A stretch of 35,030 nucleotides of DNA from Roseimaritima sediminicola. GTDB lineage: Bacteria > Planctomycetota > Planctomycetia > Pirellulales > Pirellulaceae. Each line of letters starts with the position of its first letter. Positions within the stretch are counted from its first letter, which is position 1. The stretch covers positions 1-35,030 of the forward strand of contig NZ_WIAD01000057.1 of the NCBI RefSeq assembly GCF_009618275.1. Reading direction: 5' to 3'. Under the pieces are notes generated by a model. That model was not told the origin of the DNA. It saw only the letters and a list, made by a program, of their open reading frames with translations, and made no database searches. Position numbers and translations under genes: made by a program. Shown piece after piece: positions 1-35,030 of this stretch.

Positions 1-195
1 TAAAACCTGCTAGCAACGCTGACTACCACACAACGAACGCGGAGCGTCACCCTCATGGCGTCACTCCAAAGTTATGTCGAATAATTACGTGCGACGCACT
101 CAGCTGCGTGCGTGTGATTTGAATCCTGAACAGTCGGCAGTCACTGATCTACCACACCGCCACTGCTGCCGAAGCAGGCAAGCCGGCCTGACACG
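1..195. other. Non-coding lead-in, no gene seen
   Basis: No coding region is supported here. The window opens with TAA, which could be the stop codon of a gene lying to the left, but this cannot be tested. A short direct repeat (GCGTCAC, near 45 and 60) and a weak inverted pair (ACACAAC near 28, GTTATGT near 72) are visible. No convincing promoter was identified. The region presumably carries the promoter and leader of the gene starting at 196. Confidence 0.3.
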
Positions 196-567
196 ATGGA
201 CAATACTGAACCCACCAAGAGATTTCTAACTCTCCTAGAAAACCGCCTGCTTTACTGCCAGCAGTGCTACGAAAGCTACCTTGGAAACGGCGAGACGTAC
301 CATCACGCCAAACTGCTGCTTGATGCGAATCTGGAGTTACGCAACCTGATTATGGATTACGGCCATACACTCCCAACGCAGTACCGTGAGGATGCGAAGA
401 AGTTGCTTGAACATATCCGGGCTTGGCTCGATTGCTGGCAGCGCCTTGATCACCAACGAGAATTTCGTGAAAGCGACCAGTTTGTGTTCGACAACGATAG
501 CACATTCCCTCGGAAAGCTGCTGATTCGCTGATGCAGCTCTTATCAAAATTTAGAAAGCACACCTAA
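196..567 (+). CDS. Small helical protein of unknown function
   Basis: This is a 123-residue soluble protein that I do not recognise. It has no signal peptide or membrane segment. It is rich in Leu, Arg, Glu and Gln, and much of its length looks helical. Two cysteines lie close together near residues 21-24 (YCQQC) and another near residue 79. Its TAA stop overlaps the ATG of the formyltransferase (TAATG, 565-569), so the two are probably co-translated and may act together. The DNA is less GC-rich than the genes after 2472, as are the next two genes. No clear Shine-Dalgarno precedes the ATG. That it is a real gene is inferred from the tight coupling and sensible protein composition; a function in glycan assembly is only guilt by association. 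Confidence 0.6.
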   Translation: MDNTEPTKRFLTLLENRLLYCQQCYESYLGNGETYHHAKLLLDANLELRNLIMDYGHTLPTQYREDAKKLLEHIRAWLDCWQRLDHQREFRESDQFVFDNDSTFPRKAADSLMQLLSKFRKHT

Positions 568-1235
568 TGAAAAAAGACATTCGTGTACTTTTCCTGGGAA
601 AGCAGGATGATGAGCATGGCGAGAAAGCTTTGAATCTTCTAACGCGCAATTTGAAGTACGTTACCGCCGTTACGGGCGAGTGGGGCCAGCCTTTCCCGAG
701 TGAGCTCGAATCCTGGCAGGGCGACTTTATTGTCTCTTATCTGTCTCGATGGATTCTGCCAGAGCATTTCCTTCGACGCGCTCGACTTGCATCCATCAAT
801 TTTCACCCAGCCACACCCAGTTTCCCGGGCGTGGGCTGCAATAACTTTGCGCTCTATCAGCAAGTCAAGGAATTTGGCGTCACTTGTCACCACATGAGTC
901 CAAAGGTCGACACCGGAGGAATCATTGCGGTTAAGCGGTTCCCGGTTTACCCACAAGACGATGTAGCGTCACTGCTCGCCAGAACCTATGATTACCAACT
1001 GCTTCTGTTCTACGAGATCTTTGATTTTATTTTCCGGGAGCGTCCGCTGCCGTCTTGCCCAGAGTCGTGGACGAGAAAGCCGTTCACTCGTCGAGAACTG
1101 AGGGAGCTATGTACGGTGGACCCGTCGATGGATGAAGTCGAGATCCGACGACGCATAAGGGCGACGAGCTTTCGGCAGTTCGGGCCGATGCTTCTGATAG
1201 GAGGAAAAAAATTTGTTTATCAGAGCGGTTCTTAG
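567..1235 (+). CDS. Formyltransferase-fold protein, probable sugar N-formyltransferase
   Basis: A 222-residue protein of the formyl_transf_N fold (Fmt/PurN/sugar N-formyltransferase superfamily). Family members move a formyl group from 10-formyltetrahydrofolate to an amine. The catalytic triad is visible: Asn78 and His80 in INFHP, and Asp115 in VDTGGI, 35 residues after the His as in Fmt. The post-His loop (ATPSFPGVG) matches the usual HPSLLPxxxG region. It is shorter than Met-tRNA formyltransferase (about 310 aa) and lacks a clear C-terminal OB domain, which favours a small-molecule or sugar substrate. It overlaps the preceding gene by one base and lies just upstream of amino-sugar genes. 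That pattern fits 4-amino-sugar formylation in surface glycans, but the substrate is inferred. Low GC relative to neighbours suggests separate acquisition. Confidence 0.8.
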   Translation: MKKDIRVLFLGKQDDEHGEKALNLLTRNLKYVTAVTGEWGQPFPSELESWQGDFIVSYLSRWILPEHFLRRARLASINFHPATPSFPGVGCNNFALYQQVKEFGVTCHHMSPKVDTGGIIAVKRFPVYPQDDVASLLARTYDYQLLLFYEIFDFIFRERPLPSCPESWTRKPFTRRELRELCTVDPSMDEVEIRRRIRATSFRQFGPMLLIGGKKFVYQSGS

Positions 1236-1339
1236 CGTGTGCAAGACGGGGGACTTGCGTCCGACACCCAGGTTCTGCATCAGCACGCGCTGAATACGCG
1301 CTGCCCCGACGCTCGGCGTCAGCTCTGTTCCCTACGCAT

Positions 1340-2470
1340 ATGAGTAACTGCATGAACCGTCGCTTCTGTCTCCTTGGATCGTTCCCTGGGACCGTGGTAA
1401 CTCTGCGGGGCGATTTAACAAGAGAGATTATGCAGCGAGGGTACGAAGCAACCGTTTTGACTGCAGCGCCCGAAGCGAATATTGAAGCGGATATCAAAGC
1501 GTTGGATGTTGATTTCCAGGCGTACCATGTCGAACGCAACGCGATGAGTGTTCGCAGCGACTTGAGAACATTGCTTGAGCTGCGGAGATATTTTGTCGAC
1601 TCAAGACCCGACATCGCTCTCGCATACACGGTCAAGCCGATTATCTGGGGTGGCATCGCTTCTAGACACGTTCGACACACTCGATTCTTCGCCATGATTA
1701 CTGGGATTGGCTATGCATTCCAAGGCGGTGGCTTAAAGCGTCGCCTGTTGAGTATGCTTGTCACGCGTCTCTACCGATATGCGCTTCGACGAGCGGAAGG
1801 TGTTATCTTCCAGAACCCTGAGAACCGAGACCTTTTCATCAGAAAGAAGATAGTCGATCCGCAGAAGTGTCACGTAGTTAATGGATCAGGTGTTAATACG
1901 AAGCACTTTAAGGAGCATTCCTTCGTCGATGAGGAACCTCGTTTTCTGCTGATAGCCCGGCTGCTCGGTGAGAAGGGAATTCGAGAGTACATAGCTGCCG
2001 CTGAGATTGTTAAACAGGTCTACCCCAGGACGCAGTTCGACTTGGTAGGTCCCGAAGACCCGTCAACGGACGGCATCCCGTTCAGCGAGGTCGAAAGCTG
2101 GCACAAATCTGGGGTGATCAAGTACCGAGGACCGACCTCCGACCCTCGTCCCTTTCTTCGAGAATGCCATATATACGTATTACCTTCATACCACGAAGGA
2201 GTACCCCGCACAGTCCTCGAGGCGATGTGTACGGGTCGCCCCATCCTGACGACCGATGTCGTGGGTTGCCGTGAAACAGTTATCGACGGCCAAAACGGCT
2301 GGCTGGTCCCCAAAGCCGACGCCCAGGCGCTAGCCGAACGCATGCTTTGGTTTATCGAGCATCGCGAACAGTGGCAGGCCATGGGTGAGGCGAGTCGAAA
2401 GCTTGCCGAAGAGAGATTCGACGTCGTGAAGGTCAATGAACAGATGCTGAAGATTATGGGCATCACTTGA
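1340..2470 (+). CDS. GT4-family glycosyltransferase (PglA-like)
   Basis: A 376-residue GT-B enzyme of family GT4. The C-terminal half carries the EX7E motif (Glu286 and Glu294 in HEGVPRTVLE) followed by a typical donor-sugar loop (GRPILTTDVVGC). The N-terminal half contains the segment AYTVKPIIWGG, which resembles the family containing Campylobacter PglA, an enzyme adding a HexNAc to lipid-linked bacillosamine. It should act at the cytoplasmic face of the membrane on a polyprenyl-linked acceptor. No strong ribosome-binding site precedes ATG 1340, and ATG 1352 (residue 5) is an alternative start. It ends one base before the aminotransferase ATG, so they are one operon. The family assignment is strong. 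The donor and acceptor sugars are not determinable from sequence. Confidence 0.9.
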   Translation: MSNCMNRRFCLLGSFPGTVVTLRGDLTREIMQRGYEATVLTAAPEANIEADIKALDVDFQAYHVERNAMSVRSDLRTLLELRRYFVDSRPDIALAYTVKPIIWGGIASRHVRHTRFFAMITGIGYAFQGGGLKRRLLSMLVTRLYRYALRRAEGVIFQNPENRDLFIRKKIVDPQKCHVVNGSGVNTKHFKEHSFVDEEPRFLLIARLLGEKGIREYIAAAEIVKQVYPRTQFDLVGPEDPSTDGIPFSEVESWHKSGVIKYRGPTSDPRPFLRECHIYVLPSYHEGVPRTVLEAMCTGRPILTTDVVGCRETVIDGQNGWLVPKADAQALAERMLWFIEHREQWQAMGEASRKLAEERFDVVKVNEQMLKIMGIT

Positions 2471-2471
2471 G

Positions 2472-3665
2472 ATGACACACTCACTTTCCGAAGCGATCGT
2501 CGACGGCGTGCGACGGGCAATCGGCAGCTTCGACGAAACCGTTCTGCTGCATCGTCCCTACCTGCCTCCTACTGCTTGGCAGTTCGTCAAGGAATGCCTC
2601 GATACCAGCTGGGTATCGTCGGCGGGAAGCTACGTCACTCGATTTGAAGAGCTGCTGGCCACGACGACCGGCTGCGAACGAGCCGTCGCGACCGTCAATG
2701 GCACGGCGGCCCTGGAAGTGTGCCTGCGGTTGACGGGAGTCGAACCGGGAGATGAAGTCATCTGCCCTTCGCTGACCTTCGTAGCCACCGCGAATGCCAT
2801 CTCCCACTGCCAGGCGGTCCCTCATTTCGTCGATGTGTCTGCGTCACGGCTGTCGATTGGCCCGGACGCTCTAGATGATCGCTTGAGGAAAGTCGCGGTC
2901 GCCAGCCCCGAAGGCACTCGCAACCGCGAGACAGGGCGTCGCATCGCCGCGGTTTGTCTGATGCACTGCTTTGGGCACCCGGGCCAGCTGCGCGAGATCG
3001 TAGAGATCTGCGGGCGTTACGAGATCCCGCTGATCGAAGATGCCGCCGAGTCGCTGGGTTCGACCTACGAAGGCAAGCACACAGGTCGCTTTGGCAAGGT
3101 GTCCGCGGTCAGCTTCAACGGGAACAAGATTATCACGACCGGCGGCGGCGGGGCGATCTTGACCGATGATCACGAGCTGGCTGACCGCGCCAAGCACCTG
3201 ACAACCACCGGTAAGGTCGCCCACCCCTGGGAGTTTCGCCATGACGAAGTCGCCTGGAATTACCGCTTGCCGAATGTCAATGCGGCGATGGGCGTCGCCC
3301 AGCTGGAGATTCTGTCCGAGTTGCTCAACGCCAAACGAGCGATTGCCGGCCGCTACGCCGATGCGTTCGCTGCGGTCGAAGGTGCCCAGTTCCTGACAGA
3401 ACCGCCGGACTGCCAGAGCAATTACTGGTTGAACTGCATCCTCCTGGATCCTGAATTGGCCGAGTCACGCGATGGGGTGCTGGAGGCTCTGAATGCGTCC
3501 GGGTACCAGTGCCGTCCGGTCTGGATCCCGATGCATCAATTGGAGATGTACCGCGATTGCCCGCGGGGACCGCTTGAGCAGACCGAATCGCTCAGCCGAC
3601 GAGCCATCAATATCCCCAGTTCGGCTCACCTGGCCCCCGGGTGGGCCGAAAAGCACGTCCGATGA
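2472..3665 (+). CDS. PLP-dependent sugar aminotransferase, DegT/DnrJ/EryC1 family (LegC/PglE type)
   Basis: A 397-residue fold-type I PLP enzyme of the DegT/DnrJ/EryC1/StrS family, of normal length. The internal-aldimine lysine is Lys219 in SFNGNKIITTGGGG, and the substrate/PLP segment NGTAALEVCLRLTGVEPGDEV is present near residue 76. The long N-terminal form (LLHRPYLPP, then WVSSAGSYVTRFE) resembles LegC-type aminotransferases that transfer an amino group to a UDP- or GDP-4-keto-6-deoxy-HexNAc. Its likely substrate is the product of the 4,6-dehydratase at 4940-6148. It starts one base after the glycosyltransferase stop, and its TGA overlaps the next gene's ATG (ATGA, 3662-3665). From this gene onward the sequence is visibly more GC-rich than the three genes to its left. 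Confidence 0.92.
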   Translation: MTHSLSEAIVDGVRRAIGSFDETVLLHRPYLPPTAWQFVKECLDTSWVSSAGSYVTRFEELLATTTGCERAVATVNGTAALEVCLRLTGVEPGDEVICPSLTFVATANAISHCQAVPHFVDVSASRLSIGPDALDDRLRKVAVASPEGTRNRETGRRIAAVCLMHCFGHPGQLREIVEICGRYEIPLIEDAAESLGSTYEGKHTGRFGKVSAVSFNGNKIITTGGGGAILTDDHELADRAKHLTTTGKVAHPWEFRHDEVAWNYRLPNVNAAMGVAQLEILSELLNAKRAIAGRYADAFAAVEGAQFLTEPPDCQSNYWLNCILLDPELAESRDGVLEALNASGYQCRPVWIPMHQLEMYRDCPRGPLEQTESLSRRAINIPSSAHLAPGWAEKHVR

Positions 3666-4315
3666 GCCGCCCCGTAGTCATCGTCGGATTCGGCGGCCAT
3701 GGGCGAGTCGTTGCGGCGGCGCTTCAAGCGGCCGGACGAGAGGTATTGACGGCAACCGACCTCCAGCCGGAACGGCACGGCAATGATCCGTTCGGATTGC
3801 GAATCATCTCTGATACGACGCTACTGCAGAAGTTCGAGCCGCGTGAGGTGCACCTCGTATCGGGTGTGGGTTCGATCCTGCCGGTCGACGCCCCCAGACC
3901 TCGACGAACCTCCATGCGACGGCATTAAGCGGCAGGCTACTCCTTCACCGATTTCCAGTCCTCGTTCTCGTGGGTAGCTGCCAACGCCGTCATCAGCCCG
4001 ACTGCCCAGATCCACGCCGGTTGTGTGGTCCAGCCGGGGGCAGTGATCGGAGAGTTCGCAATCGTCAATTCCCGTGTCTCGATTGATCACGACTGCTCGA
4101 TCGCCGACTTCTGCCATATCGCACCAGGCGTAACGCTCTCTGGCAACGTGAGGATTGGTGCGGGCAGCCACGTAGGGACCGGTGCAAACGTTATCCAAGG
4201 TGTCGAACTTGGGGAGCGCTGCTTCGTCGCTGCGGGGGCTACGGTCGTTAGAGACGTGGCCGACGGGGCGTTTGTGCGGGGCGTGCCGGCAAAGGAGTTT
4301 CGGCCTGATTGCTGA
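3662..4315 (+). pseudogene. NeuD/PglD-type sugar acyltransferase, interrupted by an in-frame TAA
   Basis: Read in one frame from ATG 3662 to TGA 4313-4315, this encodes a normal-sized NeuD/PglD-family acetyltransferase of about 216 residues. It has an N-terminal Rossmann-like PglD_N domain (VVIVGFGGHGRVVAAAL) and a C-terminal left-handed beta-helix of hexapeptide repeats ending RDVADGAFVRGVPAKEF. The catalytic-type His lies in VSIDHDC. One codon is TAA (3926-3928), located in the linker between the domains; homologous sequence (AAGYSFTDF) continues in the same frame after it. As read, the gene would yield an 88-residue N-terminal fragment, with a possible GTG re-start at 4025 for the beta-helix. 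The normal role is N-acetylation of a UDP-4-amino sugar. A sequencing error, stop readthrough or true decay are all possible. Confidence 0.85.
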
Positions 4316-4462
4316 GTGCCATCGCGTGGAGTTTTCGGGCACTCATTTGCAGAATTGCCCTCCTCGGGCCTGAGCGTCCAGCTCTCCTGCAGTGCGAGCG
4401 GGAGGTTGAACCACTAATCTTCACTGATAGGACACTAATGAATCCGAAAGCCCTGCTTGGAT

Positions 4463-4591
4463 TAGGCTCTGCCTGAAAACCTCAGCCGAACGCGCGAGCG
4501 TCGGGTCCTGCCACCGAACCATTTTCGCCAGATTTTCGCAGCGGCTCGCGCCCGATCCATTCCACCTGACCACGTTTTCGGACAGAGCCTA
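4463..4591. mobile_element. MITE-like element with 16-bp inverted ends and TA duplication
   Basis: The ends are near-perfect inverted repeats: GGCTCTGCCTGAAAAC at the left and the complement of GGCTCTGTCCGAAAAC at the right (two mismatches in 16). Each end is bordered by TA, so the element reads as 125 bp plus a TA target duplication. No transposase reading frame is inside. GGCTCTGTCCGAAAAC-like termini and TA duplications are typical of IS5/IS630-type transposons, so this is probably a non-autonomous derivative mobilised in trans. Family assignment is from memory of terminus style only. Confidence 0.7.
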
Positions 4592-4685
4592 GTCTTCGAT
4601 TGGTGAGGATTAGTGCTCCCCATACGTCCAGTGGGCATAGGCTTCAAAGCGGATACGGGGACATGGCGGTTCGAGGTCCGGACAT

Positions 4686-4709
4686 TTAAACTCTGGCGAG
4701 TTCGGCTAC
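4686..4709 (+). repeat. 24-bp hairpin element, copy 1 (stem version B)
   Basis: First of 13 dispersed copies of a 24-bp element whose core is a 5-bp stem around a TGGC loop. Here the core is AACTC-TGGC-GAGTT. Other copies are listed individually or inside the repeat blocks below. The element is intergenic, or overlaps only a stop codon, in every case. Confidence 0.75.
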
Positions 4710-4729
4710 GGGATTTAGCAACAAACGGC

Positions 4730-4869
4730 CTGGGACTCGTTGCCTCGTTCACTACGGAACGATAGGTCCGGGACTCGTTGCCTCGTCCACTACGGAACGA
4801 TAGGCCTGGGACTCGTTGCCTCGTCCACTACGGAACGATAGTCTAGGACTCGTTGCCTCGTCCACTACC
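4730..4869 (+). repeat. Tandem array of a 37-38-bp unit, four copies
   Basis: The 25-bp module beginning GGACTCGTTGCCTCGTCCAC starts at 4733, 4771, 4809 and 4846 (spacings 38, 38, 37). Three copies are followed by TACGGAACGATAG. The same 25-bp module recurs at 6937, 6966, 6995 (degenerate), 9095 and 14607, and in reverse near 14091 and 17755. It lies in the leader region of the dehydratase gene. Confidence 0.85.
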
Positions 4870-4879
4870 GGTGGGACGG

Positions 4880-4906
4880 TTCACAGGCTGGAAGCCTATG
4901 CCACTG
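4880..4906 (-). repeat. 27-bp hairpin element (minus orientation)
   Basis: A copy of the element whose core on the opposite strand is CATAGGCTTCCAGCCTGTG, an 8-bp stem (one G-T pair) with a 3-base loop. Translating it in one frame gives TGWKPMP, which artificially extends the dehydratase reading frame upstream of its true start. Confidence 0.8.
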
Positions 4907-4939
4907 GGGCGACACTATCGAGGAAAGAATAGGTTACTG

Positions 4940-6148
4940 ATGCACTTAGACTCATTACTTGAATTGATCGGACGCGATGCTCCCCTGTTCACCGAGGACC
5001 TGCGAAAGCACGAGCAAACGCTTGCGGCGGAGATTGCTGACAGCCGCTTCTTGGTCGTGGGCGGGGCAGGATCAATCGGTGGAGCAGTGGTTCGGGAACT
5101 GTTCGCCAAGAATCCTCGGGCCCTGCACGTCATTGATATGTCGGAGAATAACCTGGCCGAACTGGTTCGCGATCTACGCGCCTCACTGGGATACACCACG
5201 GACGATTTCCACGCCTATTGCTTTGACGTCTTGGGGCCGGAGTTCGACGCGTTTGCGCATGCTACGGCACAAGAAGGCAAGGGCTACGACTACGTGCTGA
5301 ACTTTTCGGCCCTGAAGCATGTCCGCAGTGAAAAGGACCCTTTCACGCTGATGCGGCTGATCGACGTCAACGTCTTCCTCACCAAGAAACTGCTGGACTT
5401 CTCTCGGTCGATTGGGGCAAAGAAGTTCTTCTGTGTCTCGACCGATAAAGCGGCCAATCCCGTCAACATGATGGGTGCTTCCAAACGCATCATGGAAATG
5501 TTTCTCCTGGACGAGGCCTCCAGGACCGCGGTTTCGACGGCCAGATTCGCCAATGTGGCGTTCTCAGACGGTTCTTTACCCTATGCCTGGACGCAGCGGA
5601 TTCAGAAACGCCAACCGATCGCGGCTCCGAACGACATCCGCCGCTACTTCGTGACCGGCAGAGAGGGGGCCCAGCTCTGCCTGTTTTCGATCCTGCAGGG
5701 CAGCGATCGGGAGATCTATTTCCCGAAACTGAGCGAGAATCTTCATCTGATCACCTTCTTGTCGATGGCGGAACGCTACCTGAAAAGCATCGGTTACGAG
5801 CCGGTTGCCTGCGAGTCTGAAGACGAAGCTCGGCGCCGCGTCGACGAGCTGGCCGCCGAAAAGAAATGGCCCTGTTTCTTCTTCAAAACCGACACAACCG
5901 GTGAAAAGGACTTCGAAGAGTTCTACACCGACGGTGAAAAAGTGGATTGGGACCGTTACGCGGAGCTGGGTGTCGTACAGAATGAAGCGTTCGCCCGCCG
6001 CGAACAATTGGACGCTTTCCAGGATTCGATCGACTCGATGAAGCGATCGAAGGCCTGGACGAAAAGCGACCTATTGCGAGCGTTCTCGGAATTGCTTCCC
6101 GACTTCGCTCACAAAGAAACCGGTAAGACACTCGACAACCGAATGTAA
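4940..6148 (+). CDS. NDP-sugar 4,6-dehydratase, soluble PglF/CapD-like (polysaccharide biosynthesis family)
   Basis: A 402-residue extended SDR enzyme. The NAD(P)-binding glycine motif is GGAGSIGG (residues 41-48). The active-site region is STDKAANPVNMMGASK (residues 167-182), where Met178 replaces the usual SDR tyrosine while Lys182, Asp169 and Lys170 remain, as in PglF/WbpM-type inverting or retaining dehydratases. It should convert a UDP-HexNAc to the 4-keto-6-deoxy sugar used by the aminotransferase upstream. The N-terminal membrane domain of long PglF/WbpM proteins is absent. I start at ATG 4940, preceded by GAGGAAAG at 4919-4926; an in-frame ATG at 4853 would add residues encoded by a dispersed repeat. 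The PGT gene starts two bases after its stop. A LegB-like role is an alternative. Confidence 0.88.
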   Translation: MHLDSLLELIGRDAPLFTEDLRKHEQTLAAEIADSRFLVVGGAGSIGGAVVRELFAKNPRALHVIDMSENNLAELVRDLRASLGYTTDDFHAYCFDVLGPEFDAFAHATAQEGKGYDYVLNFSALKHVRSEKDPFTLMRLIDVNVFLTKKLLDFSRSIGAKKFFCVSTDKAANPVNMMGASKRIMEMFLLDEASRTAVSTARFANVAFSDGSLPYAWTQRIQKRQPIAAPNDIRRYFVTGREGAQLCLFSILQGSDREIYFPKLSENLHLITFLSMAERYLKSIGYEPVACESEDEARRRVDELAAEKKWPCFFFKTDTTGEKDFEEFYTDGEKVDWDRYAELGVVQNEAFARREQLDAFQDSIDSMKRSKAWTKSDLLRAFSELLPDFAHKETGKTLDNRM

Positions 6149-6150
6149 CG

Positions 6151-6846
6151 ATGCTGAAACGCACACTGGACATCACGGTCTCCGCTCTGGTACTGCTCAT
6201 TTTGGCAGTCCCTTTGGCCTTCGTCATTGTGATCCTGAAACTGACGGGCGAGCGGGAAGCGTTTTACCTGCAAGATCGCGTGGGGCAGGGCGGCAAGATC
6301 ATCCAGGTGACCAAGTTCGCCACGATGCTGAAGGCCAGCCCGACCTTGGGTACGCAGAACATCACTCTGCGTAACGACCCGCGTGTGCTGCCCGTCGGTA
6401 AGTATCTGCGCAAGACGAAACTGAATGAAGTGCCGCAGTTTTGGGATGTGCTGGTGGGCAAACTGTCACTGGTTGGATGGCGGCCGTTAATGCCACAGGG
6501 CTTCGCGGATTATCACGAAGAGATCCAGCGGCAGATTGTTCTAGTGAAGCCGGGGTTGACCGGAATGGGCTCGTTGTTCTTTCGCGACGAGGAAGCGATT
6601 TTGGCAAGAGCTGAAATCGAGGGACGCGACATAAGGCACTGTTACCGAGAGGACATCATGCCCTACAAGGGTGCGTTGGAAATTTGGTACGTCGAGAACC
6701 ATAGCCTGCTGGTGGACTTGAAAATTCTCTTGGCAACCGCCATCGCCGTGGCCTTCCCAGGGTGGCGTGGGTTCCATTCCTGGTTCAAGGGACTCCCCGT
6801 TCCCGAATCAGCCATCGTCCGCAGCCAGCTGGCCATCGATAGCTGA
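6151..6846 (+). CDS. Monotopic phosphoglycosyl transferase (PglC/WcaJ-C-terminal family)
   Basis: A 231-residue bacterial sugar transferase (PF02397 type), the small PglC-like form. An N-terminal hydrophobic re-entrant helix (about residues 8-31, broken at Pro21) is followed by the catalytic domain. It transfers a phospho-sugar from UDP-sugar to undecaprenyl phosphate, starting glycan assembly at the inner membrane. The motif that usually reads DE is Asn92-Glu93 here (RKTKLNEVPQ). KFRTM is KFATM, and SLVGPRP is SLVGWRP. I recall a subfamily with KFATM, NELPQ and GSxxFRDEE motifs, which matches GSLFFRDEEAIL here, so this may be a subfamily trait rather than inactivation. It follows the dehydratase by two bases and is probably translationally coupled to it. 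Confidence 0.9.
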   Translation: MLKRTLDITVSALVLLILAVPLAFVIVILKLTGEREAFYLQDRVGQGGKIIQVTKFATMLKASPTLGTQNITLRNDPRVLPVGKYLRKTKLNEVPQFWDVLVGKLSLVGWRPLMPQGFADYHEEIQRQIVLVKPGLTGMGSLFFRDEEAILARAEIEGRDIRHCYREDIMPYKGALEIWYVENHSLLVDLKILLATAIAVAFPGWRGFHSWFKGLPVPESAIVRSQLAIDS

Positions 6847-6851
6847 AAGAA

Positions 6852-7018
6852 CAGTGGCATAGGCTTCCAGCCTGTGAAGGACTTCTTGAAGGGTAGTAGA
6901 CGAAGCCGCGAGTCCTTGTCGTCAGGTTTTGCCAGGGGACTCGTGGCCTCGTCCACTACGGGTGGGGACTCGTGGCCTCGTCCACTACGCGTTGGGACTT
7001 GTGGCCTCTTGCATTACG
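6852..7018. repeat. Repeat block between PGT and YdcF-like gene
   Basis: Contains one 27-bp hairpin (6852-6878), immediately after the PGT stop at 6846, a degenerate reverse copy of the 25-bp module near 6893-6916, and three forward copies beginning at 6937, 6966 and 6995. The last is decayed (GGACTTGTGGCCTCTTGCAT). No gene is seen. Confidence 0.75.
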
Positions 7019-7037
7019 TCAATTTCGATATGCCCGT

Positions 7038-7889
7038 ATGAGTAACGAAACGCCGCTCAGGACCAATCGCCACCCTTTTTTCGTCGCAGCGGCAATCGCT
7101 GCTGGAATTGGGATCGCACTGTTTGTCGCGGACCGAAGTGTTCTGGAAAAGACGCTCACCAGTCTGGCCATGCCTGTCGGCCTCGTCTGGCTTAGCCTCA
7201 CGTTTGCTGGGGCGCTGCTAGCTTGGCGTCGAGAGGCGGCATTCAAATGGGTTGCTGTCCCTTGGCTGCTGCTGACTGTGGCTGGCAACGGGTGGGTGGC
7301 AAAACAGTCGGTCGAAACGCTCGAAGGGCCTTACCTGAACGTTCAGCCGCTGCAGGCTAAGCCACTGCGGCAAATCGTGGTACTAGGCGGCGGCACCAGT
7401 CAGGCTGCCAACGGCCAAGTACAGACAACTCGGAGTGGTGACCGCGTCGTGCTTGCCGCACGAATGTACCATCTGGGGCTGACCGACAAACTGATCTGTA
7501 CCGGGGTAGGCATAAAAAGCCTATCCGGAGATGCAATTGTCGGAGGCGAGGCGGCTCGGAAGATTCTGCTCGACCTGGATGTTCCTGCGGATGTGATCAC
7601 GGTCATCGGTGGGCGGAACACCTCCGAAGAAATGATCAAGATCAAAGAACTGCTCGGCGAAGAACCGGTTGGGATTGTCACTTCGGCGTCGCATTTGGGA
7701 CGAGCCATGCGGTTGGCGGAGAACCAAGGGCTTAATGCGGTCCCGTTACCCGCAAATTTCCTCAGTCCGACGTCGGATCGGCCAACGCCCTGGGGGCGAG
7801 TTTTACGTGACTCCATTCCAAACGCCTCGGCCCTGGAAACCAACACACGCGTGGCGAAAGAGTATCTGGCTTGGGCGGTCGGGCGATAA
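7038..7889 (+). CDS. YdcF/ElyC-like DUF218 membrane protein
   Basis: A 283-residue protein with two or three N-terminal membrane segments (about residues 14-30, 42-62 and 70-88), then a DUF218 domain (about residues 105-280) beginning RQIVVLGGGT and including the conserved segments TGVG, GGRNTSEEM and VTSASHLGRAMRLAE. DUF218 proteins such as ElyC, SanA and YdcF affect envelope integrity, and homologues often sit in polysaccharide and exosortase loci; the chemical activity is unsettled. I start at ATG 7038 because the upstream extension (from 6972) translates a repeat. It lies downstream of the PGT with a 191-bp repeat block between, and converges on the exosortase gene. Confidence 0.83.
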   Translation: MSNETPLRTNRHPFFVAAAIAAGIGIALFVADRSVLEKTLTSLAMPVGLVWLSLTFAGALLAWRREAAFKWVAVPWLLLTVAGNGWVAKQSVETLEGPYLNVQPLQAKPLRQIVVLGGGTSQAANGQVQTTRSGDRVVLAARMYHLGLTDKLICTGVGIKSLSGDAIVGGEAARKILLDLDVPADVITVIGGRNTSEEMIKIKELLGEEPVGIVTSASHLGRAMRLAENQGLNAVPLPANFLSPTSDRPTPWGRVLRDSIPNASALETNTRVAKEYLAWAVGR

Positions 7890-8763
7890 ACGCTCCTTCG
7901 CGATTCCCAGTGGCATAGGCTTCCAGCCTGTGAAAGCGAGGTGGCCGCGTCCCGGCCGTCGACCGTGCAATCCCCGGCTGGGACAGCCGAGCTACTCTGT
8001 GGTATAGGCTTCCGGCCTGTGAAAGCGACGCCGCCGCGGGCGGCCGTCCAATCTCTGGCGAGTTCAGCTACTGGCGAGATCGCCGAGCGGGCCGTTTCAC
8101 CGCCGACACAGAGCTTTCGCCGCTATGCGGCTGGAGACCAGGCAGTGCCCCCTCACCCCCGGCCTCTTCTCCCCCGCAGCCAAGGACTGCTGGGGGCCAG
8201 CCCCCAAACCCCCGAGATTTTTGAGGCATGACGCCTCCGTTCAATGAGTGTACAAGCTCACCGCGCAGTATTAAGATGCGTCCACTGAGTGAACCAGATC
8301 GAGGCGTTGCAGCGATGCAACCTCGCCAGATATAATTCAGTCGCCGATGCGTCACTGACGTATCGAGCACGCGAGGCGGCCATGGTCCTAGTTTAGCGAC
8401 GGTGCTGTGGTCGCCTCTTTTACTTCGCTTGGGCTCGTCAGCCTGTGAAGATCCAGTGACTGGCACAGCGGGCCCGTCTTGAGACCTGCGGAGCAGGGAC
8501 AGCCCGCTGCCGGGGGCGCAGCCCCCGGTTTTCCGCTACACAGACGCAAAGCTCCGGAGGAGCGACAGCGCGGACATGGAGAGCCCGACGCGGGGCGCGG
8601 ATTTCTGTCGCCTCTCCGAGGCTTTTGCGTTCCATTCATGCCAAACCGGCGGTTTCACCGCCGGCAAAGAGTTGTCGCCGCTTCCAGCGGCTGTGGCATG
8701 ACGACATTCGAACGGATCTTGACCGTCCGGGCCCCGCGGCTCGCGCCGTCGGTCGATTTGTTG

Positions 8764-8825
8764 AGCCGTTTAGGCAATAGCCTCGGTTTCGTCACCGCAG
8801 AACCGGGGCTATCGCCCAAACGGCT
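8764..8825. repeat. 62-bp imperfect palindrome, copy 1
   Basis: The left arm starts AGCCGTTTAGGCAATAGCC and the right arm ends GGGGCTATCGCCCAAACGGCT-like, pairing with a few mismatches around the centre TTTCGTCACCGCAGAA. Copies of exactly the same length lie at 18028-18089 and, inverted and more decayed, at 11179-11240. Each is followed on its right-arm side by a conserved tail containing GCGTTTTCGAAT. Half-copies plus tail lie at 30715-30776 and 27447-27492. Confidence 0.8.
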
Positions 8826-8866
8826 TACATAAGCCATGCGTTTTCGAATCAATCGACCCGCGGCTC

Positions 8867-9062
8867 GCGCCGTCGGCTAGCGGGGGCGCTGCTGGCGCGG
8901 ATGCGAATTGACCGTTTGCGACGGGCGATGTTTGGTGGCGTGAGACCCGCGCAACCGCGCCGTCGGCTTGGGGGGCGCTGCTGGCGCAGATGCGAATTAA
9001 CCGTTTGCGGCGGGCGATGTCTGGTGGCGTGAGACCCGCGCAACCGCGCCGTCGGCTAGGGG
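8867..9062 (+). repeat. Tandem 90-bp unit, about 2.2 copies
   Basis: CGTCGGCT recurs at 8871, 8961 and 9050 (periods 90 and 89), within a unit that runs GAGACCCGCGCAACCGCGCC, then CGTCGGCTAG, then GCTGCTGGCGC, and ends GGCGGGCGATGTTT-like. The same unit reappears at 23886-23985 and 24159-24215, where it is split by an insertion. Confidence 0.85.
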
Positions 9063-9119
9063 GTTCGGCGCCACTCGCCTCTCGCTTCTTTTGGGGACTC
9101 GTGGCCTCGTCCACTGCGT

Positions 9120-9143
9120 CCAAAGTCTGGCGACTTCAGCTAC
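9120..9143 (+). repeat. 24-bp hairpin element, copy 3 (stem version A)
   Basis: Core AAGTC-TGGC-GACTT, a perfect 5-bp stem. It lies 16 bp beyond the exosortase stop codon. Confidence 0.8.
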
Positions 9144-9158
9144 GCCATCAACCATCAG

Positions 9159-10823
9159 CTACTCGTCACTTGCCATTCGCTTCTCGCTACTCAGCTGGCT
9201 TTGTACGCTGTGGCGGACGTTGTCGACTAGGGTTAGCGTCTCTGCCTTAAGGGTTTCGCTGGGCGGATCCGCCGTGACAACCCAGCACTGAACGGCGACG
9301 GTCTGGCCGACGGGCCGGGCGAACAACGTTATTTTCCGCAAGCGGGCGAAAGCTTCGGAAAGGAGTCCCGCATGGGGCGGACGAACGAGCTCGCCGCGCG
9401 CGTTGACCGCGGCATAGGTTAGCAGCCCCCAACTTCCGTCGTCGAATTGAAGCGACGCTTGGGAGATCCAAGGGCGGTCCCCCATAGGCGCTTCTGTTGG
9501 CCGCTTGGTCACCTTATGGGCGACCAACTGGCAACCGACAGACTCATAGCAATGTGTAAGTTCCTTCCAGCCGTTATAGGGCTGGCTGATCACAATCTGG
9601 CCACTCTGGCCACCCACTTCCACTTCCCACAGGTCGCTGTGGACGCCTAGTCGCGGGTCTTCGCGGTCGCGCGCCGCCGTGTGGTTCCCGCATATGATCG
9701 GTGCCATCGCGGCCTCCACTTCCGCCACGTCGGGCTCTAACAGGACCGGAGGAGTGCCCCTTGGGTTCGTATGGAAGTCGTCCGGCGTGTCGATCGTTCG
9801 CCAACTCGTCAAGATCAGTAGCAAACTGCAAACGACAAGGCAACTGACCGGACATGAGGTGGCCGCGGTGCGATCCCGCTCGCGATCGTAAGACGGCTCT
9901 GCGGCCCGAGAACTTACAATACGATTCCATATCGATGTGATCGGGCTTTCTTCGTCATCCACCAAGTCAGCTGCGATCGGAGCACCCAGTTCGCAAAATA
10001 GCCGATCAGCCGAAAGCAGTAACCCGATTCCCAGGACCAGGGCCACGTACCCCAGGACTTCATGCTGCCAGCCGGTCGAGACATCCCACTGCCAGTAGTA
10101 CTCGGCGATCGCGATCGCCGAGATCCGCAGCAGGTTGGCCAGCACCGCCAGCACGCCGGCGGCCACCAGGTACAGCGGCAACAGCCACATCCGCCGCTGC
10201 TTCCAAACCATCAAGGCCATCGCCACGAACAGCATGGTGAACAGTGATTTAATACCGCTGCACGCTTCGGCCACGAACAACTCCCGCGTCGGCAGGTCCA
10301 GGATCGCGCCGCGGACGATGTGGGGGATGTTCAAAAGCGACAGCACCACCGAGGACAGCTCGGTCGTGTTCCGTTGCAACCAGTTTATTAAACGTTCGTC
10401 ACGATTCATCGGCAGCCGCAACACCAACCAGAACAGCGGCCAGAGGTACAGCAGCCGGATGCCTTCGTGATCCCGGTGGCTGAACAAAAATGCTCCCGCG
10501 GCCATCACGACCGCCAACGCAACCAGCCACGGCGAGGCAGCCTTGATGCCCACCAAGCTGGCTAGCAGTGCAACGCCCAACAGCGAATAAGCGAACCAGC
10601 CATCGGGCCGAGCGACGATGCGATCCCAGCGCTGGTACAGGATGACGGCAACGAACAACCCGACAAACGGATAGAATTGGTAATGTTCGATATGCCAAAG
10701 CCGGCATAAATACCAGACGAACATGGGAGCGAGCGCGAGAAAGATCGCGATCCAGGTCAGCGGCCGCCAGCGAGTCGACGTGGGGGCAGCGGTAGCCGAG
10801 GCGGGTTGTTCAACTGTGGACAT
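9159..10823 (-). CDS. Exosortase with C-terminal EpsI-like domain
   Basis: A 554-residue integral membrane protein. About eight hydrophobic segments span residues 22-275. The exosortase catalytic residues are in place: Cys188 in VAEACSGIKSL, Arg233 in NLLRISAIA and His254 in GWQHEVLGY. Exosortases cleave C-terminal sorting signals (PEP-CTERM type) and couple proteins to surface glycan. Residues about 370-540 form a soluble domain resembling EpsI/DUF3485 (YNGWKELTHCYESVGC), giving a two-in-one protein. I start at ATG 10823, before the first hydrophobic segment; ATG 10862 or 11006 would add residues without family character. The last ten codons fall in a decayed heptamer repeat. It is divergent from the kinase gene at 11477. 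No sorting-signal substrate is encoded in this window. Confidence 0.88.
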   Translation of the reverse strand: MSTVEQPASATAAPTSTRWRPLTWIAIFLALAPMFVWYLCRLWHIEHYQFYPFVGLFVAVILYQRWDRIVARPDGWFAYSLLGVALLASLVGIKAASPWLVALAVVMAAGAFLFSHRDHEGIRLLYLWPLFWLVLRLPMNRDERLINWLQRNTTELSSVVLSLLNIPHIVRGAILDLPTRELFVAEACSGIKSLFTMLFVAMALMVWKQRRMWLLPLYLVAAGVLAVLANLLRISAIAIAEYYWQWDVSTGWQHEVLGYVALVLGIGLLLSADRLFCELGAPIAADLVDDEESPITSIWNRIVSSRAAEPSYDRERDRTAATSCPVSCLVVCSLLLILTSWRTIDTPDDFHTNPRGTPPVLLEPDVAEVEAAMAPIICGNHTAARDREDPRLGVHSDLWEVEVGGQSGQIVISQPYNGWKELTHCYESVGCQLVAHKVTKRPTEAPMGDRPWISQASLQFDDGSWGLLTYAAVNARGELVRPPHAGLLSEAFARLRKITLFARPVGQTVAVQCWVVTADPPSETLKAETLTLVDNVRHSVQSQLSSEKRMASDE

Positions 10824-11476
10824 AAAACGCTGTAAGTAGCAGGGGACGGACCAGGGGGCCATCAACCCCCACCAACAATCCCATGTTATACCAAACGGGT
10901 GGTATAGGGAAGTTGTTGATTGATCGCTGAGAAGAGAGACGCGCAGCGCCCGTTTCTTAAGCTGCAAGGTGCCTACCTCAGCAGGCGGATTCGCAAACCG
11001 CTGCAAAGGCCTTACGCAAGCCCAGACGGATCCGCGGTCGCCTCGGCCTGTCGCCCATGCCGGGGCCTTGTATTTATCTTGAACGCGAAATCGGTAGTTA
11101 CACCACTAGTGGCGTGCTGCCGCCGCGCCCGGCGACTGGACGGGCTGATGATTAATTCGAAGACGCTTTGCTTGTGTGACTCGCTTGGGCAATAACCCCG
11201 GTTTTGCGGTGACGAAACCAAGGCTAGCGACCAAATGGCTCAATAAATCGACAGCCCGTGGGACCTCCGATCCCAAGCCAACAACAAACACTACCGATTT
11301 TTCCGGTCCTGCGGTGAGGGATGCCTCCCCACAGAGACTTGCCGGCCCCAGCGGTGGTTTTCGCTGGCACAAAACACCCACCCCGTGTAGATTCCCTATC
11401 CAACGCAGGCTGCTTGCGCAACAGGAGCGTCTCGGGCCTGGCACTCTCGCTTGTCATCCTTCGGGCAAACTCCAAT
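10824..11476. other. Divergent intergenic region with a 62-bp palindrome
   Basis: Separates the divergent exosortase and first tyrosine-kinase genes, so it should carry both promoters, but I could not place -35/-10 elements with confidence. It contains the inverted, decayed 62-bp palindrome (11179-11240) and its tail (about 11140-11178, with AATTCGAAGACGCTTTGC). The reading frames crossing it lack recognisable protein character. Confidence 0.5.
11179..11240. repeat. 62-bp imperfect palindrome, copy 2 (inverted, decayed)
   Basis: Reverse-orientation member of the family at 8764-8825 and 18028-18089, of the same 62-bp length and with the same GTGACGAAACC centre on this strand. Its arms are more diverged than in the other two copies. 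Its conserved tail lies on the left, as expected for the inverted orientation. Confidence 0.7.
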
Positions 11477-14047
11477 ATGCTTCACCCTGACCCTACTGCG
11501 TCTTCGCCTTCTGCGGCGTCGCCGACTTCGGACCTCGGTGACTCAGAGGCGAGCGGGAACCGGCCACTCCAAGCAGAGAGGGCGGGAGCGACGAAGACGC
11601 TCGAAGCCGGTTACCGAGACCTGGACTACCGCCAGCAGGATTATCGCCAGCAAGACTACCGCGAGATGGCGGTCGAAGACGGTATCGACTGGGTTAGGGC
11701 CCTGCGCCGCTATTGGTATGTATTGCTGCTGCCAACCGCGATCGGGCTGTCGGTCGCCTTCGCGCTGTTCCATTACGCGCCTCCGGTCTACCGGTGCTCG
11801 TCGAAGCTGATGATCGAAAGCGACGCCCCCAGCCTCCTGGATTCGGCCTCCGGAGACATCCTCAGTGGTCTACCTAGTGCGGACCTATTACTCGCGCAAC
11901 TCCTGTCTGACGACGTTCTCCAACAGGCCTCGGCCAGCATGGCGGAAAAACTGGATGCGCCTGCCGTGCCGCAGCCACGTACGGCGTTCAGCGCCGAGTT
12001 AACCGAAAGCCTCGAGTTTGAGCCGGAGGCAGGCGGTGGGGGAGCCGCCGGCGCGATGGCCTTTTACCTGCACGTCGATCACCGTGAAAAAGCGTTTGCT
12101 GCCGCGGGCGTGACCTCTTTGAGCGACGCCTTGGAAGCTTACTTCTCGGACCGCCGCGAAGATTCGATCGACGAACTGAAGCAGTTGATCCGGCACGCCA
12201 AAGACAAGCTGATGCCGGAACTGGATCAGTTGGAAGGCGAGTACGAACAGTTTCGCGAAGCCGAGTCGAATCTGGCGTGGGACGCGTCGGGAAAACTGGT
12301 GAACCGTTTCCGCGAAAAGGAAACTCTGTTGGCGGCAAGTCGTGTGGAATTGGAGCGGGAAAAAGACGGTTTGGACGTCCGCCTGGCCGCAATCCAAAAC
12401 GCCGCCGCCCGACAACGCACCAATCCGATTGCGGTCTTGGAGGTCGTCAGCCACCTGATGAACGCGGACCTAGATGTGCCTGGCCAACTCTCGTTGGACT
12501 CCGAGCACCTGCGTCCGGCCGACACGATCGAAGAAGACCTGCGACTAAAACGGCTGGACATCGAACGGTCATTGGTCCCGCTGGAAGTCGAACGCGATCA
12601 CTTTCTGGCGGTGTATGGCGAGGCCCATCCCACGGTCCAGCACCTGAATCAACGGATCGAAAGCACGCGGGAGAAGCTGCAAAAGCTGATCGAAGAAGAG
12701 GACGCGCGACGCGAAGAGCTGAGCTTGGCTTCGCTGGAACAATCCAAGCAGGTTCCTGCAGCCGAACAGAGCAAGCGGCAAGAGCACGCCAAATTCGTCG
12801 TCAATTCCTACGTCCGCGGTTTGCGAGCGCGGCAGGCCGTGCTGCAGTCGCAACTGGATAAGCTGGACGCGGAAATCGAACAATTGCGCGAGCAGGCGGC
12901 GGACCTGGCCGTGGCCGAACGCAAGGACGCCATGTTCCAACGCAAAATCGCTCGTTCGCAGGGTTTGCTGAGCCAAGTCGAGGAACAGATGGCACGGGTG
13001 AACCTGACCGACAAAGGGCCCAGCCTTCGCATCAAGAGTCTGCGCGCCCCAAACGAACCGCAGCAAGTCGCACCGGTGCTGTACAAGTACCTTGGGGCGG
13101 GCGGAATGTTGGGAGTCTTGCTGGGCTGCGGACTGATCTATGTTGTGGAGTCGTCATCGCACACCTTCCATAATCCGACTGAAATTGCGGAATCACTCGA
13201 TGTGCCGATCCTGGGCCAGATCCCTTGCTTGGCCAAGCGAGACACTAAGGACCGCGGGCAGTCGTCATCGGGTGTGCCGCGCAGCGTTTCGGTCGTGCAC
13301 CAGCCCAACAGCGTGATCGCCGAAGCGGTCCGCAAGATCCGTACGGCGCTGTTCTTCGAAGCCGCTCGGCGCGAGGCCCGCGTCATCCAGGTGACCAGTC
13401 CGCTGCCGGAGGATGGCAAGAGCACGGTGTCGGCCAACCTGGCCGCGTCGATCGCCGTTTCCGGAAAATCGGTCGTCCTGGTCGATGCCGACTTGCGGCG
13501 GCCCCAGACATCGAAAAGCTTTGGGTTAACGGGCGAGCCCGGAATCACGGAACTGCTGAACGATCATTGCACCCCCGAGGCGATCCTTCACGCGACTGAG
13601 GTGAACAATTTGTCGGTCATCCCCAGCGGGGCCATTCCCGCCAACCCGGCCGAGGCGATCGCGATGCCGGCCTTTGCCGAGCTGCTCGGGTGGCTCCGCC
13701 GCCGCTACGACTACGTGATCGTCGACACCCCGCCGCTGTTGGTCGTCTCAGATGCGGCGATCGTCTCGAATCTGGTCGACGGCGTCGTGTTCGCCTTCCG
13801 CGTCCGCCGCGGATGCCGGCCGCAGACCAAAGAAGCTCTCTCGATGCTCCGCAGCAGCGACGCCAATGTCCTGGGCTGCATCGTCAACCGTGTGCCCCCC
13901 GGCGGCCGGACACGCTATCAGGCGTCCACCGCATCGGCGTACCACTACCGCAGCTACCACCGGGAAACGAAACGCGGCGACAAGAACGACCAAGCCGTCG
14001 CCGTCAACGTCCGCAGCACCACGCCAAGGTCGTGGATGGAGGAGTAG
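11477..14047 (+). CDS. Wzz chain-length regulator fused to BY-kinase (Wzc-like), copy 1
   Basis: An 856-residue inner-membrane protein. The N-terminal cytoplasmic tail carries three DYR-xx pentads (Y51, Y56, Y61). Then come TM1 (about 80-97), a periplasmic Wzz region with long coiled coils (about 230-520), TM2 (about 540-560) and a bacterial tyrosine kinase domain. The kinase has Walker A PEDGKST (Lys648), Walker A' VVLVDADLRRP (Asp670, Asp672) and Walker B VIVDTPP (Asp750). The C-terminus has a tyrosine cluster (Y814, Y822, Y824, Y827), the usual autophosphorylation tail. It controls polymer length and export of the polysaccharide. I start at ATG 11477 because the frame upstream (from 11321) has no Wzc-like sequence. 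A second copy follows at 14883. Confidence 0.93.
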   Translation: MLHPDPTASSPSAASPTSDLGDSEASGNRPLQAERAGATKTLEAGYRDLDYRQQDYRQQDYREMAVEDGIDWVRALRRYWYVLLLPTAIGLSVAFALFHYAPPVYRCSSKLMIESDAPSLLDSASGDILSGLPSADLLLAQLLSDDVLQQASASMAEKLDAPAVPQPRTAFSAELTESLEFEPEAGGGGAAGAMAFYLHVDHREKAFAAAGVTSLSDALEAYFSDRREDSIDELKQLIRHAKDKLMPELDQLEGEYEQFREAESNLAWDASGKLVNRFREKETLLAASRVELEREKDGLDVRLAAIQNAAARQRTNPIAVLEVVSHLMNADLDVPGQLSLDSEHLRPADTIEEDLRLKRLDIERSLVPLEVERDHFLAVYGEAHPTVQHLNQRIESTREKLQKLIEEEDARREELSLASLEQSKQVPAAEQSKRQEHAKFVVNSYVRGLRARQAVLQSQLDKLDAEIEQLREQAADLAVAERKDAMFQRKIARSQGLLSQVEEQMARVNLTDKGPSLRIKSLRAPNEPQQVAPVLYKYLGAGGMLGVLLGCGLIYVVESSSHTFHNPTEIAESLDVPILGQIPCLAKRDTKDRGQSSSGVPRSVSVVHQPNSVIAEAVRKIRTALFFEAARREARVIQVTSPLPEDGKSTVSANLAASIAVSGKSVVLVDADLRRPQTSKSFGLTGEPGITELLNDHCTPEAILHATEVNNLSVIPSGAIPANPAEAIAMPAFAELLGWLRRRYDYVIVDTPPLLVVSDAAIVSNLVDGVVFAFRVRRGCRPQTKEALSMLRSSDANVLGCIVNRVPPGGRTRYQASTASAYHYRSYHRETKRGDKNDQAVAVNVRSTTPRSWMEE

Positions 14048-14055
14048 TTGTTGGT

Positions 14056-14079
14056 GTAGCTGAAGTCGCCAGACTTTGG
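14056..14079 (-). repeat. 24-bp hairpin element, copy 4 (stem version A)
   Basis: Reverse orientation, core AAGTC-GCCA-GACTT on the plus strand, starting 9 bp after the kinase stop codon. A reverse 25-bp module follows directly (about 14091-14116), the same pairing as at 17721-17780. Confidence 0.8.
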
Positions 14080-14180
14080 ACGGGTCCAATCGTAGTGGAC
14101 GAGGCAACGAGTCCCGTAGACCGTGAGCCGTTTGGGCGATAGCCCGGTTTTTGCCGTGCCTTGCTGGCGAGACGCTCGCC

Positions 14181-14380
14181 CAGTGGCATAGGCTTCCAGC
14201 CTGTGTAAGCGAGACACCAGTGGCATAGGCTTCCAGCCTGTAAAAGCGAGACACCAGTGGCATAGGCTTGCAGCCTGTGAACCGCATCCCCACGGGCCAG
14301 GGGCTCATGCTACAAACAGTGGCATAGGCTTCCAGCCTGTGGAAGCGAGACGCCAGTGGCATAGGCTTCCAGCCTGTGAA
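14181..14380 (+). repeat. Array of five 27-bp hairpins, 37-bp period
   Basis: CAGTGGCATAGGCTT starts at 14181, 14218, 14255, 14317 and 14354. Three of the four spacings are 37 bp. The third copy has a changed loop base (TGC instead of TCC), but its stem is intact. Linkers resemble AAGCGAGACAC. Confidence 0.85.
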
Positions 14381-14485
14381 GAACAGAACCGAGGGCAGTC
14401 ACCCAAGCGGCTGATGAGATGAAGCCCGTAGCTGCAAGAACCGGGGCTATCGCCCAAACAGCTCGATCCAGCGCACGCCCGTGTA

Positions 14486-14599
14486 GCAACCAGCAACCAG
14501 TAACCAGTAACCAGCAACCAGCAACCAGTAACCAGTAACCAGTAACCAGTAACCAGTAACCAGTAACCAGTAACCAGCAACCAGCAACCAGCAACCAAC
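14486..14599 (+). repeat. Heptanucleotide tandem array (AACCAGT/AACCAGC), about 16 copies
   Basis: An uninterrupted run of 7-bp units with a T/C alternation at the last position and an AACCAAC end. It translates in any frame as a low-complexity peptide, which explains the spurious leucine- and tryptophan-rich reading frames on the opposite strand. Confidence 0.9.
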
Positions 14600-14606
14600 C
14601 GCCGGG

Positions 14607-14882
14607 GGACTCGTTGCCTCGTCCGCTACGGTTTGGGTCTAAACTCTAGCGAGTTCGGCTACCGGCGCGCGGTTCACAGGCTGGAAGCCTATGCCACTGG
14701 TCCAAACTCTGGCGAGTTCGGCTACGGGGCTTGGTGATCCTTAACGGTTTTTCTGATCAGATGGAATGATCCATTCTTGCTTGCCCTGGCGGAGCGGATC
14801 TTGGCCTTTTTGCGCCTTTGACTGGTGGAAATTTTGGATGGAGTGTAAGTTGGGGGGTGGATAAGCGACCCTCCCTCTACAC
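14607..14882. repeat. Mosaic of 25-, 24- and 27-bp repeats, then the kinase-2 leader
   Basis: A 25-bp module (14607), 24-bp element (14639-14662, loop TAGC, stem B intact), reverse 27-bp element (14673-14699) and 24-bp element (14702-14725, stem B) occur in series. The remaining stretch to 14882 is repeat-free and likely holds the promoter of the second kinase. It has no gene and no strong Shine-Dalgarno. Confidence 0.7.
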
Positions 14883-17690
14883 ATGGCTAATTGGGAACCC
14901 TTGATGTCGAAGCACGCATCGGATCCGTCGAACAATCACAGCTTGACCGGTTCGTCCAATGGGCGAGCCGAGCGGCCAGACGCATTGGCAAAGCCGCTGC
15001 CCACGGCTTATCGCGATGCGGGTTCGGCGCTGCCCGCCGGCTACCGCAATCCTGATTACCGGGGGATGGATTATCGCGGCATGGACTATCGCGGCGACCA
15101 ACCAGACGATGGTTCACTCGATTTGGCCGCAGCGGCCTGGCGGTACCGCTGGTTCATCATCCTGCCGGTCTTGTTGGGCTTGGCCGCCGGTTACACCTTC
15201 TACGAAACCCAGCCGATCACCTATCGCTCCTCGACCAAACTGCTGATCGAAAGCGATATGCCAACGATCCTGGATTCGGCGACCGGGGACATCGTCAGCG
15301 GCCTGCCCGGTGAAGATTTGTTGCTGGCGCAGTTGCAGTCTGACACCGTGCTCCGCAACGCCGCGGAGGATCCGTTGATGCAGAACTTGTCGCCCCTATC
15401 TACAGCACCGACGGCCGAGGCCGTTTCGACCGGCATGGCAGCAGACGACTCGCTGGATAACATCGGTACCGAGAACTTGCTGGACGGAGTGGACCAGATC
15501 GACAGCGGACTCACACCGCCTGCGCGAAAGAGTGTCATTAGTGAATTGGCCAAGAGCCTTGAGTTTGAACCGGACGCCACCAGCGGTCGCGGCGGCAACG
15601 CCATGTCTTTCTTGCTGCACGTCGACCATGCCAATCCGCGGTTTGCCGAAGCCGGTGTGGAAGCCCTTAGCAAGGCGTTGGAAGACTACTACGTTGCCAA
15701 AACCCAGAACACGATTGGCGAGCTGAAGGCGTTGATTACGCGAGCCAAAGAGGAATTGCTGCCCGAGGTCGAGAAGCTGGAAGCGGAATACGAGCAGTTC
15801 CGCGCCGGCCAGCCGGATTTGGCTTGGGACGGTGCGGGCAATCTGATCAATCGGTTCCGCGAAACCGAAGTGGCTCTCCTGGAACAGCGCACAGCTTTGC
15901 AAACCGAACGCGGCGATCTGGAAATCAAACTGGCCGCGATCCTCAGCACCGCTCAAGAGCAAAAGGACGATCCCATCCTGGTCATGAACGTCGTTGGCCA
16001 ATTGATGGGCGTGTCGCTGAACGCCACGCTCGAGGATGAACCTACGGGCCCCAATGGAAAACCGTTGGTGGTCAGCGATCCGATTGCCGACGACGTGCGT
16101 TTGGCTCGCTTGGCGATCGAACGGCAATTGGTGCCGTTGGAGGTGAAACGCGATAACTTGGCCGCCACCTTCGCCGACGCTCATCCGGCCGTTCAACAAC
16201 TGGATCGTCAAATCGAAAGCACCCGAGCGAAATTGCACGAGTTGATCGCCCAGGAAGACGCTCGACGAGAAGAGATCAAGAGTGATCTGCCCGAAGTCGA
16301 AGTCGCGGCGCCAATAACGGTCGAGGAGTACCGTGAGAAGCGAAAGCAGCGGGCGAAGACCGTGGTATCGACGTTCGTCCGTGGATTGCGCACGCGAGCT
16401 TCGGTGTTGGATTCGCAGATCCAGGATCTGACCAAACAGATCGAACAAGCTCGCGGGAACGCCGCCAAACTGGCCAACGCTGAACGGGTCGATGAAGTCT
16501 ACCGTCAGAAGGTCCAGCGGTCGCAAAGCTTATTGAGCCAGGTCGAAGAACAGATGGCACGGATCAACGTGACCGAAAGCGGCAGCAATATCCGCGTTGA
16601 ACCGCTTACTGCGCCCACAGCCGCGTATCGATTAGCTCCGATCCTATGGAAGTGCTTGGCCGTGGGCACCTTCCTGGGCGGACTGGTCGGATGTGGTTTG
16701 GTTTACCTGCTGGAGTCGATGGCCAAAACATTCCGCAGCAGCGACGAGATTTCGCAAATGCTGCAACTGCCGGTACTGGGCCAAATCCCCCTCCACTCCA
16801 CCAAAGCGCCGCGTGAGGCCAAACGCGCTGACTACCCCTATAAACACATCGATTACGGCTTGGCAATCATCCATCGCCCCCGCTCGCTAGGCTCCGAAGC
16901 GATCCGGCGGGTCCGCACGTCCGTCTTCTTCGAAGCGGTGCAGAGCGGAGCCAAGGTGATCCAGGTGACCAGTCCTGTGCCCGAGGACGGCAAGAGCAAC
17001 ATCTCGGCCAACCTGGCTGCTTCGATCGCCAATTCAGGCAAATCTGTGGTGTTGCTTGACGCAGACCTGCGGCGACCGCAGACCTCGCACAATTTCGGCC
17101 TAGGAGAAGCAAGCGGCTTGACCGAATTGCTAAACGGCCAAGCCGTACCGAGTGATATTATTTTTGATTCCGGTTTTGAAAATCTATCCGTCATTCCTAG
17201 CGGAGCGATTCCCAGCAATCCTGGCGAAGCCTTGGGCTTGCCGGAATTTGGTGAGCTCATGCAGTGGCTGCGAGAACGCTACGATTACGTGATCGTTGAC
17301 ACGCCGCCACTGTTGGTCGTGGCCGATCCGGCGATCGTCTCCGCAGTGGTCGACGGTGTGATCATGACGTTCCGAATCCAACGCGGATGTCGCCCCAAGA
17401 CCAAGGAGGCCGTCGCGATGCTGAAAGCCAAACAGGTGAATATTCTGGGTTGTGTCGTTAACAAAATCGACGAACGAAAGAGCTCGAATTACCGAGCAAC
17501 CGAGGCCGGATCGTACTACTACAAAAAATACCAGCGAGGGCTGAGTCGTCGTGTTCGTAAGAGCACACGCAACGGCTACGAAGTCCGCAAGAACGCGGGC
17601 GGACGAATGAACGAATGGCTGCAGCCAGGCGACGAACCGGTATCCCGCTCGGCGCCACCGGAAACCGACGAAGCCACCCCGATGCGGTAA
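14883..17690 (+). CDS. Wzz chain-length regulator fused to BY-kinase (Wzc-like), copy 2
   Basis: A 935-residue paralogue of the preceding kinase with the same order: a cytoplasmic tail with DYR pentads (Y59, Y64, Y69, preceded by Y54), TM1 (about 90-108), a long periplasmic coiled-coil region, TM2 (about 580-605) and a kinase domain. The kinase has Walker A PEDGKSN (Lys704), A' VVLLDADLRRP and Walker B VIVDTPP (Asp806). The tail has YYYKKY and further basic residues, then an extra 30-residue extension absent in copy 1. Both starts at 14883 and 14904 (MSKHAS) are possible, as neither has a clear ribosome-binding site. Similarity across the full length indicates tandem duplication; division of labour is inferred. 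It should set chain length and export of the polymer built by the upstream genes. Confidence 0.93.
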   Translation: MANWEPLMSKHASDPSNNHSLTGSSNGRAERPDALAKPLPTAYRDAGSALPAGYRNPDYRGMDYRGMDYRGDQPDDGSLDLAAAAWRYRWFIILPVLLGLAAGYTFYETQPITYRSSTKLLIESDMPTILDSATGDIVSGLPGEDLLLAQLQSDTVLRNAAEDPLMQNLSPLSTAPTAEAVSTGMAADDSLDNIGTENLLDGVDQIDSGLTPPARKSVISELAKSLEFEPDATSGRGGNAMSFLLHVDHANPRFAEAGVEALSKALEDYYVAKTQNTIGELKALITRAKEELLPEVEKLEAEYEQFRAGQPDLAWDGAGNLINRFRETEVALLEQRTALQTERGDLEIKLAAILSTAQEQKDDPILVMNVVGQLMGVSLNATLEDEPTGPNGKPLVVSDPIADDVRLARLAIERQLVPLEVKRDNLAATFADAHPAVQQLDRQIESTRAKLHELIAQEDARREEIKSDLPEVEVAAPITVEEYREKRKQRAKTVVSTFVRGLRTRASVLDSQIQDLTKQIEQARGNAAKLANAERVDEVYRQKVQRSQSLLSQVEEQMARINVTESGSNIRVEPLTAPTAAYRLAPILWKCLAVGTFLGGLVGCGLVYLLESMAKTFRSSDEISQMLQLPVLGQIPLHSTKAPREAKRADYPYKHIDYGLAIIHRPRSLGSEAIRRVRTSVFFEAVQSGAKVIQVTSPVPEDGKSNISANLAASIANSGKSVVLLDADLRRPQTSHNFGLGEASGLTELLNGQAVPSDIIFDSGFENLSVIPSGAIPSNPGEALGLPEFGELMQWLRERYDYVIVDTPPLLVVADPAIVSAVVDGVIMTFRIQRGCRPKTKEAVAMLKAKQVNILGCVVNKIDERKSSNYRATEAGSYYYKKYQRGLSRRVRKSTRNGYEVRKNAGGRMNEWLQPGDEPVSRSAPPETDEATPMR

Positions 17691-18385
17691 GGGGGGGGGT
17701 GGTTGAAGGAGATAAGGGCTGTAGCTGAAGTCGCCAGACTTTGGACGAATTAAACCGTAGTGGACGAGGCCACGAGTCCGGGGCTTTCGTTGCTGGTTGT
17801 CAGTTGATGGCCGTTGGTTAACGGTTGTTAGATACAGGGCCGCAACCGGTTCTTCGTTGCCAAGCAGCGTCCGTCGATAGCTTGGTGACGCGAGTCCCAG
17901 GCCGGGCCTCGCGAACCAACCAAAGCCCTGGAGAGGCGACAGAGCAGTGCGCACCTTGTGCCGCCCTTCGGGCTGAGTGCCGTTTTTAGATCGAGACCCG
18001 GGGACTCTCCGGCCTGTCGATTCATGGAGCCGTTTAGGCGCCAGCCTCGGTTTCGTCACAGCAGAACCGGGGCTATCGCCCAAACGGCTCATATCAGCAA
18101 AGCGTTTTCGAATGAATCGACGAGCCGGTCAACCGCCGGGTCACGCCCCCGAACAAACAAAAGCCCCGGAGGGGCGATAGGGACCAGCACAACCTGTGTC
18201 GCCCTGCGGGCTGAGCGAGTTTCAGGGGCAAGCAAACCGGGGACTCACGTCCCCGGCAGGGGCTATGCCGCCCTTCGGGCTAGCGGCGGCGGTAACCCAA
18301 TCAGCCGTAGGCGCTAGCCTCGGGTCTCATCCCGATCGATCCGGCCGCAGCCCACAAGGTTCCAACACCTAGCGCGGCTCCTTAA
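17691..18385. repeat. Repeat region between convergent kinase 2 and thioredoxin-like genes
   Basis: Contains the reverse 24-bp element copy 7 (17721-17744, stem A), a reverse 25-bp module (from about 17755), the best 62-bp palindrome (18028-18089) with its tail, and several short hairpins such as CGGGGACTCACGTCCCCGG near 18238. A G-run (GGGGGGGGG) follows the kinase stop. No gene is supported. Confidence 0.7.
18028..18089. repeat. 62-bp imperfect palindrome, copy 3
   Basis: Same length and arms as 8764-8825, with left-arm changes (GGCGCCAGCC instead of GGCAATAGCC). The conserved tail with AGCAAAGCGTTTTCGAATG follows on the right. Confidence 0.8.
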
Positions 18386-18656
18386 CCTCACAGGCTGGAA
18401 GCCTATGCCACTGGCTCAGCCCGAGGGGCGACATATCACAGGCTGGAAGCCTATGCCACTGGCTCAGCCCGGAGGGCGACATATCACAGGCTGGAAGCCT
18501 ATGCCACTGGGCAAGCCCGAAGGGCGACACTTCACAGGCTGGAAGCCTATGCCACTGGGCAAGCCCGAAGGGCGACACTTCACAGGCTGGAAGCCTATGC
18601 CACAGGGCAAGCCCGGAGGGCGACACACCACAGGCTGGAAGCCTATGCCACTGGTT
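18386..18656 (-). repeat. Six-copy 48-bp tandem array containing the 27-bp hairpin
   Basis: CAGGCTGG recurs at 18391, 18439, 18487, 18535, 18583 and 18631: exactly 48 bp each time. Each unit is a minus-orientation 27-bp hairpin plus a linker with GCCC-GAAGGGCGACA. Because 48 is divisible by three, all frames stay open and give 16-residue pseudo-repeats (TGWKPMP or GIGFQPV). These are not genes. The array ends two bases before the stop codon of the thioredoxin-like gene. Confidence 0.92.
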
Positions 18657-18657
18657 G

Positions 18658-19284
18658 CTACTCGCCGCTGGCTAGCATTTCTTTGACGTAGGGGATGACG
18701 TCGTCCTCGTAGGTGAAGCCGGCGGTGTCTCCGGCGTCGACGAACTTTTTTGCCACCGTGCCGTCGGCGTTGTAGACGAAGACCGAGGGGATCGAGATGA
18801 TCTCCAGCGCCGCGAACACTTCGTCGCTGGGCGTCGTGCTCAGGTAGTTCGGGAACTCCGCTGCCTGTTCGGTCAAAAACTCGCTGACCGCTTCCTTGTA
18901 GGATTCCGGCGGCTTGCTCTTGCGGCCGTCGAAGTCCACGTCGACCGCCACGCACGCAACTCGCTCGCCGTGCTCGCGGTGCAGCCGGACCAGTCCGGGG
19001 AATTCGTCCATGCAGGGCTGGCACGCCAGGGACCAGTAATCCACCACGGCCGGCCGATCGAGCTCGGCAATCCGCTGCTGGATCTCGTCGAACGCCGCCA
19101 GTTCGGGCTGGACCGCGGCGTCCGCCTGCGTGTCATCGTCCGTCGCCGCGTCGGCCGCTTCTTCAACCGTTGCCGGAGCGTCCGTCGTCTCCGGATCCAC
19201 AACGACCGGCTCTTCGGGCGAACAGCCCAACGAGAACGTCAGGGCAGCTAAGCCCAGGTAGGAAAGCAAACGACGGAGAGCCAT
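18658..19284 (-). CDS. Thioredoxin-like lipoprotein (TlpA/ResA family)
   Basis: A 208-residue lipoprotein. The signal peptide ends in the lipobox FSLGC with Cys21, followed by Ser, which suggests outer-membrane sorting by general rules. An acidic, Ala/Asp/Thr-rich linker (about residues 25-62) tethers a thioredoxin-fold domain. The redox motif is Cys88-Gln-Pro-Cys91 in YWSLACQPCMDEFP; the usual WAxWC context is changed to YWSLAC. The later cis-proline segment ISIPSVFVYNADG is present. It probably reduces or oxidises cysteines in periplasmic proteins. I start at ATG 19284, since the upstream frame gives no signal-peptide-like sequence. It is divergent from the ECF sigma gene, and its substrate cannot be inferred. 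Confidence 0.88.
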   Translation of the reverse strand: MALRRLLSYLGLAALTFSLGCSPEEPVVVDPETTDAPATVEEAADAATDDDTQADAAVQPELAAFDEIQQRIAELDRPAVVDYWSLACQPCMDEFPGLVRLHREHGERVACVAVDVDFDGRKSKPPESYKEAVSEFLTEQAAEFPNYLSTTPSDEVFAALEIISIPSVFVYNADGTVAKKFVDAGDTAGFTYEDDVIPYVKEMLASGE

Positions 19285-19397
19285 GATTAACCTTGAGGAG
19301 TTGAGTGGCGAAGGGGAAGACGCAGCCGTTATTGTAAGGGGAAACGGCGCGGGGTTTTGGGTATTTGGTTGATGGTTGGCGAGGCCTTTCAAATCTC

Positions 19398-19602
19398 CTG
19401 ACTCTACCGGATTCTATGTTCAAAAAAGAATCGTTTTCTCCCCTCTCCCCCGCTGCGCCGCGAGCGTCAGCGAGCAACCTACGCAGCAATTCCCCCTCAC
19501 CCCCAGCCCCTCTCCCCCAAATCCTGACTCGCTTAGGCTCGCCAGAATTTGGGGGAGAGGGGAGAAAACGTTTTTTCCGCACATAGAATCCGTTAGAGTC
19601 AG
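19398..19602. mobile_element. 205-bp palindromic MITE-like element
   Basis: Terminal inverted repeats of 21 bp (CTGACTCTACCGGATTCTATG and its complement, one mismatch) continue inward with weaker pairing through GTTTTCTCCCCTCTCCCCC on both sides. Inside the right half is a perfect 16-bp hairpin (19507-19522 with 19547-19562). No transposase is encoded. Related ends occur at 28897-28930 and 29185-29215 around two similar hairpins, and one end at 32657-32685. It sits in the divergent promoter region of the thioredoxin-like and sigma genes. Confidence 0.75.
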
Positions 19603-19608
19603 CAAACC

Positions 19609-19672
19609 TCGCTACTCGCTACTCGCTACTCGCAACTCGCAACTCGCAACTCGCAACTCGCTACTCGCTACT
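19609..19672 (+). repeat. Heptanucleotide tandem array (CTACTCG/CAACTCG), about 9 copies
   Basis: Units alternate TACTCGC and AACTCGC with period 7. The array begins seven bases after the 205-bp element and ends just before the 24-bp element at 19676. Confidence 0.9.
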
Positions 19673-19675
19673 TTC

Positions 19676-19699
19676 CCGAAGTCTGGCGACTTCAGCTAC
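19676..19699 (+). repeat. 24-bp hairpin element, copy 8 (stem version A)
   Basis: Core AAGTC-TGGC-GACTT, 31 bp upstream of the sigma factor start codon, so probably within its leader. Confidence 0.8.
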
Positions 19700-19730
19700 G
19701 GTTTCCAAAGTAACAACCGACAACCTATCC

Positions 19731-20342
19731 ATGGAACGACCGTCGACGACTAAATTGGTGGCTGTCGCTAAGGCGGGTGACAGCGAAGCGCTCGGTGAGC
19801 TGCTCGAGCAGTACCGGGGGTTTCTGCTGATGCGCGCCCATCGCTACATGGACGAACGCCTGCGGCGGCGGGTCGATCCGGCCGATGTCGTTCAGCTGAC
19901 TTTCCTGGAAGCCCAACGCGATCTGGCCAGCTTCCGCGGCAGCTCGCCAGCCGAGTTCGGCGCCTGGCTGAAAAACATCCTGCGTCATAACCTGGCCACC
20001 GCCGTCGCTCGCCATGTGACCACTCAGAAACGCTCGCTCAATCGCGAAACCCATCCCTCGCCGCGCGGCGGTGATGATTCGGCCGGCAACTGGATCGCCG
20101 CGCTGCCCGATCAACTGTCCACGCCCAGCGGCCAAGCGATGCGGGCCGAAGCGGCGATGGAGCTGATCGAGTCCCTGCATCAGTTGCCCGAAGCACAAGC
20201 CGAGGCGATCCGCCTACGCTACATGGAGGGCCGGACGCTGGCCGAGATCGTCGAACGCATGGGGCGCAGCGAAACGGCCGTCGCCGGACTGCTCAAACGC
20301 GGCCTGCAAAAGCTCCGCGGGATCCTCGTGGATCCGGAGTGA
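19731..20342 (+). CDS. ECF-family RNA polymerase sigma factor, planctomycete type
   Basis: A 203-residue sigma-70-family protein. Region 2 includes the stretch VDPADVVQLTFLEAQRDLASFRG (about residues 47-69), which binds core polymerase and the -10 element. Region 4 is a helix-turn-helix (about 145-200: LPEAQAEAIRLRYMEG, then TLAEIVERMGRSETAVAGLL) that reads the -35 element. The long linker and motif style fit a planctomycete-specific ECF group. No anti-sigma factor or kinase gene adjoins it, so control is not visible. It is divergent from the thioredoxin-like lipoprotein and upstream of hydroxypyruvate isomerase, separated from it by repeats. I find no clear ribosome-binding site. Confidence 0.92.
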   Translation: MERPSTTKLVAVAKAGDSEALGELLEQYRGFLLMRAHRYMDERLRRRVDPADVVQLTFLEAQRDLASFRGSSPAEFGAWLKNILRHNLATAVARHVTTQKRSLNRETHPSPRGGDDSAGNWIAALPDQLSTPSGQAMRAEAAMELIESLHQLPEAQAEAIRLRYMEGRTLAEIVERMGRSETAVAGLLKRGLQKLRGILVDPE

Positions 20343-20405
20343 GAGTTGCCTTTCGCTCCGCCGAAAGTCGCTGATCGGCCTCCTTTCCGCCAATCGCCAC
20401 TCGCT

Positions 20406-20429
20406 CCAAACTCTGGCGAGTTCAGCTAC
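20406..20429 (+). repeat. 24-bp hairpin element, copy 9 (stem version B)
   Basis: Core AACTC-TGGC-GAGTT, directly followed by the heptamer array. It lies 64 bp after the sigma factor stop. Confidence 0.8.
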
Positions 20430-20496
20430 AACCAACAACCAACAACCAACAACCAACAACCAACAACCAACAACCAACAACCAACAACCAACAACC
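20430..20496 (+). repeat. Heptanucleotide tandem array (CAACCAA), about 9.5 copies
   Basis: A perfect 7-bp repeat filling the whole space between the 24-bp hairpin and the Shine-Dalgarno of the next gene. Copy-number change would alter the length of that gene's leader or promoter spacing. Confidence 0.92.
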
Positions 20497-20501
20497 AGGA
20501 A
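20497..20501 (+). promoter_or_regulatory. Ribosome-binding site AGGAA
   Basis: AGGAA sits about 7-8 bases before ATG 20509, one of the clearest Shine-Dalgarno sequences in the window. It supports this start, and it abuts the heptamer array. Confidence 0.75.
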
Positions 20502-20508
20502 TGCTTTC

Positions 20509-21279
20509 ATGAACGTCGATGCGAAACAGGGCCGACTGAACCAGGCGGTGTGCGGCTGGTGCTACGAACACTTGCCCCTGGACACGCTGGCCGCCGAAGT
20601 GGCCGCACGCGGTATGGCCGGGATCGATCTGCTCGAGCCCGCTCAGTTCGAAACGGTCAAACAGCACGGTCTGATCTGCACGATGGTCACCTCCCATCCG
20701 CTCGAGGAGGGCCTGTGCGACCCGCAGTACCACGCGATGTGCCTGGAGAAATTGACCGCCTCGATCGAGGCCACCGCGGCCGAGGGCTGGCCCAACGTGA
20801 TCTGCTTTACCGGTAACGCTCGCGGCATCGATCGCGAAACCGGGATGCGGAACTGCATCACGGCGCTGGAAAAGATCCTTCCGCTGGCCGAAAGCCGGGG
20901 CGTCACGCTGGTCATGGAACTGCTGAACAGCCGCGTCGATCACCCGGATTACATGTGCGACCGCTCGGAGTGGGGCGTGGAGCTGGTCCGCCGAGTGGGG
21001 TCGAAGCACTTTCGGTTGCTGTTCGACGTCTACCACATGCAGATCATGGAGGGCGATATAATTCGCACGATCGAGCAACACCACGAAGCTTTTGGGCATT
21101 ATCATACGGCTGGCAATCCTGGTCGCCATGAATTGGACGAGCACCAGGAGCTGCGTTACCCCGCAATCGCACGGGCGATCGCCGACACGGGTTTTGCCGG
21201 TTACCTGGCGCACGAGTTCGTGGCCAAGGGCGATCCCCTGGCGGCCCTCAGCGACGCCGTCCGGCAGTGCACCGTGTGA
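20509..21279 (+). CDS. hyi: Hydroxypyruvate isomerase-like TIM-barrel protein
   Basis: A 256-residue protein of the AP-endonuclease-2/xylose-isomerase-like TIM-barrel family, the usual length for hydroxypyruvate isomerase, which interconverts hydroxypyruvate and tartronate semialdehyde. Metal and catalytic residues of the family are in place: Glu137 (VMELLN), Asp173 (LLFDVYHMQ), His199 (HYHTAGNPGRHELD) and Glu236 (LAHEFVAKGD). The N-terminal CGWCYEHLPLD segment is also typical. It is cytoplasmic. The start is fixed by AGGAA upstream. Its TGA overlaps an ATG in the frame of the heme protein (TGATG, 21277-21281). A related sugar epimerase activity cannot be excluded. Confidence 0.88.
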   Translation: MNVDAKQGRLNQAVCGWCYEHLPLDTLAAEVAARGMAGIDLLEPAQFETVKQHGLICTMVTSHPLEEGLCDPQYHAMCLEKLTASIEATAAEGWPNVICFTGNARGIDRETGMRNCITALEKILPLAESRGVTLVMELLNSRVDHPDYMCDRSEWGVELVRRVGSKHFRLLFDVYHMQIMEGDIIRTIEQHHEAFGHYHTAGNPGRHELDEHQELRYPAIARAIADTGFAGYLAHEFVAKGDPLAALSDAVRQCTV

Positions 21280-21320
21280 TGCCCCGCCTCCCTTCCTTTT
21301 TCTGCTCGAGACGTTTATTG

Positions 21321-23837
21321 ATGATGTGCAAACGGTACTTTGCCGCCGTCGCAATCGCGGCGACGCTGCTGGTCGGTGGCCAGCGATCCCTCGAGGCCGC
21401 CGGTCTCGGGGCCACTCCGGCCGACGCTTTCCGAGTTCCCGACGGCTTTGTCGTGGAAATGTTGTACGAGGTGCCTCAGAGCCAAGAAGGCTCGTGGGTT
21501 TCGTTGACGGTCGACCCTCAGGGCCGCTTGTTGGCGTGTGATCAGTACGGCGGGCTGTACCGCATCACGCTCGACGCAGCCGACAAGCCGGTGAAGGTCG
21601 AACCGGTCAAGGCGGACATCGGTGCGGCACAAGGTCTGTTGTTCGCCTTCGATTCGTTGTACGTCAACGTTAACGGCAGCGGCAAACCGGGCAACACGGC
21701 CGGCGTCTATCGGTTGCGAGACCAGGACGGCGACGATCACTACGAAACGATCGATCACATCCTGCCGCTGAACAACGGTGGCGAGCACGGTCCGCACGCG
21801 TTAGTCCTCAGCCCCGACGGCAAACAGATCGTGCTGTGCGCGGGCAACAACACGATCCTCCCCAAAGAGGTGCCGCACAGCCGCGTCCCACGCAACTGGA
21901 GCGAAGATCATCTGCTGGGCCGGATGCCCGATGCTCGCGGCCACAACGCCGACCGCTTGGCCCCCGGCGGTTTCGTCGCTCGCATGGATCCCGACGGCAA
22001 GAATTTTGAAGTCATCGCGACCGGTTTCCGCAACCAGTACGACATCGCTTACAACGCCGCCGGCGAACTGTTCACCTACGACGCCGACATGGAATGGGAC
22101 GTCGGCACGCCCTGGTACCGCCCGACGCGAGTCAACCACGTGGTCAGCGGCGGCGAATTCGGCTGGCGTAACGGTACGGGCAAATGGCCCGAGTACTACG
22201 TCGACAGTGTCGGCGCGGCGGTCAACATCGGCCCCGGTTCGCCCACCGGCGTGTGCTTCGGCACCGGAGCCAAGTTCCCGGCCAAGTACCAGCGGGCGCT
22301 GTACGTGCTGGACTGGAGCTACGGGAATATCTTTGCCGTTCATCTGAACCCCGACGGCAGCACCTACAGCGGCCAGTACGAAACGTTCGCCACGGCCGCG
22401 CCCCTGCCGGTTACCGACATCGTCATTCGCCCGCAGGACGGGCACATGTACTTTACGATCGGTGGTCGCCGCACCCAGTCGGCGCTGTACCGGATCCGTT
22501 ACGAGGGCAGCGAGTCGACCGCGGCGGCCGAGCCGGTCGATACGCCCGAAGCGAAACGGCTGCGGGCCCTGCGTCACGAACTGGAAGCGCTGCACCTGAA
22601 CCCCGAGGCCAGCCAGGCCAACATCGACAAGGCCATCGAGCACCTCGGCCACGACGATCGTCAGATTCGCTACGCCGCTCGGATCGCTCTGGAGCACCAG
22701 CCGGTCGCCCAGTGGCGCGAGCGGATCGGTGGTCTGCGGGATGCCAACGCCGACACCAAAATTCTGGGCGTCGTCGCTCTGGCACGCTGCGGCAACGAAT
22801 CGGACCGAGAACACGCGATCGAGGTGTTGCAGTCGGTCGACTTCGCCGCCGCGGACGTCCAGCAGAAACTGGATCTGCTCCGCGCCTACAGCCTGGTCTT
22901 CATCCGCTTGGGCGACCCCACCGCGGAGGAGCGCAAAGCGGTCGTCCAGGCCATCGATTCGCACTTCCCGGCCACCGACGCTCGCCTCAACCGCGAGCTG
23001 GCTCTGGTGCTGACCTACCTCGACGCGCCGAACATCGTCCCGCGCGTGGTCGATCAACTGCTCAGCGGTCCGTCGCAAGAGGATCAGATCCACTTTGCCT
23101 TCGTGCTGCGGGACGTCGAAAGCGGCTGGACCGAAGAGGATCGCCGGCGATACTTCGGCTGGTTCCAAGACGTAGCTTCGTCGCGCGGCGGGATGAGCTT
23201 CGGTGGCTTCCTGGAAAACATCCGGCAAGCGGCCATCGGGCACCTGTCCGAAGCCGAGACGGCTTCGCTGGGCGACGTGCTGGCCAAGCCCGAGCCCAAG
23301 GATCCGCTGGCCGAACTGGCGCCGCGCGAGGTGGTCAAACAGTGGACCGTGGACGATCTGGCCGAAGCCGTCAGCGACGACGACTACCAACCGGACTATG
23401 AACGCGGCAAGCAGATGTTCGCCGCCGCCCAGTGCTACAAGTGTCACCGCATGGGCACCCAGGGCGGGATTCTGGGTCCGGACTTGACCGGGGCCGGAGG
23501 CCGCTTCAGCCCCAAAGACCTGTTGGTTGCGATTGTGGACCCGAATCAATCGGTCAGCGATCAGTATGCCGCCACGCAGTTTTTAACCGACGCCGGCCAG
23601 GTGGTCGTGGGCAAGATCGTCAACATGAACGGCAACAACATCCAAGTGTTGACGAACATGTTGGACCCGAGCAGCCTGACCGCGGTGAACCGCGACACAG
23701 TGGAATCGGCTCAGTTGTCCAAGACCAGCATGATGCCCACCGGGTTGATCGATACGCTTTCTGAGCAGGAGATCAAGGACCTGATGGCCTACCTGCGAGC
23801 GGGCGGCAACCCGGAGCATCCGCTGTACAAGCCGTAA
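21321..23837 (+). CDS. Secreted PVC-type heme-binding protein (beta-propeller, HEAT-like, cytochrome c)
   Basis: An 838-residue exported protein. The signal peptide (MMCKRYFAAVAIAATLLVGG) is followed by a six-bladed NHL/sugar-dehydrogenase-like propeller (about residues 30-400, with segments such as DPQGRLLACDQYGGLYRI and GFRNQYDIAYNAAGELFTYDADMEWD). Next is an alpha-helical HEAT-like region (about 420-680), then a cytochrome c domain with CYKCH (Cys705, Cys708, His709). A Met pair in KTSMMPTG is a probable distal ligand. This is the architecture of the Pirellula/Verrucomicrobium heme-protein family, thought to act in periplasmic oxidation, often of carbohydrates; the substrate is unknown. 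ATG 21279, overlapping the isomerase stop, is an alternative start that would lengthen the signal peptide. Confidence 0.9.
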   Translation: MMCKRYFAAVAIAATLLVGGQRSLEAAGLGATPADAFRVPDGFVVEMLYEVPQSQEGSWVSLTVDPQGRLLACDQYGGLYRITLDAADKPVKVEPVKADIGAAQGLLFAFDSLYVNVNGSGKPGNTAGVYRLRDQDGDDHYETIDHILPLNNGGEHGPHALVLSPDGKQIVLCAGNNTILPKEVPHSRVPRNWSEDHLLGRMPDARGHNADRLAPGGFVARMDPDGKNFEVIATGFRNQYDIAYNAAGELFTYDADMEWDVGTPWYRPTRVNHVVSGGEFGWRNGTGKWPEYYVDSVGAAVNIGPGSPTGVCFGTGAKFPAKYQRALYVLDWSYGNIFAVHLNPDGSTYSGQYETFATAAPLPVTDIVIRPQDGHMYFTIGGRRTQSALYRIRYEGSESTAAAEPVDTPEAKRLRALRHELEALHLNPEASQANIDKAIEHLGHDDRQIRYAARIALEHQPVAQWRERIGGLRDANADTKILGVVALARCGNESDREHAIEVLQSVDFAAADVQQKLDLLRAYSLVFIRLGDPTAEERKAVVQAIDSHFPATDARLNRELALVLTYLDAPNIVPRVVDQLLSGPSQEDQIHFAFVLRDVESGWTEEDRRRYFGWFQDVASSRGGMSFGGFLENIRQAAIGHLSEAETASLGDVLAKPEPKDPLAELAPREVVKQWTVDDLAEAVSDDDYQPDYERGKQMFAAAQCYKCHRMGTQGGILGPDLTGAGGRFSPKDLLVAIVDPNQSVSDQYAATQFLTDAGQVVVGKIVNMNGNNIQVLTNMLDPSSLTAVNRDTVESAQLSKTSMMPTGLIDTLSEQEIKDLMAYLRAGGNPEHPLYKP

Positions 23838-23885
23838 CGGCGGAGTCGTTTTCATAGTCGCTCGGCTGGCGACGGCCGAGCGGCA

Positions 23886-24215
23886 GGCGATATTTGGTGG
23901 CGTGAGACCCGCGCAACCGCGCCGTCGGCTAGCGGGGTCGCTGCTGGCGCGGAAGCGAATTGACCGTTTGCGGCGGGCGATGTTTAAGCACGTCGGCATG
24001 AATCTTTCGGTGAAACCCCGCGACAACACCCTCCCGCGCAGCGGGAGGGTCGGGCTCTTAGGCCCGGGGAGGGCCCTGCGAAAACCCTCTCCGGGCCTAA
24101 GAGCCCGACTCTCCCAAAGGGAGAGTGATGCCGAATTAAAGGTTGCGACGTGTTTAGTGGCATGAGACCCGCGCAACCGCGCCGTCGGCTAAGGGGGGTG
24201 CTGCTGGTGCGGATT
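23886..24215. repeat. 90-bp repeat unit split by an inserted palindromic element
   Basis: A copy of the 90-bp unit seen at 8867-9062 runs from 23886 to 23985 and resumes at about 24159 (GAGACCCGCGCAACCGCGCC, then CGTCGGCTAA). Between them lies about 170 bp that is absent from the array at 8867-9062. The whole 487-bp space between the heme protein and the GspE-like gene has no gene. Confidence 0.8.
23986..24155. mobile_element. 170-bp MITE-like insertion with three-stem palindrome
   Basis: Ends are AAGCACGTCG and CGACGTGTTT (inverted, one mismatch); alternatively TGTTT at both borders is a target duplication. Inside are three hairpins in series: a 10-bp stem (24028-24037 with 24041-24050), a 25-bp stem with one mismatch (24049-24073 with 24085-24109, 11-base loop) and an 8-bp stem (24108-24115 with 24119-24126). 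No coding capacity. The uninterrupted unit near 8928-8950 acts as an empty site. Confidence 0.75.
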
Positions 24216-24324
24216 CGGCACAACCCGTACGATGGGTTTTACTGACGCGGCTTGCCGCGGCACGGGCCGTTTTCACGCTCCGGATTCCGCCCCCTTCGAT
24301 GGGGCTGACCTATATCGGAAGTAG

Positions 24325-26136
24325 GTGCTTTTCCTTCTCTTCCGGAGCCTGCTCGTGATTCGACCTTCCTCGTCCCTCAGCTCGTTTGATTCGCACGCTC
24401 TGGAAACCTTCCCGGCAACGGGCTGCGACAGCCCCGCGCTGACGCAACTACTCGATACGCTCGACCGCCTCGATCCGGAACGGCTGGGCCAGCTGTACGA
24501 CGCGCAAAGCGATCTGGCCGAGGACCTGGAAACGCAGATCATCGACTCGGGCCTGGCCGAGGAGTCGCAGATCGCTCAGTCCTACGCTCGCCAGTTCCTG
24601 CTGCCGGTTTTTGAACCCGACGGCGAAGCAGAGCTGCCGATCGACCCGGCGGTGGCCGAACGGTTGCCGGCGAGTTTCTGTCGCCAGCACCGCCTGATCC
24701 CGCTGAACGACGATGGCCATACGCTGGAGATCGCCGTGGCCTCGCCCGACGCTTTCGGGCAATTTGATTCGCTGCAGGAGCTGGCCGGTCGACGGCCGCG
24801 AGCCCTGTTCGCTCCGCTGGGCGTGATCCGCCGCGGCCTCCGGCAGCTGTACGGCTCGGCCGCCACGGACGAACCAAATACCAGCGACGCCCCGGCCCGC
24901 GACGGCGAATCGAGCTGCAACGGCGCACCGGCCCTCTCCTCTCAACCCCAGGGCTCACGCTCGCGCAGTACCAACGCAACCGATGCGGCCGCACGCTACG
25001 TGCACCGCTTGTTCGAGAAGGCTGTCGAAGCGGACGCCGAAAGCATCTACCTGGAGTCCTCGAGCGATTCGCAGTCCAGCCGCGTGCGATTTCGTCTGGA
25101 CGGCGAACTGGCCGAAGTCACCCCGCCCCCGGCCCAGTCTACTCCTGCCGCGCTGGCTTATCTGAAGCGTCTGGCCAAGTGCGACGAAACCCGCTGCGAC
25201 CGCGTCCAAGAGGGCGTGATCGCGCTGCGCTGCCACGAGCGTCGTGTCGCACTGCGGCTGCAGACCGTGCCGACCAGCGAAGGCGAATCCGTCTCGCTGC
25301 GAGTCCGCAACAGGGACGCTGCCCAGCGAGACCTCTTCGAACTGGACTTGTCGCAACCACAGTACGGCGCCCTGACCGATGCCCTGCATCACCGCGAAGG
25401 ACTGGTCCTGGTGTGCGGGCCCGGCGGCAGCGGAATCACGACCACGCTGTACTCCTGCCTGCGGCACTTCGACGCCCAAACGTCCCAGCTGGCCACGGTC
25501 GAACAAGTGGTCGAATCGCGGTTGGACGGCGTCGCCCAGGTCCAGGCGCTGTCGCAAGTCGAGCTGGACGCCGCCGGATGTTTGCAGGCCGTGCTGCGGC
25601 AGCGACCGGACATCGTCATGGTCGACGAACTGGCCGACGTCGAGCTGGCAGATACGGCAGTACGCGCCGCGTCGACCGGCCGCCTGGTACTGTCCTCCCT
25701 GGCCGTTGCCGATGCGTTCGGCGCGATCACGCGGCTGGAGCGGCAGGGCATCGGCCGGATGCAGCAAGCCGCGGCGCTGCGATTCATTTTGGTCCAGCGA
25801 ACGCTGCGCAAGCTGTGCGTCGACTGCAGCCGACCGGTTCGTTTGTCGGCAGCGGACGCCCAGCGATTCGAGCTACCGGCCGACAAGACGCTGTTGGTCC
25901 CGGGCGGCTGCACCGCTTGCCGTCAGACCGGGTATCGAGGCCGAGTGGCCGCGTTCGAAGCCGTGGTGATCGACGATGCGATGCGGGCACGAATCGCCGC
26001 AGGCGAAGCCGAACAAGCCCTGCAGGACGCTCCGCGGATCGGCGGCACGCTGCGAGAGAACATCCGCCGCCGAGTGCTCGAGGGCGTCACCAGCCCCGAA
26101 GAGGCTGACCGCGTCGGGGGTTTGACGGCCTGGTGA
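24325..26136 (+). CDS. GspE/PilB-like protein with defective Walker A (probable pseudo-ATPase)
   Basis: A 603-residue protein with the layout of type II secretion / type IV pilus assembly ATPases: an N-terminal MshEN-like domain (about residues 45-175), a linker, and the N2 and C domains of the ATPase. The P-loop is GPGGSGITTT, with Ile371 where the family has Lys. Walker B reads MVDELAD (Glu435 kept, the family Arg replaced by Ala437). The His box LHTND is LAVAD. The zinc-type cysteines are all kept (Cys498, Cys501, Cys529, Cys532). So the fold seems conserved but ATP hydrolysis is doubtful. No ATG is available; GTG 24325 or GTG 24355 must start it. No other pilus or secretion genes adjoin it. 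A regulatory or structural role is inferred. Confidence 0.88.
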   Translation: MLFLLFRSLLVIRPSSSLSSFDSHALETFPATGCDSPALTQLLDTLDRLDPERLGQLYDAQSDLAEDLETQIIDSGLAEESQIAQSYARQFLLPVFEPDGEAELPIDPAVAERLPASFCRQHRLIPLNDDGHTLEIAVASPDAFGQFDSLQELAGRRPRALFAPLGVIRRGLRQLYGSAATDEPNTSDAPARDGESSCNGAPALSSQPQGSRSRSTNATDAAARYVHRLFEKAVEADAESIYLESSSDSQSSRVRFRLDGELAEVTPPPAQSTPAALAYLKRLAKCDETRCDRVQEGVIALRCHERRVALRLQTVPTSEGESVSLRVRNRDAAQRDLFELDLSQPQYGALTDALHHREGLVLVCGPGGSGITTTLYSCLRHFDAQTSQLATVEQVVESRLDGVAQVQALSQVELDAAGCLQAVLRQRPDIVMVDELADVELADTAVRAASTGRLVLSSLAVADAFGAITRLERQGIGRMQQAAALRFILVQRTLRKLCVDCSRPVRLSAADAQRFELPADKTLLVPGGCTACRQTGYRGRVAAFEAVVIDDAMRARIAAGEAEQALQDAPRIGGTLRENIRRRVLEGVTSPEEADRVGGLTAW

Positions 26137-26164
26137 TTGATTGAGCCGTTGAGGGGCGATCGCC

Positions 26165-26230
26165 CATCAGCCGCAGGGCGCTAGCCCACGGTTATCCCCA
26201 TCAGCCGCAGGGCGCTAGCCCACGGTTATC
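26165..26230 (+). repeat. Two tandem copies of a 34-bp hairpin repeat
   Basis: CATCAGCCGCAGGGCGCTAG starts at 26165 and 26199. The core GGGC-GCTA-GCCC is a small perfect hairpin. A diverged copy lies near 18300. The site is between the convergent GspE-like and FAH-family genes. Confidence 0.8.
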
Positions 26231-26426
26231 TACTTTCACCATCGCTTGCGATTGAAGCGTTAGCGGAGCGGCGCAAGCCGCCCGGTGTGTGAAGATTCGC
26301 ACCGCAAAACCGGACGGCTCGCGCCGTTCCGCTACAAAGGAAGTGGCATTGGGCGCCAGCCCACGGTTCCTGGCCACGTACACGGAACCGCACGCTAGCG
26401 CGGTGGCGGCTGATTACGGTTCACGC

Positions 26427-27275
26427 CTAAACGCAGTGGTTGCGGAGCGTGCCGAGGCCTTCGATTTCGACTTCGCACCGGTCGCCGCTTTTTAGATACA
26501 CCGGCGGCGTGCGAGCGTCCCCGACTCCCGACGGGGTTCCCGTGTAGATCAGATCACCGGGACGCAGCGTGACCACCTGCGACAGGTAGGACACGATTTC
26601 GGGAATCGAAAAAATCAATTGCTCCGTCGTCGAATCCTGCAGCGTTTGATCGTTCAGCCGCAAGCGGATGCGGAGTTTGCCGGGGTCGTCGATGGCACTG
26701 TGGTGCACCAGGTACGGTCCCAACGGCGCGAACGTGTCGAAGGTTTTCCCCAGCAACCACTGGCCACCGGGTTTGCCTTTCTGCCAGTCGCGAGCGGAAA
26801 CGTCGTTGCCGCAGCAGTAACCGAAGACGTACTGCAGCGCATCCTCCACCGCGATATTCTTGGCTTCGCGCCCGACGACCACCACCAGTTCCGCTTCGTA
26901 ATCCACTTTGGAACTTTGCGGCGGCAGCACGATCTGGTCTTCGTGCCCGATCACGGCCGTGGGCAGTTTGCAGAACACCACCGGTTCGGCGGGGATCTGG
27001 CTGCCGGTCTCGGTCGCGTGGTCACGGTAGTTCAAACCGATGCACAGGACTTTCTCGGGCCGATCCACCGGCGGCAGGAGCTTCACGTCCTCCGTGACGC
27101 TGCGGGCGTCGGCCGCGGCGACCACCCGCTGTAGATCCGTCTCACCGAGCGCCATCAGCCCGCGAATATCGCTCGGCGCCGAGCCCTGGATATCGCGCAG
27201 TGCGACGATCGAATCGCCCTGGACCAAACCCAACTCGACCGATTGATCGGGTCGCTGAAAACGGCAAAAACGCAC
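26427..27275 (-). CDS. Fumarylacetoacetate hydrolase (FAH) family protein
   Basis: A 282-residue FAH-family enzyme, the usual length for single-domain members that hydrolyse or decarboxylate beta-diketo acids or act as oxaloacetate-type decarboxylases. The conserved catalytic segment is CIGLNYRDHATETG (about residues 78-91). The divalent-metal ligands are probably Glu127 and Glu129 (YEAEL) and Asp158 (GNDVSARDWQ). The C-terminal LRPGDLIYTGTPSGVG is typical. The substrate cannot be assigned. I start at GTG 27275 (VRFCRFQ), where family proteins usually begin and where GAGG lies about six bases upstream. ATG 27356 would add 27 residues of unlike composition. It is divergent from the MFS gene. 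Confidence 0.88.
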   Translation of the reverse strand: MRFCRFQRPDQSVELGLVQGDSIVALRDIQGSAPSDIRGLMALGETDLQRVVAAADARSVTEDVKLLPPVDRPEKVLCIGLNYRDHATETGSQIPAEPVVFCKLPTAVIGHEDQIVLPPQSSKVDYEAELVVVVGREAKNIAVEDALQYVFGYCCGNDVSARDWQKGKPGGQWLLGKTFDTFAPLGPYLVHHSAIDDPGKLRIRLRLNDQTLQDSTTEQLIFSIPEIVSYLSQVVTLRPGDLIYTGTPSGVGDARTPPVYLKSGDRCEVEIEGLGTLRNHCV

Positions 27276-27446
27276 GAGGCACCTCGGGGTTGACGACAAA
27301 AAAACAAGCGATGCAGAAACGGGTTCACGCAAACCGGGTAGGTTGGGGGTGATCATACTGGACGGCTGGAACTGCGGACACCGCCTCGGTGCTCGTCGCC
27401 GACCGCTCGACCCGCTAGGCTTTGACTCGGCCCGCCCGGCGATTTC

Positions 27447-27492
27447 GCGGGCTGCCGATTCAGTCGAAAACGCATCTCTTGGGTGAGCCGTT
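27447..27492 (-). repeat. Tail of the 62-bp palindrome family (inverted)
   Basis: Matches the conserved tail (GCGTTTTCGA flanked by AACGGCTCA and GCCCGC) on the minus strand, in the divergent region between the FAH-family and MFS genes. Confidence 0.65.
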
Positions 27493-27515
27493 CCGTCCCT
27501 CCTGAACCACCATCG

Positions 27516-28787
27516 ATGACCACCTCGGGAAATCGCAAATCGAAGGCTGCTCGGCCCAAGCGTCCGCGACGCGCGGCGGTTGCCTTTATTTTGCTGACCA
27601 TCTTCATCGATGTGTTGGGCATTGGATTGGTGATCCCGGTCTTGCCGGAGCTGGTCAAACAGATGGTCGGTGGCCAGGCGCATACGGCCAGCCGGTACCT
27701 GGGCATCATCATGGCCAGTTACTCGCTGATGCAGTTCGTCTTCGCTCCGCTGGTCGGCGCATTTTCCGACGCCTACGGTCGTCGACCAATCCTGCTGGCG
27801 TCCATGTTCGGCTTTGGAGCCAATTTTCTGATCCAGGGTTTTGCCCCGAACATCTGGTGGTTGTTTTTTGGGCGCGTGATCGCGGGCGTGATGGGCGCCA
27901 GCTTTACGACCGCCAACGCCTACATCGCCGACGTTTCGGACACCAGCACGCGGGCCCGCAATTTCGGCTTCGTGGGTTTGATGTTCGGTTTGGGGTTTAT
28001 CGTCGGACCGGCCGCCGGCGGTTTGTTGGGAGAGATCTCGTTGCGGCTGCCGTTCTTCGTAGCGGCCGGACTGGCGCTGCTGAACGGGCTGTACGGCTTT
28101 TTTATTCTGCCGGAATCGCTGGCCGAGGAGCATCGTGGTCCGCTGCGTTTATCCAAGGCCAACCCGCTGGGAACGATCGTCTTTCTGCGCAGCTATCCGC
28201 TGGTCGCGGCGCTCGTCGTGCCGTTCGTCCTGGCGTCGCTGGCCCAGCGTGGGCTGGAGAACGTGTGGGTGCTGCACACCGGGTTTCGCTACGGCTGGAG
28301 CGCGTTTACGAACGGTCTGACGCTGGGTCTGGTGGGGTTGATGGCGGCACTGGTTCAAGGCGGATTGGTCCGGCCCTCGATCCGCCGCTTCGGTCCACGA
28401 CCGGTGGCCGTGTTTGCGACCTCGGTTTCGGCGACCGCGTTTCTGGGTTACGCGTTGGCCCAGCAGGGATGGATGGTGCCGCCGATCATCGTCTTCGGGT
28501 CGCTGGGCGGATTGGCCGGCCCGGCGATCCAGAGTTTGATCGCCGGATCGGTAGATCCGGGCGATCAGGGAAAAGTGCAGGGAGCCCTGACGTCGCTGGT
28601 AAGTTTGACGAACATCGTGGCGCCGATCGTCTTCGCCACCGTCCTGTTCAATTATTTTACTTCGGGCCGGGCCGGATTTATTTTCGCCGGCGCCCCGTTC
28701 CTGCTGGGCAGCGCCCTGTTGGCCGCCGCTGCGATCGCCCTGAAAGGCGTGTTTGCCCGGTTCCCGGGAGAGGAGGAAGGTGGTTGA
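27516..28787 (+). CDS. MFS transporter, TetA/multidrug exporter-like
   Basis: A 423-residue integral membrane protein with a basic N-terminus (about residues 7-20) and twelve predicted membrane segments. The opening segment FIDVLGIGLVIPVLPELV and the loop 2-3 motif GAFSDAYGRRP (residues 81-91) are typical of the DHA1/TetA class of proton antiporters. It probably exports a small molecule; the substrate is unknown. I start at ATG 27516, while GTG 27483 would add codons from a repeat tail. Its TGA stop falls inside the heptamer array that begins at 28781. It is divergent from the FAH-family gene and convergent with hisS. Confidence 0.88.
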   Translation: MTTSGNRKSKAARPKRPRRAAVAFILLTIFIDVLGIGLVIPVLPELVKQMVGGQAHTASRYLGIIMASYSLMQFVFAPLVGAFSDAYGRRPILLASMFGFGANFLIQGFAPNIWWLFFGRVIAGVMGASFTTANAYIADVSDTSTRARNFGFVGLMFGLGFIVGPAAGGLLGEISLRLPFFVAAGLALLNGLYGFFILPESLAEEHRGPLRLSKANPLGTIVFLRSYPLVAALVVPFVLASLAQRGLENVWVLHTGFRYGWSAFTNGLTLGLVGLMAALVQGGLVRPSIRRFGPRPVAVFATSVSATAFLGYALAQQGWMVPPIIVFGSLGGLAGPAIQSLIAGSVDPGDQGKVQGALTSLVSLTNIVAPIVFATVLFNYFTSGRAGFIFAGAPFLLGSALLAAAAIALKGVFARFPGEEEGG

Positions 28788-28874
28788 TGGTTGATGGTTG
28801 ATGGTTGTTGGTTGTTGGTTGATGGTTGTTGGTTGTTGGTTGTTGGTTGTTGGTTGTTGGTTGTTGGTTGTTGG
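28781..28874 (+). repeat. Heptanucleotide tandem array (TTGATGG/TTGTTGG), about 13 copies
   Basis: The reverse complement of the CAACCAA-type arrays at 20430 and 32799, with TGATGG variants at the left end. It supplies the TGA stop of the MFS gene (28785-28787). Confidence 0.92.
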
Positions 28875-28940
28875 GGAGAGGGGACGATCTGAGATTTGTT
28901 GGGCTCCAACGGAGCCTATATACGGACAAAAACTTTTTCT

Positions 28941-28996
28941 CCCCTCTCCCCCAAATCCTGGCGAGCCTAAGCGAGCCAGGATTTGGGGGAGAGGGG
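28941..28996. terminator. 22-bp perfect stem-loop (possible bidirectional terminator)
   Basis: Arms 28941-28962 and 28975-28996 are exact complements (starting CCCCTCTCCCCCAAATCC) with a 12-base loop. An A/T-rich run (AAAAACTTTTTCT) lies just left. It sits between the convergent MFS and hisS genes, so it could stop both transcripts, but the family is dispersed and terminator activity is inferred. Confidence 0.5.
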
Positions 28997-29113
28997 TCGG
29001 GGGTGAGGGGGATTGCAGCGTAGGTTCGTCAGCGCCACGCCTCGATGCGGTCCGCGGCATGAAGACCCGATGCAAAGAATCAGCCATTTGCACCCGAGCC
29101 CCCTCACCCCCGG

Positions 29114-29169
29114 CCCCTCTCCCCCACGGCTTCACTCGCTGACGCTCGCGGCGCCGCGGGGGAGAGGGG
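29114..29169. repeat. Second CCCCTCTCCCCC stem-loop, inverted relative to the first
   Basis: Arms 29114-29125 and 29158-29169 pair perfectly over 12 bp; the loop region (CGGCTTCACTCGCTGACG and onward) differs from the copy at 28941. Together with 28941-28996 it forms a head-to-head pair flanked by related outer sequences, resembling an expanded version of the element at 19398-19602. Confidence 0.75.
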
Positions 29170-29260
29170 AGAAAACTTTTTCTCCTATGCATAGAATCCG
29201 TTGGGTACGGAGACCTGAGAGTTTGCCGATCGAACGCGAGCACAAGCGCAGACGCAACAA

Positions 29261-29312
29261 ACTCACTACTCACTACTCACTACTCACTACTCACTACTCG
29301 CTACTCGCTACT
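29261..29312 (+). repeat. Heptanucleotide tandem array (CTACTCA/CTACTCG), about 7 copies
   Basis: Period 7, with the last base of the unit switching from A to G at the right end, where it matches the array at 19609. Confidence 0.9.
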
Positions 29313-29314
29313 TT

Positions 29315-29338
29315 CCAACGCCTGGCGACTTCAGCTAC
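29315..29338 (+). repeat. 24-bp hairpin element, copy 10 (decayed arm)
   Basis: Left arm changed to ACGCC while the right arm is GACTT, so pairing is lost. It overlaps the hisS stop codon: the minus-strand TAG at 29337-29335 is part of the element's GTAGC. Confidence 0.75.
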
Positions 29339-30666
29339 GTGTTTAACGCCTCTTTGAGGGCTTCGATCAGGGGCTCGGGTTGGTCGGGGCTGTAGGGGAC
29401 GTCGGTGGCGGTCTTGGACTGCAGGTCTTTGACCTGACAACGCGACTCGGCCAGCTCGTTGCCGCCGGCGATCAGGGCGATGCGGAAACCGCGGCTGTCG
29501 GCGTACTTGAGCTGCTGTCCCAGTTTCTTGGGTTCCGGATACAGCTCGACGCCGATCCCCGCGGCTCGGACCGTCGCGGCCAGCCGCAGGTAGGCGTCCA
29601 GAGAATCGCGATCGAAGTAGGCGATGAAGACCGGGGCCGGTGTGCGGACCGTCGGCAGCAGCTTCAACTGCTCCATCGCCGCCAGCAACCGGTCCAGTCC
29701 CAGCGAGGCTCCCACGCCCGGCAAGGACTGCTTGCTGTAGGTTGCGACCAGATTATCGTAGCGTCCGCCGCTGCAGACGCTGCCGATCTTGGGCAGGTCG
29801 TCCAGGAAGGTCTCGAAGATCACGCCGGTGTAGTAGTCCAACCCGCGGGCGATCGACACGTCCAGCTTCAACCGAGCGGGGTCCACGCCGGCCGCGGCGG
29901 CGCCCTGCATTAATTCGCGCAAACGCTGCACGCCGGCTCGCGCCGTATCGCTGTCGCCGATCACGTCGGGCAACTGGTCGAGGACTTCCGTGGGCGTGCC
30001 GTCGCAAGCCGCCAAACGCAGCACCTGGTCGGCTTGGTCGGGCGTGATGCCGGCGGCCGAAACCATTTCCGCGGCGGTCTTTTCCACGCCGATCTTGGGC
30101 AGCTTGTCCAGCGAACGGAGGATCGGCAGCGACAACTGCGCCAGCTGCAAACGTTCCAACAACCCGGTCAGGATCTGGCGGTTGTTGATGTGGATCGTGA
30201 ATCGCTCGAAGCCCAGGGCCGTCATCAGGTCGTGGATCACCAACAGCGTTTCGATGTCCGAGACCACCGACTGGGTGCCGACGCAGTCGAAATCGCACTG
30301 CATGAATTCACGGTAGCGACCGGCCTGGGTGTTCTCGCCACGCCAGACCGGCGCCAGGTGATACCGCTTGAAGGGCGTGCCGAGTTTGCCGATGTGCTGG
30401 GCGACGAACCGAGCCAGCGGCACGGTCAGGTCAAAACGCATCCCCACGTCGCGGCCGCCGTTGTCGACGAAGCGGTACAGCTGGCGATCGGTCTCCTCGC
30501 TGCCCTTGCCGGTCAACACGTCCAAGTGCTCCAGGGCCGGCGTATCGATCGGGCTGAATCCGTAGCGGCGAAACACCGTCCGCGCGGTCTGCATCGCTTG
30601 CTCGCGCGGGATCATCACCTCGGGCAAGTAGTCGCGAAATCCTTTTAACGTACGCGGCGTGATCAT
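29335..30666 (-). CDS. hisS: Histidyl-tRNA synthetase
   Basis: A 443-residue class II aminoacyl-tRNA synthetase that charges tRNA-His. Motif 1 lies in the first 60 residues. Motif 2 is PVWRGENTQAGRYREF (Arg109, Glu111), and the histidine-binding signature RGLDYYTG is at 274-281. Motif 3 follows as GASLGLDRL. The C-terminal anticodon-binding domain occupies about residues 345-440. Length and domain order are normal, and this is probably the housekeeping copy. The start ATG 30666 gives the family's usual opening ITPRTLKGFRDYLP. It is cytoplasmic. The gene is convergent with the MFS gene and lies downstream of the YkgJ-type gene on the same strand with a 144-bp repeat-bearing gap. Confidence 0.97.
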   Translation of the reverse strand: MITPRTLKGFRDYLPEVMIPREQAMQTARTVFRRYGFSPIDTPALEHLDVLTGKGSEETDRQLYRFVDNGGRDVGMRFDLTVPLARFVAQHIGKLGTPFKRYHLAPVWRGENTQAGRYREFMQCDFDCVGTQSVVSDIETLLVIHDLMTALGFERFTIHINNRQILTGLLERLQLAQLSLPILRSLDKLPKIGVEKTAAEMVSAAGITPDQADQVLRLAACDGTPTEVLDQLPDVIGDSDTARAGVQRLRELMQGAAAAGVDPARLKLDVSIARGLDYYTGVIFETFLDDLPKIGSVCSGGRYDNLVATYSKQSLPGVGASLGLDRLLAAMEQLKLLPTVRTPAPVFIAYFDRDSLDAYLRLAATVRAAGIGVELYPEPKKLGQQLKYADSRGFRIALIAGGNELAESRCQVKDLQSKTATDVPYSPDQPEPLIEALKEALNT

Positions 30667-30714
30667 GAGCGGGACAGGCGGTTGAGGGTTAGTAAGTGGT
30701 AAGAAGGAAAGACT

Positions 30715-30776
30715 CGAGGCTATCGCCCAAACGGCTCACATCAGCGATGTGTTTTCGAATAAATCCACAGCCCGCA
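30715..30776 (+). repeat. Half copy of the 62-bp palindrome plus tail
   Basis: GGCTATCGCCCAAACGGCTC followed by ACATCAGCGATGTGTTTTCG corresponds to the right arm and tail of the palindromes at 8764 and 18028; the left arm is missing. Confidence 0.75.
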
Positions 30777-30810
30777 AGCACCGCCCGAGTTTATCAGGCC
30801 GGCGGTTTTA

Positions 30811-31251
30811 TCAGGCCAGCGGCAGGCCGGTCGGGCGGCGGCTGCGGACGCCTTGACCGGGCTCCGGACCGAACCGCGCGTCGCAGTACTCGACGATCTG
30901 CTCGGGCGTCTCGAAGTATTTTTCGTACACCCAGTCGTCCTCGTACTCACAGCCGTCGGTCGTGTAATCCCGGCAGATCTGCGGCCGCGTTTCGTAGATC
31001 CCGCAGCGGTTATCGTCCTGCAGGTGTTTACACGTGGTGTGCACCAACAGGTACCAGTCGCCTTCGTCGACAAACACGCTGGCCCGATCGTGCAGTAGGT
31101 ACCAGCGGATGTAGTCGAAGTCCTTGCGGCAATCGGGTTCGTCGATCGGCAGGGCAAAGTAATGACAACATTTGGCCGTGCAATGTTCGCACAGGTTCGC
31201 ATCGGCGGGCAGCTGCGAGCGGCGCGGCTTGATCGGTCGTGCGGTCGTCAT
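30811..31251 (-). CDS. YkgJ-family cysteine-cluster protein
   Basis: A 146-residue cytoplasmic protein with the YkgJ/CxxCxxxCC signature: Cys21, Cys24, Cys28 and Cys29, then Cys41, Cys74, Cys83 (RCGIYETRPQIC) and Cys93. Such proteins are thought to bind zinc or an iron-sulfur cluster; the cellular role is not established. Conserved flanking residues (CxIYxxRPxxCRxY) confirm the family. It is divergent from purU (87 bp between starts) and upstream of hisS on the same strand. The start ATG 31251 is preceded by no obvious strong ribosome-binding site. Confidence 0.85.
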   Translation of the reverse strand: MTTARPIKPRRSQLPADANLCEHCTAKCCHYFALPIDEPDCRKDFDYIRWYLLHDRASVFVDEGDWYLLVHTTCKHLQDDNRCGIYETRPQICRDYTTDGCEYEDDWVYEKYFETPEQIVEYCDARFGPEPGQGVRSRRPTGLPLA

Positions 31252-31338
31252 TGTCGAACAGGCTCCCCATCCGGTACGTTAAGCAAAATCCAACGCAACC
31301 TAGCACAGCCTAATGCAATCGAACAGGGTTGATTCACT

Positions 31339-32205
31339 ATGGAAGTCGTCATCACCGCGCTCGGCCCGGACCACTCGGGCCTGGCCGATCCGATCATTCA
31401 CTACCTGACCGGTCAAGGGGCGCGGATCGCCGAGATCCAGATGTACGACCACGACGAGGAGCAGCTGTTCGCGATGCTGTGCCGAGCCGAATTCGAGCTC
31501 GAGGAAGCCAGCTTTGCGGAAATCCGCGACGCCATGCGGCAGATCGGCGAGTACACCAACCTGGCGATCCGGGCGTGGAGCCCCACGGTGCGGCAAGGTC
31601 CGCCGCGGATCGCCGTCTGCGGGACCTATGTGCCGCACACGCCGCGGGCGGTCCTCGAAGCCGTGCGGCAGGGAACGATCCGCGCCGAGGTACCGGTGTT
31701 GATCAGCAACCGCATGAAACTGGTGGATCTAGCGGCGGAGTACGACGTGCCGTTCCGCTGCATCGGCGACGTCGAAGGCCGTGCCGACGACGCGGCGATG
31801 GTGGCATTGTTGGACGAGTTCGACATCGATTACGTCGTCCTGGCCCGCTACATGCGCGTCCTGCCGGCCAGCACGTGTTGGCAGTTCGCCGGCGGTCGGA
31901 TCATCAACCTGCACCACGGCCTGTTGCCCGGCTTCCCGGGCTTCCGCCCCTACCACGACGCCTACGCCGTCCGCATGCTCTCCTACGGCGCGACCTGCCA
32001 CTTCATCATCCCGGAGCTGGACGCCGGCAACCAGATCATCAATCAACAGACCTTCTCGGTCGATCCCGGCACCCCGCTGAAACAGATCATCGCCAGGGGC
32101 GAGCGCGACAACGAACCGGGCTGCCTGGCCGAAGGCGTCCGCCGCGTCGTCGACCGCGAAGTGCAGCTGCACTTCCACCGCGTCATCGCCAGAGCAGGGG
32201 AGTGA
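31339..32205 (+). CDS. purU: Formyltetrahydrofolate deformylase
   Basis: A 288-residue protein with an N-terminal ACT domain (about residues 2-75, starting with the typical GPDHSGLADPI) and a C-terminal formyltransferase-fold domain. The triad is Asn190 and His192 (INLHHGLLPGFPG) and Asp228 (ELDAGNQI). Flanking segments (LARYMRVL, FRPYHDAY, GATCHFI) are PurU-like. It hydrolyses 10-formyl-H4F to H4F and formate, setting the one-carbon balance; methionine and glycine usually act through the ACT domain in characterised homologues. It is cytoplasmic and of normal length. It draws on the same cofactor pool as the formyltransferase at 567-1235, though the genes are far apart. Confidence 0.93.
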   Translation: MEVVITALGPDHSGLADPIIHYLTGQGARIAEIQMYDHDEEQLFAMLCRAEFELEEASFAEIRDAMRQIGEYTNLAIRAWSPTVRQGPPRIAVCGTYVPHTPRAVLEAVRQGTIRAEVPVLISNRMKLVDLAAEYDVPFRCIGDVEGRADDAAMVALLDEFDIDYVVLARYMRVLPASTCWQFAGGRIINLHHGLLPGFPGFRPYHDAYAVRMLSYGATCHFIIPELDAGNQIINQQTFSVDPGTPLKQIIARGERDNEPGCLAEGVRRVVDREVQLHFHRVIARAGE

Positions 32206-32238
32206 GTTGGTTGATGGTGGATGGCTGAAGATTCGATC

Positions 32239-32311
32239 ATAGCTGAAGTCGCCAGACTTTGGTGAAATGAGTGGCGAGAAGCGAGTGGCGAGTGGCGAGT
32301 GGCGAGTGGTT
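32239..32311. repeat. 24-bp hairpin (copy 11, stem A) and GAGTGGC heptamer array
   Basis: The reverse 24-bp element (32239-32262) has a perfect AAGTC-GCCA-GACTT core and lies 34 bp after the purU stop. A 7-bp array of GAGTGGC-like units (with one GAGAAGC) follows at 32269-32311 and resembles the decayed array at the exosortase 3' end. Confidence 0.8.
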
Positions 32312-32437
32312 GGCGTGCGAAGGTCGGTCGCAGCAGCCACGCCAGTGGCGACAGGTGGTAGCTCGCGTTTTAGTCCCGCAGGGACGGCAGGATGTAGCCA
32401 TGGGCGTCAGCCCGTGGTTGCGCAGCAAGCACGTTTC

Positions 32438-32572
32438 AAAAGCCCTGGAAGGGCGACATGTGGTAGCCCCAGGCGCGAGCCTGGGGTGCCGTCCCCACAC
32501 CCCCGCGCCAGTCCCAGAGGGACGACACGAAGTTCCGGGGCCAACGGTTCCTGTCGCCCTTCCAGGGCTTTT
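32438..32572. repeat. Long inverted repeat with perfect 21-bp arms
   Basis: AAAAGCCCTGGAAGGGCGAC(A) at 32438-32458 is exactly complementary to 32552-32572. Between them are smaller hairpins, such as CCCCAGGCGCGAGCCTGGGG near 32467. There is no coding capacity. The segment lies between the convergent purU and sulfatase genes. Confidence 0.85.
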
Positions 32573-32656
32573 TGTTCGTGGTGTTTACATTTCCCCGGGC
32601 TCGCGCTTTGGGGCTACCACAATCAATCGCTGCGCGATTCAAGGACATCCGTTCCC

Positions 32657-32913
32657 GTACATAGAATCCGCCGGAGTCAGCAAATCTCAGATCGAGCACG
32701 AGCACGAGCACGAGCACGAGTACGAGTACGAGTACGAGTACGAGTACGAGTACGAGCACGAGCACGATCGAAACTCGCCACTCGCCACTCGCCACTCAAA
32801 ACCAACAACCAACAACCAACAACCAACAACCAACAACCAACAACCAACAACCAACAACCAACAACCAACAACCAACAACCAACAACCAACAACCAACAAC
32901 CAACAACCAACAA
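32657..32913. repeat. Tandem-repeat cluster: hexamer and two heptamer arrays
   Basis: One end of the 19398-type element (CATAGAATCCGCCGGAGTCAG) is followed by a hexamer array (GAGCAC/GAGTAC, about 12 copies, 32693-32768), three CGCCACT heptamers (about 32774-32796) and about 16 CAACCAA heptamers (32799-32916). The hexamer array is the only period-6 run among these; it encodes Glu-His/Glu-Tyr pseudo-repeats and is not a gene. Confidence 0.88.
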
Positions 32914-32937
32914 CCAAACTCTGGCGACTTCAGCTAC
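32914..32937 (+). repeat. 24-bp hairpin element, copy 12 (hybrid arms)
   Basis: Left arm of version B (AACTC) with right arm of version A (GACTT), so the central pair is C-C. This is an intermediate between the two compensated versions. It supplies the sulfatase stop codon (TGA, 32932-32930 on the minus strand). Confidence 0.8.
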
Positions 32938-34861
32938 CAGACTTCTCGACCGCGATCTCGGCGGCGCTGGCCCAGGGGCCTCCGTTGATCTCGGAATCGG
33001 CCCAGATCTTGACGTAGCGGCCGCGGGCATCGGGCAACCGGATCGCTTGCGGCTCGCGGGTCTTCCGCAGCCGCTTCTTGACTTGCGGCGTGTGGTCCAA
33101 TTGCCCGATGTCGTCGCCGACCGAGACCCGCACGTCGGCGATCGTTCCGTTCCAACCACCGTCCTGCCGGGCGACGTACCACACGGCCGAGATCTCGTAG
33201 GCCTTGCCCAAGTCGATCAACAACCAGTGCGGCGCCTCGGCCTTGGCGGGTGAGAACCGGCTGTGCCACACCGTGCCCGCGTCGCCGTCGATCGCGTTTT
33301 TGGCCAGTTTGCCGTTGCCCCTATTCTGACTACTGTATCCGGCGATCATCATCTGCTCGTGCGGCACCAGATTCGTAGCGGGAATCGCGACCTCACGCTT
33401 TTCGCGCTTCGGAGCTCGACCGCCAAACTTCGCCCGCCGATCACGCTCGTGCAGCGTGCGGTCGTCGAACGTTCCCTCCTCGACCGGCTCGTGAGCCTCT
33501 TCGGCGTAGGCCTTCATCTTGGCCAGCTGCTCGGGATGCTGGTCTGCGATGTTATCGGATTCGCTGATGTCCTGCTCCAGGTCGTACAGCTCCCAGGGTT
33601 TCTTTTCATTCGGCTTGATCGCTTTCCATTTGCCTTCGCGCACCGCGGTCTGCCGCCCGAGTTCCCAGTACAGGTAGTCGTGCTGGGTCTGCGGCCGCCC
33701 GGCGGCTTCTTCTCCGATCAGCGTCGGCACGATCGACATCCCATCGATGTCCTGCGGCGGGCGCACTCCGGCCAATTCCGCCACCGTGGGCAGCACGTCG
33801 GGAAAGTACCACAGCAGATCACTGACCTGGCCGGGCTGGATCTTGCCGGGCCAGCGGACCATCATCGGGATCCGCAGACCGCCCTCGTACAGCTGGCCTT
33901 TGCGGCCGCGGAATTCGGCCCCGGTCTGCGGGTTGACGTTCGCGCCGTGGAACCCACGCGGGTACTGCTTGCTGGAAAAATAATCGGCGCCGCCGTTGTC
34001 GCCACAGAAGAACACGATCGTGTCCTCCTCCAGGCCCAGCTCACCCAGCAGATCCAGCGTCTGGCCGACTTGGCGATCGACCATCGTGACCATGGCCGCA
34101 TAGCGCTTGGCCGGCTCGGGCCAGGGCCGGTCTTTGTAGACCTGCCACGCCGGATCGTCGTCGGGAATATCGAACAGACCATGCGGCGGCGTGATCGGCA
34201 GGTAGCAGAAGAAGGGCTGGTCGCGGTGTTCGCGGATAAACTCCTGCGAGGCGTCGAAGATCACGTAATGCGAATAGGTCTCGCCCGTGCTGCCGCCCTG
34301 GTTGCCTTCCAGCGGCACCTCTTCGCTGTTGCGAATGATGTAGGGCGGGTAGTAGGAATGGGCGTGGACCTGGTCGTAGTAGCCCAGGAAAACGTCAAAG
34401 CCATGCTCTTCCGGGACGCCCGTCGAACCGCGTCCGCCGCAGCCCCACTTGCCAAAGCCACCGGTAGCGTAACCGGCCGGCTTCAGCAGCGAAGCGATCG
34501 TCGCCTCGCCGGCGCGCAGCGGTGTTCCGCCACCGTTGCTGCGCACCGAGGTGTGCCCGCTGTGCTTGCCCGTCATCAGACACGCTCGCGTGGGAGCGCA
34601 CACCGAAGAACCGGCCAGAGCCTGGGTGAAACGAATTCCCTGCTGTGCCATCCGGTCCAGGTTGGGCGTCTGGATGTTGGGATTGCCCATCCCGGACAAC
34701 TCGTAGTAGCCCAGTTCGTCGGCCATGATGTACACGACGTTGGGCGGCGCGTCGGAAGGCCGCTCGGCACGCCCCGGGGTCGCAGTGAGAACGATCAGCG
34801 ACAGCAAGAAGGCCGCCAAGCAAGAGGCGGCCGGGACCGGGAAGCATCGAGCGAATGGCAT
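32930..34861 (-). CDS. Secreted sulfatase with C-terminal F5/8 type C (discoidin) domain
   Basis: A 643-residue exported hydrolase. The signal peptide spans about residues 1-32 (hydrophobic AAFLLSLIVLTA, cleavage near GRA). The type I sulfatase domain (about 40-500) has the formylglycine signature Cys88-Ala-Pro-Thr-Arg92, the metal region MADELGY (one Asp of the usual DD is Glu49), GKWGCG and GDNGG. Residues about 530-640 form an F5/8 type C-like domain that may bind the carbohydrate substrate. It would remove sulfate esters from polysaccharides in the periplasm or outside. Activation needs a formylglycine-generating enzyme, not present here. I start at ATG 34861; the frame continues upstream to 35008 but without signal-peptide character. 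The stop lies in a repeat. Confidence 0.93.
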   Translation of the reverse strand: MPFARCFPVPAASCLAAFLLSLIVLTATPGRAERPSDAPPNVVYIMADELGYYELSGMGNPNIQTPNLDRMAQQGIRFTQALAGSSVCAPTRACLMTGKHSGHTSVRSNGGGTPLRAGEATIASLLKPAGYATGGFGKWGCGGRGSTGVPEEHGFDVFLGYYDQVHAHSYYPPYIIRNSEEVPLEGNQGGSTGETYSHYVIFDASQEFIREHRDQPFFCYLPITPPHGLFDIPDDDPAWQVYKDRPWPEPAKRYAAMVTMVDRQVGQTLDLLGELGLEEDTIVFFCGDNGGADYFSSKQYPRGFHGANVNPQTGAEFRGRKGQLYEGGLRIPMMVRWPGKIQPGQVSDLLWYFPDVLPTVAELAGVRPPQDIDGMSIVPTLIGEEAAGRPQTQHDYLYWELGRQTAVREGKWKAIKPNEKKPWELYDLEQDISESDNIADQHPEQLAKMKAYAEEAHEPVEEGTFDDRTLHERDRRAKFGGRAPKREKREVAIPATNLVPHEQMMIAGYSSQNRGNGKLAKNAIDGDAGTVWHSRFSPAKAEAPHWLLIDLGKAYEISAVWYVARQDGGWNGTIADVRVSVGDDIGQLDHTPQVKKRLRKTREPQAIRLPDARGRYVKIWADSEINGGPWASAAEIAVEKSGS

Positions 34862-35030
34862 GGCGAACACGTCTCCATCAGAGCAGGAAGAAGCACCGTT
34901 CGCCGATTGTAACGCAGAGGGGTTGGTGGGTGGTTGGTTGGGGCCACCCGTAGCTGAACTCGCCAGAGTTTGGTGGCGAGATTGCAAATTGCAAATTGAA
35001 CAATGCAAATTGCAAATTGAGATGTTCTGA
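34862..35030. repeat. Sulfatase upstream region with 24-bp hairpin and TGCAAAT heptamers
   Basis: Contains reverse 24-bp element copy 13 (34950-34973, core AACTC-GCCA-GAGTT) and a 7-bp array of TTGCAAA units (34980-35019) interrupted by GAACAA. The sulfatase promoter should lie between 34862 and 34950, but I cannot place it. The window ends without another gene start that I can support. Confidence 0.7.

Follow-up and report, generated by a model that had tools for sequence, protein, structure and literature searches.

A GTAG-tagged hairpin dispersed in Roseimaritima sediminicola is half of a REPIN-type inverted doublet with unlike stems

A stretch of 35,030 nucleotides of Roseimaritima sediminicola DNA (the window) carried a short hairpin at 13 places in two complementary stem versions, which raised the question of what the element is and why both arms of its stem change together. 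The initial annotation had read these double changes as a sign that the folded form is selected, or is what replicates or is corrected, and had offered a REP-like element, a transcript 3' end signal or a protein-binding site. All 13 copies were recovered with zero to two mismatches from one of two 24-mers, and ten Markov-generated control windows contained no match to the 24-mers with fewer than seven mismatches. The reported division into versions was found as well, with five copies of AAGTC-TGGC-GACTT and five of AACTC-TGGC-GAGTT, the middle pair being G-C in the one (G version) and C-G in the other (C version). The copy at 32914 was indeed an intermediate changed in one arm, and pairing was lost at 29315 and at 8048, where one arm looked like that of the C version and the other like that of a third version. 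Six of the 13 copies overlapped a long ORF's stop codon or lay within 35 bp of one, as judged by eye from the ORF list, and the copy at 34950 more likely lay upstream of a gene, as the ortholog in a genome of the same genus (G001) suggested. The copies were as follows, with the strand of the GTAG tag:

4686-4709, minus strand: REP copy, C version, altered 3' end
8048-8071, minus strand: REP copy, tag-side arm of the C version, other arm resembling the third version, middle pair lost
9120-9143, minus strand: REP copy, G version
14056-14079, plus strand: REP copy, G version, 8 bp past the stop codon of ORF 11321-14047
14639-14662, minus strand: REP copy, C version, in tandem with 14702
14702-14725, minus strand: REP copy, C version, like same-direction (tandem) partner of 14639
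17721-17744, plus strand: REP copy, G version
19676-19699, minus strand: REP copy, G version, adjoining a heptamer array
20406-20429, minus strand: REP copy, C version, adjoining a heptamer array
29315-29338, minus strand: REP copy, G version, 3' arm damaged; aligned G001 site without a copy
32239-32262, plus strand: REP copy, G version, ATAG tag; aligned G001 site without a copy
32914-32937, minus strand: mixed copy, tag-side arm of the G version and other arm of the C version; G001 ortholog of the C version, fully paired
34950-34973, plus strand: REP copy, C version; two copies of opposite direction near this site in G001

Read on the opposite strand, the unit consisted of 5'-GTAG followed by a stem with a GCCA loop. 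The stem was paired as first described but measured 8 bp instead of 5 bp, CTGAAGTC-GCCA-GACTTTGG on the GTAG strand, including two G.T pairs; the other 8-bp version was CTGAACTC/GAGTTTGG. Both versions named initially were present, but a third, ATCTC/GAGAT, existed too, and the versions of the whole family were AAGTC/GACTT, AACTC/GAGTT, ATCTC/GAGAT and AATTC/GAATT. The tag, itself among the scored positions, was exact in 64 of 77 copies in the window's own genome (G000) and in 71 of 79 in G001. When the loop was left free in the search, GCCA was found in 67/77, 70/79 and 38/47 copies of G000, G001 and a genome of another genus (G022), respectively; when the two middle pairs were left free together with the loop, three main paired combinations accounted for 66/77, 70/79 and 40/47 copies. 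The loop may be a stable DNA tetraloop of the type d(cGNNAg).

Analysis of neighbouring copies less than 200 bp apart revealed how the versions are related. Among the 203 copies of the three genomes there were 51 close convergent pairs (15 in G000, 18 in G001 and 18 in G022, whose stretches had been taken around the first exact copies listed, with pairing not a criterion), and none of the 51 had like halves. Because one point change already makes two halves differ, the count was repeated with recognised versions only: 39 convergent pairs had two recognised halves and all 39 were unlike, the doublets with one changed-middle half numbering 12 of 51. Tandem pairs were alike in 16 of 19 cases. In 20,000 shuffles of the version labels the mean number of like pairs was 15.4 and the minimum 4, a result that is optimistic since doublets share descent; for the same reason 39 of 39 does not stand for 39 independent cases. 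Another 55 stretches, several of them from one genome, gave 35 unlike pairs out of 37 with recognised versions when five self-overlaps were left out, the two like pairs being at L231 and L254, and eight more pairs with a changed half. The combination of versions varied (G/C in Fuerstiella and G022, G/T in CALKXO, C/AT in a Verrucomicrobia MAG, G/AT in JAAYAY, and also C/T), and the spacers ranged from 4 to 199 nt, being alike inside some genomes (19 nt in Fuerstiella, about 30 nt in G022). These results showed that one hairpin makes up half of a REPIN, an inverted doublet whose tags lie outside and whose halves are distinguished by stem version. Many copies were solo, and in all three genomes the doublet halves were slightly better conserved than these, with mean mismatches to the consensus of 0.79 against 1.06 in G000, 0.41 against 0.89 in G001 and 1.06 against 1.27 in G022.

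The two stem versions are therefore mostly the unlike halves of one pair and not the outcome of ten repair events. As the versions are opposite doublet halves that nearly always differ, the compensation in 10 of 13 copies amounts to two standing lineages, and a selected fold does not follow from 13 copies in which both versions are old lineages, common to three genomes of two genera. The picture was locally close to two expansions lacking intermediates, which the initial annotation had named as the counter-case, with copies mixing the G and C versions making up 3 of 203 in G000, G001 and G022. More generally, dispersed repeats that differ by compensated changes may represent the fixed halves of a single element, and such differences should not be tallied as separate events. 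Across the family, however, the inference of a maintained fold held. Among the matches listed, 86 distinct genome-sequence pairs (26 G090 rows and repeats within a genome being left out) included 39 two-change stems, of which 29 had both changes in one pair and 26 were compensated, where about one was expected; the compensated changes fell at pairs 2, 3, 6 and 8 and were not all independent events. Stem pairing was thus constrained family-wide. G090 was an exception, with a T.T mismatch at stem pair 5 in 25 of its 26 listed copies.

The suggestion of a REP-like element was borne out and could be made precise as a GTAG-tagged REP that forms half of a REPIN-type doublet. The GTAG-tagged REP superfamily (Di Nocera 2013, PMC3733652) has the same tag, 8-bp stem and short loop, includes Planctomycetes among its carriers, contains sub-families with alternative complementary stem bases, and shows a preference for unlike dimers, with "no obvious explanation". 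The present hairpin differs from that account in that it lay without an adjoining transposase in the loci listed and its halves were unlike nearly always. We take it for a new REP family that shows the reported preference in an extreme form; it may equal a family already listed, for example one of R. baltica. REPINs (Bertels and Rainey 2011, PMC3116915) are likewise inverted REP doublets with conserved ends and a variable spacer, better conserved than singlets; the SBW25 ends shown there consist of a single 16-mer present twice in inverted orientation, whereas the halves here differed by compensated stem changes, and excision was seen in the SBW25 system but not here. The GTAG guide plus hairpin is also the substrate layout of RAYT / TnpA-REP systems, in which, according to PMC8266576, the tag and the stem pairing both matter for the cutting of single-stranded REPs, with stem mismatches lowering cleavage in two systems. 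The hairpin differed from these in having no cognate enzyme among the loci listed.

It is very probable, in our judgement, that the element is a GTAG-tagged REP, whose 8-bp stem closes a loop of four bases (as a rule GCCA), and that it forms half of a REPIN-type inverted doublet; that the doublets are non-autonomous elements, for which a Y1 (HUH) transposase of the RAYT/IS200 kind would copy the folded single strand of DNA; that solo copies, such as those of the window, would be remnants of doublets; and that unlike stems would favour folding into two hairpins over a single long one. In favour of mobility by a transposase, hairpins with this layout flanked Y1 transposases of these bacteria. 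Neither excision nor new insertion of the hairpin was seen in presence/absence comparison of four sites between two species.

The initial annotation had called for a search for a RAYT-type transposase. A RAYT-like gene was present at G000:C97:367933 (NF047646, 66.6 bits, cut-off 80), but it was flanked by a different REP family: the repeat GTGG-CATAGGCT-TCC-AGCCTGTG lay inverted on both sides of this gene (L307) and also filled parts of the window. PF01797 matched seven genes in G000. Four of them, at L001-L004, scored as IS200/IS605-type transposases and not as RAYTs (matched 113-115 residues); their flanking 8-bp hairpins were GTAG-tagged at L001, GATAG-tagged at L002 and L003 and less typical at L004. 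The hairpin of the window was found at the transposase edge in none of the 167 loci examined among those listed (137 + 30, with about 15 places counted twice), nor did it flank the strong RAYTs of copy-rich genomes (L303, L304, L305, L306, L308, L309, L313 and L314); the arrangement of a REPtron, a REP flanking a RAYT gene, was thus not found, and a further transposase gene beyond the listed loci could carry the hairpin at its edge. Some candidates were set aside: at L034 (G027) a related inverted pair with perfect stems was about 770 bp from the transposase match and did not flank it, the copies near L003, L006 and L052 were more than 1 kb away and no more than the copy density predicts, and a match with four mismatches at L301 sat inside the gene region.

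Why the halves differ is a separate matter. The pattern was compared in other REP families: convergent pairs were unlike in 27 of 27 cases in a second family of G001 (GTAGCTAC..., loop mostly GCCA) and in 9 of 10 in a third family, of G000 (GTAGC-N-CGGCTG), while they were alike in 21 of 23 cases in the GTAGCATGGGCC family of G001 and in 2 of 3 in the GTGGCATAGGCT family of G000. REPs on opposite sides of transposase genes, some 600 bp apart, were often alike (L099, L100, L176 and L179). The rule of unlike halves is therefore a property of particular families and not of the genome, and removal of palindromes by the host was rejected as its sole cause because of the like-paired family in G001. 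The rule may be history only, ancestral doublets having been unlike by chance and their copies having retained the difference, an account whose probability we place a little short of even. Spacers that are alike within Fuerstiella and within G022 speak for it, as does the like-paired G001 family, which shows that doublets need not in general be unlike; against it, the halves stayed unlike while combinations and spacers varied, and the second G001 family was unlike without exception. We advance only tentatively, as a possibility rather than an expectation, that the rule is functional: each doublet would need two stems, either of which can pair within itself but only poorly with the other, allowing the single strand to fold as two hairpins readable by the transposase and not as one long hairpin, and the versions would be interchangeable and turn over between lineages with only their difference conserved. 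Bertels and Rainey (PMC3116915) proposed that the RAYT recognises a two-hairpin clover and not a long hairpin; unlike stems may serve such a clover by favouring it over the single long hairpin. Calculated DNA energies for 43 natural doublets (spacer up to 50 nt) averaged -18.8 kcal/mol for the best fold and -9.3 kcal/mol for the halves folded separately, and doublets made alike in silico averaged -32.6 kcal/mol. The long hairpin thus had an advantage of about 23 kcal/mol with like stems and of about 9 kcal/mol with unlike stems, although it was still the best fold in 42 of 43 doublets, so the model gave only partial support, with unlike stems predicted to weaken, not abolish, the competing long hairpin. 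If the rule is functional, it would explain unlike REP dimers across many families. The preference was here nearly exceptionless, used several interchangeable versions across genera, was common to a second family and did not hold in another family of that genome, and such natural like and unlike doublets make the question directly testable.

The other two roles offered initially fared poorly. A terminator or stabilising hairpin at transcript 3' ends, selected as RNA, would suit the six window copies that overlap or closely follow a long-ORF stop codon and the G000 copies, of which 27 of 64 lay between convergent and 8 of 64 between divergent genes. That excess was seen in G000 alone, convergent and divergent positions numbering 15 and 11 of 60 in G001 and 5 and 9 of 40 in G022; base composition showed no T-rich flank, hence no T-run after the stem as in a Rho-independent terminator; and a strand-specific tag and a doublet structure are unexpected in a terminator, which makes this role highly unlikely. 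Some bacteria have host proteins that bind REPs, and the hairpin is short, conserved and dispersed, as a host-protein site on double-stranded DNA would be. Such a duplex site keeps its bases, whereas in the two-change stems the bases varied while pairing stayed, and the tag was confined to one strand; we regard this role as most improbable. A search for a gene family that the hairpin carries or is drawn by gave nothing: no gene cluster was outstanding and the largest looked like ordinary families.

The search of related genomes that had been proposed showed that the family recurs within the genus and beyond it. The window's own genome (6.2 Mb, 185 contigs) held 436 copies at up to three mismatches, 206 and 230 by strand, and a reversed-pattern control found none there. 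At two mismatches 8 of 60 genomes, its own included, were carriers, with 618 copies in G001 and 186 in G022; G002 and G003 of the same genus had none at this threshold (G003 being 82% complete). The perfect-stem form occurred in at least 46 of 149 genomes of the family, at least 21 of which had no fewer than five copies; little weight attaches to single matches, as the reversed control also gave three. An exact scan of named genomes found at least 55 stretches with labels mostly of Planctomycetota; among the matches listed were Pirellulaceae, Planctomycetaceae, Fuerstiella, Rubripirellula, Pirellula, TBK1r, one Phycisphaerae and several stretches from one Verrucomicrobia MAG, MAG labels being possibly wrong. 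The copies were mainly, though not all, extragenic: greedy ORFs with a minimum length of 100 aa left 10.5% of 835 kb of G000 uncovered, and 64/77 (G000), 60/79 (G001) and 40/47 (G022) copies lay outside such ORFs.

The right end of the window was 73-82% identical to G001 and allowed four sites to be compared. Those at 29315 and 32239 were empty in G001, although wider synteny around the empty sites was sparse, near 34950 G001 had two oppositely directed copies, and the copy at 32914 differed from its ortholog, a fully paired C version, only in the tag-side arm. In the window copy this arm was identical to the G-version arm most frequent locally, down to a T at position 6, so that 32914 looks like the replacement of one arm, judging from this single alignment.

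Other repeats were also present in the window. The GTGG-CATAGGCT-TCC-AGCCTGTG repeat, likely a REP with its own enzyme in the RAYT-like gene, occupied 6843-6893, 7899-8038, 14172-14395 and 18377-18654, built a 48-bp tandem array at 18337-18702 and had about 105 copies in 835 kb. A third repeat, GTAGTGGACGAGGCCACGAGTCCC (one strand, beginning with GTAG), was found at 4720-4878, 6924-7018, 9092-9118 and 14604-14630, and several times the hairpin was only about 10 bp away. Heptamer tandem arrays (CTCGCTA, AACCAAC and kin) at 14485-14610, 19593-19690, 20420-20517, 28767-28888 and 32773-32929 often adjoined hairpin copies in the window but not in G001 or G022. At a period-7 score of at least 0.6 they accompanied 12 of 77 G000 copies, compared with 4.4% of random intergenic points, and 0 of 79 and 0 of 47 copies in G001 and G022; the association was local, and the arrays were rejected as a target.

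Rfam RF01687 (Acido-Lenti-1) has an 8-bp stem and a 4-nt loop followed by CUA, the reverse complement of a tagged hairpin, but differs by an extra 5-bp hairpin, and the 13 window copies scored below its gathering score. It matched the window at 32372-32417 and 32441-32486 on the minus strand. Of 26 loci with Y1 transposase genes, mostly IS200-like, 14 had matches to it at hairpins next to the gene (L001-L003, L016, L018-L020, L022-L027 and L093; 58 matches in 86 kb). Six of the loci examined had been selected for tagged hairpins or transposases, and control stretches of G000 and G001, from fewer genomes, gave 2 matches in 140 kb. This "RNA" is probably a transposase-linked DNA element of REP type. 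An 89-bp repeat ending in GGTGGCGTGAGACCCGCGCAACCGCGCCGTCGGCTAG was found in two places, 8841-9080 and 23844-24213. The neighbouring ORFs 11321-14047 and 14883-17690 (908 and 935 aa) shared DNA stretches of 71-75% identity at offsets near 3.5 kb and are a probable tandem gene duplication.
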